From contig NZ_JAVIWI010000001.1 in assembly GCF_034314085.1 (NCBI RefSeq), forward strand, positions 2,666,001 through 2,730,000: a stretch of 64,000 nucleotides of DNA, written 5' to 3'. Shown piece after piece: positions 1 through 64,000 of this stretch. The translations under genes and the position numbers were made by a program. Below the pieces are notes generated by a model that did no database searches, was not told the DNA's origin, and was given only the letters and a program-made list of their open reading frames with translations. Source of the DNA: Undibacterium sp. 5I1. GTDB taxonomy: Bacteria > Pseudomonadota > Gammaproteobacteria > Burkholderiales > Burkholderiaceae_D. Position 1 is the stretch's first letter. Every line of letters begins with the position of its first letter.

Positions 1-195
1 CGCGAACTGCTGCGTGAAGCCAAACAATTCAACCCGCGAGAATTCCGCGTGATGGCGTCGCAAGTCGTAGTTGATATGTTTTTAGAAGAAGAGTCGCAGC
101 ATTTAGCTATGCTAGGAGACTTCATCGGTAAGCCGATATCGCTGCAAGTAGAAAGCGTATTCCCACAGGAACAGTACGATATTATTTTGATGTAA
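1..195 (+). CDS. rng: Ribonuclease G, C-terminal end (partial)
   Basis: Only the last 64 codons are present; the reading frame is open from base 1 and stops at TAA 193-195. The translated tail carries LEEESQ, then DFIGKPISLQVE and ends QEQYDIILM, which fits the conserved C-terminus of RNase G/RNase E family endoribonucleases that mature 16S rRNA 5' ends and trim mRNA. The catalytic S1 and DNase I-like domains lie outside the window, so the assignment rests on the tail alone. RNase E is the alternative but usually has a long disordered C-terminal extension that is absent here. Confidence 0.72.
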   Translation, partial: RELLREAKQFNPREFRVMASQVVVDMFLEEESQHLAMLGDFIGKPISLQVESVFPQEQYDIILM

Positions 196-220
196 AGGTC
201 TCTGCTAGTCAGTAGCCAGT

Positions 221-310
221 AGGGTGCACCATGAGTACCAATCAAGCCGAGGAAATAATTTGCGCTAGAAATGACGTTGCTTAAGTAAAGCGTCGCGCAT
301 GGCGCACCTT
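221..310. repeat. Imperfect inverted repeat downstream of rng
   Basis: The arms AGGGTGCACCATG (221-233) and CATGGCGCACCTT (298-310) are reverse complements at 11 of 13 positions and enclose 64 bp. It lies just behind the rng stop codon, has no T-run of a terminator, and resembles the GGTGC-type palindromes often scattered between bacterial genes. Function is not known. Confidence 0.5.
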
Positions 311-350
311 ACTGAACTAAGGAATATAAAAGGGAACTGCTAAACTTAGA

Positions 351-414
351 ACGTCCAATCATTCTGCGGCCTCTGGCGCATTTTAGGCTTGTAAGCCGCA
401 GAATGATTGGACGT
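351..414. repeat. Perfect 20-bp inverted repeat, 24-nt loop
   Basis: Positions 351-370 (ACGTCCAATCATTCTGCGGC) and 395-414 are exact reverse complements. They lie 38 bp before the start of the acyltransferase gene. There is no following T-run, so it is not a standard terminator; it may be a repetitive-element hairpin or act in the leader of the next gene. The GTCCAATCATT core faintly recalls the hairpin of the repeat family described elsewhere in this window, but the TATACTCCCC ends are missing. Confidence 0.7.
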
Positions 415-452
415 CTGATATTCAAATAAAAAATCTGCCGACAACATCACCT

Positions 453-1547
453 ATGACAAATCGAGCTATCTGGGTTGACTATGCTAAAGCCATCGGCATT
501 TTACTGGTGGTGTATGGTCATGTGGCCCGCGGTGTCTGGAATGCCGGAATCCCTTTTGATCAAGCTACCTACTCATTGATCGATAGTGTGATTTATAGCT
601 TTCACATGCCATTGTTTTTCTTTTTATCGGGTCTATTTTTTAATGCCTCATTCCAAAAATACGGCGCTAAAAATCTGCTCATTGGTAAGCTGGAAACCAT
701 TGCCTATCCTTACGTAGTTTGGTCTCTACTGCAAGGCATGGTTGAAGTGTTTTTATCTAAATACACAAATGGCAAAGTCAGTATTGCAGAAGTGCTGGCT
801 TTATTCTGGATGCCTCGTGCGCACTTTTGGTTTTTATATGTACTATTTTTGGTATTTATATTAGCGACCTTACTGCATCGTTTTCTTCAGCTGAACGTAG
901 CGTCATCTAAATTGCGTCCCTTAGCCTTGGTATTGCTTATCACTTCTGCGCTGTACGTTGGTAATGGCAACGGCAACATGGTTGCGCCCTTCCCTATTGA
1001 TTATCTTATGGCTTACTTTGTGTTTTTTGTACTGGGCATACAATCCGAACAGCTTGCTGAGGTCATCACCACACGGCCTCTGCTATGGCTGACCACAAGT
1101 ACGTGCGCATTTGTGGCGGCACAATGGGGTTTTCATCAAGGGCTAGGGTTGACGTATCTGCAGCAGGGACTGCTGAGCTTATTACTGGCGGTGATTTCTA
1201 TCGTCTTCATTTGTAGCATTGCTGTTTTTCTAGCCCAATTATCGCAACCTACGGCACGGGCTGGCTTACCACCATCACTAGCTTTGCTGTCATTCATCGG
1301 TTCATGCTCGATGACGATTTATCTGATGCATGTGCTGGTGGCAAGCGGCCTGCGGATAGTGCTAAGCAAATTATTGGGAGTGAGTAATTTAGCGGTACAT
1401 TTGCTGCTTGGCTGCCTTGCCGGTGTTGCAATACCAATCCTGATTGATCGCTTGAGTAAGCGATCGGCGTTCTCATCACTAGCGTATTTATTTTATCCGC
1501 CACGGAGATTGTCTCTCAAACCGGGTTCGGAAAATAAACCCGGCTAG
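453..1547 (+). CDS. Acyltransferase 3 family membrane protein
   Basis: A 364-residue polytopic membrane protein with the acyltransferase-3 (OafA/NolL/WecH-like) signature at its N-terminus: WVDYAKAIGILLVVYGH (about residues 8-24) holding the family's conserved histidine, followed by FHMPLFFFLSG near residue 52. About ten hydrophobic segments span the whole protein. Members transfer acetyl or other acyl groups to sugars of surface polysaccharides or other envelope molecules. The neighbouring waaF, msbA and waaL make decoration of lipopolysaccharide a reasonable guess, though this gene is convergent with them and not in their operon. The ATG at 453 has no strong ribosome site but is followed at once by the family motif. 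The substrate cannot be told from sequence. Confidence 0.85.
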   Translation: MTNRAIWVDYAKAIGILLVVYGHVARGVWNAGIPFDQATYSLIDSVIYSFHMPLFFFLSGLFFNASFQKYGAKNLLIGKLETIAYPYVVWSLLQGMVEVFLSKYTNGKVSIAEVLALFWMPRAHFWFLYVLFLVFILATLLHRFLQLNVASSKLRPLALVLLITSALYVGNGNGNMVAPFPIDYLMAYFVFFVLGIQSEQLAEVITTRPLLWLTTSTCAFVAAQWGFHQGLGLTYLQQGLLSLLLAVISIVFICSIAVFLAQLSQPTARAGLPPSLALLSFIGSCSMTIYLMHVLVASGLRIVLSKLLGVSNLAVHLLLGCLAGVAIPILIDRLSKRSAFSSLAYLFYPPRRLSLKPGSENKPG

Positions 1548-1565
1548 ATATCCGAGACTGCAATC

Positions 1566-2612
1566 TCAAGCTTGCTCTATCCGCTCTATCTGCTCTACGA
1601 TCTTCCAGATGCTATCACTGCTTAATTGCTGCATACAATTTTGATGGCCTAACGGACACTCACGCTGTTTACATGGCGAGCAACTTAAGCGCAAGGATAG
1701 TGAATAAGCGATATCTGAAAATGGCGGCGCATGGTCAGGGTCCGTAGGTCCGTATAAGGCGATCACAGGACGATTTAATGCCGAGGCAATATGCAGCAGG
1801 CCCGAGTCATTACTGACGATCGTAGCGGCGCTGGCGATCAGCGCAATCGCTTGATCCAGGCTGGTCTTGCCTGCCAGATGATGGACTTGCGGGCAAAGCT
1901 GGCGAATTTCTTCACACACCGCCTGATCTTTGGGCGAACCTAGCAAAACGATTTGGGTATCTGGCCGCATCTGTAAAATCTGTATTGCCAACTGCGCAAA
2001 ATGGCTAGTCGGCCAGCGTTTTGCATTGCCAAATTCTGCCCCCGGTGCGAAAGCGATCACCGGCTTTTCTACCAACAAGCCAAGCTGTTCTAACACCTTG
2101 GCAATTTGCGCAGGTGCAACCGACAAGCTGGGACGTGGAATCGTTGTGACTACTGTACTTGCTGGCACACTGGCTAATGCGGCATAAAACGGTACCATCG
2201 CGCGCGGCGCAAGCGGATCGTCATGATGCATTACATTAATCAGTCCGTACCGGCTCTCACCTTTATAGCCGATCCGTTTCGGAATACCGGCCAGCCAGGG
2301 GATTAAAGCAAACTTCAAGGTATTCGGCAAAATATAGGCAGCAACATAAGCTCGCTGACGTAATTGTCGGGCATAGCGCCAGCGCTCACGCAATTGCAAA
2401 GATCCATGTTTGAACGGTGTCTCCAGCACGCTATCGACTTCCGGCATGGCGCGCAATACGGGCGCAACCCAAGCCGCTGCCAGTACATCAATCGCATGCT
2501 GTGGGTAGCGTTGTTTTAAGAGCTGCAACAAAGGCTGCGCCATGACTGCATCACCAATCCAGTTTGGGGCGATGACTAAGATGCGTGCCGCGCTGATAGA
2601 TTCTGCATTCAT
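1566..2612 (-). CDS. waaF: ADP-heptose:LPS heptosyltransferase II
   Basis: A 348-residue glycosyltransferase of family GT9. The N-terminus ILVIAPNWIGDAVM (about residues 11-24) is the WaaF fingerprint, and SNDSGLLHIASALNRPVIALYG in the C-terminal half holds the nucleotide-sugar binding loop. The enzyme adds the second heptose to the inner core of lipopolysaccharide on the cytoplasmic face of the inner membrane. It lies 8 bp behind msbA on the same strand, so the two are almost surely co-transcribed: core assembly followed by lipid A-core export. A cysteine cluster near the C-terminus (CSPCKQRECPLGHQNC) is commonly seen in this family. The 18-bp gap to the convergent acyltransferase has no clear terminator; the nearest hairpin is CCGGGTT/AACCCGG at 1521-1543. 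Confidence 0.92.
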   Translation of the reverse strand: MNAESISAARILVIAPNWIGDAVMAQPLLQLLKQRYPQHAIDVLAAAWVAPVLRAMPEVDSVLETPFKHGSLQLRERWRYARQLRQRAYVAAYILPNTLKFALIPWLAGIPKRIGYKGESRYGLINVMHHDDPLAPRAMVPFYAALASVPASTVVTTIPRPSLSVAPAQIAKVLEQLGLLVEKPVIAFAPGAEFGNAKRWPTSHFAQLAIQILQMRPDTQIVLLGSPKDQAVCEEIRQLCPQVHHLAGKTSLDQAIALIASAATIVSNDSGLLHIASALNRPVIALYGPTDPDHAPPFSDIAYSLSLRLSCSPCKQRECPLGHQNCMQQLSSDSIWKIVEQIERIEQA

Positions 2613-2620
2613 ACTGAGAT

Positions 2621-4369
2621 TTATGCTGATGCCGTGAACTGCAGGCGATATAAATTAGCGTACACACCGTCTTTTGCCAGCAGCTCTGCGTGTGTCCCTA
2701 TCTCGCTGATACTACCGTCGACTAACACAGCAATCCGGCTGGCGCGCTCTATCGTAGATAAACGATGTGCAATCACTAAAGTCGTTCTGCCTTGCATCAG
2801 CTCGTCCAATGCCGATTGCACTGCGCGCTCGGACTCAGAATCCAAGGCTGAAGTTGCCTCATCCAAAATCAGAATCGGCGCATCTTTATAGATCGCCCGG
2901 GCAATTGCTAAGCGTTGACGCTGGCCGCCAGATAAACGGCTCCCGTTGTCACCAATCATGGTTTGCAGGCCCTCAGGCAATTCCTGTACAACATCATCCA
3001 TATGTGAAGCGGTAACGGCAGCAGCAATCCGCACCCGGTCTGGCTGTGCATCACCATAGGCAATATTGGCGGCGACCGTATCATCAAACAAGACCACACT
3101 TTGGCTGACCATTGCGATTTGCGCGCGCAAGCTGGTGAGTGAAATATTATTGAGCGAAACGCCATCCAATAAAATATCTCCGCCAGTTGCCTGATAAAAC
3201 CGCGGCACCAAATTCACCAGCGAGGTCTTGCCACCGCCAGACATACCCACCAAGGCCAAGGTCTCTCCAGGCTGGATACTTAGATTGATATTTTTCAGTG
3301 CAATTTGCTCTTGGCCTGGATAGCTAAAGCTAGTGTTAATAAATTCCAGCTTGCCTTGAGCTCTGGCAGTTAATGCAGCGGCGCTAGGGCTATCATTTTC
3401 TGGCACGGCGTCTATCATGGAGAACACGGATTCTGCTGCGGCCATGCCACGTTGTAAGGGACCGTTAAGATCAGCTAGTCTTTTTAAGGGCGCTAATAAC
3501 AGCATCATCGCCATAATAAATTCAACAAAATTACCCACTGAAGTCTTGTTTTGGACAACCGCTAACATGACCACTACGGAAACCGCACAAGCCGCAAGTA
3601 TTTGGGTAATTGGCGTGGTTGATGCGACTGCAATCGTAGTTTTCATCGCATAGCCACGCAGCTTTTCATTCTTTAGATCGAAGCGCTGTTGCTCATATTT
3701 TTGCCCGCCAAAAATACGGATCACCTGGCTAGCGCGAGTGGTTTCCTCAATGACCTGCGTCAGCTCGCCATTGACTTCTAACTGATCATGGTTGAGCTTG
3801 CGCAGTCGCTTACTGACCCTGCGTATCAGCAAGGCCATTGCAGGAATCAGGATCAAGGTAACCAAAGTCAATTTCCAATTAATCCACAGCAAATAGATGA
3901 ACAATACCGCGACAGTAAATGAATCACGGAATAAAGTCGTGATCGATACTTTGACCATTTCTACGATTTGCTGCGCCTCAAACATGATGGTATTAATCAC
4001 GCGTCCACTAGATTCTGTTTGATAAAAATTAATCGGCACACTTAAAATCCGGGCAAAAACTTGGGCGCGTAAATCGTTTAACTGACTAGCCGCGATCCAT
4101 GACATGAAGTAGCTGGTAGTGAAGGTGCATAGTCCGCGCAAAATAAAAATACCGACGATGGCGGCGGGGATTTTCCATAATGGTAAATTGGTTTTTTCAC
4201 CCTTAAAACCATGATCCAGCAGATATCCAAATACTCTTGGAAACATGGCCTCCGTCAAAGCCGTTAGCAACATCGTAATTACAGTAATCCATAACATGTT
4301 GCGGTGTGTGCGCATTGACGCCCATAAACGTCGAGAAATTTCTAGTGTCTGTTGATTGATAATTGCCAT
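2621..4369 (-). CDS. msbA: Lipid A-core flippase, ABC transporter MsbA
   Basis: A 582-residue half-transporter: six membrane segments in the first ~310 residues fused to an ABC ATPase. The ATPase shows Walker A GMSGGGKTS (near 374), the signature LSGGQRQR (near 483), Walker B ILILDEATSALD and the switch histidine in VIAHRLST. MsbA flips lipid A-core across the inner membrane and works as a homodimer. Length equals that of the family (about 580). It heads a two-gene unit with waaF (8-bp gap). The start at 4369 lacks a good Shine-Dalgarno sequence, but the N-terminal sequence in this frame looks normal for MsbA. Confidence 0.93.
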   Translation of the reverse strand: MAIINQQTLEISRRLWASMRTHRNMLWITVITMLLTALTEAMFPRVFGYLLDHGFKGEKTNLPLWKIPAAIVGIFILRGLCTFTTSYFMSWIAASQLNDLRAQVFARILSVPINFYQTESSGRVINTIMFEAQQIVEMVKVSITTLFRDSFTVAVLFIYLLWINWKLTLVTLILIPAMALLIRRVSKRLRKLNHDQLEVNGELTQVIEETTRASQVIRIFGGQKYEQQRFDLKNEKLRGYAMKTTIAVASTTPITQILAACAVSVVVMLAVVQNKTSVGNFVEFIMAMMLLLAPLKRLADLNGPLQRGMAAAESVFSMIDAVPENDSPSAAALTARAQGKLEFINTSFSYPGQEQIALKNINLSIQPGETLALVGMSGGGKTSLVNLVPRFYQATGGDILLDGVSLNNISLTSLRAQIAMVSQSVVLFDDTVAANIAYGDAQPDRVRIAAAVTASHMDDVVQELPEGLQTMIGDNGSRLSGGQRQRLAIARAIYKDAPILILDEATSALDSESERAVQSALDELMQGRTTLVIAHRLSTIERASRIAVLVDGSISEIGTHAELLAKDGVYANLYRLQFTASA

Positions 4370-4764
4370 TATTTAATTTTTCATTGTCCATATTTTATGC
4401 GGCTTCCAGGGCATTTTTGCTCTGAGAGGCTTATATTGATTGGACGATCCTTTTCGTTTTTTTAATTAATTGACTATACGATGTCAGGCTTGTTGTGCTT
4501 ATTTTTGCCTTCGCGCTCATTATTAGGACTTACGGAAAAATCAAAACCCCTCACCACAAAGGCACAGAGGCACAGAGGCACAGAGGAAGAACAAATGAAG
4601 ACTAAGGCAGGATTTCGCTGTTCTCCTGATTTTCTCTGTGCCTCTGTGTCTCTGTGTTGAGAGGTCTTGATGTTTTATATTAAGCCCTCTGGTTCCGTGT
4701 GAATGGCAGCAAACAGCTTTCCGTTTTGCGTAAGCCCTCCTTATTAAGTCATACTTATTAAGTC
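4370..4764. other. Intergenic region between waaL and msbA
   Basis: No gene is seen. It must contain the msbA promoter, and most of its length (4527-4739) is the nested inverted-repeat element listed separately. The end near waaL has a short near-repeat, TTATTAAGTC, at about 4741-4768. Confidence 0.6.
4527..4739. repeat. Nested inverted-repeat element with CACAGAGG repeats
   Basis: Outer arms GGACTTACGGAAAA (from 4527) and TTTTGCGTAAGCCC (to about 4738) match as reverse complements at 11 of 14 positions. Inside, 4541-4586 carries three tandem GGCACAGA-type units, and 4634-4670 carries their inverted counterpart (CTCTGTGCCTCTGTGTC then GAGAGGTCTTGA). The transcript would fold into one long hairpin with a ~50-nt loop. 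CACAGAGGCACAGAGG-type palindromes are found scattered between genes in many bacteria. No open frame or transposase is present, so this is a miniature repeat or non-autonomous element. Confidence 0.7.
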
Positions 4765-6117
4765 CTACTTATTATTTTTGATGTTGCTTTCGTTATTACT
4801 TCTGATGTTACTTCTGCCTACCCCGGCCAGCGGAATGGCAAGCAAAATCATAAACGCCATACCAAAGACACCATCACGTAAGATCGCATTAAACATCCCG
4901 CCTATCATCATGGTCATTCCCAGCATCGCCAGCAACATGGCACGATCACTGTCATTCGGCGAGGCACGCATACGGTAGGCTACTTGCAATTGCGTACACC
5001 ATATCCATAACAAAGCGGCAACACCCGCAATACCTAGCTCGGTAAAGTACAGCAGATAGTCATTATGAGGCGTGGTCATGGTGCCACTCCTCAGCGATTT
5101 GGCACGCTCCTGATAGAGTGGCATCCAATTGGCAATGCCGTGTCCTGTCCACGGTTGCTCGGCGATGATCTGACTGGTGACCTTGTATATCTCCAGGCGC
5201 ATGCCGTCATCACCGACGCTTTTACCCTGACCAAAAGAATGTATCTGATGCACTGTGCACTCAGCCCTAGTGAGCAATATTTGCACAGGTGTGGTCTGTT
5301 GCATCTCATTCACCACACAGGTGGCAGGAGCAGGCAAATTAACAACGTATTGCCATGCGCCTGCGAATCCGGCTATCAGACATCCCAATATTGCAGCGCT
5401 GCGCCACGACCAACGCAAATTGCGGCATGCAATCATCAGGCAAAGCAAGACAAAAGTCACACTGGCAGTGCGAGTTTTTGCCAGCAGCATCAAGGCTGCA
5501 ACGACATAAATCAATACGACTATTCTGACTAGCTTGTGATCTTTGCGCAGAAGTAATTCGTGCAACATCCAGGCAGAGGACAAGGCCAGCAAGACCCCTA
5601 GTAAGATCGATTTATTTCCTTCATACACAACATAACTACGGAACATGGTGTTGTTCGGCAAAACATGGAGAAAATTTAAATAATACAAAGTAGCCGCAAA
5701 AATCGCTCCGGCAAAAAATATTTTCAATGCTTTTTGTTGCCATACACCGGCGCCTACACTGAGAAACGGGAGCAAAAATAGATAGGTCTGGTAGTGAAAA
5801 AAACCAGACCAGAATTCGCCAGCGGGCCTGTTGTGTATCAGCGCAATCACAATACTGACAGCACTTAGCGTTAGCACTGGCCACAACATAGGACTAGCAC
5901 GAACAACTTGTAACTTTTGAGAAAAATTTCCTGACACGAGCAAGCTGATATAAAACAATAAAACGCCGAGATACATCACACCGACTGGAAAAAATAAAGT
6001 CAGTGGAAGACAGGCTAATATTTGTTGCGGCATTGCTAAGCGCCACCCAGAAGATGACTCAGTAATGTCCATAGTAATCGCTGGTTCGATATGAGAATTA
6101 GATAGTTGATCAGGCAT
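4765..6117 (-). CDS. waaL: O-antigen ligase family membrane protein
   Basis: About 450 residues with some eleven hydrophobic segments and, late in the protein, the Wzy_C/O-antigen ligase loop with TPHNDYLLYFTELGIAG (near residue 345). Such proteins join O-antigen (or another lipid-linked glycan) to lipid A-core on the periplasmic face. The ATG at 6117 lies inside the end of dnaE (ATGCCTGA overlap, 8 bp), which suggests translational coupling; a longer frame opens with GTG at 6153 but has no better ribosome site. Nearness to waaF and msbA supports an LPS role, although the gene is transcribed as a tail of dnaE. A polysaccharide polymerase of the same fold cannot be ruled out. Confidence 0.8.
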   Translation of the reverse strand: MPDQLSNSHIEPAITMDITESSSGWRLAMPQQILACLPLTLFFPVGVMYLGVLLFYISLLVSGNFSQKLQVVRASPMLWPVLTLSAVSIVIALIHNRPAGEFWSGFFHYQTYLFLLPFLSVGAGVWQQKALKIFFAGAIFAATLYYLNFLHVLPNNTMFRSYVVYEGNKSILLGVLLALSSAWMLHELLLRKDHKLVRIVVLIYVVAALMLLAKTRTASVTFVLLCLMIACRNLRWSWRSAAILGCLIAGFAGAWQYVVNLPAPATCVVNEMQQTTPVQILLTRAECTVHQIHSFGQGKSVGDDGMRLEIYKVTSQIIAEQPWTGHGIANWMPLYQERAKSLRSGTMTTPHNDYLLYFTELGIAGVAALLWIWCTQLQVAYRMRASPNDSDRAMLLAMLGMTMMIGGMFNAILRDGVFGMAFMILLAIPLAGVGRSNIRSNNESNIKNNK

Positions 6118-9100
6118 ATTCAATCTGCACTTTGTCCGGCGATAACCACTCACCTAATTTTTGTCGTAAATGATCGTCTGGACTGACTCGCCATTGATCA
6201 GATAAATATAATTCGGCACATGACTCTTTATTTCGATAGCGGATCAAAACCGGGCAGCCCGCTGGATTAAGACTAGGTTTGAGTATGTCTTGTAATTTCT
6301 TCAGATCAGCACCTGCGTCTAATGACAAACATAAGCCTTGCGAAAACTCTACACGCGCCCTGCCGATATCCATCACTTTTTCAGCAGTGATTCTAAGTCC
6401 ACCAGAGAATCTATCTTCTGATACTTTACCGAATACAGCTAAGAACTCATCTTCTTTAAATAAGTTTTTACACTCATCCAGCATTTCGCTATAAACCGTT
6501 ACATCGACGGTGGCAGTGCCATCATCTAAGGTGACGATTAATATCTTGCCGCGTTGTGTCATTTGGGTACGCAATGCAGCAATCACGCCACCAATCAAAC
6601 GCACATCTCGTGAAGGTTCTAACTTCAACAAAGTAGTTTTGATGAACTGCCGAACCTCCGGTGCATAGGCATCAAACAAATGACCAGACAGATAAAAACC
6701 GAGTGCTAATTTCTCTTCCATCAAGCGCTGCTTGTCAGTCCAATGCTCTGCTTTGACATACTCCGGCGGTGGGATCATATCTTCATGATCGCCAAATAAG
6801 CTCACTTGATTTATTTCCGCTTCTGCTTGTTCTGCAGCTTCCATCGCCAGCGGCACAGTGGCTAATAAAACTGCACGATCTTTGCCCAGACTGTCCATTG
6901 CACCAGCGCGTATCAATGATTCAAACGTGCGGCGATTCACTTGGCGTTTGTCTACACGCTTGGCAAAGTCAAACAAACTGACAAAGGGTCCGCCGGCAGT
7001 ACGAGCGGCAACAATGCTTTCAATTGCATTTTGTCCTGAGCCTTTTACAGCACCCAGACCATAGCGAATTTGCGTCGCTTTTTTTCCCGGCTCACCGACA
7101 GGAATAAAGCGATAATCTGATTGATTAATATCCGGCGGCAGCAAAGTCAGTTTGCAGACATCCAGCGTATCTTCCACCAAAATTTTAATCTTGTCGGTGT
7201 CATCCATTGCCAGCGACAAGTTGGCTGCCATAAACGCGGCAGGATGATGTGCTTTGAGATAAGCCGTGTGATAAGACAACAACGCGTAAGCCGCAGCATG
7301 AGATTTGTTAAATCCGTAGCCGGCAAACTTTTCCATCAAATCGAAAATCTCATCGGCTTTGGATTGCGGCAAACCGTCTTTAGCAGCGCCATCACGGAAA
7401 ATCTGACGATGTTCCGCCATTTCTTCCGCTTTCTTTTTACCCATCGCGCGACGCAACAAATCGGCGCCGCCGAGTGAGTAACCGCCGACCACCTGCGCCA
7501 TCTGCATTACCTGCTCTTGATACACCATGATGCCGTAGGTTTCGGACAAAATGCCTTCGGTACGCGGATCAGGATAATCAAACTTCTCACCATGCTTACG
7601 TTTACAAAAATCGGGGATAAGGTCCATAGGGCCAGGGCGGTATAAAGCCACCAGAGCGATAATGTCTTCAAACCGATCCGGACGTGCATCCTTTAACATG
7701 CCTTGCATACCGCGGCTTTCTAGCTGGAATACGGCAACAGTTTTCGCTTTGGTTAATAACTCATAAGACGGTCTGTCATTCAGTGGCAATTTAGCCAGAT
7801 CAAAATCGGCCATCGCTGGGTCTAACATTTTGATGTAGCGAACGGCACGATCCAAAATCGTCAGTGTAGTCAAACCCAAAAAGTCGAACTTCACCAGGCC
7901 AACAGCTTCGACATCATCTTTGTCGTATTGCGATACCACACCAGAATCGCCACCTTGCGTGTACAAAGGGCAAAAATCTGTGAGCTTGCCAGGAGCAATT
8001 AAAACACCACCGGCATGCATACCAATATTGCGGGTAATACCTTCGACTTGTTGTGCCAGATCGAGCAGGGTTTTGACTTCTTCTTCGTTTTCCTGCCGCT
8101 CGGCCAGCATTGGCTCTTCAATAATCGCCTCGGCAATGGTGACTTGTTTGCCAGGTTTAAACGGGATCAGTTTTGAAATGCCGTCGCAAAACATATAGCC
8201 AAAATCGAGTACACGACCAACGTCACGGATTGCACCTTTTGCGGCCATGGTGCCGAAGGTTGCGATCTGCGATACCGCCTCTTTTCCATATCGATCTTTC
8301 ACATATTGAATGACGCGATCACGCCCTTCTTGGCAAAAATCAATATCAAAATCGGGCATCGATACCCGTTCTGGATTTAAGAAACGCTCGAACAGCAAAT
8401 TGTATTCAAGTGGATCCAGATCGGTAATCAACAAGGAATACGCAACCAATGAACCGGCACCTGATCCACGGCCTGGACCAACTGGTACGCCATTATTTTT
8501 TGCCCATTGAATAAAGTCGGCAACAATCAAGAAATATCCCGGGAAGCCCATCTTGATAATCGTATCGGTCTCAAACTTCAGGCGAGATTCGTAGCGCTCT
8601 CTTTGTAGTTCGCGCTTTTCCACATCGGGATAAAGTTGCGCCAGTCTTAGCTCTAATCCTTTTTCAACTTCTGCGACCAAAAAATCATTAATCGTCATGC
8701 CATCCGGTGTAGGGAAATCTGGCAACTTTGGCTTACCTAATTCCAAAGTCAAATTACAGCGTTTGGCGATCTCAACTGCATTCTGTAAGGCACCCGGCAG
8801 ATCGGCAAATAACTCGACCATTTCAGCTTGCGTTTTAAAGCATTGCTGATCATTAAAGCGTCGCACGCGACGACCATTGGCCAACATATCGCCCTCTGCG
8901 ATACAGGTACGCGCCTCATGGGCAATAAAGTCTTCTTTGTTGATGAACTGTATAGGATGAGTAGCAACAACGGGCAAGCGTAATTTAGTTGCTAATGCAA
9001 GCGCTTGACGCACATGCGCTTCCATGTTCGGCTGCCCTGCACGTTGAATTTCAATGTAAAAGTGATTAGGGAAAATAGTCGCCCAACGTTGCGCGTTGGC

Positions 9101-9694
9101 TTCAGCCGCATCTAAATTACCATTATCAATCGCGATGCCAACATCGCCAAAATGAGCGCCAGATAAAACGATTAAGCTTGGTTGCTCACTTGTTTTTTGA
9201 TCTGCTTCAAATAATGCCTGCAACCATTCAAAACGAATTTCTGCACGCCCACGATGTTGATTGCTCAACCAGGCTTGCGCTAACAACTCGCATAACTGCA
9301 AATAGCCTTTGCGATTTTTTACCAGCAACAACAAGCGCGATGGTTTATCCCGGTCTGCATCATTCGTAATCCATGCATCGCAGCCAGCAATCGGCTTAAC
9401 TCCTTTACTGCGAGCACCTTTGTAAAACTTGACCATCGCGAACAAGTTAGCTAAATCAGTGATCGCTAACGCAGGCTGCTTGTCTTTGAGCGCCGCCTTG
9501 ATGACATCATCAATACGCACCAAGCCATCGACAATCGAATATTCCGAATGCAAACGTAAATGTACAAATTGAGGAAAAGTGTTTTGATGCAAGACTGATA
9601 TTGGGGCTGGTGTTGCAGCCAACGCGGCATCGGTGTTAACAGTTGCGGCTATCGCAAGGCTTGAATCTTGGGGAAGAGGTAGTTCAGTAGTCAT
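6110..9694 (-). CDS. dnaE: DNA polymerase III alpha subunit
   Basis: 1194 residues, the normal size of replicative DnaE1. Order of domains: PHP domain (FVHLRLHSEYSIVDGL near residue 43), polymerase palm with the catalytic carboxylates in PDFDIDFCQEGRDR (near 450), the fingers and helix-hairpin-helix region (VDKRQVNRRTFESLIRAGA), then the OB fold (LIVTLDDGTATVDVTVYSEM) and C-terminal tau-binding tail. It is the catalytic subunit of the chromosomal replicase. The first ~38 residues are an alanine-rich lead before the PHP domain; a start closer to the PHP domain is possible, but the ATG at 9694 opens a continuous frame. waaL overlaps its 3' end. Confidence 0.97.
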   Translation of the reverse strand: MTTELPLPQDSSLAIAATVNTDAALAATPAPISVLHQNTFPQFVHLRLHSEYSIVDGLVRIDDVIKAALKDKQPALAITDLANLFAMVKFYKGARSKGVKPIAGCDAWITNDADRDKPSRLLLLVKNRKGYLQLCELLAQAWLSNQHRGRAEIRFEWLQALFEADQKTSEQPSLIVLSGAHFGDVGIAIDNGNLDAAEANAQRWATIFPNHFYIEIQRAGQPNMEAHVRQALALATKLRLPVVATHPIQFINKEDFIAHEARTCIAEGDMLANGRRVRRFNDQQCFKTQAEMVELFADLPGALQNAVEIAKRCNLTLELGKPKLPDFPTPDGMTINDFLVAEVEKGLELRLAQLYPDVEKRELQRERYESRLKFETDTIIKMGFPGYFLIVADFIQWAKNNGVPVGPGRGSGAGSLVAYSLLITDLDPLEYNLLFERFLNPERVSMPDFDIDFCQEGRDRVIQYVKDRYGKEAVSQIATFGTMAAKGAIRDVGRVLDFGYMFCDGISKLIPFKPGKQVTIAEAIIEEPMLAERQENEEEVKTLLDLAQQVEGITRNIGMHAGGVLIAPGKLTDFCPLYTQGGDSGVVSQYDKDDVEAVGLVKFDFLGLTTLTILDRAVRYIKMLDPAMADFDLAKLPLNDRPSYELLTKAKTVAVFQLESRGMQGMLKDARPDRFEDIIALVALYRPGPMDLIPDFCKRKHGEKFDYPDPRTEGILSETYGIMVYQEQVMQMAQVVGGYSLGGADLLRRAMGKKKAEEMAEHRQIFRDGAAKDGLPQSKADEIFDLMEKFAGYGFNKSHAAAYALLSYHTAYLKAHHPAAFMAANLSLAMDDTDKIKILVEDTLDVCKLTLLPPDINQSDYRFIPVGEPGKKATQIRYGLGAVKGSGQNAIESIVAARTAGGPFVSLFDFAKRVDKRQVNRRTFESLIRAGAMDSLGKDRAVLLATVPLAMEAAEQAEAEINQVSLFGDHEDMIPPPEYVKAEHWTDKQRLMEEKLALGFYLSGHLFDAYAPEVRQFIKTTLLKLEPSRDVRLIGGVIAALRTQMTQRGKILIVTLDDGTATVDVTVYSEMLDECKNLFKEDEFLAVFGKVSEDRFSGGLRITAEKVMDIGRARVEFSQGLCLSLDAGADLKKLQDILKPSLNPAGCPVLIRYRNKESCAELYLSDQWRVSPDDHLRQKLGEWLSPDKVQIEYA

Positions 9695-9780
9695 CCTCGT
9701 ATTTTACCGTGCTGGTGAAGGGAAAACGATTTCTGTGCAGCCAAATCGGGATTTGGTTTTCTAGGTTAAGTGAGTAAAAC

Positions 9781-9810
9781 TGGAAAATTACTGGCATAAA
9801 AGTTTATAAT
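9781..9810 (+). promoter_or_regulatory. Possible sigma-70 promoter of trhO
   Basis: A perfect -10 box TATAAT at 9805-9810 with TGGAAA at 9781-9786 in the -35 position (18-bp spacer), 33 bp before the trhO ATG. The -35 match is poor, so this is a moderate prediction. Confidence 0.4.
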
Positions 9811-9843
9811 GCTGCTAAATCAATGACTTACTGAATCTATTCC

Positions 9844-10776
9844 ATGTCGTCTGCAACTTCTACCTTGGCAAGTCCTAATTCACATGACCTGCCTTACGTC
9901 AACATCTCGGCTTACAAATTTATTACCTTCAACGATACCGCTGAAAAACGTCCAGAATTTATCGCTAAATGCCAGGAACTCCATCTTAAAGGTACCGTTT
10001 TATTGACACCAGAAGGTATCAATATGTTCTTGGCAGGCTTCCGTCATGAGATTGATGCCTATATGGCCTGGTTACATACTGATCCGCGCTTTGCCGATGT
10101 TGTGGCGAAGGAAAGCCTCTCCGCGACGCAGCCGTTCACCAAATTATTGATCAAGCTAAAAGCAGAAATCATCACAATGCGTATGCCGCTGATTAAGCCA
10201 GAGCTTGGTCGCGCCCCATCCGTAGATGCGCAGACGCTTAAGCGCTGGCTAGATCAAGGTCATGACGATCAAGGTAAAACTGTGGTGATGGTTGATACCC
10301 GTAACGACTTTGAAGTAGATGTCGGTAGTTTCGATAATACAATTGATTATCGTATTACAAAGTTTACTGAATTCCCGGCGGTGATTGAAGCAAATCGTGA
10401 TGCATTCAACGACAAGACTGTCGTTACCTTTTGCACAGGTGGAATTCGCTGCGAAAAAGCCGCTATTCACATGCAAAACGTAGGATTTGATAATGTCTAT
10501 CAGCTTGAAGGTGGCATTTTGAAATATTTTGAAGAAGTTGGTGGCGCGCATTATCACGGCGACTGCTTCGTCTTCGATTATCGGACTGCACTTAACCCGC
10601 AGTTAGAAGCGACAGACACCGAACAATGCTATGCATGCCGGGCCGTGGTCACACCACGAGAGCAGCTTTCCTCATGGTATGTGCCGGGCAAGTCATGTCC
10701 TCATTGCAAAAAATTAGAGATCACCAGTATCGCGCCTGAAGCTGGATCGGAACAGGCAGAGCAAGTTTCAAAATAA
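9844..10776 (+). CDS. trhO: tRNA U34 hydroxylase, rhodanese family (TrhO)
   Basis: 310 residues: N-terminal acylphosphatase-like part (about 15-110, [18 protein letters not shown]), then a rhodanese domain (about 130-230) with the active-site loop [12 protein letters not shown] whose cysteine is catalytic, and a C-terminal cysteine-rich piece (CYACR...CPHCK). YceA/TrhO proteins hydroxylate uridine 34 of certain tRNAs on the path to 5-methoxyuridine or cmo5U, independently of oxygenase. The gene stands alone with its own probable promoter and a strong terminator at 10823-10850. A plain sulfurtransferase is the older annotation for the same family. Confidence 0.9.
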
Positions 10777-10822
10777 TATTATTAGGCTAGCGATAGACCA
10801 TAAAGTCATATCAGTCGTCGTA

Positions 10823-10850
10823 AAAAAGGCTCCAATTGGAGCCTTTTTAT
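10823..10850 (+). terminator. Intrinsic terminator after trhO
   Basis: The stem AAAGGCTCC/GGAGCCTTT with an AATT loop is followed by TTTTTAT. The A-run on the other side makes it work on both strands, so it may also stop transcription coming from the exbD operon. Confidence 0.85.
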
Positions 10851-10906
10851 TTGATCTGGCTCTTAAGCTGTCATCAAAGTAATTTTTTCTAGCAATTTTT
10901 AACGCA

Positions 10907-11335
10907 TCACTTCAAGAACTGCTCATTACCAACCATACCGATCTTATTAACACCCAGTCGTTGCGCCTCGGCCATCACATGTGCCACCGCTTTGTACGGT
11001 ACCAGCTTGTTCGGACGTAAATGCACTTCCGGTTGATTCGGCGTCGCCGCCACTGCCGTCAGTTTGGATTCCAACTCGGCATTATTCTGAATCGCTACAC
11101 CGTCCCACAATACCGTACCATCAAAGTCGACGTCAATCGAGATCACGATTGGTGGATCGGTTTGTTTGGATTGTGAATTCACCGGCATATTCAGATTGAC
11201 TGCGTGGTTCTGAATTGGGATGGTAATAATTAACATGATAATCAAGACCAACATGACGTCGATCAGGGGGGTCATGTTCATTTCGATCATGACTTCCGGT
11301 TCGCTCGAGTTGCCTGAGCCTAATTGCATACCCAT
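10907..11335 (-). CDS. exbD: ExbD/TolR family biopolymer transport protein (second copy)
   Basis: 142 residues with one N-terminal membrane helix containing the essential aspartate (MTPLIDVMLVLIIMLIIT, near residues 21-38), and a periplasmic domain after it. ExbD joins ExbB to harvest proton motive force for TonB. It is the last gene of tonB-exbB-exbD-exbD and is about 40 percent alike at a glance to the preceding exbD but clearly diverged. Paired exbD genes are known from Xanthomonas-like tonB clusters, where the second can be dispensable for iron uptake. Start chosen at ATG 11335 with AAAGGA just upstream. Confidence 0.9.
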   Translation of the reverse strand: MGMQLGSGNSSEPEVMIEMNMTPLIDVMLVLIIMLIITIPIQNHAVNLNMPVNSQSKQTDPPIVISIDVDFDGTVLWDGVAIQNNAELESKLTAVAATPNQPEVHLRPNKLVPYKAVAHVMAEAQRLGVNKIGMVGNEQFLK

Positions 11336-11378
11336 ACTATTCCTTTCGTTCTTTCACTCTTACCGCTGGTGACTGCCG

Positions 11379-11422
11379 TGGTTCTTGCTTCGTTCTTACT
11401 TGGTTCTTGCTTCGTTCTTACT
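11379..11422. repeat. 22-bp tandem duplication between the exbD genes
   Basis: 11379-11400 and 11401-11422 are identical 22-mers beginning TGGTTCTTGCTTCGTTC, followed by a decayed third unit. They lie in the 96-bp spacer between the two exbD genes. Confidence 0.85.
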
Positions 11423-11431
11423 CTGTCTTAC

Positions 11432-11860
11432 TTAGTTCTTCGGCGGTGGTTCTGTTACAAAGGCGACCTTGGCGATCCCGGCGCGCTGGGCGGTGAGGAT
11501 GACTTTGCCGACAAATTCGTAGCGGGTGTTTTGATCGCCACGAATATGGAGTTCCGGTTGCGGTACTTGGTTCGTGACCGCTTTGAGACGCTCAAATAAA
11601 ACATTGGTGTCTGCGACCGGGGCTTCGTTCCAGAACATGTCACCGTCTTTGTTAATGGCGATGGTGATGTTTTCTGGTTTGGTTTTGTACGGTTGGTTAA
11701 TTTCCGCTGGGAGCTTGACCGGAACCGTGTGGGTGACGACGGGGATGGTGATCAGGAAGATGATCAGCAAAACCAACATGACGTCGACCAATGGGGTGGT
11801 GTTAATGGTGCTGTTGACTTCGTCTTCGCCGTCACCATCGTTGCCGATTGCCATTGCCAT
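11432..11860 (-). CDS. exbD: ExbD/TolR family biopolymer transport protein (first copy)
   Basis: 142 residues. The single membrane helix carries the proton-path aspartate in NTTPLVDVMLVLLIIFLIT (about residues 20-38); the remainder is the periplasmic domain. It follows exbB in the same direction and precedes a second exbD. It should form the stator complex with ExbB that drives TonB and, through it, the TonB receptors in this window. Start at ATG 11860; the N-terminus is acidic (GDGEDE), unlike the second copy. Confidence 0.9.
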   Translation of the reverse strand: MAMAIGNDGDGEDEVNSTINTTPLVDVMLVLLIIFLITIPVVTHTVPVKLPAEINQPYKTKPENITIAINKDGDMFWNEAPVADTNVLFERLKAVTNQVPQPELHIRGDQNTRYEFVGKVILTAQRAGIAKVAFVTEPPPKN

Positions 11861-12035
11861 AGTGTGTTCTCTTTCAGATGACAGATACTGTACTTTGTGT
11901 TTTGTTCAGGAGGAGGTGGCGCTGCCACCTCTTCTGGTGTTGCTTGCTGTTGTGCGCTGCGTTTTGGGGTATTTACCTGATACTTACTTGGCTGCGGTCG
12001 TTTGCAGCTTTGCCTGGTAAGTACTCCTTCACGAC

Positions 12036-12908
12036 TTAGGCTTTTTTGGACATCACGCCAGACAAGACGACGGAGTGCAGATCAGCGCTGAAGGCACGGA
12101 TGTTTTCCATGGCAGTTTTGTTGCGACGTACCAGGAAGTTGTAACCGAGTACGGCTGGAACCGCCACAGCGAGACCAATGGCGGTCATGATCAAGGCTTC
12201 ACCAACTGGGCCGGCGACTTTGTCAATGGAGGCTTGTCCTGCTGCACCAATGGCGGTCAGCGCGTGGTAAATACCCCATACCGTTCCGAACAGTCCGACG
12301 AATGGTGCGGTGGAGCCAACGGTGGCGAGGAAAGCCAGACCATCTTGCAGACGGCTTTGTACTTTGTCGACGGCGCGTTGGATGGACATGGAGATCCAGG
12401 AGTTGAGGTCAATTTGTTCTAACAGAGCACCTTCGTGGTGGTCACTGGCTTTGGTGGCGGATTCGGCGATGAAGCGGAATGGGCTGCCTTCTTTGAGGCT
12501 GGTGACGCCAGCGTTGACGGAGGCGGCTTTCCAGAACTTGGTTTGCGCTTCTTTGGCTTGGCCACCTAATTTGAATTGGTCAATAATTTTGGTGATGAGG
12601 ATGTACCAGCTGCCCATGGACATGATGAACAGGAGGAAGAGTGTGCCTTTGGTGACGAAGTCGCCGCCTTTCCAGAGGGCGTCGAGGCCGTATGGGTTGT
12701 CAACGACTTTGTCTTTGTCTATTGGGGCTGCGGCTGGTGTGAGGTCAGTGGCGGCTGGGGCTTCTGCCGGGGCGGCTGCAGCTGGTGCGGCGGCGCTGGC
12801 GGAGGCGGCAGGAGCACTGGCTTCTGGTGTTTGGGCTTGGGCAGTGACGACGCTGGTGGTGAGGGTAATCACGGCGGCGGCCAGGAGGGCTTTCAGACTG
12901 AATTTCAT
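12036..12908 (-). CDS. exbB: ExbB/TolQ/MotA-family proton channel protein
   Basis: About 290 residues from the ATG at 12908, which has AGGAAG ten bases upstream; an earlier in-frame start at 12935 lacks one. An N-terminal signal-like helix (LLAAAVITLTTSVVTAQA) and an alanine/proline-rich periplasmic stretch of ~45 residues precede the three-helix ExbB core, with the MotA/TolQ/ExbB domain at about 130-280 (VGSTAPFVGLFGTVWGIYHAL is the family hallmark). ExbB pentamers with ExbD power TonB. The long N-terminal extension is typical of the Xanthomonas/Burkholderiales subgroup rather than of E. coli ExbB. Confidence 0.92.
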   Translation of the reverse strand: MKFSLKALLAAAVITLTTSVVTAQAQTPEASAPAASASAAAPAAAAPAEAPAATDLTPAAAPIDKDKVVDNPYGLDALWKGGDFVTKGTLFLLFIMSMGSWYILITKIIDQFKLGGQAKEAQTKFWKAASVNAGVTSLKEGSPFRFIAESATKASDHHEGALLEQIDLNSWISMSIQRAVDKVQSRLQDGLAFLATVGSTAPFVGLFGTVWGIYHALTAIGAAGQASIDKVAGPVGEALIMTAIGLAVAVPAVLGYNFLVRRNKTAMENIRAFSADLHSVVLSGVMSKKA

Positions 12909-13180
12909 GTGCGTACTTCCTTCGTAAATTGGCATGTCAAATGCTGTTGTTGTTACTGTTGCTGTTATTTGGGTTGGCTTACGTTTGCCTGGCTTGGCTG
13001 GCGTTTGCTTGGCCTTACTTAGAGTTACTGCGAGACTTACTGTAAGAGTTACTAGTATTGCTTTGTTCGGTAGTGCTGACCCGGGCTGGCTTGGCGTGTG
13101 GCTTGGCTGACCCAGGTTTGGTGTGTTTCTTGGTACTGCTGGTATTTCTCGTGTTTATTTCCAATATGTCTTAGGCAGTC
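12909..13180. other. A/C-rich spacer between tonB and exbB
   Basis: 272 bp without a credible gene. On the mRNA (minus) strand it is built from irregular CCAAGCCA-like and AACAGCAACAG-like units and is poor in G and U, so the message should be largely unstructured. A similar though shorter composition fills the exbB-exbD and exbD-exbD spacers. Confidence 0.5.
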
Positions 13181-13846
13181 TTAGTCGAGCTTCCAGACGT
13201 ATTGCACTTTGGTGGTGGTCGTTTGGGGCTTGCCGTCCACGGTACCGGGTTTGTTTTTGCAGGTGCCGGAGAGTAATTGGGCACGTACGGCGTTGTCGAG
13301 TCCTCTGAATCCGCTGGATTTGTCGATCTTGACGTCGGTGACGTTGCCGTCAGCGCCGATGACGACGGAGAGCATGACGGTGCCGGTTTCTTCGTTGCGT
13401 AACGAGGCTCTTGGGTATTCTGGTTTGCAACCGGCGGCGTTGAAGTCAATCACCCCTGGTACCATGGAGGGACCGGCGGGTTTGTTTTCGACAACAGGTT
13501 GGGCGACCGTTTTAGGCAGGACATTGCTGTCCGGCTTGACCTGGGATACCTGGGTGATGGTGTTGGGCGTGACGACCTGTTGTTGCACCTGAACTTCTGG
13601 CGGTGGTATGAACGGCGGCGGTGGTGCCATCAGCTTGGGCGGTGGCGGTGGCGGTACATCTGGCGGCGGTGGCGGTGGCTTGATCTCTTCGACCAGCTTG
13701 GTTTCCATCGGCTTCATGATGTATTCGACTGCTTTGACGCCGAGTCCGTTGATCAGGGCATACACGAGCAATATGTGAAATGCGATTACCAGCCCTATCC
13801 CGAACACCTTCTTGCCCGGCTCTTGCTGGTGATTTGAAAAATCCAT
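13181..13846 (-). CDS. tonB: Energy transducer TonB
   Basis: About 221 residues from ATG 13846; the AGGAGG at about 13856-13861 sits nine bases ahead, whereas an ATG at 13855 would touch it. Layout: short cytoplasmic N-terminus, one membrane anchor (VFGIGLVIAFHILLVYALI), a proline-rich spacer with PPPPPP runs around residues 60-90, and a C-terminal TonB domain (CKPEYPRASLRNEETGTVMLSV). TonB carries the energy of ExbBD to outer-membrane receptors; two such receptors lie in this window. First gene of the tonB-exbB-exbD-exbD operon. Confidence 0.93.
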   Translation of the reverse strand: MDFSNHQQEPGKKVFGIGLVIAFHILLVYALINGLGVKAVEYIMKPMETKLVEEIKPPPPPPDVPPPPPPKLMAPPPPFIPPPEVQVQQQVVTPNTITQVSQVKPDSNVLPKTVAQPVVENKPAGPSMVPGVIDFNAAGCKPEYPRASLRNEETGTVMLSVVIGADGNVTDVKIDKSSGFRGLDNAVRAQLLSGTCKNKPGTVDGKPQTTTTKVQYVWKLD

Positions 13847-14315
13847 ACCTACCATCCTCCTGTTACCACATTTACAAAAATATGCTCCTCTGAATTTAAT
13901 GCTTAATTAAATGCAAAAAACAGAGTCGAGACCACATTACGAATTATTATGCACTACTAAGACTTTTAAACTGCTAACAAACTATGCATCACTTATTTTT
14001 CGCTAGCGACGAATTAGTTTGTGCTTTAAAAAACGAAGAGCATCGTTCATTTTTTCAAAATTTGCAAGCATCAGAGTAGACTTATCAAATCTGATATCAG
14101 CTATTTTTATGATCATTGAAACTTTTGCTACGAATGCAAAACACTCATTTAAAAACATCAATAATGTAGCAAAATTACAAATTTAATTATTATTAAACCA
14201 GGCCATAAAATTAATTACCTAGGTGGAATAAATTAAAATGTAATTTTATTACAGAAATAAAAGAGTAAAATAACTCATTTTTCAAAAGAATACCACGTCT
14301 AAACGAAAAAAAAGC
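13847..14315. other. AT-rich region upstream of tonB
   Basis: 469 bp with strongly raised A+T compared with its surroundings, between the end of the cyanophycinase gene and tonB. It must hold the tonB promoter. I see no convincing Fur box. A small hairpin GAGT/ACTC at about 14264-14277 with T-rich flanks could be a weak terminator for the cyanophycinase transcript. Confidence 0.45.
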
Positions 14316-15578
14316 TCATTTATATCGATATAAAGGCGTTTGCATTACGATAGGTCGAATATCCATCCGAATATTCATTACCGTATAAGCGTCAGAGCCT
14401 AGCGCGCTAGAAAAGTAACCCTTACTTTCGGCAGTCTTACTGAACGTAAATTCAAATCCAGCTTCTGCATTTGGAGCTTCCGGATCACCAAAAGCAAGCG
14501 CTTTTGTCTGAAGTTGCTTATTATCAATTAAATCCTGCATCAAATCTACTACTGTCGTGTTTCCTAATATGTCTGGATAAAATTTCTTCTCTGCATTGTA
14601 AGGATTTGCAGGATCTACTACTCCTTTTTGCTTTTCTTTTGACGTGATTAAAACCTTCGTTTGCAGGTTATAACGATCGCCACGATCCAGATAACTTATT
14701 TTTACGTTACTAATATTAAATGCATTCAATTGAGCGTCGGATATCGCCTCGCTAAGATCCATCAGTATTGCGCCTTTATATCCCAGGATTTCGATATCTG
14801 CCATACCCTGCACAATCATGGCGGTATTTTCATCAATCCCCAAACCTAGTTTGTAATTTTTTTTCAGCATTAACGGGATCATCCGCGCAAACCTGCCGCG
14901 AATAATCAAATGCTGATCAACAAACACTTGGTCGCCAATAAATCCAAGGCCAGGTGCGATTTCTTTTCCCTCATTTACGCCAAACTGCAAAGTAGGTAAA
15001 ACGGCCTTGGCGTCATAAAACATCGTGCTACTCATAATTGCCGCTCCGGCGCTAGAACCAGCAATGACGCCCCCTCGGTGATACACATCCCAAATAGCCT
15101 CTAATGCTGCGCTCTTGGTACCATCTGGCTTAACTAAAGCTTGCGTGATTCGCCCTTGATCTCCACCAGAAAAATAGACTCCGCCAGCGGCACGAATTTG
15201 TGAGGCTACTGATGGATCATTCGCGACATTTTGATAATCTGACCCCTTGAGCCTGATCGCTAACGGCACCACAAATGCGCGGGCACCATAACGGTTTAAG
15301 GTATCTGCTATATTTTTCCCCGCATTTTCGGGATTGGCAGCAGCAGCCGGAATCACTGCAATTTTGGCGCCCTTGCCACCACTTAAAGCGACTATTTTTT
15401 CCCACACTACAGCATTATCAGTGCGCAAAGCACCGCCAATAATCACCAGCGTGCCTGCTGCCTCCGGCTTGGCTGGGTCTAGCCTGGTTTGGGCATGCAC
15501 CATACCAAAAGTAAGAATAAAGAAAACAATACTGATGCGTTTACATTGACGCAAAAAAAATAACAACAAATTACTCAT
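14316..15578 (-). CDS. Secreted cyanophycinase (peptidase S51)
   Basis: 420 residues. A signal peptide (about 1-29, hydrophobic core ISIVFFILTFGMVHA) is followed by the cyanophycinase fold: GTLVIIGGAL (about 42), FSGGDQGRITQAL (about 137), the serine nucleophile in AGSSAGAAIMS (about 173) and GLGIDENTAM (about 246). Cyanophycinases cut the aspartate-arginine storage polymer into beta-Asp-Arg dipeptides. The size and signal peptide fit the secreted CphE type used to scavenge polymer from other cells rather than the ~270-residue intracellular CphB. It lies 115 bp behind a TonB receptor gene in the same direction, close to a transporter and an amidohydrolase. Activity on cyanophycin itself is inferred from family. 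Confidence 0.85.
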   Translation of the reverse strand: MSNLLLFFLRQCKRISIVFFILTFGMVHAQTRLDPAKPEAAGTLVIIGGALRTDNAVVWEKIVALSGGKGAKIAVIPAAAANPENAGKNIADTLNRYGARAFVVPLAIRLKGSDYQNVANDPSVASQIRAAGGVYFSGGDQGRITQALVKPDGTKSAALEAIWDVYHRGGVIAGSSAGAAIMSSTMFYDAKAVLPTLQFGVNEGKEIAPGLGFIGDQVFVDQHLIIRGRFARMIPLMLKKNYKLGLGIDENTAMIVQGMADIEILGYKGAILMDLSEAISDAQLNAFNISNVKISYLDRGDRYNLQTKVLITSKEKQKGVVDPANPYNAEKKFYPDILGNTTVVDLMQDLIDNKQLQTKALAFGDPEAPNAEAGFEFTFSKTAESKGYFSSALGSDAYTVMNIRMDIRPIVMQTPLYRYK

Positions 15579-15693
15579 GAGAACAGATCCACTGAAAAAT
15601 CATCTAGCGATACATCGCTGCGTCATACGTCATAAAGATAGAAAAATGGGGAGGCATACAGCATGCCACCCCACTTTTAAATATGACTTAATG

Positions 15694-18423
15694 TTATTTA
15701 AAAGCGTAATTCACTGAAGCATAAAAGAAGCGTCCACGTGGATCCGTGTAACTAGGATCATAGCCCGCTAAGAAGCTATACACCTGGTTAGAGCGCGGCG
15801 GATTGGTATCTAACAAGTTTTTGATACCTACCCGGAAGCTGGTCGCATTAGACAACTTATAGCTACCACTCATATCCCACAATGCATACGAACCAACACG
15901 ACGTACCGAACCATCTGGATTAGGATTTTGATCTTGATAGCCTTGATAGAACGTCTGCTGCAAAGTAGCACCCCAAGGACCGCGATCAAAATCAAACGTC
16001 AAGGTATGACGCCAGCGTTGAACCACTTGAGTATCGGTGAACACGCCAACACCATTGATTTCTGGACTCGCGTTGGTAGTTTTAGTTTTGTAATCGAATA
16101 CATAAGTACCGTTTAAAGACACAGCAAATTTGCCGATGTCATTTGCAGGTAAACGCCAGTTCACATTCAGATCGATTCCTGAGGTATCTAAGGTACCGAT
16201 GTTATGCGTACGGCCATCGACCGACACAATCGCCCCAGGAATCCCAGGCAAAGTTGGGTCAGCAGCAGCGCGCACCACATATGCCGAGTTATGCGTAGGA
16301 TCGCTAAAGTAAGCGCCCTCGTTAGCTAACAACGTATCGGACTTCTGAATGCGCCAGTAATCAATCGAGGTCGTCAAAGTACGCATAGGCTCAAACACAA
16401 AACCAAACGAGTATTGCTTGGATGTTTCTGGTTTCAGATCAGCGGTACCGCCTTTGATCAGATTAGGCTGGATACCACAGTAATCAGGATTTTTTGTGTT
16501 ATCAATCGCCCCGACTTTGATACATCCCAAAGGATCGTTATACACACCACTGGTTTGCCCTACACGTGCTGGCTCATGCAAATCAGTCAGGGTCGGTGCG
16601 CGGAAACCAGTGCCGTAAGAACCACGGAAAATGATTTCTTTAGTTGGATTCCAGCGGACACCGACTTTAGGATTTGTGGTTCCACCGACGTCGTTATAAC
16701 GATCATGACGGAGTGCGAATTGTGTCTCCACATTTTTTAATACCGGGAAATTAAACTCAGCATAAACAGCCTTCACGTCACGGTCACCACCATAGGCAGC
16801 CGCAGCACCATCACCACGGATTTCACCCGCAGCCAATAAAGCGGAAGGAGTAAAGTCTAATTTTTCACGACGATATTCTGCACCAACTGCAACTGCGGCT
16901 TTACCACCTGCCATATCAAATAGTTCACGCGATGCTTTAGCGTCCAATGAATCGGTCGTACCACGCGAATGACGCGCCGCATCACTAATTTTTGCAGCAT
17001 TTAACAGTGCCAGGCCATCGGCACCAGAAGGTCCAAACGGATTAATTTTCCCACTCAGAAATGCCGCATTAAACAAGGAGGTACGAACATATCCATTGAC
17101 GTATTTATCATCGACAGTGCTAACGCTATGGTTCAATGCGGTGTCGTAATCCCAACCGGCAACGCTACCTTTAGCGCCTAATACGATACGCTGTGCAACG
17201 GCATCGACTTCATTCGTACGGGGACCTGCTTCGCTCAAACGCAAACCTACGCGCAAAGGGGTTTGATTAGTGGTGATTAAACTGCTTGGATAATAAATCC
17301 CACCCGCGCTTGGTAATGGATAATTAAGATCACTGACCGTTAAAGGACTGATACGGTAGGTAGTCTTAGTATCGCTGTGCAATACCTCTGCGAATAAAGT
17401 CGTGTCCTCATTCAAGGCATACTGGCCGCGCGATAACAGAGAAAAACGTTTGGATTCAGGGAAAATCTCTGTGTCGTGCATATAGTCATACAAACAGGCC
17501 TGACTACCGACAAAACTACCTGGCGCATACACTGTTGATGGCGGATTACAGTTTGGCGCGCTTGGGTTTAAGCGTGAGCCAGTTGCACTGCCGCTTGCTT
17601 TAGTACGACGCACGTTTGCCGGATAAGTATTAGAGCTGCTGACGTCCAGATTAATATCTGGTTGGTAGGCAGAACCAATCCAGTCTCTTTGCGTAGAACG
17701 CAGACTTTGACTATCTTGCACGTTCACCACGGCCATAACGTTGTAGCGATCTTTAGTCAGGTCACCCAAACCGCCGGATAAGGTCACGATATTTTTACCT
17801 GCACCACCATGTTGGGTACCACCGGTATAAGCAGAGACCTCAGCGCCCTGATAATCAGGACGCGTGATAAAGTTAATGACGCCACCAATCGCATCCGTAC
17901 CATAAATTGCGGACGCACCATCCTTCAACACCTCAACCCGAGAAATCGCTGCGGCGGGGATGGAATTTAAATCAACACCAGAAGAATTACCCGGCGATGC
18001 AAAGTTTGCGAGGCGACGGCCATTCAACAAAATCAAAGTTGAAGATACGCCGATACCGCGTAAGTTGGCGCCATTAAAGCCGCGCTGTGTTCCACCGTTA
18101 TCACTAAAGCTGGCACCGTCAGTTAAGGCAGCTGCACTGGCGGATATTTTGCTCAATAATTCGGCTGCGGTTGTCACGCCACTTTTATCAATTTCAGCAC
18201 GGGTCAAAATTTGCAAAGGCATCGCAGTTTCTGCATCTAACCGCTTGATGGACGATCCTGTGATTTCTACTCGCTGTACTCTAGCTGCATCAGCCTCCGC
18301 TTGTGCAAACGCGGAAGGACTGACACAACCCAAGACCGCCGACAAACCTAAAGCATAACGAATAGATAAAGCAATCATCGTTGGCCTGGTCTGTATTTCT
18401 CTACTTTTATTTTTCATTTTCAC
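15694..18423 (-). CDS. TonB-dependent receptor, probably for cyanophycin products
   Basis: 909 residues: signal peptide (about 15-41, ending SAFAQA), a TonB box-like VQRVEITGSSIKR near residue 50, plug domain (about 65-185, RGIGVSSTLILLNGRRL and GASAIYGTDAIGGVINFI), and a beta-barrel ending in RGRFFYASVNYAFK with an aromatic near the C-terminus. The size is typical of the larger receptors that import peptides or sugars rather than siderophores. It is the upstream gene of a likely two-gene unit with the secreted cyanophycinase, and it faces the RpiR-type regulator region, so uptake of polymer fragments or dipeptides is the best guess from context. Confidence 0.9.
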   Translation of the reverse strand: MKMKNKSREIQTRPTMIALSIRYALGLSAVLGCVSPSAFAQAEADAARVQRVEITGSSIKRLDAETAMPLQILTRAEIDKSGVTTAAELLSKISASAAALTDGASFSDNGGTQRGFNGANLRGIGVSSTLILLNGRRLANFASPGNSSGVDLNSIPAAAISRVEVLKDGASAIYGTDAIGGVINFITRPDYQGAEVSAYTGGTQHGGAGKNIVTLSGGLGDLTKDRYNVMAVVNVQDSQSLRSTQRDWIGSAYQPDINLDVSSSNTYPANVRRTKASGSATGSRLNPSAPNCNPPSTVYAPGSFVGSQACLYDYMHDTEIFPESKRFSLLSRGQYALNEDTTLFAEVLHSDTKTTYRISPLTVSDLNYPLPSAGGIYYPSSLITTNQTPLRVGLRLSEAGPRTNEVDAVAQRIVLGAKGSVAGWDYDTALNHSVSTVDDKYVNGYVRTSLFNAAFLSGKINPFGPSGADGLALLNAAKISDAARHSRGTTDSLDAKASRELFDMAGGKAAVAVGAEYRREKLDFTPSALLAAGEIRGDGAAAAYGGDRDVKAVYAEFNFPVLKNVETQFALRHDRYNDVGGTTNPKVGVRWNPTKEIIFRGSYGTGFRAPTLTDLHEPARVGQTSGVYNDPLGCIKVGAIDNTKNPDYCGIQPNLIKGGTADLKPETSKQYSFGFVFEPMRTLTTSIDYWRIQKSDTLLANEGAYFSDPTHNSAYVVRAAADPTLPGIPGAIVSVDGRTHNIGTLDTSGIDLNVNWRLPANDIGKFAVSLNGTYVFDYKTKTTNASPEINGVGVFTDTQVVQRWRHTLTFDFDRGPWGATLQQTFYQGYQDQNPNPDGSVRRVGSYALWDMSGSYKLSNATSFRVGIKNLLDTNPPRSNQVYSFLAGYDPSYTDPRGRFFYASVNYAFK

Positions 18424-18634
18424 TTCCCCTCACAATTTTTTTACAAGATAAAAAATCAAACACTCAACGCACTAACTCCAAAGGACTAACCCAACATTTG
18501 AATCACAAAAATACTGAAGCACTTATAAGCTGAGCACCAGTGCACCAAAATTTTTAGACAGCAGTTCACCCTGGCTTTTTAAAAGCCATTTTTTTCAACT
18601 CCGACCGGGATTAAATAAAACTGCTGTTTAGGTC
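18424..18634. other. Spacer between rpiR-type gene and TonB receptor
   Basis: 211 bp that must contain the promoter of the receptor gene. A hairpin TGGCTTTT/AAAAGCCA at about 18572-18588 followed by a T-run on the plus strand is visible, though no plus-strand gene precedes it; on the minus strand it could slow transcription leaving the regulator gene. Confidence 0.35.
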
Positions 18635-19618
18635 CTAGTCAGATTCTGATTTCTTCTTCTTTCTCATTGCTAGCTCCTTGCTACTGCTTTTGGAGCTCGC
18701 GTCAGACCCATGTAAATAAGCGGATAAAGCCTCGGTCAGCTTCATCGCCTTTTCTACATTCTTACGATTGGATACCATCAGACTGCTGACTAAAGCTTCG
18801 ATCAGCGCGATGGCCGCAATGGAACTACTTGGCAAAACCGGATGAGTACTCGGTGCCAATAATAAAAAATCGCCGACTGCCGCCAATGGCGACGCGGTTG
18901 AATCGGTCATCGATACGATGCAGGTGTCATGATCACGCGCGAATTGCGCTAACTTGATGGCGTCATTGGCATAGCGCGGAAAAGAGATCAGGATCAGGAC
19001 ATCTTTATCAGAAATACTGGCCAAATGTCCGGCAGCAACCTCGGTACCCCCATAACCCACCACCTCAACTACATGCGAGCAAAATGGCTGTAAATGCAGC
19101 GCTAACATCCCTGCCAGATGCGCACTTAAGCCAAAGCCCATGACGTAGACCGTGCGCGCTTTGACTAACTTACTCACCACCTGGTTTAAGACCTCAATCG
19201 ACAAGTTTTGTTTTGTCGCATCGGTATTGGCTAATGCGTATTCAAGACTGGTAATAGCAGGATTAGTCTCTTGCGTGCGACGCTCGATGGTATTGCGTAA
19301 TTTTTCTACTGGCTGAAATACACTTTGCAAAGTCTCCGCTACTTCATTACGCATCGCAGCATAATTGGAGAAACCAATATCGCGGGCAAAGCGGCTGATC
19401 GTTGCGGTCGATACCTGGCAACTTTGCGCTAAATCTTCTATCCCCAAGGCAGTTACTCTGACCTGATTACGCAACAAATAATCCGCAATGCTTTGATATG
19501 AGGACGATCCCTCAGTCAGAGTCTTAATCAGGATCTTGCCGAGTTTGGATTGCGCAAAAGCGACCTCTGGCGTAGCTGCCTCGGTATTGACTACATTTGG
19601 GGTGATCGACTTAACCAT
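18635..19618 (-). CDS. MurR/RpiR family transcriptional regulator
   Basis: 327 residues. N-terminal RpiR helix-turn-helix domain (about 25-105; IEDLAQSCQVSTATISRFARDIGF) followed by a SIS domain (about 135-280; ARTVYVMGFGLSAHLAGMLALHL and VLILISFPRYANDAIKLA). In this family the SIS domain binds a phosphorylated sugar or related metabolite. The gene diverges from the M14/YfcC genes and lies upstream of the TonB receptor/cyanophycinase pair, so it probably controls both sides. A basic, serine/lysine-rich tail (KKKKSES) follows the SIS domain. Effector unknown; an SIS regulator over a peptide-type locus is somewhat unexpected. Confidence 0.88.
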   Translation of the reverse strand: MVKSITPNVVNTEAATPEVAFAQSKLGKILIKTLTEGSSSYQSIADYLLRNQVRVTALGIEDLAQSCQVSTATISRFARDIGFSNYAAMRNEVAETLQSVFQPVEKLRNTIERRTQETNPAITSLEYALANTDATKQNLSIEVLNQVVSKLVKARTVYVMGFGLSAHLAGMLALHLQPFCSHVVEVVGYGGTEVAAGHLASISDKDVLILISFPRYANDAIKLAQFARDHDTCIVSMTDSTASPLAAVGDFLLLAPSTHPVLPSSSIAAIALIEALVSSLMVSNRKNVEKAMKLTEALSAYLHGSDASSKSSSKELAMRKKKKSESD

Positions 19619-19976
19619 AAGGATTTTTCAGTCTAAAGAAAACAGGGACTACATCATACAAATAAAAAATCACATCACGTCTTATTTGTATTTCAATTTT
19701 GTTTAAAACATTTTTGCTGAAATGAATCGTATATCTGATTTTGAACAAACTCAACATTATTTGTAAATTTTTTTGCATAACTTCATTTTGTGTAAAAAAT
19801 ACGTCATAATGATTTCAATTGATTACCGCCTGTCCGCGCTTTGTTTATTTTTTCATCAAGGTTTTACAGAACTCTTGAAAAAAATAGACAATCCAAAGTG
19901 AGATCCGCCTTTGCATCTGAAAAATTAGCATTGCCCAAAAATACAACCCCTACGCAACCACACCAATTAAAATAAT
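19619..19976. promoter_or_regulatory. Divergent control region, RpiR gene / M14 gene
   Basis: 358 bp, AT-rich, between two divergent starts. It contains TGTAAATTTTTTTGCA at 19762-19777, which resembles the TGTA-N-TACA style of site bound by the RpiR relative HexR, and a similar TGTAAAAAATACG about 30 bp further on. These are candidate operators only. Confidence 0.35.
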
Positions 19977-21140
19977 ATGGAAATCAAAACTCACCTGCTA
20001 GAAGCGCGCAGCATCGGCACCCAGCGTCAATTTGTCAGCTATCACTTTGGGCAAGCCGCCAGCAATGATGGAAGCAATGGTACGAATAGTACGAATGGCG
20101 TCCCCAGATCGCTCAAAACCTACATCCAAGCGTCTTTGCATGCGGACGAAATTCCGGGCATGTTGGTGGCCCATCATCTGCGCGCGCAGCTAGAAGCCTT
20201 AGAGGCAAATGGAAAAATTCGGGGTGAGATTGTGCTGGTACCGCTGGCTAATCCGATTGGTCTGGACCAGGCGATTCAGGGTGAGCCATTTGGGCGTTTT
20301 GATTTGGCCTCGGGCATCAACTTTAATCGCGGCTACCGCAATTTAATACCGGTATTGCGCGAGAGCTTAGCTACGCTACTCGGAAGTGACATCAATAAAA
20401 ATGTCAGCATCATCCGTGAGCAAGTGCTCTTGTTGTTGGCGCAATGGCAGCCGGCGAGCGAGGCGGACTCTTTACGTAAAACCTTGCAATCATTGGCATG
20501 TGATGCTGACATCGTTCTGGATTTGCACTGTGACAATCAGTCTGTAATGCATTTATATACCGGCACACCAGTCGCCGAAGAGGTGTTGCCGCTGGCACGC
20601 TATCTGGGTGCGGAGGCAATGCTACTCGCTACCGAATCTGGCGACGATCCGTTTGATGAAACCTGTGGTCGGCTCTGGTGGGAGCTGGCGAACCATTTTA
20701 AAGATCAATTCCCAATTCCATTTGCCTGCGTCCCGGTCACGGTCGAACTACGCGGAGAAGTCGATGTCGCGCATGAGCTGGCAGAGCAAGATGCCAATGC
20801 CTTAATTGCCTACCTCGCATACAAAGGACAGCTCGACATCGCAACGCCACCTCTGCCCGCCGCATTTTGTGCACCGACGCCGTTAGAAGCCGTGCTACCA
20901 ATCGCCGCGCCGCATGCTGGCATGCTGGTGTTCTCAAAAAAACCGGGTGACATGGTGCAACAAGGCGACATCATCGGCGAGGTGATTGATCCGATTTCTG
21001 GCAAAACAACCCCGCTCATCGCCAAAGTCGGTGGAAAAATGTTTGCCCGCACCGCCTACCGTTATGTACAGCGCGGAATGGCGATTGCGAAAATCGCGGG
21101 GACTGTGCCGTTCCGGACAGGGAAATTATTGTCGCTTTGA
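19977..21140 (+). CDS. Succinylglutamate desuccinylase/aspartoacylase-family amidohydrolase
   Basis: 387 residues. Zinc-binding residues of the M14-type AstE/ASPA fold are visible: H and E in QASLHADEIPGM (near residue 57) and the third ligand in DIVLDLHCDN (near 183); a catalytic glutamate is likely in LLATESGDDPFDE (near 223). The last ~85 residues (HAGMLVFSKKPGDMVQQGDIIG onward) form the small barrel with lipoyl-like look found in this family. Such enzymes cleave amide bonds next to an acidic acyl group. Between a cyanophycinase locus and a YfcC transporter, hydrolysis of an aspartyl-arginine dipeptide or related amide is plausible. Repeat copy A separates it from the transporter gene. Confidence 0.82.
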   Translation: MEIKTHLLEARSIGTQRQFVSYHFGQAASNDGSNGTNSTNGVPRSLKTYIQASLHADEIPGMLVAHHLRAQLEALEANGKIRGEIVLVPLANPIGLDQAIQGEPFGRFDLASGINFNRGYRNLIPVLRESLATLLGSDINKNVSIIREQVLLLLAQWQPASEADSLRKTLQSLACDADIVLDLHCDNQSVMHLYTGTPVAEEVLPLARYLGAEAMLLATESGDDPFDETCGRLWWELANHFKDQFPIPFACVPVTVELRGEVDVAHELAEQDANALIAYLAYKGQLDIATPPLPAAFCAPTPLEAVLPIAAPHAGMLVFSKKPGDMVQQGDIIGEVIDPISGKTTPLIAKVGGKMFARTAYRYVQRGMAIAKIAGTVPFRTGKLLSL

Positions 21141-21183
21141 GATTAGCTTTGAGCTACGTTCAGTCGATATCGCAAGCGCAGTG

Positions 21184-21270
21184 AATATATATACTCCCAC
21201 TATGTATATTTAATCGTCCATATAATCATTGGACAATGAGGGATATTTTAAATAAATAAGGGGGAGTATA
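21184..21270 (+). repeat. TATACTCCCC palindromic repeat, copy A (long type)
   Basis: An 87-bp element beginning AATATATATACTCCCA and ending GGGGGAGTATA, with a central hairpin CGTCCA...TGGACA. The ends are inverted repeats of one another. It lies between the M14 gene and the YfcC gene and ends 31 bp before the latter's start. Same family as copies B-G. Confidence 0.88.
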
Positions 21271-21301
21271 TGAATATCCGCCAATATTGGAGATGCAAAA
21301 A

Positions 21302-22693
21302 ATGAAAAAACTCAAACTCCCCAACACCTTTGTGCTGCTGTTTTCTCTATTGGCCTTAATTGCGCTAGCAACCTGGCTAGTGCCCGGCGGCAAATACGAT
21401 ACGCACGTCGTCAATGGCAAAACTTTGATCGATCCTGCCACCTTCCATTACATCACCAGCAATCCGCAAGGTTTTGTGGCCTTGATGATGGCGCCAATCA
21501 AAGGTTTTGTTGAAGCGGCGCTGATCATCGGCTTTGTGCTGATTGTCGGCGGTGCGTTTGCCGTGTTGCAAAAAACCGAGGCGATCGATTCTATGATCAA
21601 GTCGGTGGCAAAGGCGCACACCAATTCTGCATTCATCCGGGCAATGATTATCCCGGTCTTTGTCACTATGTTTTCGCTCGGCGGTGCGACCTTTGGCATG
21701 AGTGAAGAAGCGATCCCCTTTATTTTGATTTTTATCCCGCTGGCATTGGCCTTGGGCTATGACTCGATTGTGGGAGTCTCGATCCCGTTTATCGGATCGC
21801 AAGTCGGCTTTGCTGCGGCATTTTTAAACCCGTTTAATGTCGGTATCGCGCAGGGCATCGCCGGTGTGCCGGTGTTTTCTGGCTTGCAATACCGTGTGAT
21901 TGTGTGGGTGATTGCTACCACTCTGACCATCGGCTTTTTAATGTGGTACGCCGCGAAAATTAAACAATCACCAGAGAAAAGTCCGACCTTTGAACTTGAT
22001 CAAGAGAAAAGAAAAAGTCTCAAGCACGATGAGTTTACGCACTTTACCGGTGTCACTGTCACGCATAAATTAGTCTTGCTGTTATTTGCGGCCTCGTTGG
22101 GCGTTATGGTGCTGGGCGTCGTCAAGTATGAGTGGTTTATTAATGAGATTGCGGCATTGTTTTTAGTCATGGCGATCATCGTCGGCGTCGTCGGCAAATT
22201 AAGCTCGGACGAATTTATCGAGGCATTTTTACAAGGCGCAAAAGATCTGGTCACCACTGCGCTGGTGATTGCCCTGGCACGCGGCACCATGATCCTCGCC
22301 CGGGACGCCAATATCATCGACACCATGCTCCATGGTCTGATGCCATTTGTGCAGTCAGCCAGCCCGGTGTTTGCGGCGCAAAAAATGTTTCTGATCCAAA
22401 CCGTGATTAACTTTTTCATCCACTCAGGTAGCGGACAAGCCGCGTTGACCATGCCGATCATGGCTCCATTGGCGGATTTGGTCGGGGTGACGCGGCAAAC
22501 CGCGATTCTGGCTTTTCAGTTTGGTGAATTTACGACACCGATGATCCCGACATCTGGCATTACTGTCGGCGTATTGGCCTTGGCACGGATACCCTGGGCA
22601 ACTTGGGCAAAGTGGATGATCCCGCTGCAATTAATGTATCTGGTACTGGCATTGCTGCTGCTGATTCCACCTTGTCTGATGTATTGGCAATAG
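21302..22693 (+). CDS. YfcC-family (DcuC/ArcD-like) basic amino acid transporter
   Basis: 463 residues with 11-12 membrane segments. It matches the YfcC family: KLPNTFVLLFSLLALIALATWLVPGG at the start, a central GMSEEAIPF segment, and SGSGQAALTMPIMAPLADLVG in the C-terminal half. The family contains arginine/ornithine-type antiporters and uncharacterised dicarboxylate-carrier relatives. The ATG at 21302 has GGAG nine bases ahead (21289-21292) and is preferred over TTG 21287 and ATG 21293. Position beside an amidohydrolase and a cyanophycinase suggests import or exchange of arginine, aspartyl-arginine or a breakdown product. Repeat copies A and B bracket the gene; a terminator follows at 22858-22894. 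Confidence 0.85.
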   Translation: MKKLKLPNTFVLLFSLLALIALATWLVPGGKYDTHVVNGKTLIDPATFHYITSNPQGFVALMMAPIKGFVEAALIIGFVLIVGGAFAVLQKTEAIDSMIKSVAKAHTNSAFIRAMIIPVFVTMFSLGGATFGMSEEAIPFILIFIPLALALGYDSIVGVSIPFIGSQVGFAAAFLNPFNVGIAQGIAGVPVFSGLQYRVIVWVIATTLTIGFLMWYAAKIKQSPEKSPTFELDQEKRKSLKHDEFTHFTGVTVTHKLVLLLFAASLGVMVLGVVKYEWFINEIAALFLVMAIIVGVVGKLSSDEFIEAFLQGAKDLVTTALVIALARGTMILARDANIIDTMLHGLMPFVQSASPVFAAQKMFLIQTVINFFIHSGSGQAALTMPIMAPLADLVGVTRQTAILAFQFGEFTTPMIPTSGITVGVLALARIPWATWAKWMIPLQLMYLVLALLLLIPPCLMYWQ

Positions 22694-22739
22694 GCTGAAA
22701 ATGGCAGGCCAAAGCGGTAGATTTAATCAAGGCTTTATA

Positions 22740-22827
22740 TATACTCCCCTTTATTTTTTACAAATATGCCGTATTGTCCAGACTTTATATGGACAACTGC
22801 AATATACGGGGTAGGAGTAATTATATT
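22740..22827 (-). repeat. TATACTCCCC palindromic repeat, copy B (long type)
   Basis: Begins TATATACTCCCC and ends TAGGAGTAATTATATT on the plus strand, i.e. inverted relative to copy A. The centre is TTGTCCA...TGGACAA. It is in the 3' untranslated region of the YfcC gene, just ahead of the terminator. A small open frame running out of it is not believable as a gene. Confidence 0.85.
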
Positions 22828-22857
22828 AGGCCTCGGTAGTATTCTCATCAAAAAAAG

Positions 22858-22894
22858 AAAAAGCCTGCCAATTTTCATTGAGCAGGCTTTTTTT
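22858..22894. terminator. Bidirectional terminator between YfcC and flavodoxin genes
   Basis: The stem AAAGCCTGC/GCAGGCTTT (22860-22868 and 22882-22890) has a 13-nt loop, an A-rich flank on the left and TTTTTTT on the right, so it can serve both convergent genes. Confidence 0.85.
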
Positions 22895-23028
22895 GGCGCT
22901 AAAATGTTGACGGGTCTGCTGATGGATCAGATTGCTTCACTTAATGGCTTAACTTCGTTGATTCACTTCCTTGATCAACTCCGCTAGCCATCCCTCCGCA
23001 AATCAACTCATCTATCGCAGCCGGATCA

Positions 23029-23601
23029 TTACTTAGTGAACCGTGCAGCCACTTCTGCAATACGCTTACCAAATAATTTTGCGGTTTCTAAATCGCCTGG
23101 CAACGGACCTTCTTCTGGCGAAGAATCAGACGGTGATTGCGTCATTAAGCCAGAAGAGCTGGCCAGATAATTAACGTCATTACGCTGCGCTGCCTTGCTG
23201 TTGGATGGCATCAATCCAGTACCAGCCCAGATCATGGAATGCTGTTGCGACAGGGTGAACAGGTAGTGAAGCGTCGACAGTTTATCGCCATTCATGCTGG
23301 CAGAATTGGTGAAAGCGCCAGCGATTTTATCTCGCCATACTTGTGAATACCAAGGCTTGGACGTGGCATCAGCAAACTTCTTAAACTGCCAGGAAACCGT
23401 GCCCATATAGGTCGGTGATCCAAAGATGATCGCATCAGCTTCTGCCAGACTGGCCCAGTTGGCATCAGCGATATTGCCTTCGGCATCAATCGCAATCAGT
23501 TCTGCTGCTGCACCTGCCGCTGCGGCACCTGCATGGACTGCTTCTGCTGCTTTTTTAGTGTGGCCATAACCTGAGTGGTACACAATCGCTACTTTTTTCA
23601 T
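23029..23601 (-). CDS. Flavodoxin-family NAD(P)H-type oxidoreductase
   Basis: 190 residues with the flavodoxin fold of WrbA-like quinone reductases: the FMN phosphate loop HSGYGHTKKAAEA (about 9-21), FGSPTYMGTVSWQFKKFAD (about 72-90) and a middle block with NSASMNGDKLSTL. It would use FMN to reduce quinones or other electrophiles. It follows the pirin gene by 95 bp on the same strand, and a divergent LysR regulator sits beyond pirin, a common small stress-response arrangement. Exact substrate cannot be inferred. Confidence 0.85.
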   Translation of the reverse strand: MKKVAIVYHSGYGHTKKAAEAVHAGAAAAGAAAELIAIDAEGNIADANWASLAEADAIIFGSPTYMGTVSWQFKKFADATSKPWYSQVWRDKIAGAFTNSASMNGDKLSTLHYLFTLSQQHSMIWAGTGLMPSNSKAAQRNDVNYLASSSGLMTQSPSDSSPEEGPLPGDLETAKLFGKRIAEVAARFTK

Positions 23602-23615
23602 GGGAGTTCCTTTTA

Positions 23616-23647
23616 GTTATTTCGTTATTTCGTTATTTCGTTATTTC
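23616..23647. repeat. Four tandem GTTATTTC units
   Basis: Four exact copies of the 8-mer GTTATTTC, immediately upstream of the flavodoxin gene's ribosome site (GGGAGTTCC read on the plus strand is GGAACTCCC on the message). It is in the pirin-flavodoxin spacer. Confidence 0.9.
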
Positions 23648-23696
23648 ATTCATCAATCATCGCGTCAGAGTATGTTTACCGATCGGCTTAGCCAAA

Positions 23697-24398
23697 CTAT
23701 TTTGGTAAATCAAACACCAGCACTTCTGCCTGCTTTCCCGCTTCCAACTGCACTAATTCCTCTTCACGCAATTTCACCGCATCGCCCGCTGACAACTGCA
23801 CGCCGTTGACAGTCAGTTGACCGCTTGCCAGATGGATATAGGCAAGGCGATCTTTCGATAAGATCAAACTACTCGCTTGCTCGCCGTCAAACAGACCAAT
23901 ATACAAACGCGCGTCTTGACGGATTTTAATGGAATCATCCGCACCATCGGGCGACGCAACCAGGCGCAGGCGACCAGCTTTGTCTTCCCGACTAAAATGT
24001 TTTTCCTGATAAGCTGGTGTCGCGTTAATCACGGACGGCTGTATCCAGATCTGCAATAAGTGCGTGGGATTGTCCGCAGAGGGATTAAATTCAGAATGAC
24101 GAACGCCTGTTCCGGCGCTCATGTACTGCACATTACCCGGGAGAATGGTGCTGCCATTGCCCATGCTGTCTTTATGCGCAATCGCTCCTTCAAGCACGTA
24201 GGTAATAATTTCCATATCCTTATGACCATGCGTCCCAAACCCCATTCCGGCCGCGATATGATCGTCATTAATCACGCGCAAAGGACCATAACCCATGTGT
24301 GCCGGATCGTGGTAATCGGCAAAGGAAAAACTGTGATGAGATCTCAGCCAGCCGTGCTCGGCATAGCCGCGTTGTTCTGATTTATGAACTGTCAGCAT
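23697..24398 (-). CDS. Pirin family protein (YhhW-like bicupin)
   Basis: 233 residues. Metal-ligand motif of the N-terminal cupin: HSFSFADYHDP (about 22-32), FGTHGHKDMEIITYVLEG (about 55-72) and SAGTGVRHSEFNPS (about 95-108), giving the usual 3-His/1-Glu site. YhhW-type pirins have quercetin 2,3-dioxygenase activity in vitro and are linked to redox or electrophile stress. The C-terminal cupin is shorter, as usual. Co-directional with the flavodoxin gene and divergent from a LysR regulator, which likely governs it. Confidence 0.9.
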   Translation of the reverse strand: MLTVHKSEQRGYAEHGWLRSHHSFSFADYHDPAHMGYGPLRVINDDHIAAGMGFGTHGHKDMEIITYVLEGAIAHKDSMGNGSTILPGNVQYMSAGTGVRHSEFNPSADNPTHLLQIWIQPSVINATPAYQEKHFSREDKAGRLRLVASPDGADDSIKIRQDARLYIGLFDGEQASSLILSKDRLAYIHLASGQLTVNGVQLSAGDAVKLREEELVQLEAGKQAEVLVFDLPK

Positions 24399-24538
24399 CG
24401 TATTTTTAGGGTTGGTGGAAACCCTACCTTATTCAAATAATTGATATGATGTGATGCAATATATACCTGCCAGAACTTGAATATAAGGGGAATATTTTCT
24501 ACTTCTCGTTCAGTATTTTTGTATAAGAATGATTCACC

Positions 24539-25456
24539 ATGAATTTAACTCTCGAAGCACTGCAAATTTTGGATGCCATCGACCGCAAAGGCAGCTTTGC
24601 GGCAGCGGCAAGCGCCTTAGATAAAGTGCCTTCCGCCATCACCTACAGTATCCGCAAACTGGAAGATGATCTGGACGTGCTGCTATTTGATCGACGCGGT
24701 CACCGCGCCAAGCTAACTACGGCCGGGCAAGAATTATTGACGCAAGGACGGCATTTATTATTGGCAGCAGAAGAGCTGGAGCAAAGGGTCAAGCGCACGG
24801 CAACAGGCTGGGAGGCGGAGTTACGTATCGTCATGGATGGCGTAATTCAGTTTGAACATTTTTTGCCACTGATTCAAGAATTCCAGCACCAGGCCTGCGG
24901 CACGCGCTTAAGAATTTCTCAAGAAACCTTATCCGGCGTATGGGAAACACTGCTCGCTGGTCGCGCAGATCTGGCGATTGGTGCCGCTTACGATGGACCA
25001 GATACCTTGCGCATGCATGGTGAGTATCAGACTCAGAGCATGGGCAATATCGATTGGGTCTTTGCCGTTGCGGCCAAACATCCGCTGGCAACAGCGCCGG
25101 AGCCATTGACATCGACCGTTATACAAAGCCACCGAGCAATCGCCGTTGGCGATACAGGTCGCAATCTGCCATCGATCAATGCAGGACTTCTGGCGGGCCA
25201 GGATACGCTGACAGTTCCCACATTGCAGGCAAAATTATTAGCGCAATTAGCGGGATTAGGCTGTGGTAATTTACCGCGCAAGCTTGCGTTGTCACATCTA
25301 CAATCTGGCGCATTGGTAGAAAAAACTTTGCAAGAAAACAGACTCACTGGCAATAACCACATTGCCTGGCGCAGAAACGACAAAGGAAAGGCGCTACAGT
25401 GGTTTTTACAACGATTAGCTGATCCGGTGGTACAGCGCATGTTATTGGGCAGCTGA
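24539..25456 (+). CDS. LysR-family transcriptional regulator
   Basis: 305 residues: N-terminal winged helix (about 5-65; FAAAASALDKVPSAITYSIRKLEDDL) and LysR substrate-binding domain (about 90-295). It diverges from pirin, 140 bp away, and so probably controls the pirin-flavodoxin pair and itself. Members close to this sequence are often paired with pirin and are thought to respond to electrophiles or oxidants; that is context only. Its stop codon is two bases before the gluQ start, so the two may be translated together. Confidence 0.9.
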   Translation: MNLTLEALQILDAIDRKGSFAAAASALDKVPSAITYSIRKLEDDLDVLLFDRRGHRAKLTTAGQELLTQGRHLLLAAEELEQRVKRTATGWEAELRIVMDGVIQFEHFLPLIQEFQHQACGTRLRISQETLSGVWETLLAGRADLAIGAAYDGPDTLRMHGEYQTQSMGNIDWVFAVAAKHPLATAPEPLTSTVIQSHRAIAVGDTGRNLPSINAGLLAGQDTLTVPTLQAKLLAQLAGLGCGNLPRKLALSHLQSGALVEKTLQENRLTGNNHIAWRRNDKGKALQWFLQRLADPVVQRMLLGS

Positions 25457-25458
25457 CG

Positions 25459-26490
25459 ATGGTGACTAGCTTGAACAAGTTGAATAACTATGTTGGACGT
25501 TTTGCCCCCTCACCCACGGGCGCCTTACATATGGGGTCTTTAGTAGCGGCAATGGCGAGTTACTTAGACGCCAAAGCCCACGATGGAAAATGGCTACTCA
25601 GAATCGAAGATTTAGACTTTGACAGAGATGTCAAAGGCGCTGATTTAGCCATCATCGAACTATTGCGCCGTTGCAAAATGCAATGGAACGATGCCATTGA
25701 ATGGCAAAGCCAGCGCACCCATTTATACGACACCGCTTTCCGGCAACTAGCCCCGATGATTTATCCCTGCAGCTGTTCGCGTAAAGAGATTGCTGATTCG
25801 CGGCGTAGTTCTCTTACTTCAACCTCAAATTCAAGCATAAATTCAACCTCAAGCTCAACCTCAGCGCTACCGTCAACATCACGATTTGGTTTAGTGATTT
25901 ATCCTGGCACTTGCCGTGCAGGTCTGGCAAACAACAAACCCGCCCGCGCCTGGCGCTTGCGGGTACCGGATGAAGATCAAGGTCTGATGACATTCACCGA
26001 CCGATGGTTAGGTGAAATTCGTCAGAATATTGCGATCGAGGCAGGTGATTTTGTTTTAAAACGCGCAGATGGTTTCTGGGCATATCAACTCGCTGTGGTG
26101 GTTGACGATGCGGCGCAAGGTGTAACTCATGTTGTACGCGGTGATGATTTATTAGACTCGACGCCGAGGCAAATTTATTTACAAGATTTGCTGGGGTTAC
26201 CACATGTGCAGTATCTGCATATTCCGGTGGTTGCCAATGTGAATGGCGACAAACTGTCTAAACAAACGGGCGCGCAAGCGATTGATGTCAGTGGCAGCGA
26301 ACGTGATGTATTGCATCAGGCTTTACTACCAGCTGCAGAATTATTGGGATTAAAAATCGAGACCCAACAATACGGAGATACCTTGGAAGAATTTTGGCAC
26401 AGCGCTGTTACAGCATGGAGACAATTACTGGAACAGCGCGAGAGGCGTAGAACTGAGTTGGAACCAATTTGGAACCAAGTTAAGGTTTAA
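25459..26490 (+). CDS. gluQ: Glutamyl-Q tRNA(Asp) synthetase
   Basis: 343 residues. Class I synthetase motifs: PSPTGALHMGSLVAA (HIGH-like, about 17-31), a zinc ligand pair CSCSRKEI (near 101) and the KMSKS counterpart DKLSKQTG (near 264). The anticodon-binding domain of true GltX is absent, as expected for GluQRS, which glutamylates queuosine in tRNA(Asp). Odd feature: between the CSC pair and the later C of YPGTC lies a serine/threonine-rich run (about 111-136: SSLTSTSNSS and similar), longer than usual. Start ATG 25459 follows the LysR stop by 2 bp. queG for the preceding queuosine step is at 61.3-62.4 kb. Confidence 0.92.
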   Translation: MVTSLNKLNNYVGRFAPSPTGALHMGSLVAAMASYLDAKAHDGKWLLRIEDLDFDRDVKGADLAIIELLRRCKMQWNDAIEWQSQRTHLYDTAFRQLAPMIYPCSCSRKEIADSRRSSLTSTSNSSINSTSSSTSALPSTSRFGLVIYPGTCRAGLANNKPARAWRLRVPDEDQGLMTFTDRWLGEIRQNIAIEAGDFVLKRADGFWAYQLAVVVDDAAQGVTHVVRGDDLLDSTPRQIYLQDLLGLPHVQYLHIPVVANVNGDKLSKQTGAQAIDVSGSERDVLHQALLPAAELLGLKIETQQYGDTLEEFWHSAVTAWRQLLEQRERRRTELEPIWNQVKV

Positions 26491-26496
26491 TGGCAA

Positions 26497-28011
26497 TCAA
26501 TCAGTCCGACGCAGACCGCCAAGCAATGCCGCTTTTTTCTGCGGTTTGGCCGCTGTTTTATTTTCACTGGTTGCCGCTACTTTGATCGACGATGCGCTAG
26601 GTTCGTAAGGCTTTAAAAACCAAGGATCGACTTTTTCTCTTGGTGGATTAAAACTACGTGCAGGACGATCGAATGACTTTTCAGCCGTTCTGTCTATGGA
26701 TCTGCCTGCTGATCTGCCCTCTACATTATCCGTTGATTTTTCAGTCGCTCTATCGCTACTGAATTGACGTGGTTTACGCTCCGCTAGTTGCTGCGTCTGC
26801 GCGACAAAACCTGCCAATTGCACTTTGACGATTTTTTGCTTGATCAATTTTTCAATATCAAGCAGCAAACGCTCATCTTTATCTGTGTGCAAAGAAATCG
26901 CATCGCCAGTCGCACCAGCACGGCCAGTGCGGCCAATCCGATGGACATAATCTTCTGCGTTATACGGTAAATCGTAGTTGATGACGCAAGGCAGTTCGGC
27001 GATATCTAAACCACGTGCAGCCACATCGGTCGCTACTAGTACTTCAACTTCTCCACGTTTGAATGCATCTAAGGCAGCCATGCGCTCTGCCTGAGATTTA
27101 TCACCATGGATTGCTGAGGCTTTTACACCTTGTTTGACTAAATGCACGGCCAGACGCGAAGCACCAATCTTGGTGTTGGAAAAAACGATTACTTGTTTTA
27201 AACCACGCTCGCGGATAATGAACGAGACCGCGTCGCGCTTCTCTTCCTCAGCCACTTTATACAAAATTTGTGTCACATTGTCCGCAGTTGCATTGCTGCG
27301 GGCAACTTCGATCATGACTGGATTGCTTAAAAAACTGGCAGCCAGTTTTTTAATTTCTGGCGAGAACGTAGCAGAGAACATTAAGTTCTGACGCTGCTTT
27401 GGCAACAAATTAATGATGCGTTGCAGATCAGGCAAAAAGCCCATGTCTAACATACGGTCCGCTTCATCCATGATCAGGATTTGCGTCTGCGATAAGTTAA
27501 TCGTTTTCTGCTGAATGTGATCCAACAAGCGACCAGGTGTCGCAATCACAATCTCAACACCGGCACGCAGGGCTGCTGTCTGTGGCGCCATATCCATCCC
27601 ACCAAAAACGACAGTGGAACGCAATGGTGTATGGCGCGAATATGCCTGAACATTTTCAGCCACCTGATCAGCCAGTTCACGCGTTGGCGTCAAAATTAGA
27701 GCACGAACTGGGTGGCGAGCTGGCGAGGCGCTGGTGCTCGCGTGCGCTAACAACAATTGAATAATCGGCAGCGAGAAGCCAGCAGTTTTGCCAGTACCCG
27801 TTTGTGCAGCACCCATCACGTCGCGGCCTTGCAATACGATAGGAATTGCCTCAGCTTGAATCGGTGTGGGGTGTACGTAACCTTGATCAGATAAAGCGCG
27901 CAAAATCTCAGGCGACAGTCCGAAATCTTCGAAACGTATGGTAGGTACAGAGGGGGCAGAATCTACTACAACGGTAGCGATCTGCTCAGGATTGGACTTG
28001 ATATCAGTCAT
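26497..28011 (-). CDS. rhlE: DEAD-box RNA helicase RhlE
   Basis: About 504 residues from ATG 28011. A longer frame (GTG 28044) would run into the tRNA gene and is rejected. Motifs: Q motif FEDFGLSPEILRAL then GYVHPTPIQ (about 29-51), Walker A AAQTGTGKTAGF, DEAD as MDEADRMLDMGF, SAT as MFSATFSPE, and HRIGRTGRAG. The C-terminal ~110 residues are basic, low in complexity and rich in Ser/Arg/Lys (RSAGRSIDRTAEKS), as in other RhlE proteins that act on ribosome assembly or cold mRNA. There is no Shine-Dalgarno sequence at 28011, because the tRNA ends only 10 bases ahead. Confidence 0.9.
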   Translation of the reverse strand: MTDIKSNPEQIATVVVDSAPSVPTIRFEDFGLSPEILRALSDQGYVHPTPIQAEAIPIVLQGRDVMGAAQTGTGKTAGFSLPIIQLLLAHASTSASPARHPVRALILTPTRELADQVAENVQAYSRHTPLRSTVVFGGMDMAPQTAALRAGVEIVIATPGRLLDHIQQKTINLSQTQILIMDEADRMLDMGFLPDLQRIINLLPKQRQNLMFSATFSPEIKKLAASFLSNPVMIEVARSNATADNVTQILYKVAEEEKRDAVSFIIRERGLKQVIVFSNTKIGASRLAVHLVKQGVKASAIHGDKSQAERMAALDAFKRGEVEVLVATDVAARGLDIAELPCVINYDLPYNAEDYVHRIGRTGRAGATGDAISLHTDKDERLLLDIEKLIKQKIVKVQLAGFVAQTQQLAERKPRQFSSDRATEKSTDNVEGRSAGRSIDRTAEKSFDRPARSFNPPREKVDPWFLKPYEPSASSIKVAATSENKTAAKPQKKAALLGGLRRTD

Positions 28012-28021
28012 TGTATGATGG

Positions 28022-28096
<75 letters not shown>

Positions 28097-28225
28097 AATT
28101 CTTTCTGCAAGCTAAGCTGCTTAAATCTGACAAATATCCGTGTATGAATCTTTATCAGGGTTATGCAGGTATCGCTTTAACGCTGTCACCTGCAAATTGT
28201 TGAATTCAAAAAAAGCTCAAATTCA

Positions 28226-28258
28226 AACGCAAAACAGGCGTCGAAAAAACCGACGCCA
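28226..28258 (-). terminator. Intrinsic terminator after rpoD
   Basis: On the minus strand GGCGTCG (28257-28251)/CGACGCC (28243-28237) forms a 7-bp stem with a TTTTTT-containing loop, followed by TGTTTTGCGTTTG. It is 12 bp downstream of the rpoD stop codon. The T-run after the stem is broken, so strength is uncertain. Confidence 0.6.
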
Positions 28259-28269
28259 ATTGTATTACA

Positions 28270-30999
28270 TTAATTACCTTCTAGGAAGCTTTTCAGCTTA
28301 TCAGAACGTGATGGATGGCGTAATTTACGCAATGCCTTGGCTTCTATTTGACGAATACGCTCACGTGTTACGTCAAACTGTTTACCTACTTCTTCTAAGG
28401 TGTGGTCAGTGGACATCTCAACACCAAAACGCATACGCAATACTTTAGCTTCACGCGGGGTCAATGAATCCAATACATCTTTAACGACATTACGCATAGA
28501 TGCGTGCAACGCTGCATCTGCCGGTGCCAATGTGTGATTGTCTTCAATGAAATCACCCAGATGTGAATCATCATCGTCACCGATCGGTGTTTCCATCGAA
28601 ATCGGTTCTTTAGCAATCTTCATGATCTTGCGGATTTTATCTTCCGGCATTTCCATCTTGATTGCCAACGTCGCTGGATCTGGCTCTACACCAGTCTCTT
28701 GCAAGATCTGACGTGAGATACGATTCATCTTATTGATGGTCTCAATCATGTGCACCGGGATACGAATCGTGCGCGCCTGATCCGCAATAGAACGGGTAAT
28801 CGCCTGACGAATCCACCATGTAGCATAAGTAGAAAACTTATAACCACGGCGATATTCAAACTTATCTACCGCCTTCATCAAACCGATGTTGCCTTCCTGG
28901 ATCAAATCTAAGAATTGCAAACCACGGTTGGTGTATTTCTTCGCAATAGAAATCACCAGACGCAAGTTGGCCTCCGTCATCTCACGCTTGGCTTTACGTG
29001 CTTTCATTTCGCCAGCAGACATCTTTTTATTGATGCCGCGCAAATCAGGCAAAGGTAAAACTACCCGTGCCTGCAGATCGATCAGCTTTTGCTGAAGCTG
29101 CTGTACTGACGGTACATTGCGACCCAAAATGGCGCTGTAAGAATGGCCGGCATTAACTTCGCCTTCAACCCATTTAAGGTTAACTTCATTGCCTGGAAAT
29201 ACTTTAATGAAATGGCTACGTGGCATGTTGCAACGATTGACCACAACTTCCAGAATCTGTTTTTCTACATGGCGAACTTCATCCACTTGGCCGCGCAAAG
29301 TGTCACATAATTTTTCAACGACTTTGGCAGTAAAACGGATGCCCATCAATTCGTTGGAAATCGCTTCCTGCGCTTTGATGTAGGATTTTGAGTTGTAACC
29401 CTCTTTTTCAAAGGATTTACGCATCTTGTCAAAATTGGTGGAGATGATGTCGAATTTAGCTAAGGAGTCACGCTTCAATTGTTCTAATTGTTCAGCGGAG
29501 ATAGCGGCGGCACCAGCGGCACTTGCCTCTTCATCCTCTTCCTCTTCCTCTTCCTCTTCCTCTTCTTCCTCTTCTTCCTCTACAACGACTACAACAGGCT
29601 TTTCTTCCTCTTCGACTGCGTTGGGATCAACTAAACCATCAACCAACTCGTCAATTTTAATCTCGTCATTGCGAATACGCTCCGCTGAAACCAGAATCTC
29701 AGCAATCGTCGTCGGACAGGCAGAGATCGCCTGAATCATGTCCTTCAGACCTTCTTCGATTTTTTTGGCGATGACAATCTCGCCCTCGCGCGTCAACAAC
29801 TCAACCGAACCCATTTCACGCATATACATACGGACAGGATCGGTGGTGCGACCGAAATCAGAATCAACGGTAGACAACGCCGCTTCAGCAGCAGCCTCAA
29901 CCTCGTCATCATCGCTGGTAACGGTGACTACGTTATCAGACAATAACAATGTTTCAGCATCTGGGGCTCGTTCATAGACGGCGACGCCCATGTCGTTGAA
30001 GGTACCGATAATGCCTTCAATTGCTTCAGGATCGACCACGTTTTCTGGCAAATGATCGTTGATCTCGGCAAAGGTCAGATAACCACGATCCTTACCTAAC
30101 TTGATCAAAGTTTTCAGCTTTTGGCGACGACGCTCTAACTCTTCTGCGGTCGCTTCTGGATCGGCAGAGAAGGCATCTTTCAACAAAGCTTTTTCTTTTG
30201 CCTTACGATCTTTCGCCTTGGCTTTGTCGATCGCTTTCATTTCTGCGCGCTCGACCGCATTCAGCGCAGCTAGATCTTCATTCTCAGGCTGATATTCTTT
30301 TGGCTTACGACCACGACGACCAGGCACTTTAACGCCAGGCAAAATATAGCCAGAAGTGTCAATTGCAGCCAACACGGCAGCATCCGTAGTCTGGCTAACA
30401 GCAGGCGCAGAACCGGACTTGATTTCCTGAATTTCAGGTGCTTTGTCAGCCTTTGCTGAATTCTTAGTTGGTTTAATCACTGTCTTTGGATCGGTCTTGT
30501 TAATTGTCACAGAAGCTTTCAATGGTGCAGTTTGTGGCTTGTCCGCTTTTTTGCCCGCCGGCAGATCAGAAGCGTGCTTATTTGAGTCTTTTAATGCGTC
30601 TTTGGATGAATCTTTAGATGCGCCATCAGCCTTCGCTACTGGCTTTGCAGTCTTGCCCGTCGCTTCCTTAGCTAACGCTTTAACGCTAGCTTTGGGATCA
30701 TCTTTTACAATATTTCTGGCCTTGGATTTATCTGCAACAGTTTTAGTTGCGTCCAGCTTAGCCACTGCTTTTATCACTTTAGGTGCTTTAACATCTTTCG
30801 CAACCTCTTTTTTTGCCGGCATTTTTACGGCCGTCTTAGTCACTACTTTTGTTGTTGCTGGCTTAGTTTTATTAGCCGAAATTACAGCCTTAGCAACTGC
30901 AACTTTAGGGACAGACTTCGCCGCAGCCGTTTTGGCCACCACTTTTTTTGCTGCTGAGGATATCGGAGTGTTCGCGGGTTTCTTCATTGCTTTAGCCAT
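28270..30999 (-). CDS. rpoD: RNA polymerase sigma factor RpoD (sigma-70)
   Basis: About 909 residues from ATG 30999 (GGTAGGT 8 bases ahead); an upstream start at 31059 adds an unlikely 20 residues. The C-terminal half is a textbook primary sigma factor: region 1.2, the non-conserved region, 2.1-2.4 ([29 protein letters not shown]), 3, and 4.2 ([18 protein letters not shown]). The first ~200 residues are a lysine/alanine-rich extension with KAVAK-type repeats, and the non-conserved region has about 15 glutamates in a row, so the protein is nearly 300 residues longer than E. coli RpoD. Last gene of the rpsU-yqeY-dnaG-rpoD set. Confidence 0.97.
29535..29581. repeat. Hexanucleotide GAGGAA microsatellite in rpoD
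   Basis: Repeated CTCTTC/CTTCTTC units on the plus strand encode the polyglutamate run of RpoD. Loss or gain of whole units would change the run length without a frameshift. Confidence 0.85.
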
Positions 31000-31339
31000 T
31001 GAATCAAACCTACCAGAACAGAGGTGGCAATCTAGTTCATATAAAAAGACAATGATCATCCGTCAGATCAATTGATCTGTACGAAGAGCTATACCCTTTT
31101 CTATGTCAGACTACCCGAGTCTCAGCGCCAGTATTTTGGGTTACTCGGAGGAGCATTACGCTCACCTAAACAACACATTCTAAGCAGTTCTAAAACCTCT
31201 CCGCTCAGAATGAAACAACCTAAGACCTTGAATCGAAAGCTTTTAATTATACCACGAGCATAGGCTTTACTCTAGCACCACCGTATTTCAGTTCAATTTT
31301 ATTGAGCAAAAAATAGGCAACGCCATGCTTAACCGGAGA
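31000..31339. other. dnaG-rpoD spacer
   Basis: 340 bp without a believable gene. It holds a likely internal promoter for rpoD at about 31246-31254 and its leader of ~240 nt; I see no other clear structure. Confidence 0.5.
31246..31254 (-). promoter_or_regulatory. Extended -10 promoter upstream of rpoD
   Basis: On the minus strand the sequence TGGTATAAT is a consensus -10 with the TGN extension. The -35 position has no good match, as is common with extended -10 promoters. It would give an internal promoter for rpoD, separate from the rpsU/dnaG transcript. Confidence 0.45.
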
Positions 31340-33133
31340 TCATCGTACTGCCACTTCTGCCACAGCCTGACGACGCAAAGCCTCTTGCAACTGCATAATT
31401 TCACGATAACGGGCAATATCCACTGCATCACGCAAACCTGAGGCAGCGAGCGCCTCCATCTCCGCCTTTAATACCTGAAACCGCATTTGACGTATTGCGC
31501 CCGCCAGTTCTTGCTTTACCACATCAAGATCGGTTTCTGTTTGTTCAGCTATTTCTGCAATCAAGGCATCATAGTCTGCGCCTGTGGTCCGCAAATGCTC
31601 AGCCAAAGCCGCAAAATTGGCTTGCTGCCCCATGGTTTGCGCCACTAACACTAACTGCGTCAACATCTCAGCACCATCGGGCGCAAGTTGTGCTGCATCA
31701 GCCAAAGCTGCCGCATCAAGCAATAAAGAGAGCGACGGGTGGGCAACTAAAATCCGCATGATTTGTCGCTCCAGACCAACCGGAGCACTGCGCCTGCTTT
31801 TTGGCGGCGCAATTTTTACACGCGATACAGGCTGAGCCAACTCAAACAATGCTTCAATTTCTGACGGTGTAGTCTTAGTAACTTGAGCCAGGCTACGCAC
31901 CATTTGCAAACGCAAACCAGAAGGCGGCATTTGTTGCAACAACGGCTTTGCGTCAAACTGGACTTTTGCCCTACCCTCAGCAGTAGATAAATCGCTATCA
32001 CCAATCACCTCTTTCATGAAAAACTGTGACAGTGGCATCGCATCCTGAACCTGCTGAGCAAAGGCATCATTTCCTAGCTCTCGGATATAACTATCCGGGT
32101 CGTGCTCCGTCGGCAAAAATAAAAATTTAATGACTTTATTATCATTTGCATGCGGCAAACAAGCATCCAGCGCGCGTCTGGCAGCACGACGTCCGGCGCT
32201 ATCACCATCAAAACTAAAAATCACATGATCAGTCTGACGCAACAATTTTTGCACGTGGGTTGGCGTGCAAGCCGTACCCAAAGTCGCTACTGCTTGCGGA
32301 AAACCCATCTGCGCTAACGCCACCACATCCATATAACCTTCGGTGACAAGCACGTAACCCGCTTCACGTATCGCTTGCCGCGCCTCAAACAAACCATACA
32401 GCTCAAAACCCTTTTGAAATAGCGGCGTTTCAGGTGAATTCAAGTACTTCGGTTCACCCTGCTCCAAAATACGACCACCAAAACCTATAACTTGCCCTTT
32501 GGTATTGCGAATTGGAAACATGATGCGATCACGAAAACGATCATAGCGCTTGCGTCCACCGCCCTCTTCTTCGCTTTTATCGATTACGAGACCAGCCTCA
32601 ACCAAAGGCGGCGCTGCATAATCAGGGAAAACTGCGCGCAAGCCATCCCAGCCATCTGGCGCATAACCTAACCCGAAACGAGCAGCGATCTCCCCCGTCA
32701 AGCCACGCTTTTTCAGGTAGGCAATCGCCCCTTCGGCGCTACGCAATTGTGTACGGTAATGATCGCAGGCTTTGGTCATCACATCAGTTAGTGCTAGACT
32801 TTTTGCCTGGACTTCTGCACGTTGAGCAGGGAGTAATTTATCGTCCTCCGGCACGATCATGCCGTTGCTTTGCGCCAAGTCTTTGACTGCATCGACAAAG
32901 CTCAATCCCGAATATTCCATCAAAAATCCGATGGAAGTGCCGTGCGCACCGCAACCGAAACAATGATAAAACTGCTTAGTCGGGCTTACCGTAAAGCTAG
33001 GAGATTTCTCGTTGTGAAACGGACACAATCCCATATAGTTTGCGCCGCCTTTTTTCAACTGCACGTACTTACCCACCACATCGACAATATCAACGCGGGC
33101 GAGCAAATCCTGAATAAAGGTTTGAGGAATCAA
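31340..33133 (-). CDS. dnaG: DNA primase
   Basis: 597 residues. N-terminal CHC2 zinc finger (about 38-62, CPFHNEKSPSF...CFGCG), the RNA polymerase/TOPRIM core (about 240-345; VTEGYMDVVALAQMG and FSFDGDSAGRRAARR) and a C-terminal helicase-interaction domain (about 450-590) rich in alanine. DnaG makes RNA primers at the replication fork and binds DnaB by the C-terminal domain. In the macromolecular synthesis operon between yqeY and rpoD (38-bp gap to yqeY). Confidence 0.96.
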   Translation of the reverse strand: MIPQTFIQDLLARVDIVDVVGKYVQLKKGGANYMGLCPFHNEKSPSFTVSPTKQFYHCFGCGAHGTSIGFLMEYSGLSFVDAVKDLAQSNGMIVPEDDKLLPAQRAEVQAKSLALTDVMTKACDHYRTQLRSAEGAIAYLKKRGLTGEIAARFGLGYAPDGWDGLRAVFPDYAAPPLVEAGLVIDKSEEEGGGRKRYDRFRDRIMFPIRNTKGQVIGFGGRILEQGEPKYLNSPETPLFQKGFELYGLFEARQAIREAGYVLVTEGYMDVVALAQMGFPQAVATLGTACTPTHVQKLLRQTDHVIFSFDGDSAGRRAARRALDACLPHANDNKVIKFLFLPTEHDPDSYIRELGNDAFAQQVQDAMPLSQFFMKEVIGDSDLSTAEGRAKVQFDAKPLLQQMPPSGLRLQMVRSLAQVTKTTPSEIEALFELAQPVSRVKIAPPKSRRSAPVGLERQIMRILVAHPSLSLLLDAAALADAAQLAPDGAEMLTQLVLVAQTMGQQANFAALAEHLRTTGADYDALIAEIAEQTETDLDVVKQELAGAIRQMRFQVLKAEMEALAASGLRDAVDIARYREIMQLQEALRRQAVAEVAVR

Positions 33134-33171
33134 AGCGGCAAACTAAGTGACAAAGAGCAAAACAAGAAATA

Positions 33172-33621
33172 TCAACGAGACAACAAGGCTGCTTTTACCA
33201 AACCAGAGACCACGGTCATATCAGCGCGGCCCGCCAATTTCGGCTTCAATATTGCCATCACTTTACCCATATCCTGCGCACCAGTTGCGCCACTCGCGGC
33301 GACAGCAGCAGCAACTTCTGCCTGCATTTCTGCATCGGTCAAACCAGCGGGCATATAGGCAGACAGAATAGCCAGCTCTGCTTTTTCGATATCTGCCAAA
33401 TCCTGGCGATTACCGACCTCAAATTGTGTGATGGAATCTTTGCGCTGCTTAATCATTTTTTCTATGATGGCGAGCACCAATGTGTCGGTCAATTCAATTC
33501 GCTCATCCACTTCTTTTTGCTTCATGGCGGCAGTAATCAAGCGTATCGTGCCCAGCTTTGTCGTCTCTTTGGCACGCATTGCTGATTTCATGTCTTCGGT
33601 GATTTGATCTTTTAAGCTCAT
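33172..33621 (-). CDS. yqeY: GatB/YqeY domain protein
   Basis: 149 residues, all GatB/YqeY domain: MSLKDQITEDMKSAMRAKE at the start, then a helical tail with KPKLAGRADMTVVSGLVKAAL. This domain is the tRNA-binding tail of GatB; as a free protein its role is unclear but it is regularly found in the rpsU-dnaG-rpoD cluster in beta- and other proteobacteria. It follows rpsU and precedes dnaG. Confidence 0.92.
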   Translation of the reverse strand: MSLKDQITEDMKSAMRAKETTKLGTIRLITAAMKQKEVDERIELTDTLVLAIIEKMIKQRKDSITQFEVGNRQDLADIEKAELAILSAYMPAGLTDAEMQAEVAAAVAASGATGAQDMGKVMAILKPKLAGRADMTVVSGLVKAALLSR

Positions 33622-33697
33622 GGAATTTCCTGACAGTAGAATAAGTACAAAAAATTGACTTAACTCCGCTTAGCTAAGTGCGATTTAATGCAAATTG

Positions 33698-33738
33698 ATA
33701 AAAACAACAAAGCCCGCTGCGTATTACCGGAGCGGGCA
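33698..33738 (-). terminator. Terminator/attenuator after rpsU
   Basis: On the minus strand GCCCGCT (33737-33731)/AGCGGGC (33718-33712) has a 12-nt loop and is followed by TTTGTTGTTTTTA. It comes between rpsU and yqeY, where the macromolecular synthesis operon classically has a partial terminator that lets only some transcripts go on to dnaG. Confidence 0.75.
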
Positions 33739-33796
33739 TGCTAAAGCTAAATACTAATGCATTTTTGAATGGCACTGCTAGCAGCACCAAACGAAA

Positions 33797-34009
33797 TTAA
33801 TACATCTTTTTAGGCAATTGCTGACTACGAATGCGTTTGTAGTGGCGTTTTACTGCGGCTGCCAGCTTGCGCTTGCGCTCGGCAGTTGGCTTCTCGTAAA
33901 ACTCGCGTGCGCGCAATTCGGTCAAGAGACCGGTCTTTTCGATGGTGCGCTTGAAGCGACGCATAGCGACTTCGAACGGCTCGTTTTCTTTAAGGCGAAT
34001 TGTGGTCAT
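33797..34009 (-). CDS. rpsU: 30S ribosomal protein S21
   Basis: 70 residues, highly basic, [21 protein letters not shown] at the start and a basic tail ([19 protein letters not shown]). S21 helps base pairing between mRNA and 16S rRNA. First gene of the rpsU-yqeY-dnaG-rpoD group, followed by a partial terminator. Confidence 0.97.
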
Positions 34010-34317
34010 TTAAGTTCGGAACCAATGAAAAATTTATAGGAAGAACGAGATAATAGCAGAGTTTTCAGGCGTTTGGAAGTAGCTTGATTAAATCTTACGC
34101 AATCTTGTGCAAAAAAGTAATCGCAAACCTGCTTTACTGGGATTACCAAAACTCAAAAACCACATCGTAAAATTCAATATTTTAGGGAGTATAGTTAAAA
34201 ACCATAGCTATTGTCCAAATATTGCCTGGACAAATAAAAATACAGCAGGCAGTACCTTAGTCCGATAAAAAAACAACGTCAGTCTTTTATTATTAAATCA
34301 AACTTTAATCGAACCTG
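34010..34317. other. Region between rpsU and the BaiN-type gene
   Basis: 308 bp. It holds the rpsU promoter side (34010-34100), a half-site CTTACGCAA at 34094 similar to the ends of the larger repeat elements, and repeat copy C at 34185-34256. Nothing else is clear. Confidence 0.5.
34185..34256 (-). repeat. TATACTCCCC palindromic repeat, copy C (short type, degenerate)
   Basis: 72 bp beginning GGGAGTATAG and ending CAGTACC on the plus strand, with central TTGTCCA...TGGACAA. The right arm hairpin is poorly kept. It belongs to the short type, whose tail end is inverted compared with the long type. Confidence 0.75.
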
Positions 34318-35568
34318 CTAATCAACCGCATTACCCGCAGCAACGCCCGATGCCCAGGCCCATTGGAAGTTATAGCCACCTAGCCAACCAGTCACATCAA
34401 CCGCCTCGCCAATAAAATATAAGCCGGGAACATTTTTCACCATCATGCTTTGCTGCGATAGCTCGCGTGTATCAACCCCGCCGCGCGTCACCTCAGCTTT
34501 ACGATACCCTTCCGATCCGTTCGGGATTAATTGCCAGCGATTGATGCTGTCACCCACTTGGCGCAGGCGCTTGTCGCTCATATCCGCCACTCTGGCATCG
34601 CCTGCAAAACCATTTGCAGTCAGCAATCCATCCACCAGCCGCGCAGGTAAATGCTGCGCCAGATGATTGGATAAATTCTTCTTGATGCTAGCTTTACCGG
34701 TGATTAACTCCTCCGCGATATCAATTTCTGGCAGCAAATTAACGGTAATAGATTGCCCTGCCTGCCAGAAACTAGATATCTGCAATACCGCCGGACCAGA
34801 CAAGCCGCGATGGGTAAACAATAAATCCTCACGAAATACTGCTTTATTCTTTTTCTCGCCTGTTTCTATATCAACTTCCAGCGAAATACCAGATAAGGGT
34901 ACAAACGGCTCCCACGTTTTGGCATCGAACGTCAGCGGGACTAATGCTGGACGGGGCTCAACAATTTTCAAGTCAAATTGCCTTGCAATTTTGTATGAAA
35001 ATTCTGTTGCGCCAATTTTAGGAATCGATAAGCCACCAGTCGCAATCACTAGCTGCTTTGCTGTGATAGCGCCTTGCTCGGTCTGAATCAAGAATCCGTC
35101 ATCAATATGCTGGACCTCAAGAACTTTGCACGGCATGCGCCATTGCACCTTACCGGCATCGCATTCCGACTTCAGCATAGAAATAATGTCTTCGGCGCTG
35201 TTATCACAAAATAATTGCCCCTTGTGTTTCTCGTGGTAGGCGATGTGATGACGTTTGATCAATGCCAAAAAATCTTGTGGGGTGTAGCGCGATAAAGCGC
35301 TTTTACAAAAATGCGGATTCTCAGATAAGAAATTATTCGGCCCCGCTTGCAGGTTTGTGAAGTTGCAGCGCCCGCCGCCAGAAATACGGATTTTTTCTGC
35401 CAACTTGCTGGCATGGTCGACCAGCAACACTTTTTTGCCATGCTGTCCAGCAACGGACGCACACATCATGCCCGCCGCGCCTGCGCCAATGACGACGACA
35501 TCATATTGTTTGCCAGGGTTACTGGATATGCCGGAAGGCTTGGGTGTGATGCTGACGGAGTCGTTCAT
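34318..35568 (-). CDS. BaiN/HI0933-family FAD-dependent oxidoreductase
   Basis: 416 residues. Starts with a Rossmann FAD loop YDVVVIGAGAAGMMCA (about 23-38) followed by GKKVLLVDH; later IATGGLSIPKIGATEFS (near 165) and the end GGYNFQWAWASGVAAGNAV are hallmarks of the HI0933/BaiN group. Some members are flavin hydroxysteroid-type reductases, most are uncharacterised. No operon partner; repeat copies C and E lie on either side. Confidence 0.87.
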   Translation of the reverse strand: MNDSVSITPKPSGISSNPGKQYDVVVIGAGAAGMMCASVAGQHGKKVLLVDHASKLAEKIRISGGGRCNFTNLQAGPNNFLSENPHFCKSALSRYTPQDFLALIKRHHIAYHEKHKGQLFCDNSAEDIISMLKSECDAGKVQWRMPCKVLEVQHIDDGFLIQTEQGAITAKQLVIATGGLSIPKIGATEFSYKIARQFDLKIVEPRPALVPLTFDAKTWEPFVPLSGISLEVDIETGEKKNKAVFREDLLFTHRGLSGPAVLQISSFWQAGQSITVNLLPEIDIAEELITGKASIKKNLSNHLAQHLPARLVDGLLTANGFAGDARVADMSDKRLRQVGDSINRWQLIPNGSEGYRKAEVTRGGVDTRELSQQSMMVKNVPGLYFIGEAVDVTGWLGGYNFQWAWASGVAAGNAVD

Positions 35569-35653
35569 TTTTATTTTCTTACTTAGATAGTAGAAGCGAT
35601 TACATAGAAGCCATGATTGTAGCCGATGAGCAAGTCAGTCACGGACAAGCCAA

Positions 35654-35736
35654 TATACTCCCCATCATTTTTATAAAAAATCTCTTGCAGACCAATGATT
35701 ATATGGACAATTAAATATACATCTACCCAGTATATT
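35654..35736 (-). repeat. TATACTCCCC palindromic repeat, copy E (long type)
   Basis: 83 bp starting TATACTCCCC and ending CCAGTATATT on the plus strand; the reverse complement aligns base for base with copy D, including TTTTTATAAAAATGA next to GGGGAGTATA. The right half of the central hairpin has drifted (TTGGTCTGC). Confidence 0.88.
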
Positions 35737-36154
35737 AATTTAACGCATTTGAATAAATGATCACTAAGCTCGCAAAATCAGAAAAACGCCCTTTGACTTT
35801 GTTAAAAACATGTCCGCAATGATTGTTCACGTAAGTCCCCGCTATTCTTATTTAAAACACGTTTCAATATCAGCAAGATGGCCTCATAAGATTCCCGCAT
35901 ATCAATATTCTGTTTTAAATCCGCAACGTAATTTACACATATTGACGAAATTTGAAGACAAGATTAACTAAATCTTGACTTGACTTACGCAAGAAGAGAT
36001 AACAGAAACATCGGTGACGCAAACGATTGCGCTGTCGGTCACAAAATCAATGTAACGAGTTCGATAACGATGCTTTGAGCGAATGTGTAAAGAAACTACC
36101 CACACGCTGCTTTGAACACTCATCCAATGGGTAGATGCCCTCCCCCGGCCACCC

Positions 36155-36234
36155 GATCTGATGCGATTTAATCTGATGTAAATGTAATTCCGTAGATGTA
36201 ACTCGATGTGACTTGATCTGACTTGATGTGAAAA
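36155..36234. repeat. Array of 10-bp units, consensus GATGTGACTT
   Basis: Starting at 36155, 36165, 36175, 36195, 36205, 36215 and 36225 a unit beginning GATNTR occurs with an exact 10-bp step (one unit, 36185, is degenerate). The best units are GATGTGACTT and GATCTGACTT. The array ends 26 bp before the TonB receptor ATG, so it is in the promoter or leader. Confidence 0.8.
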
Positions 36235-36260
36235 TTACTTAACCTGAAGGATGAAATCAA

Positions 36261-38504
36261 ATGCCTAAACCGACTATTAAGTTAAGCCTGCTCGCGATCG
36301 CTGTTGCGACAGCTTTCCCGATGCACGCAGCGATGGCGCAGACCGCGCCTGCATCAACCGACGCCAAAACTGATCCGACTAAATTGGAAACAGTGATCGT
36401 TACCGCCAACCGCCGCTCAGAAAATATCAAAGAAGTACCGATGTCGATCTCTGCCATCAAAGGTGAGGCACTCGATACTTACAACGCAGCAGGTATGGAT
36501 ATTCGCTTCCTCGCCTCCCGCGTGCCAAGTTTGAATATTGAATCGGATTTTGGCCGCACTTTCCCACGTTTTTATATCCGTGGTCTGGGCAACACTGATT
36601 TCGATTTGAATGCATCCCAACCAGTTGGTCTGATCTATGATGACGTAGTACAAGAGAGCCCGATTCTCAAAGGCTTCCCCGTGTTTGACGTTGATCAGGT
36701 TGAAGTTTTGCGTGGCCCGCAAGGTACTTTGTTCGGACGTAACTCACCAGCCGGTGTAGTAAAGTTTGAATCCACCAAACCAACCGGTGTCTTTGAAGGC
36801 TATGGCAATGCAGGCTTCGGCAATTATGGTGCCGTTAATCTGGAAGGTGCTGTCAACGTACCATTGAATAGCGATTGGGCATTGCGCGTTTCCGGACAAT
36901 CCCAAACCCGTGATGACCGCGTGACCAATCCACGCTCGACCGGTACCAAGACACTGGAAGGTTACGACGACAAAGCTGCACGTATCCAGTTAGCCTACAA
37001 AAATAGTGGTTTCAGCGCTTTGTTTAATGTGCATGGCCGCGACATGTCCGGCAATGCTACCTTGTTCCGCGCCAATATCATTCAAAAAGGTACGAATAAC
37101 ATCGTCCCTGGTTTCGATTATTCCGTCTATCCTACTGACGGTATCAACAAGCAGACACTCAACTCCAGCGGCGCCAGCATGCGTCTGCGCTGGGATTTAG
37201 ATGGCATGACTCTTTACTCCGTCACTGGTTACGACAAAGCCAGAGTGTATAGCCGCGCTGACGTTGATGGTGGTTATGGCGCTTCATTTGCATTGCCGAT
37301 GGGGCCTGGATTTATTCCATTCCCGTCAGAAACAGCCGACGGCATTCCTGATTTGAAACAAATCACTCAAGAATTCCGGGTACAGTCCAATACCAAAGAT
37401 CCGCTGCAATGGATTGCTGGTGTGTACTACTTTAAAGAAGATATCCAGGTCGATAGTTTTGACTACAATTCTTTAGCTGGCAATGTACAAGATGGCTATG
37501 CAAATCAACATCAGCATTCCAAATCCTGGGCAACTTTTGGCTCGCTTAATTATGCGGTCAATGACAAGTTAAAATTGCGTGGCGGTGTGCGTTATACCAG
37601 CGATAAAAAAGACTTTGATGCACAACGTTTTGTGACTCCAGGCGGTGGTGCAGGCACGGCGCAACTGACAGCACATCCTAGCTCTACCAACGTCAGCTGG
37701 GATTTGGGTGCGAACTATGCAGCTGATGCACAAACCAACTTCTTTGGACGTATTGCAACCGGCTATCGCGCACCAAGTATCCAGGGTCGCGTACTGTTTG
37801 GTAATGATATCTCAGTTGCAAACCCAGAGAAAAATCTATCGTTTGAAGCTGGTGTGAAGAAGGATATTCTTGACAATACTGCCCGTATCAGCGCAACCGT
37901 ATTCCAATACACCGTTAAAGATCTGCAATTGACAGCAGGTAGCGGCAGCGTGAATCAAAACAAACTGGTCAATGCAGATAAAGCAACCGGTCAAGGTTTT
38001 GAACTGGAACTGCAAGCCAACTTAAACCGCAATTGGAAAACCACGTTCGGTACCAGCTATAACGAAACCGAAATCAAGGATGCCAAATTATTTGTCGCAC
38101 CTTGCGGTAACGGCTGTACTGTCACCAATCCTGCTGGCCCAGTGGCCGGTACAGTACTCATCGGTGGCAATCCATTACCACGAGCACCGAAGTGGGTTGG
38201 TAACTTTACGCTGAAATACACGACACCAATTGCCAATGGCGATCTGTATGTATTTACCGATTGGGCATACAAAGATACTTACAATATGTTCTTGTATGAA
38301 GCAAAAGAATACACAGCGAAGTCTTTGTTAGAAGGCGGATTGCGTGTGGGTTACAAATGGGGTGATGGTAAATATGAAGTCGCTGCTTATGGCCGCAACA
38401 TCACGAACAAGCAACAAGTCATCGCCGCAATTGACTTCAATAATTTGACAGGTATTTTGAATGAGCCACGCAGCTATGGTATCCAGTTGAAGGCAAATTT
38501 CTAA
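36261..38504 (+). CDS. TonB-dependent receptor
   Basis: 747 residues: signal peptide (about 1-28, AVATAFPMHAAMAQ), TonB box-like ETVIVTANRR (near 44), plug with RGLGNTDFDLNASQPVG and VLRGPQGTLFGRNSPAGVV (about 100-165), and a beta-barrel that ends in SYGIQLKANF. The VLRGPQGTLFGRN-type plug and the size belong to the large siderophore/other-substrate group often found in Sphingomonas- and Caulobacter-like bacteria. No neighbouring transporter or enzyme gives a substrate. Strong terminator at 38545-38579. Confidence 0.9.
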   Translation: MPKPTIKLSLLAIAVATAFPMHAAMAQTAPASTDAKTDPTKLETVIVTANRRSENIKEVPMSISAIKGEALDTYNAAGMDIRFLASRVPSLNIESDFGRTFPRFYIRGLGNTDFDLNASQPVGLIYDDVVQESPILKGFPVFDVDQVEVLRGPQGTLFGRNSPAGVVKFESTKPTGVFEGYGNAGFGNYGAVNLEGAVNVPLNSDWALRVSGQSQTRDDRVTNPRSTGTKTLEGYDDKAARIQLAYKNSGFSALFNVHGRDMSGNATLFRANIIQKGTNNIVPGFDYSVYPTDGINKQTLNSSGASMRLRWDLDGMTLYSVTGYDKARVYSRADVDGGYGASFALPMGPGFIPFPSETADGIPDLKQITQEFRVQSNTKDPLQWIAGVYYFKEDIQVDSFDYNSLAGNVQDGYANQHQHSKSWATFGSLNYAVNDKLKLRGGVRYTSDKKDFDAQRFVTPGGGAGTAQLTAHPSSTNVSWDLGANYAADAQTNFFGRIATGYRAPSIQGRVLFGNDISVANPEKNLSFEAGVKKDILDNTARISATVFQYTVKDLQLTAGSGSVNQNKLVNADKATGQGFELELQANLNRNWKTTFGTSYNETEIKDAKLFVAPCGNGCTVTNPAGPVAGTVLIGGNPLPRAPKWVGNFTLKYTTPIANGDLYVFTDWAYKDTYNMFLYEAKEYTAKSLLEGGLRVGYKWGDGKYEVAAYGRNITNKQQVIAAIDFNNLTGILNEPRSYGIQLKANF

Positions 38505-38544
38505 TTGATTTGAAGTCTTTATAAAAATCGACTAGATGCTAGTC

Positions 38545-38579
38545 AAAAAAACGCCGGATTTAATCCGGCGTTTTTATTT
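38545..38579 (+). terminator. Intrinsic terminator after second TonB receptor
   Basis: AAAACGCCGGATT/AATCCGGCGTTTTT with a tiny loop and a following T-run; strong in both directions. Confidence 0.9.
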
Positions 38580-38606
38580 GTGCAGCGACGATCAGTCACT
38601 TAACGA

Positions 38607-38849
38607 TTTAACCCAGATTTTCCATTGGAACAGCGACAAGTGTGCCTTTGGCGAACTGACTGGCTAGACGCGACGACGACGCAAGCTGCATATTGCTAGG
38701 AGGAGCAACAACGCCAGGCAGTTCGCCAAAGGTGCAATTGTCGCTGTAGCGCTCCCACTCAAATCGCGGTCGTGCTATCCCTCTAAACACCGCATGCCGT
38801 CTGCGTTTCTGTGAAGTGGTAGCGGTCTAATGGAAAATCTGGGTTTAAA
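38607..38849. repeat. Nested inverted-repeat element, about 240 bp
   Basis: Outer arms 38610-38626 and 38829-38845 are a perfect 17-bp inverted repeat (AACCCAGATTTTCCATT). Inner arms 38631-38658 and 38719-38746 match as reverse complements at 25 of 28 positions (CAGCGACAAGTGTGCCTTTG at the left). The right side has ~82 bp between the two arms, so the fold is lopsided. It fills the space between the TonB receptor terminator and ybiB. Confidence 0.8.
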
Positions 38850-38852
38850 CAT

Positions 38853-39866
38853 TCAGGTATTCACCGTGCGCTGTTTCAATAATTTTGCCACCGAGATACA
38901 GTGCTCAAGCTGATCAGCAATATTCGCAGGGACAGGAATATCACCTGCCAATACCGACCTGATCCAGTGTGCCGTCGTTATAGCATCACAAGTCTCCGGC
39001 GTATCGGGTAAGTCACCGGACAAACTTTGATGTGTCTGTACCAATGTCGTGCATTCGCCTTCGTGAAACCAATCAATCTGCTGCGCTCGCCCTGTGCTGG
39101 CAACCGTTTCGCCCTCAGTACCACGCATTAAAAATGCATCGCCACGCTCATGCGGCGCACTGTGAGAAAAATACTCGCGCAGCATAATCTGATATTCGGG
39201 GTGCGTATAAGACGTCAAGCGCAAGGCGGCGCTAGTAAATGGCTGCAAGATTTTCACCAGCGTGTGGGTAGAATTGCGCACGCCAAGAATACGGCGCATC
39301 GCCAAGATGCGCGTCATCGCTGGCGACAATACATTGATCGGCATAAAAGCGGGTTCTCGCTGCGCCATCAAGGCTTCGGCTTCGGCTACAGAATTCGCTA
39401 ACGGTGTACCAAGTGCCTGAAAAATTTCAGCAGTTGTCACGCGCCCGGCATCGGTTAAAACTCCATGTACCAATACTGGCACACCCTGTCGCGCCAATAG
39501 CAAGGCCAGCAGAGGCGTTAAGTTTGCTTTTTTACGAGCACCGTTATAAGTTGGGATGAGCACCGGGGCGTAATCGCTATCGACTGGCGCGATCAGACGC
39601 ACTACAGCATCTTGCGCAGCCGCCATAAAGCCGGCAATCTCTTTGACCGACTCGCCTTTAATCCGCATCGCTAATAGAATGCCGCCCATTTCTAAATCTG
39701 AAACCCGGCCTTCCAGCATGGCGCTGTACAGCAGTTGCGCATCTTCTTGCGACATACTGCGCGCACCTTCCTTACCACGTCCGATTTCTTTGATAAACCG
39801 GGCTGCAGGGAAAGCCTCTTTATTAGAGGATTGATTGATAGAGTGATCTGTATTTGTCATCTGCAT
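38853..39866 (-). CDS. ybiB: YbiB-type DNA-binding protein, TrpD-like fold
   Basis: 337 residues related to anthranilate phosphoribosyltransferase: N-terminal helical domain (GRGKEGARSMSQEDAQLLYSAM near 29) and a glycosyltransferase-3 fold (PTYNGARKKANLTPLLALLLA near 105; VLVHGVLTDAGRVTTAEIF). The phosphoribosyl site is altered compared with TrpD. YbiB/TrpD2 proteins bind DNA and are linked to the LexA regulon in E. coli. Here it is the gene behind nasA (65-bp gap), an arrangement common in Burkholderiales nitrate clusters, but no role in nitrate use is proven. Confidence 0.85.
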   Translation of the reverse strand: MQMTNTDHSINQSSNKEAFPAARFIKEIGRGKEGARSMSQEDAQLLYSAMLEGRVSDLEMGGILLAMRIKGESVKEIAGFMAAAQDAVVRLIAPVDSDYAPVLIPTYNGARKKANLTPLLALLLARQGVPVLVHGVLTDAGRVTTAEIFQALGTPLANSVAEAEALMAQREPAFMPINVLSPAMTRILAMRRILGVRNSTHTLVKILQPFTSAALRLTSYTHPEYQIMLREYFSHSAPHERGDAFLMRGTEGETVASTGRAQQIDWFHEGECTTLVQTHQSLSGDLPDTPETCDAITTAHWIRSVLAGDIPVPANIADQLEHCISVAKLLKQRTVNT

Positions 39867-39931
39867 AGCTTACACCGAAGGTACGCCAACGAGCAAACCG
39901 CTCGGCAATCATGGGAAAGCAGCTATTATAT

Positions 39932-42715
39932 TTAAGCAGGCACGGGCGCTGCATGCTGCACTATCATCTTCTTCAACTCAGGTACGCAAGAGCCGCAGCT
40001 CGTGCCACATTTTAAGCGCGATTGTAAACCTGCCAGCAACTCATCTGGCGTGCTATCCGATTTGCCACCCATCAGCGTCAATGCTCGATTGATTTCGGTA
40101 TCTGCAACGTTTAAACAATTGCAGACAATTTTGCCGCGCACCGCAAAACCTTGCGGCGCGCTGGTACTTGGCATCAGTAGTAAACGACCTAATTTGGCGA
40201 CCGGTTCCTGATCAGTTAAATAGGCTTTGAGCCAGCCCTCAGCCGAGATATCGCCCGCCAATGACACCGCTGCGAGAGTACCGTCTTTGATCGTGATGTG
40301 TCTTGCATTACCGCGTCTGGCGTCGTCATAACGCAAGACCTGCTCACCTGCAATGCCGAACAATTGTTCTATCTGCTGTATCAGTTCTGGTGTAGCAGCA
40401 ACATCATCAGCTGCACGGAAAATAATGCCGGTTTTTTCACGTCCGAAAGGGATGCAGGTCGCATAGGCAAACTGGCGCATGAATGGGCGCAAGGCTTGCT
40501 GCAACTGGAATACTTGCTCAGGCTCGGCCCAGGCAAAGGCGACAAAGCGCCACGGTAATTCTGCTTTCACAATTTTGACCGCAGCTGCTTTAAGTTCTGG
40601 TTGCTTCGAGCTTGGATCTATCGCTGGCGAAGTCAGTGTGTTCACACCATAAGCAGCATTGTCACCGTGGCCGCGACCCGATACATATTCTTCACCCCAA
40701 TGCATCGCAACAAAAACCTGTCCGGCACGCATTTCATCACTTTCTTGTGCGGCAAAAATCTGTGAGCCGCGCTTGTTCGTCACATGTACCAGATCGCCAT
40801 TTTTTAGCTGACGTCTTTCCATATCTAGCTTGTTCATAGCGATACCCGGTTCAGGCGCGTGTGCAAACAACTGCGCAACTGTGCCTGTGCGGCTCATACC
40901 ATGCCATTGATCGCGCAAACGTCCGGTATTGAGTTGAAACGGATGGCGCGCATCAACCTTATCTTTTACTGGCTGATATAACGTATTGACAAAGTTGGCT
41001 CGACCGCTGGTAGTTGGAAAAACACCATCCTCGTATAAACGTAATTTGCCCTGGCTAGCACCTCCGACGTAGGGCCATTGCTGAGCACCGGCAGTTTCTA
41101 AAATCGCATACGACAAACCGGTAATATCCAAATCACGACCGCGTGTACTTTCGCGATGTTCGTTCCAGACTTGCTCGGGTGTTTCGTAAGGGAAAATTGA
41201 GGTAGTTTTACCCAACAAAGCTTCCAACTTACGAGCAAACAGGGTGGCGATTTCCCAATCATGTTTGGTCTCGCCTGGCTTATCCAAAGCCGGATTGACA
41301 CGCGTGATGCGGCGCTCCGAATTGGTGACCGTGCCAGACTTTTCTGCCCATGTGGTGGCTGGCAATAAGATGTCGGCATAAGGCACGGTGGCAGTCGTGC
41401 TGTAGGCCTCCTGCACGATGACTAACTCGGCCTTGTTTAGAGCAGCACGAATAAGATTTTGCTCTGGCATTGATTGCGCAGGATTAGTACAAACAATCCA
41501 GATAATTTTGATCTCACCTGCAAGCACGGCATCGAATAGCTCCACCGCTGTTTTACCCGGCGCGGCGGGAACCTCGTCTACGCCCCAGAGTGCAGCAACC
41601 TCGGCACGGTGTTCAGGATTAGACAAATCTCTGTGACCCGACATCAGGTTAGCCATACCACCGACCTCACGCCCGCCCATGGCATTGGGTTGCCCGGTTA
41701 AAGAGAAAGGACCTGCGCCGGGCTTACCGATTTGATGTGTTGCCAGATGCAGATTAATCAGCGCTGCGTTCTTTGCCGTGCCCGATGCAGATTGATTCAG
41801 CCCCTGGCAATACAAAGAGAGCGTCGCCTTGGATTGCCCAAACCAGCGCGCCGCCTGCACCAGATCTGCCTCACTGATGCCGCAAGTTTGCGCCACAAAT
41901 TTTGGTGTGTAATCCCTTACGGTTTGTTTCAGCTGCGCGAAGCCCTCGGTATGTGCTGCAATGTAATCAAGATCGACTAAGTCTTCCCACAAACACAAAT
42001 GCAGCATCCCATTGAACAAAGCGACATCGGTTCCCGGCAGGATGGCTAAAAATAAATCGGCATCGCAGGCTGTGTCGGTGCGGCGCGGATCAGCGACGAT
42101 CACTTTGAGTTGCGGATTATTTTTTCTGGCATCTTCAATCCTGCGATACAAAATGGGGTGTGCATAGGCCGTGTTGGAGCCAACAATAAAAATCACCTCA
42201 GCCAGATCAATATCTTCATAGCAGGCAGGTGGCGCATCGGCACCCAAGGTTTGCTTATAGCCAGCGACCGCGCTGGACATACACAAGCGCGAATTGCTAT
42301 CGATATTATTCGTACCAATCAAACCCTTGGCGAGCTTATTGAAGACGTAATAATCTTCCGTCAGCAATTGTCCTGAGACATACAAGGCCACGCTATCCGG
42401 GCCGTGCGCTTTGATCGTAGTGGCAAACTGCTCTGCCATATTTTGCAACACATCATCCCAAGCTACTCGCACACGAGGCTGGTCGCGGGCAGATCGCATC
42501 TCGGGATACAGAGCGCGGGTTTGTCGCTGGATAGCTGGCTGCGCTGACAAATGCAAAGTGCTGCCTTTACTGCACAAGCGTCCAAAGTTGGCAGGATGTT
42601 TGGGATCACCACGTACGCCAATGACTTGCCGTTGTTTGGAAGCGTCCTCTCCGGTCTCAATAATAACGCCGCAACCGACCCCGCAATAGCAACAGGTGGA
42701 GAGGGTTTCGGTCAT
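39932..42715 (-). CDS. nasA: Assimilatory nitrate reductase, catalytic subunit
   Basis: About 927 residues from ATG 42715 (AAAGGT ahead); an earlier GTG at 42748 is less likely. N-terminal 4Fe-4S site CCYCGVGCG ... RLCSKG (about 8-50), then the molybdopterin oxidoreductase domains (about 55-680, SNTAYAHPILYRRIEDA, LTGQPNAMGGREVGG), a dinucleotide-binding domain and a C-terminal BFD-like 2Fe-2S piece (CNCLNVADTEINRAL... CGTSCGSCVPEL). It reduces nitrate to nitrite in the cytoplasm. The built-in BFD domain is typical of NasA of gamma/betaproteobacteria. Separated from nirD by repeat copy D. Confidence 0.95.
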   Translation of the reverse strand: MTETLSTCCYCGVGCGVIIETGEDASKQRQVIGVRGDPKHPANFGRLCSKGSTLHLSAQPAIQRQTRALYPEMRSARDQPRVRVAWDDVLQNMAEQFATTIKAHGPDSVALYVSGQLLTEDYYVFNKLAKGLIGTNNIDSNSRLCMSSAVAGYKQTLGADAPPACYEDIDLAEVIFIVGSNTAYAHPILYRRIEDARKNNPQLKVIVADPRRTDTACDADLFLAILPGTDVALFNGMLHLCLWEDLVDLDYIAAHTEGFAQLKQTVRDYTPKFVAQTCGISEADLVQAARWFGQSKATLSLYCQGLNQSASGTAKNAALINLHLATHQIGKPGAGPFSLTGQPNAMGGREVGGMANLMSGHRDLSNPEHRAEVAALWGVDEVPAAPGKTAVELFDAVLAGEIKIIWIVCTNPAQSMPEQNLIRAALNKAELVIVQEAYSTTATVPYADILLPATTWAEKSGTVTNSERRITRVNPALDKPGETKHDWEIATLFARKLEALLGKTTSIFPYETPEQVWNEHRESTRGRDLDITGLSYAILETAGAQQWPYVGGASQGKLRLYEDGVFPTTSGRANFVNTLYQPVKDKVDARHPFQLNTGRLRDQWHGMSRTGTVAQLFAHAPEPGIAMNKLDMERRQLKNGDLVHVTNKRGSQIFAAQESDEMRAGQVFVAMHWGEEYVSGRGHGDNAAYGVNTLTSPAIDPSSKQPELKAAAVKIVKAELPWRFVAFAWAEPEQVFQLQQALRPFMRQFAYATCIPFGREKTGIIFRAADDVAATPELIQQIEQLFGIAGEQVLRYDDARRGNARHITIKDGTLAAVSLAGDISAEGWLKAYLTDQEPVAKLGRLLLMPSTSAPQGFAVRGKIVCNCLNVADTEINRALTLMGGKSDSTPDELLAGLQSRLKCGTSCGSCVPELKKMIVQHAAPVPA

Positions 42716-42779
42716 GTTTTTACCTTTTTTGATAATTGCCTGAAGCACTGAACAAGTAGATTCAATACATATACAGATT

Positions 42780-42863
42780 AAATATACTCGTTACCAGTAT
42801 TTTTTATTGTCCATATATTCTCTGGACATTAAGGCTATTTTTATAAAAATGAGGGGGAGTATA
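42780..42863 (+). repeat. TATACTCCCC palindromic repeat, copy D (long type)
   Basis: 84 bp. AAATATACT...AGTATTTTT hairpin, TTGTCCA...TGGACATT hairpin, then TTTTTATAAAAATGA and GGGGGAGTATA. It lies inside the likely nitrate operon transcript, between nirD and nasA, so the message would carry two consecutive hairpins there. Confidence 0.9.
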
Positions 42864-42936
42864 GTCAATTTCACTCTATAACTTGGGAATGTTTGTGAGT
42901 TCCCGTAATTTTTTGTACAAACTAAAAACTTAAAAA

Positions 42937-43308
42937 TCACGTAGTGACTAAACTCGTTGCTCCAGCTACATCCAGCCCTAGACTTTTCAGCTCGTCAGCA
43001 TCTAAAAAAATCTGCTCATTCTCCACCTTGATACTAAATTTTTGCGTACATCCTTCATCGGGAGACACCGCACAACCCGTCTGCAATTCGATATTCCAGT
43101 TATGCAGCGGGCATGCAACTTTCTCACCGAAGACGATGCCCTGAGAAAGTGGCCCGCCTTTATGCGGGCACTTGTCCAGCAGCGCAAATACTTTATTCTC
43201 GCTATTACGAAAAATGGCGACGTCCGGTTTGGCGCTGCGGGTGACGATGCGGGCGCCTAAAACTGGAATGTCATCGACTTTGCAAATCGGTTTCCATTGT
43301 TGAGACAT
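42937..43308 (-). CDS. nirD: Nitrite reductase small subunit (Rieske type)
   Basis: 123 residues with a Rieske 2Fe-2S fold (CPHKGGPLSQGIVFGEKVACPLH, about 47-69; ligands C and H kept). NirD is the small subunit of the NADH-dependent nitrite reductase. GGAAACACC sits ahead of ATG 43308. It follows nirB by 39 bp. Confidence 0.94.
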   Translation of the reverse strand: MSQQWKPICKVDDIPVLGARIVTRSAKPDVAIFRNSENKVFALLDKCPHKGGPLSQGIVFGEKVACPLHNWNIELQTGCAVSPDEGCTQKFSIKVENEQIFLDADELKSLGLDVAGATSLVTT

Positions 43309-43347
43309 GGTGTTTCCTTCCGGTTCAACGATTTTTTTGCTGTTGGT

Positions 43348-45789
43348 TCAGGACGCAGATAACATTTCAAACTGCCGCGTATCGACTTGCGCTTTTTCTG
43401 GTTCATGCCAAGGATCGGATTCGCCTTCCAGAGAAAACAGCAAGCGCTGATATAAATCCTTACGACGCTCTTCATCTTCCAACACGGCTTGTTTGACATG
43501 ATCGAGACCGACACGGGCGATGTAATGCACGGTGCGCTCCAAATACCAACCTTCTTCACGGTACAATTGCAAAAACGCGCCGGAATATTCCATCACTTCT
43601 TCATGCGTTTTAAGTTTCACCAGAAATTGTGCAACCTCGGTTTTGATACCTCCGTTGCCACCGACATAAATCTCCCAGCCCGAATCTACACCAATCACAC
43701 CGACGTCTTTGATACCTGCCTCGGCGCAATTACGCGGACAACCTGACACCGCCAGTTTGACTTTATGAGGCGAATACATCAGCGCCAGTTCACGCTCCAA
43801 TTGTTGTCCCATCAAGGTCGAGTTTTGCGTACCGAAGCGACACCATTCGCTACCGACACAAGTCTTCACCGTCCGCAAACCCTTGGCGTAGGCCAAGCCA
43901 GATGGCATTCCCAAGTCGTGCCAGACTTCACGCAGATCTTCTTTTTTCACGCCAAGTAAATCGATCCGTTGACCGCCCGTCACCTTCACCGTCGGGATAT
44001 TAAATTTATCAACGACGTCGGCGATCCGGCGCAAGTCGCGGGCATTGGTCTCGCCACCCCACATACGCGGAATGACAGAATAGGTGCCATCTTTTTGAAT
44101 ATTGGCGTGCGAACGTTCGTTGATGTAGCGCGATTGCGGATCGTCGATCGCCTCACGCGGCCATGTAGAAATCAAATAATAATTGATCGCAGGCCGACAA
44201 GATGAACAGCCGTTTGGTGTGCGCCATGCCATGGTTTGCATGGTGGAGATTACCGTCAATAGCTTCTCTTTTTTGATCGCATCACGGACTTCCTGATGCG
44301 TATGATCGGTGCAGCTACACATGGCTTTGGCTTTATTCGGTTTGGAATAATCGCCACCCGCAGTGAACATAATGATCTGCTCCACCAATCCCGTGCATGA
44401 GCCGCAAGAGGCTGATGCCTTGGTATGTTTGCGCACATCTTCCAGCGTAAACAAGCCCTTCTCTTTAATCGCTTTAACGATCGCACCTTTGCACACACCA
44501 TTGCAACCGCAGACCTCGGCGGTATCTGGCATCGCAGCTGCTTTGGTAAAACCTTCATGTCCGACATCGCCAGGACGACCGGTATTGGATTCGCCAAACA
44601 TCAGCGTGTCACGAATTTCAGAGATGTTTTTACCTTCGCGTAGCAAAGAAAAATACCAGCTACCGTCCACCGTATCACCGTAGAGGCAAGCGCCAATCAG
44701 CTTGTCATCTTTAAGCACTAGTTTTTTGTAAACGCCACCTATCGGGTCGGACAAAATAATTTCTTCGGTATCTTTGCCACCCATAAATTCACCAGCAGAA
44801 AACAAATCAATGCCAGTGACTTTGAGTTTGGTAGAGGTGACGGACCCCTGATAACGACCAATGCCAAAGTTGGCTAAATGCGTCGCACATACTTTGGCCA
44901 TTTCAAACAGAGGTGCAACTAAACCGTACACCGTACCGCGATGATTGACACATTCACCGACGGAATAAATCCTTGGATCGTAGGTTTGCATGGTGTCATT
45001 GACGATGATGCCCCGGTTGCAATAAATACCTGCGGATTCTGCTAATGCGGTGTTGGGGCGAATCCCAACTGCCATCACAATCAACTGTGCGGGAATTTCT
45101 AGACCATCCGAGAAGCGAATCGCTTTGGCGTGACCATGTTCGTCGCCGATAATCGCTTCTGTATTTTTTTCTAATAAGAAGTTGAGGCCGCGATCTTCCA
45201 GTGATTTTCTTAGCATGCCACCGGCGACTGGATCTAATTGTCTGTCCATCAACCAACCTGGCAAATGCACAACGGAGACATCCATGCCGCGCAACTTCAG
45301 ACCATTCGCCGCTTCTAATCCCAGCAAGCCGCCGCCGATCACTACCGCATGTTGATGCTGGGTCGCCGCCTCTATCATGGTGTTAGTGTCGTGGATGTCA
45401 CGATAGGCAATCACTCCTTTTAAATCTTTGCCCGGCACTGGCAACATAAATGGCGTGGAGCCAGTTGCCAGTAATAAGCGATCGTATTCGGTCTGAGTAC
45501 CATCCTCGGCAATCACCAGACGTTTTACCCGATCAATCTTGACGATCTTTTTACCCAGATGCAGAGTGATATTGTTTTGCTCGTACCAGTCCACATCATT
45601 GAGCATGATGTCTTGTATCGTCTGTTCACCTGCCAGAACGGGGGACAATAATATCCGGTTGTAATTGGCATACGGCTCTGCGCCGAATACGGTAATGTCA
45701 TACAGATCAGGTGCGATCTTCAGTAATTCTTCTAGGGTGCGGACGCCGGCCATACCGTTGCCTACCATCACCAACTTAAGCTTTTTCAT
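43348..45789 (-). CDS. nirB: Nitrite reductase large subunit, NADH-dependent
   Basis: 813 residues. N-terminal FAD/NAD pyridine nucleotide-disulphide reductase domains (LVMVGNGMAGVRTLEELL near 5), a BFD-like 2Fe-2S domain (CGCNGVCKGAIV, CGSCTGLV near 420-470), then the sirohaem/4Fe-4S sulphite/nitrite reductase domain with KTCVGSEWCRFGTQ and SGCPRNCAEAGIKDVG. It reduces nitrite to ammonium with six electrons from NADH. Preceded by GAGGAGT, and 71 bp behind nrtD. Confidence 0.96.
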   Translation of the reverse strand: MKKLKLVMVGNGMAGVRTLEELLKIAPDLYDITVFGAEPYANYNRILLSPVLAGEQTIQDIMLNDVDWYEQNNITLHLGKKIVKIDRVKRLVIAEDGTQTEYDRLLLATGSTPFMLPVPGKDLKGVIAYRDIHDTNTMIEAATQHQHAVVIGGGLLGLEAANGLKLRGMDVSVVHLPGWLMDRQLDPVAGGMLRKSLEDRGLNFLLEKNTEAIIGDEHGHAKAIRFSDGLEIPAQLIVMAVGIRPNTALAESAGIYCNRGIIVNDTMQTYDPRIYSVGECVNHRGTVYGLVAPLFEMAKVCATHLANFGIGRYQGSVTSTKLKVTGIDLFSAGEFMGGKDTEEIILSDPIGGVYKKLVLKDDKLIGACLYGDTVDGSWYFSLLREGKNISEIRDTLMFGESNTGRPGDVGHEGFTKAAAMPDTAEVCGCNGVCKGAIVKAIKEKGLFTLEDVRKHTKASASCGSCTGLVEQIIMFTAGGDYSKPNKAKAMCSCTDHTHQEVRDAIKKEKLLTVISTMQTMAWRTPNGCSSCRPAINYYLISTWPREAIDDPQSRYINERSHANIQKDGTYSVIPRMWGGETNARDLRRIADVVDKFNIPTVKVTGGQRIDLLGVKKEDLREVWHDLGMPSGLAYAKGLRTVKTCVGSEWCRFGTQNSTLMGQQLERELALMYSPHKVKLAVSGCPRNCAEAGIKDVGVIGVDSGWEIYVGGNGGIKTEVAQFLVKLKTHEEVMEYSGAFLQLYREEGWYLERTVHYIARVGLDHVKQAVLEDEERRKDLYQRLLFSLEGESDPWHEPEKAQVDTRQFEMLSAS

Positions 45790-45860
45790 TCATTACTCCT
45801 CAAATCACTGTCTGCCAGCGGACACAGAACATCTGTCTCTATGTCAGTTTTGTATTAGTT

Positions 45861-46715
45861 TTAAGCTGCATCTTTTGATGGATGCGATTGCCTGTGATAC
45901 AAAAACTCCAACACGGCACTGCGATATTCGGCGTACTGCGGATTTTGCGATAGCTCTACCCGTTCGCGTGGCCGGTCTAATTTCACACTGAGAATTTCAC
46001 CAATGGTCGCTGCCGGACCGTTGGTCATCATCACGATACGATCAGACAGCAAGACTGCCTCGTCCACATCATGCGTCACCATCACGACCGTGGATTGGGT
46101 TTTGGCGACAATCTTCAACAGTTCGTCTTGTAAGTGGGCGCGGGTGAGTGCATCGAGTGCGCCGAAAGGCTCATCCATCAGTAAAACTTTGGGCTCGATG
46201 GCGAGGGCGCGGGCGATACCGACGCGTTGCTTCATCCCGCCGGAGATTTCATTCGGACGCTTTTTTTCTGCATGGGTTAAACCAACCAGTGCCAGTGCTT
46301 GCATGGTGCGTTTTTGTAGTTTGGTTTTATTTTCGGCTGCGCCAAAAACCCGCTCGACTGCCAGATAAATATTTTCATAGCAGGTCAACCAAGGGAGCAA
46401 AGAATGGTTTTGAAATACCACCCCACGCTCTGGTGAAGGCCCAGAAATTTCTCTGTGTGCACAAAGCAAAGTACCGGATGTGGCGACAGTTAAACCAGCA
46501 ATCAAATTGAGCAAAGTGGATTTACCGCAACCAGAGTGACCAATCAGGGTAATAAATTCGCCTTTGCGGACTTTGAGATTAATGTCACGCAGCGCATGGA
46601 AACTACCTTTTTTGGTATTGAACATCATCTCGACTTGATTAACTTCAATATATTTTTGATCGCCCGCAGGGTCTTTAGATTGTTCTTCTATCGTGAGGAG
46701 TTCGGATGCGGTCAT
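45861..46715 (-). CDS. nrtD: Nitrate ABC transporter ATP-binding protein
   Basis: 284 residues. Walker [11 protein letters not shown] (about 57-66), signature [15 protein letters not shown], Walker [16 protein letters not shown], and switch histidine [10 protein letters not shown]. It belongs to the NrtD/SsuB/TauB group. Start codon overlaps the nrtB stop by 4 bp (ATGA). There is no NrtC-type fused substrate-binding domain. Confidence 0.92.
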
Positions 46716-47659
46716 GACGATACCTCTTCATAAGTGAAAGCACGAGCAATAGCGACTAAAATTTGTTCCAAAACCAAACCGACTAAACCAATCACAACAA
46801 TCGCAATGATGATGTGGGGAACGTTGAGATTATTCCATTCATCCCAGACCCAGAATCCGATACCGACGCCGCCAGTCAACATCTCTGCTGCAACAATGAC
46901 GAGCCAGGCAGTACCAATCGCAAGACGCACACCTGTCAACATATAGGGCAATACCGAGGGGAATAAAATCTTGGTGATAATCTTCCATTCAGATAAGTTA
47001 AGTACCCGCGCTACGTTCATATAATCTTGTGGTACTCGCTGTACACCAATCGCCGTGTTGATAATCATCGGCCAGATGGAGCAGATAAAAATAGACCAGA
47101 TTGCAGCAGGGTCAGCCGACTTAAATACCAGCAAACCGATAGGCAACCATGCCAAAGGTGAGACCGGTTTTAACAAGCTGATGATAGGATTAAACATGCC
47201 CGATAAAAACCGGAATCGGCCGATCATAAAACCCAACGGTATGCCGACGACGGCCGCCAGACCAAAGCCTAGAGCGACGCGTTTGAGGGACGCATAAATA
47301 TTCCAACCTATGCCTTGATCGTTTGGTCCGTTGCGATAAAACGGGTCTGAAAAAAGATGGATAGCCTCTTGCAAAGTGACCCATGGGGATGGGAAGGAGG
47401 TCGTTTTAAATGCGATGATTTCCCATACCAGCACTAAAAAACCAATACCAAGTAATGGTGGCAAAACACTGAGAAAAAATGGCCGCATGGAGCGTTGTTT
47501 TGAGGCCTTCTTTTCAGGTTTTTCTTTGCTCCCTGTATTTTCTATGCTCGGCATGGCGGTAACCTCTTTTACTTCATCAGCAAACTTTGCGGTGGATACT
47601 TGCTCTACGTTTGTCGTATCGCTCACAACACCATTAACGCCCTGGACCAGTGTGCTCAT
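46712..47659 (-). CDS. nrtB: Nitrate ABC transporter permease
   Basis: 315 residues with an N-terminal cytoplasmic stretch (~70 residues rich in Glu/Lys/Ser) and the binding-protein-dependent permease domain (about 115-310; [16 protein letters not shown]-like [20 protein letters not shown] holding the EAA-like loop). Likely partner of NrtA and NrtD. 8-bp gap from nrtA. Confidence 0.92.
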
Positions 47660-47667
47660 GACGACTC

Positions 47668-49008
47668 CTATGCTTTAATCTTGAACGCTGCGGCATAGGC
47701 TGCTGGATTTTTCCCATCCCATACAGTGCCGTCGATCAGCTTGCTACTACGCATCGCCTCTTTTGGCACACTGACTTTTGCCATCGCCGCCGCATCTTTA
47801 TAAATATCGATACGATTCACTGCTTTGGCAACCGCCAGATAATCAGGATCGGTCTTCAGCAAACCCCAGCGTTTATGCTGCGTCAGGAACCACATGCCAT
47901 CGGACAGATAAGGGAAATTGACCACGCCATCATTAAAAAATTTCATGTAGTTAGGATCGTCCCAGGTTTTGCCCAAACCATTTTGATAGCGACCTAAAAT
48001 ACGCTGATTGATCACATCGACTGAGGTGTTGACATAAGACTTATCTGCGATCGTTTCTGCCATCTTATTTTTGTTGGTCAGTGAGGCGTCGATCCAGCGA
48101 CCAGCTTCTAGAATAGCGGCGGTCATCGCTCTGGCAGTATTCGGATTTTTTTGCACAAACTCAGCAGTGGTGCCCAACACTTTTTCTGGATGATCTTTCC
48201 AGATGTCTTGTGTGGTCGCAGCAGTGATGCCAATGCCATCCGCAATTGCGCGATGGTTCCATGGCTCGCCAACGCAATAGCCATCCATATTGCCGACACG
48301 CATATTGGCAACCATTTGCGGCGGCGGTACGGTGATGACTTTGGCATCCTTCATCGGATTGATGCCATAGGTCGCTAGCCAGTAATACAACCACATCGCA
48401 TGCGTACCGGTCGGGAAAGTCTGCGCGAAGGTGTATTCGCGTTTATCCATTTGCATTAGCTTGGCGAGGCCGGGGCCATCAACTGCGCCTTTATCTGCCA
48501 GCTTTTTGGACAGGGTGATTGCCTGACCATTATTGTTTAAGGTCATGAGGACATTCATGTCTTTTTTGGTACCACTGACACCCATTTGCACGCCATAAAT
48601 CAAGCCATACAAACAATGTGCCGCATCGAGTTCGCCATTGACTAATTTGTCACGTACGCTAGCCCAGGAGGATTCTTTGCTCGGTATGATTTTGATGCCG
48701 TATTTTTTATCAAAGCCCAGCACCGATGCCATGACCACCGAAGCGCAATCAGTAAGTGGGATGAAGCCAATACGGACTTCTTCTTTTTCCGGCTTGTCGG
48801 AACCTGCTGCCCACACACCGCCTGTCGATAAACCCATCATGCTAGCTCCTGCAAGTAAGCTGGCACTTTGCACAACGCTACGACGCTTGAGATTGATTGC
48901 CTGATCATCGTGACCGCCTTCATTATTGTCGGAATGAGTTATTGCGTCGCTACTTGCTTGCTTGATTGCCTGCTTTCGTACCTGCTTCGGTGTTTTGTGA
49001 TTCGACAT
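47668..49008 (-). CDS. nrtA: Nitrate ABC transporter substrate-binding protein (Tat-exported)
   Basis: 446 residues. A Tat-type signal (KRRSVVQSASLLAGASMMG, about 41-60) after a ~40-residue polar lead, then an NrtA/CmpA-type binding protein (VRIGFIPLTDCASVVMAS near 77, GELDAAHCLYGLIYG near 126). It would hold nitrate in the periplasm for NrtBD. First gene of the nitrate operon, placed right behind the ANTAR leader. Because it has an export signal it is not the cytoplasmic sensor NasS, a close relative. Confidence 0.92.
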   Translation of the reverse strand: MSNHKTPKQVRKQAIKQASSDAITHSDNNEGGHDDQAINLKRRSVVQSASLLAGASMMGLSTGGVWAAGSDKPEKEEVRIGFIPLTDCASVVMASVLGFDKKYGIKIIPSKESSWASVRDKLVNGELDAAHCLYGLIYGVQMGVSGTKKDMNVLMTLNNNGQAITLSKKLADKGAVDGPGLAKLMQMDKREYTFAQTFPTGTHAMWLYYWLATYGINPMKDAKVITVPPPQMVANMRVGNMDGYCVGEPWNHRAIADGIGITAATTQDIWKDHPEKVLGTTAEFVQKNPNTARAMTAAILEAGRWIDASLTNKNKMAETIADKSYVNTSVDVINQRILGRYQNGLGKTWDDPNYMKFFNDGVVNFPYLSDGMWFLTQHKRWGLLKTDPDYLAVAKAVNRIDIYKDAAAMAKVSVPKEAMRSSKLIDGTVWDGKNPAAYAAAFKIKA

Positions 49009-49037
49009 AATTGTGCTCCAGCATAAAAAATCGGGAC

Positions 49038-49092
49038 AAAAAAAAGGCGCCTGACCAGCAAACTCAAAAGAGTTGCATGGAAAGACACCTTT
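49038..49092 (-). terminator. Regulated terminator in the nrtA leader
   Basis: On the minus strand AAAGGTGTC (49092-49084) pairs with GGCGCCTTT (with two G-U pairs), followed by eight T residues (49045-49038). An inner hairpin AACTC/GAGTT sits in the loop. It comes after two ANTAR-type hairpins and 29 bp before the nrtA start codon, so readthrough would decide expression of the nitrate operon. Confidence 0.85.
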
Positions 49093-49100
49093 GTCTGATA

Positions 49101-49148
49101 CGAACCGACCGCCGTTAGCCTGATTCGCAATTGCGCCATCGTTGGCGC
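49101..49148 (-). promoter_or_regulatory. ANTAR-binding twin-hairpin leader
   Basis: Two successive hairpins on the minus strand: P1 (49148-49133) GCGCC-AACGAT-GGCGC and P2 (49127-49101) with loop AACGGC closed by GGCT/GGTC-type pairs and an outer stem CGAATC/GGTTCG. Both loops are hexaloops with A at position 1 and G at position 4, the feature known to be recognised by ANTAR antiterminator proteins such as NasR. They are followed directly by the terminator, and the ANTAR gene nasT lies next door. Confidence 0.85.
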
Positions 49149-49161
49149 TTGCTATTCCTAA

Positions 49162-49177
49162 TGCAAATGCCGTGCCA
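49162..49177 (-). promoter_or_regulatory. Sigma-54 promoter of the nitrate operon
   Basis: TGGCACGGCATTTGCA on the minus strand is a full match to the -24/-12 consensus TGGCAC-N5-TTGCA. Transcription would start near 49151, which places the P1 hairpin at the very 5' end of the message. Confidence 0.88.
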
Positions 49178-49257
49178 TGGTTTTTTTCAGGATTTTTCTA
49201 CATTTAAAGCGTTTAAAATATTCTTTTACCAATAAAAATTGATTTAAATTCGCTGAC

Positions 49258-49274
49258 TGCACGTAAATGCGGCA
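49258..49274. promoter_or_regulatory. Possible NtrC site
   Basis: TGCCGCATTTACGTGCA (minus strand) keeps TGC-N2-C and GTGCA of the NtrC consensus TGCACY-N5-GGTGCA. It lies about 85-95 bp upstream of the sigma-54 promoter, the normal distance for an enhancer. A palindrome GTGCGCCGCAC follows at 49283-49293. One half-site is weak. Confidence 0.45.
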
Positions 49275-49313
49275 CTTAATTTGTGCGGCGCACTATTTTT
49301 GTACGCATCAAAA

Positions 49314-49973
49314 TCAGCCCAGAAGATCGGCGACATCCAACATACGCTGCGCCAGATCGACCAGTTTCAGGTTTTTTTCCATCGCTTGCTTGCGCAGTTT
49401 TTGATACGCATCGTTCTCTGACAAATGGTAGCGCTCCATCAACAAACCTTTGGCGCGTTCGATGGTTTTGCGCTCTGCCAGCTTCGCCTTGGTATCCGAC
49501 AGCTCGGAACGCAACTTTTGATCCGCATTGAAGCGCGCCATCGCAACATCCAGCACTGGCTTAATACGTTCGGCATGCAAGCCAGCGACGACATAGGCAG
49601 AAACGCCCGCTTCCATCGCGGCAGCCATATTGGATTGATTGCCGTCCTCGGTGAACAAGACGATGGGTCTGGGCGCGTCGCGGGTCGCCAGCACCATGTG
49701 TTCCAGCACATCGCGTGAGTCGGATTCTGCATCAATAATGATCATGTCGGGCTGTAACTGCGCGATGCGATCTATCATGTAGAAATCGCCTGGAATAGAG
49801 GCAATGATGTTATAGCCAGCTTGCAGTAAGCCAATGCGCAAGGCTCGTGAGCGCGCCAACTGCGCCTGTACCTGCGGGTCTTGCTCATCCTCATGCAAGA
49901 CGACCGTGTTCACCACCACAATCTTGAGGCTGGGTGGGGTTGCACCAGAATCTGTAGGCTTACGGTTGGTCAT
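49314..49973 (-). CDS. nasT: ANTAR-domain antiterminator, NasT type
   Basis: About 219 residues from ATG 49973; a longer frame to 50075 is less likely. N-terminal receiver-like domain (about 20-150; PDMIIIDAESDSRDVLEH, then PIVLFTEDGNQSNMAAAMEAGVSAYVV) and C-terminal ANTAR domain (about 155-215; ERKTIERAKGLLMERYHLSENDAYQKLRKQAM). NasT binds twin-hairpin leaders to prevent termination when nitrate is present; in Azotobacter and Paracoccus it is held by the nitrate sensor NasS. The target leader lies 165 bp downstream on the same strand. No nasS is seen beside it. Confidence 0.92.
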   Translation of the reverse strand: MTNRKPTDSGATPPSLKIVVVNTVVLHEDEQDPQVQAQLARSRALRIGLLQAGYNIIASIPGDFYMIDRIAQLQPDMIIIDAESDSRDVLEHMVLATRDAPRPIVLFTEDGNQSNMAAAMEAGVSAYVVAGLHAERIKPVLDVAMARFNADQKLRSELSDTKAKLAERKTIERAKGLLMERYHLSENDAYQKLRKQAMEKNLKLVDLAQRMLDVADLLG

Positions 49974-50119
49974 CTGATCCCAATGCTTGCTGGTAGTATT
50001 GCTAGTAGTCGCTATAATTCTGGTCTTGCGCGAAATTGGCATGTTCTGTTGAACACACTTGTTGGGAACAGACATGCAAGAATCGCTCCACTCTGTTACA
50101 AATTACCAGAAAAAAATCT

Positions 50120-51160
50120 ATGATCGTTCTTGGCATTGAATCTTCTTGTGACGAAACCGGTCTCGCTTTGTATGACACCGAGCACGGTTTATTGTCGCAT
50201 GCCTTGCACTCACAAATTGCGATGCATCAAGAATACGGCGGTGTGGTGCCAGAGCTGGCATCGCGTGATCATATTCGTCGCGCCATTCCTTTGTTAGAAG
50301 AGGTGCTGAGTGATGCCGGGTTGTCACGTGACCAGATTGACGCGATTGCCTATACCCAAGGCCCTGGTCTGGCAGGTGCTTTATTAGTAGGCGCATCGGT
50401 TGCTTGCGGACTTGGCCTAGCCTTGGATAAGCCAGTCTTAGGTATACATCACCTTGAAGGACACCTGCTGTCGCCTCTATTGGCGAGTAAGCCGCCGGAA
50501 TTTCCATTTATTGCTTTGCTGGTATCCGGTGGTCATACGCAATTGATGCGGGTAGATGGTGTAGGCCAGTATCAGTTATTGGGAGAAACGCTGGACGATG
50601 CCGCCGGCGAAGCTTTCGACAAATCTGCCAAGCTGCTTGGTTTAACTTATCCAGGCGGCCCTGCGATTTCGCGTTTAGCCGAATCTGGCGATCCATTGGC
50701 GTATAAATTCCCACGTCCGATGTTGCACTCCAAAGATTTAAACTTCAGTTTTTCCGGCTTGAAGACAGCCGTACTGACCGTCGTCAAAAATCACCCTAAC
50801 TCGGTCAATGGATTGCTTGGTGATCAAGACAAAGCCAATATTGCACGTGGTTTTGTGGATGCTTTGGTGGATGTACTGGTAGCAAAATGCGTCACTGCGA
50901 TGAAAGAGCATGGGATGAAACGGCTGGTGATTGCCGGCGGCGTCGGTGCTAACTCACAGCTACGCAGCGCACTCAATGCCGCCGCACAGAAAAAACGCTT
51001 TCAGGTTTTTTATCCAGAGCTGGAATTCTGTACCGACAACGGCGCGATGATCGCTTTTGCGGGTGCCATGAGGCTCAAAAAAAATCCCGCTCTGGCGCAG
51101 CGGGACTATAGTTTTAATGTACGGCCTCGATGGCCTTTGCATGGGCTGGCTGCGGCTTAA
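50120..51160 (+). CDS. tsaD: tRNA N6-threonylcarbamoyladenosine synthase subunit TsaD
   Basis: 346 residues from ATG 50120; the frame opens earlier but [14 protein letters not shown] is the invariant TsaD start. Metal-binding [11 protein letters not shown] (near 111) and [13 protein letters not shown] in the C-terminal half fit the ASKHA fold. With TsaB, TsaC and TsaE it makes t6A37 in ANN-decoding tRNAs; tsaE is at 62.6 kb. Divergent from nasT, 146 bp apart. Confidence 0.96.
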
Positions 51161-51218
51161 TTCAGCTGGTTGCACTCAATCTGCCGAATGTATAAAGCAT
51201 AGCCTTACTCAAAAATGG

Positions 51219-51683
51219 TTATTTGTAGATACCACAACCGATGATGACGTTTTCGTATTTTTCGACATACATCGACTTAGATTCTATTTGTTTACTAATA
51301 GGATTCAAGAATCGGTAGTCTTGCCATCCGCTGCCCTTTTTCTTAGCGATCTCAATCCTGTCCTTAATGAAGGATTTTCCATCTTCGTCCTTGAGTTCTA
51401 TCATGTCTTTCCCGACCATTTTAGGATTCAAGTGCGCCAAATTTTTTCCCGCCATATCGTAGACGACGACATAGAGATCTTTGTCTGAATACTGCCCATC
51501 ACGCTTATTGATTTCTGCAACGGTGGCGTCAACGCTGGTTTTTTTCATCGCTGCAATCACCTTTTGCACCATCGCTTTTGCTTCTGTTGCAGTACCATGC
51601 TCCGCAGCAGAGGCTGAGTTCAATAGTAGAAAAAAAGAGGCTGCAACTAAGGTGATTGTGGACGAAGCAAATTTCTTAATCAT
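51219..51683 (-). CDS. Periplasmic single-Cache-domain protein
   Basis: 154 residues from ATG 51683 with AGGAGA ahead (a longer frame starts at 51713 without one). Signal peptide (about 1-26, ending NSASA), then one small Cache-2-like domain (about 35-150; AVVYD-type segment YVVVYDMAGKNLAHLNPKMVGKD and WQDYRFLNPISKQIESKSMYVEKY). Such free-standing sensors often bind small ligands; partner unknown. Stand-alone between tsaD and plsY. Confidence 0.82.
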   Translation of the reverse strand: MIKKFASSTITLVAASFFLLLNSASAAEHGTATEAKAMVQKVIAAMKKTSVDATVAEINKRDGQYSDKDLYVVVYDMAGKNLAHLNPKMVGKDMIELKDEDGKSFIKDRIEIAKKKGSGWQDYRFLNPISKQIESKSMYVEKYENVIIGCGIYK

Positions 51684-51867
51684 AGTATGTCTCCTGAATG
51701 AAAGAAAAAGCAAAAACTACAAATGGCTTAGGCTGCATTGTTAGTATGTCCTAGCTTTTTTATTATCAGACATATCAAGTGCAATGGCGAGGCAAACTTT
51801 TCGTCACAGCACGGAGATGACACATCAACAATCAGGCTTTGAAGAAATTTTCTGTGGCGAGATAGGA

Positions 51868-52473
51868 TCAGGTCTTTTTACTACCTAGGCGACTTTCTTT
51901 ACCGTTAATCAAATTCAGGATATTTTGATAGTGACGGTACACCAATAAAGCGCTCATCACTACAACAGCAGCAAGTTTGATATTCAAGCCAAACATCAAG
52001 AAACAATAAAACGGTGCAAACACTGAGGCAATTAAAGCCGCAAGGGACGAATACCGGAACGCAAACGCGATAATTACCCAGGTCGCCAAAGTCGCCAGAC
52101 CCAACCAAGGATTCAGCGCCAGCAACACACCCAACGCTGTTGCCACACCTTTGCCACCGACAAATTTAAAAAATACCGGCCAAAGGTGTCCGATGAAAAC
52201 CGCAATTGCGACCAGCGCAACCGCGTTATCATCCAATCCAAATGACGGCCCCAGTTTGATCGCCAACCAAACGGCTAACCAACCTTTAAATCCATCACCC
52301 AATAAAGTCAAAATTGCCGCGGCCTTATTACCGCTGCGCAGCACATTAGTAGCACCGGGATTTTTTGATCCATAAGTACGAGGATCAGCAAGCCCAAACG
52401 CATGACTGACAACCACCGCAAACGACACGGATCCGATAAGGTAAGCGGCAATCACCGCGAGCAAAGTAGGCAT
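51868..52473 (-). CDS. plsY: Acyl-phosphate:glycerol-3-phosphate acyltransferase PlsY
   Basis: 201 residues, 5-7 membrane helices, with [12 protein letters not shown] (about 36-47, glycine/asparagine loop), [21 protein letters not shown] (about 95-115) that form the phosphate and glycerol-phosphate sites of PlsY. It starts phosphatidic acid synthesis by acylating glycerol-3-phosphate from acyl-phosphate. Repeat copy F lies just upstream, between it and ybaK. Confidence 0.94.
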
Positions 52474-52502
52474 GCAATTCTTTCTTTTGTTCTATTTAAA
52501 TT

Positions 52503-52578
52503 AAATATACTCAATACAGTATATTTTAACGTCCAATAATTATCTGGACAATATAGGGTATTTTTACTGATACTCCCC
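52503..52578 (+). repeat. TATACTCCCC palindromic repeat, copy F (short type)
   Basis: 76 bp: AAATATACT...AGTATATTT is an exact 9-bp hairpin, followed by CGTCCA...TGGACAAT, then TTTTTACTGATACTCCCC. The tail reads TACTCCCC instead of GGGGAGTA of the long type. Confidence 0.88.
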
Positions 52579-52598
52579 TAACATAGCTAATACAAGCT

Positions 52599-53090
52599 TT
52601 AATCCTCTAACGCGCATTGCACAGAAATCGCCTGCAACAACTCCACCAATAACTGCGGTGCAATTCCCACCAGATACCCGCGCCGGCCGCCGTTGATATA
52701 AATTTTTTCCAGCGTCAATATACCCTGCTCTACATACACAGGCATCTGCTTTTTTGTAGCAAATGGAGAAGTGCCTCCGACCAGATAGCCTGAATGCTTT
52801 TGCGCAATCTCTGGCTTACAGGGTTCAACTGACTTGCAGCCGATCTGACGCGCCAGATTTTTGGTCGATACCTTGCAGTCGCCATGCATAAGCACAATCA
52901 AAGGCTTAGCGGCGTCGTCTTGCATGACCAAGGTTTTGACGACCGCATGCTCATCAACACCCAATTCGCGTGCAGATACAGCGGTACCGCCATGCTCCTC
53001 ATAGGCATAGGGGTGTTCAGAAAAAACCGCCTTGTGTTTGCGCAGGAACTGCGTGGCCTGCGTCTCGGATACGTGTTCTTTTTTTGCCAA
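52599..53090 (-). CDS. ybaK: Cys-tRNA(Pro) deacylase YbaK/EbsC
   Basis: 163 residues of the YbaK/ProX fold: ATQFLRKHKAVFSEHPYAYEEHGG near the start, VVKTLVMQDDAAKPLIVLMHGD (about 50-70), GGTSPFATKKQMPVYVE (about 108-124) with the catalytic lysine region. It hydrolyses mischarged Cys-tRNA(Pro). Convergent/co-directional with plsY across repeat F. Confidence 0.92.
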   Translation of the reverse strand: MAKKEHVSETQATQFLRKHKAVFSEHPYAYEEHGGTAVSARELGVDEHAVVKTLVMQDDAAKPLIVLMHGDCKVSTKNLARQIGCKSVEPCKPEIAQKHSGYLVGGTSPFATKKQMPVYVEQGILTLEKIYINGGRRGYLVGIAPQLLVELLQAISVQCALED

Positions 53091-53171
53091 AATAGTCTCT
53101 GTCTGTCATACCAAAATCAGAATTAAATTATATCTGGATGATGCTATTGCTCAACAATATTGCCACTAAGT

Positions 53172-54125
53172 TTATCCCCGTGGATGATGCAACGCATGCA
53201 GCTTCTTCAAACGCTCTTTCGCTACATGCGTATAAATTTGGGTAGTTGAGATATCCGAATGCCCCAGCAGCAATTGTACAACCCTCAAATCGGCGCCATG
53301 GTTGAGCAGATGGGTGGCGAATGCGTGACGTAAAGTGTGTGGGGATAAGGGTGCCAGTATGCCCGCTTGCGCTGCGTATTTTTTGATCAGTATCCAAAAC
53401 ATCTGGCGTGTCATTGCGCCACCGCGGGCGGTGACGAACAACGCATCGTCTACTTGCTCGTTAAGGATTTGGGCTCTGGCTTCGCTGAGATAACGTTCTA
53501 TCCACAGTCTGGCGACTTCTCCAAATGGCACTAATCTGGTTTTATTGCCTTTGCCGGTGATGCGCAATACGCCGTCATTTAAGCTCACCTCGATAGATCG
53601 TAAGGACACCAGCTCTGTCACGCGCAAACCACAGGCATATAAGACTTCCAGCATCGTCCGGTCGCGCAAACCATAGGTGGTGCTATCGTCTGGCGCTTGC
53701 AACAAAGCAACTACCTGTGCCTCGCTTAAAGTATGTGGCAAACGGGTCGCTTGTTTAGCCGATTTAAGACGGGTACAGGGATTCGTGCTGACTAGATTTT
53801 GGCGAAACGCAAGTTGATAAAAACGTTTCAGAACAGTGACTCGGCGGTTGGCAGAAGTCGCCTTCGACACCATGTATTTCTGCGCGACATAGCTTGAAAT
53901 ATGATTGTCGTCTGCCTGGTACAAATGCTTTTGATGCTTACTGTATAACCACTCGGCAAAAAAACGCAGATCGCGTCGATAGGCTTCTAAAGAATTTTTC
54001 GCGAGACCATCTTCCAACCAGAGAGTGTCGCAAAACTGATCGATTTGTTCTTGTATTTGTGCAGGCAAAACGATAGCAACCGGGGGTTCAGTGGCCGATT
54101 CAACTTTTACCGTTCTCACTTCCAC
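53172..54125 (-). CDS. xerD: Site-specific tyrosine recombinase XerD
   Basis: 317 residues. N-terminal SAM-like core-binding domain (about 25-120; DQFCDTLWLEDGLAKNSLEAYRRDL) and catalytic domain with the R...HxxR...H/W...Y set: R in ACGLRVTELVSL, HTLRHAFATHLLNHGADLRVVQLLLGH and the nucleophile Y in TTQIYTHV. XerD with XerC resolves chromosome dimers at dif. It overlaps ogt by 10 bp, so it is the host gene and not a phage integrase. Confidence 0.93.
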   Translation of the reverse strand: MEVRTVKVESATEPPVAIVLPAQIQEQIDQFCDTLWLEDGLAKNSLEAYRRDLRFFAEWLYSKHQKHLYQADDNHISSYVAQKYMVSKATSANRRVTVLKRFYQLAFRQNLVSTNPCTRLKSAKQATRLPHTLSEAQVVALLQAPDDSTTYGLRDRTMLEVLYACGLRVTELVSLRSIEVSLNDGVLRITGKGNKTRLVPFGEVARLWIERYLSEARAQILNEQVDDALFVTARGGAMTRQMFWILIKKYAAQAGILAPLSPHTLRHAFATHLLNHGADLRVVQLLLGHSDISTTQIYTHVAKERLKKLHALHHPRG

Positions 54126-54646
54126 AAAGTCTCCTGAGTTGATTTGGTAAAGGTATCTGACACGCCCTCATGTGCCAGCAACCAGCGCTTTACACCCAGA
54201 TGGAATCCTGTCTCATCATCATGGTGTGCAAAGCCTCCCAAACCACCTGCGGCAGTCACCCGATGGCATGGAATAATCAAAGGATACCAGTTCGCACCGC
54301 AAGCTTGTCCAACGGCGCGCGGTGCTGATTGGATATGTTTCGCAATCTGACCATAAGTTCTGATCTCACCACGTGGAATGCTTGATATTGCTTGCCAGAC
54401 CTTAGTCTGAAACGGACTACCAACAGGTTTTAGGGGAAGATTAAATTTAAAATCGGCTTGTGCAAAATAACGGGTAATTTCCTGTGCGGCATTATCTGCG
54501 GTCTTATCGGTCGCCGATTTTTCTGCGAAGCGAGGTGGGAGATAGACCAGTTCGCAGATCATCTGCGACTCGGTACGAATGCCGATTGCGCCGAACGGAG
54601 CATGCACAATAGCGGAGAATAATCCGGTTTCTCTGTCGTCTTGCAT
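54116..54646 (-). CDS. ogt: Methylated-DNA-[protein]-cysteine S-methyltransferase
   Basis: About 176 residues from ATG 54646 (a longer TTG frame starts at 54661). The C-terminal half has the active-site PCHR in LIIPCHRVTAAGG (near 145), and QTKVWQAISSIPRGEIRTYGQIA (about 100-122) is the helix-turn-helix of the AGT fold. It removes O6-methylguanine or O4-methylthymine by suicide transfer to cysteine. Overlaps the xerD start. No Ada-type domain. Confidence 0.92.
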   Translation of the reverse strand: MQDDRETGLFSAIVHAPFGAIGIRTESQMICELVYLPPRFAEKSATDKTADNAAQEITRYFAQADFKFNLPLKPVGSPFQTKVWQAISSIPRGEIRTYGQIAKHIQSAPRAVGQACGANWYPLIIPCHRVTAAGGLGGFAHHDDETGFHLGVKRWLLAHEGVSDTFTKSTQETLWK

Positions 54647-55078
54647 CGTAATCCCAGGCAAAAAATAATCAAAAAGAAAAACAATTAGGCCAAAGAAAAA
54701 AGGCGCATCAGGGATGCGCCTTTAAAACATCTTTCGCGTTTCGGGCTGTTTAGCGCTAGCTCACTCTTTTAGCACTCAGCTTGTAGTAAAACGCGTGTCT
54801 CCTCAGTGTGTACGGCATGGATACCGTTTTTTGCACTACCGCCTTGTAAATTCGTTCTCTTTATTTTTTTTGATAACTTTTAATCTGCCAAGAATATAGC
54901 ACTTAATTTGCACACATTCAAACCGAATTTAAAAAGAAGCTGCACAAAAATGGGGCGTTGTTGCATATAAGTATAAATACTGAGATTGCATAAAATTATG
55001 CTGGACATCACAAATTTATTCCTCTTCATTTTTCTAAAAACCGTATTAAGCAATGCTCAATACGGTTTTATCCAACAT
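54647..55078. other. Intergenic region with hairpin and structured stretch
   Basis: 432 bp between ogt and dctM. It holds a bidirectional terminator-like hairpin (54701-54723) and, beyond it (about 54740-54890), a stretch with several small inverted repeats that could be a leader RNA or small RNA. I cannot name an RNA family for it. The rest is AT-rich and featureless. Confidence 0.45.
54699..54726. terminator. Bidirectional terminator hairpin upstream of ogt
   Basis: AAGGCGCATC/GATGCGCCTT with loop AGG, A-run on one side and T-run on the other. It lies ahead of ogt on the minus strand, so a minus-strand transcript would meet it before ogt. Confidence 0.75.
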
Positions 55079-56359
55079 TTATTTGTACACAAGCTGCGGT
55101 AACCAAGTAGAAATTTGCGGCACGTAAGTAATTAACAATAAGAAACCAATCATCGTTAACAACCAAGGCATCACCGCTATCGTCAGCTCAGTAATCCCCA
55201 TTTTGGTGATTCCAGATGCCACATAAAGATTAAGCCCGACCGGTGGATGACACATACCGACCTCCATATTCACCACCATAATGATGCCAAAATGAACTGG
55301 ATCTATCCCTAATTTCGTAGCAACAGGGAATAAGATCGGTGCCATGATCAGCACAATCGACGATGGCTCCATCACATTACCCGCCATCAGCAACAGCACA
55401 TTGACCACCAACAAGAAGCTGATCATGCCGAAACCTTTGTCCATGATCCATCCCGCCATCGCCTGCGGAATATTCTCACTAGTCATCAAAAATGAGAACA
55501 GTACTGCGTTAGTGATGATGTACAACAACATGGCAGACATAGCGGCAGAATCTAGCAACACTTTTGGCACCTTGGCCAGACTCATATCTTTGTACACAAA
55601 GACCGCTACGACAAACGTATACATAGCTGAGACGGCAGCCGCCTCGGTCGGCGTAAACATCCCGGTATAAATGCCGCCCATCACGATCACGATTAATAAC
55701 AAACCCCATGCACTTTTACGGAAATAACCCCAACGTTCTTTCCAGCTGGCTTTTGGCATACGCGGATAATTATGCTTACGCGCCAAAAACCAAGTCGTCA
55801 ATCCAAGACAAATTGCCAGTAACAATCCCGGAATTACTCCCGCCATAAATAATTGGCCGACCGAAGTATTGGTAGATACCGAGTACATCACCATCACAAT
55901 CGACGGCGGGATCAAAATACCCAATGCGCCCGAGGTTGTGATGACACCAGCGCCAAAACCTTTTGGATAACCTTGTTTGACCATCGCAGGCAAAATAATG
56001 GAGCCGATCGCCACCACAGTGGCGGGGGAAGATCCAGATACCGCAGCAAACAAAGCGCAAGCCATCACACCCGCCAATGCCAGGCCACCATGCCAATGAC
56101 CGACCATAGAGGCGGCAAAATTAATCATGCGCCGCGCTACCCCTCCATGAGTCAGGAAGTTACCCGCCAAAATAAAAAACGGGATCGCCATAATTTCAAA
56201 CTTCTCGATTCCTGTAAAAAGCTTCAGCGCGACTGACTCAATCGGAACTGTGGTCATCGTGAACAAAAAGGTCAATACTGTTAAGCCCAAAGAAATCGAG
56301 ATCGGCATTCCAGTCAACATAAGCACTAACAACAGGACGAAAATAATGGCGGCGTTCAT
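55079..56359 (-). CDS. dctM: TRAP transporter large permease DctM
   Basis: 426 residues, about 12 membrane helices. GMPISISLGLTVLTFL near the start and FFILAGNFLTHGGVARRMINF (about 60-82), SGSSPATVVAIGSIILPAM (about 110-128), and NVMEPSSIVLIMAPIL in the second half are DctM signatures. Its start overlaps the dctQ stop (ATGA). With DctQ and DctP it takes up C4-dicarboxylates or other organic acids with sodium. Confidence 0.94.
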   Translation of the reverse strand: MNAAIIFVLLLVLMLTGMPISISLGLTVLTFLFTMTTVPIESVALKLFTGIEKFEIMAIPFFILAGNFLTHGGVARRMINFAASMVGHWHGGLALAGVMACALFAAVSGSSPATVVAIGSIILPAMVKQGYPKGFGAGVITTSGALGILIPPSIVMVMYSVSTNTSVGQLFMAGVIPGLLLAICLGLTTWFLARKHNYPRMPKASWKERWGYFRKSAWGLLLIVIVMGGIYTGMFTPTEAAAVSAMYTFVVAVFVYKDMSLAKVPKVLLDSAAMSAMLLYIITNAVLFSFLMTSENIPQAMAGWIMDKGFGMISFLLVVNVLLLMAGNVMEPSSIVLIMAPILFPVATKLGIDPVHFGIIMVVNMEVGMCHPPVGLNLYVASGITKMGITELTIAVMPWLLTMIGFLLLITYVPQISTWLPQLVYK

Positions 56360-56907
56360 GCTTTCACCTCTTCTTCCAAACCTTCAACATGCGAATGATC
56401 ATGCTTCGGCAACTCACCTGTTTTCACGAAAGTCCATGCAACTTGTAAAAAACGAAATGACATGAGGGAAGAACCTAAGGGAATCGCCAAATAGACGATC
56501 CACATCGGCACCTCCAGATCGGATGAAGTTTGATCGGTGTGCGCCAGTGACCAGACAAATTTACTACCAAGTACAGCAACAATCGCAGTAAATAAAGCGC
56601 CAGACAATAATCCAAGAACGACAAACTTATTTCGCCAAGGCGTATTCATTTTGTTGATCAAGACATCAACGCCGACGTGAATACCTGTGCGGACTCCATA
56701 TGCAGCACCAAATTTCGCCATCCAGACAAACATATAAATGGTCAGCTCTTGTGCCCAGCTAAGGTTAATTTTAATCAATGCGTCCTGCACAACCGGGATG
56801 GGGAAGCCGGACGCATAACGATGCAAGACCGCGATAAAAGTGATGAGCGTAGCGGCGCCCATCAGAAAGGCAATTAGCCATTCTTCTAAGTGATCTAAAA
56901 ATTTCAT
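56356..56907 (-). CDS. dctQ: TRAP transporter small permease DctQ
   Basis: 183 residues with four membrane segments and a His/Glu-rich C-terminus (HDHSHVEGLEEE). It belongs to the DctQ group of TRAP small subunits (NLSWAQELTIYMFVWMAKFGAAYGVR). It is 200 bp behind dctP and overlaps dctM by 4 bp. Confidence 0.92.
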   Translation of the reverse strand: MKFLDHLEEWLIAFLMGAATLITFIAVLHRYASGFPIPVVQDALIKINLSWAQELTIYMFVWMAKFGAAYGVRTGIHVGVDVLINKMNTPWRNKFVVLGLLSGALFTAIVAVLGSKFVWSLAHTDQTSSDLEVPMWIVYLAIPLGSSLMSFRFLQVAWTFVKTGELPKHDHSHVEGLEEEVKA

Positions 56908-57052
56908 AGTCCCTCTGAGGAGTGAGAGTAAAGAAAAAGGGCAATACCTGTCTGTAAAAAGTAGGGATTACAGATGCGCTAGACAAATACCTTAATGGCG
57001 GACTAACAGGTTCTATCTAGCTAAGGTAAGGGAATGATAAAAGTCAAAATAT

Positions 57053-57091
57053 CCAACTGATCTCAAAGGCGATCTCAGAAAATTCAGTTGG
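57053..57091 (-). promoter_or_regulatory. Hairpin between dctP and dctQ
   Basis: CCAACTGA (57053-57060)/TCAGTTGG (57084-57091) form a perfect 8-bp inverted repeat with a 23-nt loop. It lies 17 bp behind the dctP stop codon. Such structures often lower transcription into dctQM, so that binding protein is made in excess over the permeases. Confidence 0.55.
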
Positions 57092-57107
57092 TAATTTCAA
57101 TGGCAAT

Positions 57108-58109
57108 TTATTTGCCTTCGCCCGTCGACAATTTACGAATCGACGCAATTAACTCTTTACCAATCCTCGGTTCCATCTCCGTCTGCACTGGCAGTAAGGC
57201 TTTGCGCCACTCTGCTTTTTCTTGCGGTGTCAGCTCATAAATTGTGGTCTTACCCGTTTTGCGAATCGCATCTAATGCACGACCGTTTTCCTGATCGGCA
57301 ATCGCGTTTGCATAGGCAGTCGCGCCTTTCATTGCAGAATCTAGCTCGGTACGGATATCTGCCGGCAAGCTATCCCAGAATTTTTTATTAACGATCACGG
57401 CATACCCAAGATAACCATGATTTGATACGGTTACATGCTTTTGTACTTCATGCATTTTTTGGGTGTACATATTGGATGGCGGATTTTCAGTGCCATCGAC
57501 TACGCCAGTTTGTAAGGCTTGATAAACTTCAGAAAACGCCAGTACTTGTGGATTTGCACCCAAAGCACGCATCTGCGCATCTAATACTTTAGAGGACTGA
57601 ATGCGCATCTTCAAACCCTTGAAATCAGCCGGCGCATGCAGCGGCTTATTGGCTGACATAATTTTAAAACCGTTATCCCAAAATGCCAGACCAGTGATCC
57701 CTTTTGGTTCTAATTTCTGTAACAGGCTTTTACCGATAGGGCCTTCGGTCACTTGATGCAATACATCTTTAAACGGAAAAATATACGGCAGATCAAACAC
57801 CTCAAATTCTTTTACACCCAATGGACCGAATTTTGCCAGCGACGGTGCAAGCATTTGTACTGCGCCTAATTGCAGAGCTTCCAGTTCTTCTTTATCTTTG
57901 TACAAAGTACTGTTTGGATATAGCTCGACCTTGACACGGCCTTTGGTATTTTTTTCGGCAAGCTCTTTAAAACGTTCTGCTGCCTTGCCTTTTGGTGTAT
58001 CACTGGCTACAACGTGACTAAATTTGATGACGATGGGGGTTTGTGCAAATGCGGCACCACTAACGACGGATGCCGTGAGCAAGCAGCACAATAGGGATGT
58101 GAGTTTCAT
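57108..58109 (-). CDS. dctP: TRAP transporter substrate-binding protein DctP
   Basis: 333 residues. Signal peptide (about 1-22, cleavage after AFA), then a TRAP-type binding domain with KFSHVVASDTPKGKAAERFKEL near 30 and the signature arginine region LKMRIQSSKVLDAQMRALGANP (near 165). Typical DctP length. It is the first gene of dctPQM, opposite to the dctB gene with a 248-bp shared control region. Confidence 0.94.
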   Translation of the reverse strand: MKLTSLLCCLLTASVVSGAAFAQTPIVIKFSHVVASDTPKGKAAERFKELAEKNTKGRVKVELYPNSTLYKDKEELEALQLGAVQMLAPSLAKFGPLGVKEFEVFDLPYIFPFKDVLHQVTEGPIGKSLLQKLEPKGITGLAFWDNGFKIMSANKPLHAPADFKGLKMRIQSSKVLDAQMRALGANPQVLAFSEVYQALQTGVVDGTENPPSNMYTQKMHEVQKHVTVSNHGYLGYAVIVNKKFWDSLPADIRTELDSAMKGATAYANAIADQENGRALDAIRKTGKTTIYELTPQEKAEWRKALLPVQTEMEPRIGKELIASIRKLSTGEGK

Positions 58110-58195
58110 GTTTGTCTCCTGATCATTGTTTTAAATATTTTTTGAAAAACTTTTTTAGTCCTGCGAGTATTCGCGGCAACATTAAACTATGCAAC

Positions 58196-58209
58196 TGTGG
58201 TTAACCACA
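58196..58209. promoter_or_regulatory. Perfect 14-bp palindrome TGTGGTTAACCACA
   Basis: Exact palindrome in the dctP/dctB gap, about 87 bp from dctP and 149 bp from dctB. It is a natural candidate for binding of the LuxR/FixJ-type DctR, which is encoded next door. Confidence 0.55.
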
Positions 58210-58250
58210 ATGAGACAGGGCTGACAGGTAGCGACAACACCTAGTAAATT

Positions 58251-58300
58251 GAAATGCGTCAAAATTCATCGGAATACATCGGAATACATCGCAGTACGTC
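58251..58300. repeat. Array of 10-bp units, consensus GGAATACATC
   Basis: Five consecutive 10-mers: GAAATGCGTC, AAAATTCATC, GGAATACATC, GGAATACATC, GCAGTACGTC. Two are identical. On the minus strand the unit reads GATGTATTCC, which shares GATGT with the array at 36155. Confidence 0.8.
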
Positions 58301-58357
58301 CTAAATAAGCGCGCGCAACTAAACCTAAGCCTAACCAGGCAAAGTAGACTACCGGAC

Positions 58358-60472
58358 ATGAAGACTTTTGTTAAACCTAGAGCGTGGCCCAATCAAAAAT
58401 GGCGCTGGCTACTGCCTATCCTGCTGGTGAGTTTATTCGTCACTATTTTGATCTGGCTGCCATGGCAGGCGCAAAGAATGGAAACTAATGAGCGTCAAGA
58501 GCAACTGATTGCGGATACCTTGTGGGTAGAGCAAACGATACAGTTCCAATTGGGCAGGGATGAAGAAGTATTGCATCAGATCGGTACTGATATTAATGCT
58601 GGCAAATTGTCGCAAGCGCAAGCGCTTGATCGTTTCAGACACGTTATAAAAAGTAATAAAGAAATCAAAAGCATCATCTGGTTTGATAGTAAAGATCAGA
58701 TCGTCATCTCGACATCAGATGTTGGCTTACCCGACAAGCGTAGCTTCATTTTTGAACATACGAAGTCTGGTCCGGCAGATGTTAAATTAGCCGTCGATGC
58801 CAAAACACGTTGCCTGCCACCGGTACAAGGTGCAGGGAAATCCGGCATGTCTACACTGAGTTGCCAGATTCCGATGATTGCAGAAAATCAAAGAACAGGT
58901 AGCTTGGTCGTGACCTATTTTCTATCAGGTATCTTAGATGAAATGGTGCCGTGGTGGTTTGCACAAGATAACGAAATTTCCTTAATTGATAGCGACGATA
59001 AAGTCTTTGCAAGACGCGCCGCTGGCGGCCCAGGAAAAAATGTCTACACCCATAATCGCCCGTTAGATTTACCAAACGTGACACTGATTTTGCGTACTAA
59101 TAGTAATAAGAGTGAACCTAAATTACTCTCCAATTTATTGGTGCTGTCCGTCATCTTGCTGTCGTTTGGTCTGATCTGGAGTTTGCTAGCCCTATGGCGT
59201 GACATTAATCGTCGGCTAGCGGCAGAAGATGCTTTGCGCCAGCAAGTCGCGTTCAGAACAGCGATGGAAAACTCGCTCGTTACTGGCTTGCGCGCACGCG
59301 ATATGGCGGGTCGACTTACTTACGTCAATCCTGCATTTTGCAAGATGGTGGAACATCCGGCAGAAGACATCGTCGGCAGATTGCCACCGATGCCGTATTG
59401 GGCACCAGAAGCGTTTGAAGAATATCGCCATCGTTTTACTCAATTGCTAGCAGGTACGGTGCCGTCAGAAGGATTTGAAACGATTTATCAACGCGCCAGT
59501 GGTGAGCGTTTTCCCGTGCTGATTTACGAGTCCCGGCTAGTGGATGAGAACGGTGTGCAGACCGGTTGGATGAGTTCTATTCTGGATATTTCTGAACTCA
59601 AACGTGCTCAGGAACTGACACGGCAACAACAAGAGATGCTGCACGCCAGTGCTCGCTTAGCGACTATGGGTGAAATCGCATCAATCCTTGCGCACGAGCT
59701 GAATCAGCCATTGGCAGCAATCTCCAGCTACACCACGGGCGCTATCAATTTGCTGCAATCGCCACAAGAGAATAATCAAAATAATCCGCAAATAAACTCA
59801 ACGGCACCTGATCAGACGCCACTGCAATCACTGCTCTTAAGCGCATTAGAAAAAGCCAACGCGCAAGCACAACGTGCAGGTCACATCATCCATAGCGTGC
59901 ACGATTTTGTGAAGAAACGAGAATCCAGCCGCGAGCCGGTCAGTATTGCCACGCTGTTGCAAAGCGTGATGCCACTGGTGGAATTACAAGCGCAAGCCTC
60001 GTATGTCAACATTCAGTACACCATCGCGGAGCCCTTGCCGATGGTGCAAGCGGATCGGATTTTGCTAGAGCAGGTCATACTCAATCTGACGCGAAATGCC
60101 ATTGAGGCGATGGAGCATTCGCCACCTGAACGCAGTATTTTGCGCATCGTTGCGCGGACAGAACATGGCAATGACAAGCCTGATGTCAGCACTACCGATG
60201 TCACGAGTCACAGCACGAATCACGTCACGAACAACATCATTCATAACGTCACTCCGGGTCACTATATTGCGATAGAAGTGATCGATCAGGGTCATGGTAT
60301 TTCTGCCGAAGTGGCGGCACAATTGTTTTCACCATTTTTCTCTACCAAGCCTAGCGGCATGGGTATGGGCTTAAAAATCTGCCGTACCGCGATCGAATTC
60401 CACGGCGGCGTGCTTAGCCATCATGACAATCCCGCTGGTGGTACTATCTTTAGATTTTTATTGCCCATTTAA
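58358..60472 (+). CDS. Sensor histidine kinase, DctB/DctS type
   Basis: 704 residues. N-terminal membrane helix (about 18-38), a ~220-residue periplasmic sensor (double-Cache-like), second membrane helix (near 258-280), PAS (about 295-415; FRTAMENSLVTGLRARDMAGRLTYVNPAF), HisKA with the phospho-histidine in ILAHELNQPLAAISS (near 448) and the HATPase (ILEQVILNLTRNAIEAME; GMGMGLKICRT). An asparagine/glutamine-rich loop (NNQNNPQINS) near 475 is unusual but looks like a loop insert. It should sense the TRAP substrate and signal to the response regulator that follows. Confidence 0.9.
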   Translation: MKTFVKPRAWPNQKWRWLLPILLVSLFVTILIWLPWQAQRMETNERQEQLIADTLWVEQTIQFQLGRDEEVLHQIGTDINAGKLSQAQALDRFRHVIKSNKEIKSIIWFDSKDQIVISTSDVGLPDKRSFIFEHTKSGPADVKLAVDAKTRCLPPVQGAGKSGMSTLSCQIPMIAENQRTGSLVVTYFLSGILDEMVPWWFAQDNEISLIDSDDKVFARRAAGGPGKNVYTHNRPLDLPNVTLILRTNSNKSEPKLLSNLLVLSVILLSFGLIWSLLALWRDINRRLAAEDALRQQVAFRTAMENSLVTGLRARDMAGRLTYVNPAFCKMVEHPAEDIVGRLPPMPYWAPEAFEEYRHRFTQLLAGTVPSEGFETIYQRASGERFPVLIYESRLVDENGVQTGWMSSILDISELKRAQELTRQQQEMLHASARLATMGEIASILAHELNQPLAAISSYTTGAINLLQSPQENNQNNPQINSTAPDQTPLQSLLLSALEKANAQAQRAGHIIHSVHDFVKKRESSREPVSIATLLQSVMPLVELQAQASYVNIQYTIAEPLPMVQADRILLEQVILNLTRNAIEAMEHSPPERSILRIVARTEHGNDKPDVSTTDVTSHSTNHVTNNIIHNVTPGHYIAIEVIDQGHGISAEVAAQLFSPFFSTKPSGMGMGLKICRTAIEFHGGVLSHHDNPAGGTIFRFLLPI

Positions 60473-60512
60473 AGAGAGCGTTCACGCTCCTCAATCGTCT
60501 ACTGGAGACTGC

Positions 60513-61103
60513 ATGCTTCATATTATCGATGACGAAGAAGTCATCAGAGATGCCCTGTCATGGTTAGCCCGCTCCAGAAATATTGTGGCGACCAGCTACG
60601 ACAGTGCAGAAAAATTCTTGGCAGCGCTGGATCATCCCCTGCAATACGATCCGCAAGGCGACTGCATCTTGCTTGATGTGCGGATGCCGGGCATCAGCGG
60701 CACAACCTTATTTGACATGCTGACCGTACGCCAAGTGACCCGGCGCTTACCCGTCATATTTTTGACTGGGCATGGTGATGTGCCAATGGCGGTCGATACG
60801 CTGAAACGCGGTGCCTTCGATTTTTTTGAAAAACCGTTTAACGATAATAAGTTAATGGACAGAGTGCAGGAAGCTTTGGCGCAATCAAGAGAAGCTATCG
60901 CAGAAGCCGCCGTGCACGAACGCCTGGCAAGACTGTCCGCGCGCGAACGTGCAGTCCTGGATTTGATCTTGCTCGGAAAAATGAATAAAGTGATCGCCGA
61001 CCAGTTAGGCATCAGCATGCGCACAGTCGAAGTCCACCGGGCGCATATTTTTGACAAAATGCAAGTCAAAACCGCGGTGGAATTAGCTGGCTTACTGAAA
61101 TAA
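60513..61103 (+). CDS. Two-component response regulator, FixJ/LuxR type (DctR-like)
   Basis: 196 residues from ATG 60513 (GGAG six bases ahead); the longer frame opening at 60423 overlaps the kinase end. Receiver domain with acidic pair IIDDEEV (about 4-10), phospho-aspartate in CILLDVRMPGISG (near 52) and conserved lysine in FFEKPF (near 107); C-terminal LuxR helix-turn-helix (about 135-195; LSARERAVLDLILLGKMNKVIADQLGISMRTVEVHRAHIFDKM). Likely activates dctPQM. Confidence 0.93.
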   Translation: MLHIIDDEEVIRDALSWLARSRNIVATSYDSAEKFLAALDHPLQYDPQGDCILLDVRMPGISGTTLFDMLTVRQVTRRLPVIFLTGHGDVPMAVDTLKRGAFDFFEKPFNDNKLMDRVQEALAQSREAIAEAAVHERLARLSARERAVLDLILLGKMNKVIADQLGISMRTVEVHRAHIFDKMQVKTAVELAGLLK

Positions 61104-61128
61104 GCGACGCTCTTAATTTTGAAATAAG

Positions 61129-61202
61129 GGGAGTATGCTTAATTTTAGCCTGATTGACCAGTGATTATATGGACAACTAAAAATACACCACCCTAGTATT
61201 TA
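61129..61202 (-). repeat. TATACTCCCC palindromic repeat, copy G (short type)
   Basis: 74 bp reading GGGGAGTATG ... CTAGTATTT on the plus strand with a centre of TTGACCA...TGGACAA. Lies between the response regulator and queG, which converge. Confidence 0.82.
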
Positions 61203-61256
61203 ATAAATAGTCTTTAAGACTTATTTACTACGAACCAACTCAGAACTGACTGCAAA

Positions 61257-62372
61257 CTAACTACCAACGTCAGTAGCATCAGCAGAGGCAAGCGCAATTC
61301 CATGCTGATACAAAGCCCAGCGGACATGCTCTCTGACCATCTCAGACGGATGCGTCAAGCGTGCTTGCAAAGCACTGACGATGGTCTTATCGCCACGTAA
61401 AGAATCGGCAGCATTACCCAAACCCACGGCCAGATTACGCAACCAGCGCTCATGCCCAATACGGCGGATCGCACTACCCTCCAGGTAGCGCATAAACTGC
61501 GGCTCAGTCCAGGCAAACAAGCTCACCATGCTGGCGCTGTCCAGACCATTTCTCACCTCAAAATCATCCACGCTCGCCTTTTGAGCAAACTTATTCCAGG
61601 GACAAAATAGCTGGCAGTCATCGCAACCATAAACACGATTGCCGATCAACGGGCGCAATTCCACTGGAATACTACCGTGCAGTTCTATCGTTAAATAAGA
61701 GATACAACGACGGGCATCTAATTCATATGGCGCGATAATCGCCTGGGTCGGACAAACACTGATGCAAGAGCTACATTGCCCGCAATGGTCACTGACCGGC
61801 GCATCCACCGGCAAAGGAATATCCACCAAAATCTCCCCCAGAAAAAACATCGATCCGGCTTCACGACTCAATAGCAAAGTGTGTTTTCCACGCCAGCCCA
61901 TACCTGCTTTTTCTGCCAGAGCCACTTCCATCACGGGAGCAGAATCAGTAAACACGCGATAACCCAATGCCCCGATGCTGGCTTCAATCCGCTCCGCCAA
62001 TTGCTGCAAACGATTACGCAATACTTTGTGATAATCACGGCCACGCGCATAGACCGAAATCACGGCGGTATCGGCACCATGGGATTTTTCTTTGACGCGC
62101 CAATCGCCGTCACCACTTTTGGGTAAATAATTCATGCGAGCAGAAATCACCCGCACCGTACCTGGCACCAGCTCAGCCGGGCGCGCGCGCTTCATGCCGT
62201 GCGATGCCATATACGCCATCTGGCCGTGATAACCGGCATCGAGCCAGGCTTGCAAACCCGGCTCGGCCTGCGACAAATCAACGTCGGCGATCCCCAACTC
62301 GGCAAAGCCCAGCTCTTTGCCCCAAGCTTTGATCTGATCTGCCAACGCAGACAAATCGGCTAAATCATGCAT
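61257..62372 (-). CDS. queG: Epoxyqueuosine reductase
   Basis: 371 residues. N-terminal cobalamin-binding-like domain, then two 4Fe-4S clusters of ferredoxin type, CGQCSSCISVCPTQAI (near 193) and DDCQLFCPWN (near 250), and a C-terminal HEAT-like tail. QueG reduces epoxyqueuosine to queuosine in tRNA wobble position 34, the last step before GluQRS acts on tRNA(Asp). Full length for the family. Confidence 0.94.
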   Translation of the reverse strand: MHDLADLSALADQIKAWGKELGFAELGIADVDLSQAEPGLQAWLDAGYHGQMAYMASHGMKRARPAELVPGTVRVISARMNYLPKSGDGDWRVKEKSHGADTAVISVYARGRDYHKVLRNRLQQLAERIEASIGALGYRVFTDSAPVMEVALAEKAGMGWRGKHTLLLSREAGSMFFLGEILVDIPLPVDAPVSDHCGQCSSCISVCPTQAIIAPYELDARRCISYLTIELHGSIPVELRPLIGNRVYGCDDCQLFCPWNKFAQKASVDDFEVRNGLDSASMVSLFAWTEPQFMRYLEGSAIRRIGHERWLRNLAVGLGNAADSLRGDKTIVSALQARLTHPSEMVREHVRWALYQHGIALASADATDVGS

Positions 62373-62393
62373 AAGTGAGACCCGGCGCGGTAT

Positions 62394-62423
62394 GATGGCG
62401 ACTGCACTGATGGTGACTGCGCT
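62394..62423. repeat. 15-bp tandem pair upstream of queG
   Basis: GATGGCGACTGCACT (62394-62408) and GATGGTGACTGCGCT (62409-62423), 13 of 15 identical. Minor repeat, no function inferred. Confidence 0.7.
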
Positions 62424-62487
62424 AATGGTAAATACAATGCGAGCCTGAGATAATGGTGGCAGGCAGCAAAGCCATCTGAATTAGAAC

Positions 62488-62578
62488 TTACGCAAAATTG
62501 TCCCAGCAAGGCATAGCAATGTCGACAGCACTCTTGCACGACTAGGAGCTGCAACGTAGCGGGAGCAGCTTTGCGTAA
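62488..62578. repeat. Inverted-repeat element with TTACGCAAA ends
   Basis: TTACGCAAA at 62488-62496 and TTTGCGTAA at 62570-62578 are perfect inverted repeats about 73 bp apart. The inside has a weaker fold (GTCG/CGAC). The same ACTTACGCAA motif ends the element at 4527-4739. Lies between queG and tsaE starts. Confidence 0.65.
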
Positions 62579-62625
62579 ATCCTGTGAATTGAAAAATTGA
62601 AATTTCATGTTTAGTCTTACAGCAA

Positions 62626-63111
62626 ATGTCTCATTATAAAACGACCCTCGCGGATGAAGCCGCAACACAAGCTCTGGGCAAACGTCTGGCATTGCACCTG
62701 CAAGCCGGGCTGAGTATTTATTTACACGGTGATCTGGGTGCAGGTAAAACCGCCCTGACCCGCGCCATGCTGCATGCAGCAGGACATCAAGGCCATGTCA
62801 AAAGTCCTACCTATAACCTGGTCGAAACTTATACCGTGCAATTGCATGGGCAAGCGGTGAATATTCTGCATTTTGATCTGTATCGGATGACTAGCCCAGA
62901 AGAATTTTTAGAAGCTGGCTTCCGCGAAGAATTCAATGACAGCACAATTTGCATAGTCGAATGGCCAGAAAAAGCCGATGGCATCTTGCCACCCGCCGAT
63001 TTGAACATCTTTTTAAGCGTCGCAGGCGAGGGGCGTAAGGTAGAATTGCAAGCCTTGTCTGACAAAGGTAATGCATGTTTAGCAAAATTGAATTTCGCTC
63101 CCAATCTGTAA
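62626..63111 (+). CDS. tsaE: tRNA t6A synthesis ATPase TsaE
   Basis: 161 residues. Walker A DLGAGKTALTRAML (about 36-49), KSPTYNLVETY (about 60-70), and FDLYRMTSPEEFLEAGF. TsaE is an ATPase needed for t6A tRNA synthesis with TsaB, TsaC and TsaD. The amidase gene that follows overlaps its 3' end by 37 bp, a common tsaE-amiC arrangement. Confidence 0.94.
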   Translation: MSHYKTTLADEAATQALGKRLALHLQAGLSIYLHGDLGAGKTALTRAMLHAAGHQGHVKSPTYNLVETYTVQLHGQAVNILHFDLYRMTSPEEFLEAGFREEFNDSTICIVEWPEKADGILPPADLNIFLSVAGEGRKVELQALSDKGNACLAKLNFAPNL

Positions 63112-64000
63112 GCCAAAATGATGCGCTATTAGACACAGCTGAGGGCGCAACTACTATAAGCGCAAATAAAGGCGTAAAAACCCGGCGCACCTTCCTCAAG
63201 GCGGGGAGCACACTACTCATTTCCATCGCCGTCCCCAGCCTTATCCCGAATATTGCTCAGGCAGCCCAAATTTTGGCAGTACGCGTCTGGCCTGCTGACG
63301 ACTATACCCGCGTCACGCTGGAAAATGACAGCGACTTAAAGACCAGCCATTTCATCGTCAAAAATCCAGAGCGTCTGGTCGTAGATATTGAAGGGATAGA
63401 ACTCAACCCTACCCTCAAAGAGTTAGTCGCAAAAATTCAATCTAACGACCCCTACATCAAACAAGTACGGGTAGGACAAAATCGCCCTAATGTCGTCAGG
63501 CTGGTGTTTGATCTGAAAGAAGAAGTCAATCCACAAGTATTTACGTTACAGCCCGTCGGCAATTACAAACATCGCTTAGTGTTTGATCTGTACCCATCCA
63601 ACCCACCCGATCCTATCGCGGTAATGATAGAAAAAGGCAACTGGAACACTGAACTACCAAAAGATCTGACGCCATCTAAACCCGAAAGTCCGGGATTGAA
63701 ACCTGAAATCAAGCCCGAACTAAAGTTTGGGAATAAACAAGAAAATAAAACTGATCCGGCAAACTCCGAAACAAATAAAGTACCAGAAAAAAATTCAGGT
63801 CTAACCCGTATGATCACGATCGCAATTGATCCGGGTCATGGTGGCGAGGACCCCGGTGCGATCGGGCGTGGCGGCAGTCGGGAAAAAGATGTCGTACTGT
63901 CGATTGCCAAGCGTTTAAAAGCAAAAATTGAGCAACAACCCAATATGCGCGTGATGCTGACACGCGATGCGGATTTTTTTGTGCCACTGAATATGCGGGT
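63075..64000 (+). CDS. amiC: N-acetylmuramoyl-L-alanine amidase, AmiC type (partial)
   Basis: 308 codons are present before the window ends; the start at 63075 has AAAGG just ahead. A Tat signal (KTRRTFLKAGS, arginines near residues 37-38) is followed by an AMIN domain (about 65-170; YTRVTLENDSDLKTSHFIV, NPERLVVDIEG) that binds the septal ring, a linker rich in Lys/Pro/Glu, and the start of an Amidase_3 domain (IAIDPGHGGEDPGAIG, with the first zinc histidine and glutamate). It splits septal peptidoglycan during division. It was not closed within the window. Confidence 0.92.
   Translation, partial: MFSKIEFRSQSVSQNDALLDTAEGATTISANKGVKTRRTFLKAGSTLLISIAVPSLIPNIAQAAQILAVRVWPADDYTRVTLENDSDLKTSHFIVKNPERLVVDIEGIELNPTLKELVAKIQSNDPYIKQVRVGQNRPNVVRLVFDLKEEVNPQVFTLQPVGNYKHRLVFDLYPSNPPDPIAVMIEKGNWNTELPKDLTPSKPESPGLKPEIKPELKFGNKQENKTDPANSETNKVPEKNSGLTRMITIAIDPGHGGEDPGAIGRGGSREKDVVLSIAKRLKAKIEQQPNMRVMLTRDADFFVPLNMR

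Follow-up and report, generated by a model that had tools for sequence, protein, structure and literature searches.

Whether hundreds of tiny bacterial repeats are kept by selfish spread or by host use is an old open question, and it is raised again by seven similar palindromic sequences in the window (the whole 64,000-nucleotide stretch of Undibacterium sp. 5I1 DNA analysed here). One-to-one matched resident copies in two close species make the question testable within one genus. The window lies within the 4.71-Mb contig of a 4.88-Mb genome of two contigs, referred to below as G000.

The Seven Copies Are Part of a Large Dispersed Family

The initial annotation described a seven-member family of repeats lying between genes in both orientations, none of them in a coding region. 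A profile search (E ≤0.01) of a 450-kb stretch holding the window recovers the same seven copies in both orientations and no eighth in the window (Table 1), and all seven are intergenic with respect to genes called by a simple custom script. The profile was built from 31 copies including four of these seven, so that the E-values of those four are good by construction; the three outside the profile are found at E 1.1e-4 (34208), 6.6e-5 (52504) and 1e-8 (61146). The copies show the features ascribed to the family, namely its hairpins, a T-rich stretch and the GGGGAGTATA end, and the remark that this end may be replaced by its inverse holds for three of the seven (34185, 52503 and 61129), in which the outer GGGGAGTAT end is inverted with respect to the core. 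We call these three type II and the four full-length copies type I. At the Rfam gathering score, the whole window gives no match except a tRNA (28022-28096).

Table 1. Repeat copies in the window, with strand and profile score (coordinates of the profile match in brackets)
Copy	Type	Position	Strand	Profile score
1	full-length type I, both GGGAGTATA ends	21188-21272	-	78.0 bits (21189-21273)
2	full-length type I	22737-22822	+	64.5 bits (22738-22820)
3	type II, outer end inverted	34181-34260	+	21.0 bits, core only (34208-34255)
4	full-length type I, between divergent genes	35650-35738	+	61.2 bits (35651-35736)
5	full-length type I	42777-42867	-	64.7 bits (42781-42866)
6	type II, outer end inverted	52499-52582	-	21.6 bits, core only (52504-52564)
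7	type II, outer end inverted	61125-61205	+	33.9 bits, core only (61146-61201)

The uninterrupted 450 kb holds 44 copies, one per 10.2 kb, which extrapolates to ~460 on the 4.71-Mb contig. Furthermore, the pattern TATACTCCC has 440 matches in the genome and its reversed control pattern seven, which places the family far beyond chance. The expectation of hundreds of copies, made on the assumption of an even density, is thus borne out, and the seven copies are part of a large dispersed family with several hundred members in the genome. A larger sample of the same genome (87 copies in 815 kb) contains 71 full-length type I copies and 16 others, among which some have an inverted left end and a few have exchanged end modules; most of these 16, with three of the seven window copies among them, have an end inverted or altered.

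The Repeat Combines Inverted Ends with a Central Hairpin

The repeat is about 85-90 bp long. Type I copies follow the order ATATACTCCCC-nTTATTTTTATAAAATATGCCTTATT-GTCCA-loop-TGGAC-AATT-AAATATAC-nnnnnn-AGTATATTT, in which the left end forms an inverted pair with the far right end, and the inner AAATATAC forms a second palindrome with the same far right end. Weak conservation extends ~9 bases to the left of TACTCCC and ~8 bases to the right of AGTA. In own-species copies the left CCCC is nearly invariant, and the three bases of the right GGG are less so (71, 57 and 42 of 91), so the long end-to-end pairing is not kept in every copy. Between species the centre is variable, ATACTCCC is invariant, and conservation extends to the ends, the right GTAT, the inner ATA and the T stretch. 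Copies inside one species are alike over their full length, loops included.

The typed consensus folds as one long hairpin (z -3.7), and the seven window copies range from z -3.4 to +0.6. The central hairpin covaries between species, with a score of 0.298 against at most 0.156 for slid versions of the pairing. Among 500 shuffles, none reached the score, none the number of cells paired and four the number of cells changed on both sides, in a control that does not remove the relatedness of the sequences. Two further measures of the same hairpin, pairs changed on both sides (reached by 205 of 500 shuffles) and further pair types (126 of 500), are not above shuffles, and its two outer pairs are mostly unpaired (in 19 and 17 of 31 copies). 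Covariation was not found in the right palindrome, and the terminal pair varies too little for it, its score being reached by 13 of 500 shuffles.

Resident Copies Occupy the Same Sites in a Close Relative

G035, a close relative in the same GTDB genus, is 94-97% identical to G000 in aligned stretches. We counted a copy as testable when both of its flanks were present in the stretches of the other genome, and on this definition every testable copy is matched, 32 of 32 from G000 (out of 87 copies) and 33 of 33 from G035 (out of 47). Copy 4 of the window, for instance, has its counterpart at the corresponding G035 locus (C341). Judged by the distance from one flank to the other, the copy is present in 29 testable loci in each direction; the remaining seven rows (four loci) differ in length, with a copy detected on both sides in each, and one of these loci is ~1.1 kb longer in G000 owing to an IS30-family element inside the copy. 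The empty sites in related strains to which the initial annotation had pointed were absent among the 32 loci compared. Since every testable copy is matched at the same site, no movement is detectable since G000 and G035 split, and the copies seem to be no longer mobile.

In a second pair of genomes (G014 and G015, 200 kb each), two sites inspected closely gave no clean empty site: at one the copy is missing together with the neighbour gene, one end being left behind, and at the other it is missing together with about 1.1 kb. This pair is itself a mosaic (L217-L236) of blocks that are 97-100% and ~75-91% identical, a sign of recent recombination.

Target-site duplications, likewise named in the initial annotation, do not stand out at five bases or more, either in 61 own-genome copies or in 91 copies with G035 orthologues included. 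At most one of the 61 has a matching 6- to 9-base word at any border offset, and with 5-base words the largest excess is two against 0.5; among the 91, a few offsets have two or three copies with less than one expected. Duplications of two to four bases are beyond the reach of this search, the ends themselves reading TATA.

These results bear on the possibility that the family is a classical MITE derived by deletion from a DDE insertion sequence, with terminal inverted repeats TATACTCCCC...GGGGAGTATA, and immobile since its partner was lost. Terminal inverted repeats are indeed present in the full-length copies, and elements of the IS630/Tc1 kind duplicate only TA. A search for a full transposon with the same ends, over 450 kb of G000 and 368 kb of G035, met nine solo ends, of which one lies within an IS30-family element and, judged by position, no two point towards each other within 4 kb. 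Together with the lack of a duplication of five bases or more, the inversion of one end in three of the seven window copies and the slow change of the termini in immobile copies (see below), this makes a classical MITE unlikely.

The Repeat Is Patchily Distributed among Relatives

A model of the own-species copies, with at most 102 candidates scored per genome, finds matches in 20 of 43 genus genomes, 14 of which have at least ten hits. A genus-wide model, with ten candidates scored per genome, matches 34 of the 392 genomes sampled from the GTDB family, 26 within the genus and eight in four other genera. Seven species (G004, G018, G026, G031, G034, G040 and G042) have one or two hits among the ten scored. 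The flanks of the kept copy are alike in most of these low-copy species (L190, L194-L198, L200), and at two of the loci, inspected with genes named by eye, it lies between a SIS-domain gene and a sugar-transporter gene. With the first window copy as query, plasmid and phage collections gave no match at E 0.01.

A genome that has no match to the repeat, G005 (L237-L256), carries other dispersed words in 400 kb, CGTCATTCCCGCATGC 18 times and AGAGGCTGTCGCAAAA 19 times; absence of this repeat is therefore not absence of repeats.

A RAYT-like Gene Is Present but Is Poorly Coupled to the Repeat

Ten matches to the IS200-type transposase family were found in the genome. One is a RAYT-like gene (L113:9314-10012) upstream of gltB, its reading frame open, which matches Pfam Y1_Tnp at 40.7 bits (cut-off 23) and NCBIfam REP_Tyr_transpos at 60 bits, below the cut-off of 80. 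As a repeat copy adjoins it in G000 and in G020, the gene seemed at first a strong candidate for the mobiliser of the family, and a RAYT transposase of the kind for which the initial annotation advised a search does exist here. The candidate was not borne out. Within the genus 40 of 43 genomes have a RAYT match, and across the family 384 of the 392 sampled do (matches of lower identity there need not be orthologues), far more than the 34 of 392 that hold the repeat, so that RAYT occurs where the repeat was not found; conversely, G031 has the repeat and no RAYT match, in a genome 93% complete. Among 30 RAYT loci of the genus, 14 of them from genomes with ten or more repeat copies, a repeat copy adjoins the gene in three (G000, G035 and G020), against a background of 83 intergenic copies per 362 larger intergenic regions.

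The inverted repeats of the two also differ. On its 3′ side the RAYT-like gene carries another inverted pair, GGGGACATAGT...GGGTCAGTGTCA, in many loci, at least one of two exact patterns being present in 19 of 30, and each of five stretch sets has 0 or 1 match to it, so that this pair is not dispersed. It recalls the "TIRtrons" described in one report, which also states that inverted repeats containing GGGGWSAS accompany RAYTs in species that lack GTAG REPs; unlike the TIR families of TIRYT genes in that account, the inverted repeats beside the RAYT-like gene here differ from the dispersed repeat (PMC3733652). At 26 of the 30 genus loci the gene sits upstream of gltB and, being nearly family-wide, it looks domesticated.

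A REPIN-type population mobilised by this gene would accord with its open reading frame and Y1_Tnp match, with the adjoining copies, and with the lack of a long duplication, as HUH enzymes are not known to make target duplications. GGAG, a rarer REP tag, is found in the ends of all 61 own-genome copies, without standing at the 5′ foot of a palindrome, and GTAG is not a conserved feature of these copies: it occurs in three of 61 (other strand, seven) and CGTC in six (18), and no conserved GTAG or CGTC column is seen in 31 cross-species copies. Given the patchy occurrence of the repeat relative to RAYT, its presence at three of 30 loci and the different inverted repeats, we do not file it as the REPIN of this gene, and mobilisation by it appears rather unlikely.

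Copies Avoid Divergent Regions and Lie Near Gene 3′ Ends

Of the 87 sampled copies, 84 could be placed relative to genes (three have no neighbour on one side of the block): 55 lie in tandem, 23 in convergent and five in divergent regions, and one, which is split by an insertion sequence, overlaps a called gene. The comparison set is the 362 intergenic regions no shorter than 110 bp, of which 217 are tandem, 60 convergent and 85 divergent. Relative to it, copies avoid divergent regions (5 of 83 intergenic copies versus 85 of 362 regions, P 1.3e-4) and show a mild preference for convergent ones (P 0.03). They lie at a median distance of 92 from gene 3′ ends and of 173 from gene 5′ ends. In tandem regions, no clear orientation bias is seen (22 same, 33 opposite, P 0.18). 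A similar placement has been described for GTAG/CGTC REPs, which lie downstream of genes and between unidirectional and convergent genes (PMC3733652).

Avoidance of divergent regions would also suit an element that is not mobile DNA, a host regulatory or terminator-like sequence that recurs because it is useful. Slowly changing termini and a copy kept in seven low-copy species (one or two hits among ten scored), with flanks mostly alike, point the same way. However, the likeness of copies within a species over their full length, including the loops, needs copying, and both the patchy presence between species and the lack of a clear orientation bias in tandem regions argue against such an origin, which we regard as very unlikely.

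The Termini Change Slowly in Resident Copies

That the termini of resident copies change slowly is the unexpected part of this analysis. Between G000 and G035, whole type I elements diverge like their flanks (0.075 and 0.074), and nine other copies diverge more than theirs (0.074 and 0.056). The termini behave differently: with both directions summed, 20 of 1317 terminal sites are changed where 56.5 are expected (P 2e-8), the expectation being half the composition-matched near-flank rate, counted only in the lineage not used for detection. The G/C part of the termini shows the same depletion (4 of 352 changed, 19.2 expected). Within the elements, the G035 lineage has 12 changes in 674 terminal sites versus 75 in 1284 elsewhere (P 1.4e-5), and hairpin arms (14 of 248), loop (10 of 164) and other element sites (51 of 872) change at the same rate. 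A single species pair underlies the test, with 26 copies in one direction and 25, mostly at the same loci, in the other. The conservation of these ends in settled copies suggests a possible use of the repeats by the cell.

A dead repeat family without a host role, its conserved termini a statistical or mutational artefact, would account for the flank-like divergence of whole type I elements and the faster divergence of the nine others, and the 12 changes in the G035 lineage, taken alone, make a weak test (P 0.003 to 0.064 depending on the flank rate assumed). Against it, the depletion persists in both directions when composition is matched and changes are counted in one lineage only, and the hairpin arms within these elements provide an internal control. 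We give this account a low probability.

The explanation that we put forward, slightly more probable than not, begins with short non-coding, non-autonomous palindromic repeats. These would have been copied around the chromosomes of Undibacterium and some relatives in the manner of REPINs and BIMEs by a putative trans-acting enzyme. Copying presumably needed the central hairpin, which covaries between species and drifts in resident copies. Furthermore, the absence of a long duplication speaks for copying by a single-strand (HUH-type) mechanism or into a target as short as TA. After settling, the ATATACTCCCC, AATATAC and GTATATT boxes of resident copies may be kept by host use near gene 3′ ends, the most likely user being a putative DNA-binding protein. 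We infer this division, hairpin for spreading and termini after settling, from one species pair. A bolder reading, to which we give a low probability, is that selection acts on the family in two separable ways, keeping the hairpin only during spread and the terminal boxes in immobile copies because hundreds of them serve a host DNA-binding protein at gene 3′ ends; the repeat would then be a domesticated genome-wide binding-site network seeded by a mobile element.

The Family Resembles REPINs and BIMEs

The initial annotation placed the repeats as a MITE or REP/BIME-like element. What stood of this is a dispersed, intergenic, inverted-ended family of hundreds of copies with REP/BIME-like behaviour: placement on the 3′ side of genes, avoidance of divergent promoter regions and rearranged end modules all fit. 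The MITE half fared less well, as no duplication of five bases or more, no empty site (32 loci) and, in the stretches scanned, no facing solo-end pair was found, and the family is not REP in the strict sense (GTAG in three and CGTC in six of 61 copies). On balance, the repeat is somewhat more probably than otherwise a new REPIN/BIME-like family that lacks the REP GTAG/CGTC tag, with MITE status an unproven candidate.

Enterobacterial BIMEs are mosaics of inverted palindromic modules in several arrangements between genes. The repeat shares with them its inverted palindromic modules, their several arrangements and its intergenic position; unlike them it occurs mostly as single units and not in clusters, and we know of no sequence likeness between the two. 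Bacterial MITEs such as Correia elements have inverted ends, intergenic positions and hundreds of copies, as does the repeat, for which an autonomous partner was not found in the stretches scanned, nor a duplication of five bases or more. REPINs are REP doublets that form hairpins; like them, the repeat is short, dispersed, extragenic, non-autonomous and inverted-ended, with conserved ends and a less conserved spacer, but its ends are not GTAG-tagged REP hairpins, its right end holds an extra palindrome, it has several end arrangements and it adjoins the candidate RAYT at three of 30 loci (PMC3116915). It likewise differs from the GTAG/CGTC REPs in lacking their tag (PMC3733652). BIMEs are named in a further report (PMC8266576). 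Judged by titles and the starts of abstracts, the literature searched on Undibacterium MITEs or palindromic repeats and on Oxalobacteraceae repetitive extragenic palindromic sequences describes no such repeat, and none appears by title among the best-ranked papers on Burkholderia and Ralstonia interspersed mosaic elements.

IS30-Family Elements within the Repeat

Pairs of TATACTCCC matches ~1080 bp apart were considered as a possible autonomous element. Of five such pairs fetched, three are IS30-family inserts in repeats and two (L032, L035) have no common insert; this reading of the pairs was rejected on these grounds. Four IS30-family copies were met in all. Three, of about 1.1 kb, lie at the same spot in full-length type I copies (L031, L033 and L034, at 948.5k, 1702k and 2181k of G000), and the fourth (G000 2,921,811-2,922,906) lies beside an apparent rearranged repeat copy. 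The first transposase matches NF033563 at 267.7 bits (cut-off 80). The element looks like a repeat-targeting insertion sequence, a parallel being ISPpu9 in the REPs of Pseudomonas putida (PMC8450116).

A separate direct repeat, outside the window at G000 C1:2502521-2505291, has 43 matches spaced 65-66 bp in the part inspected; its unit begins AGTTTAGCAGATTGGGATATGTGCTCTGACCGGAAC, and it looks like a CRISPR array.
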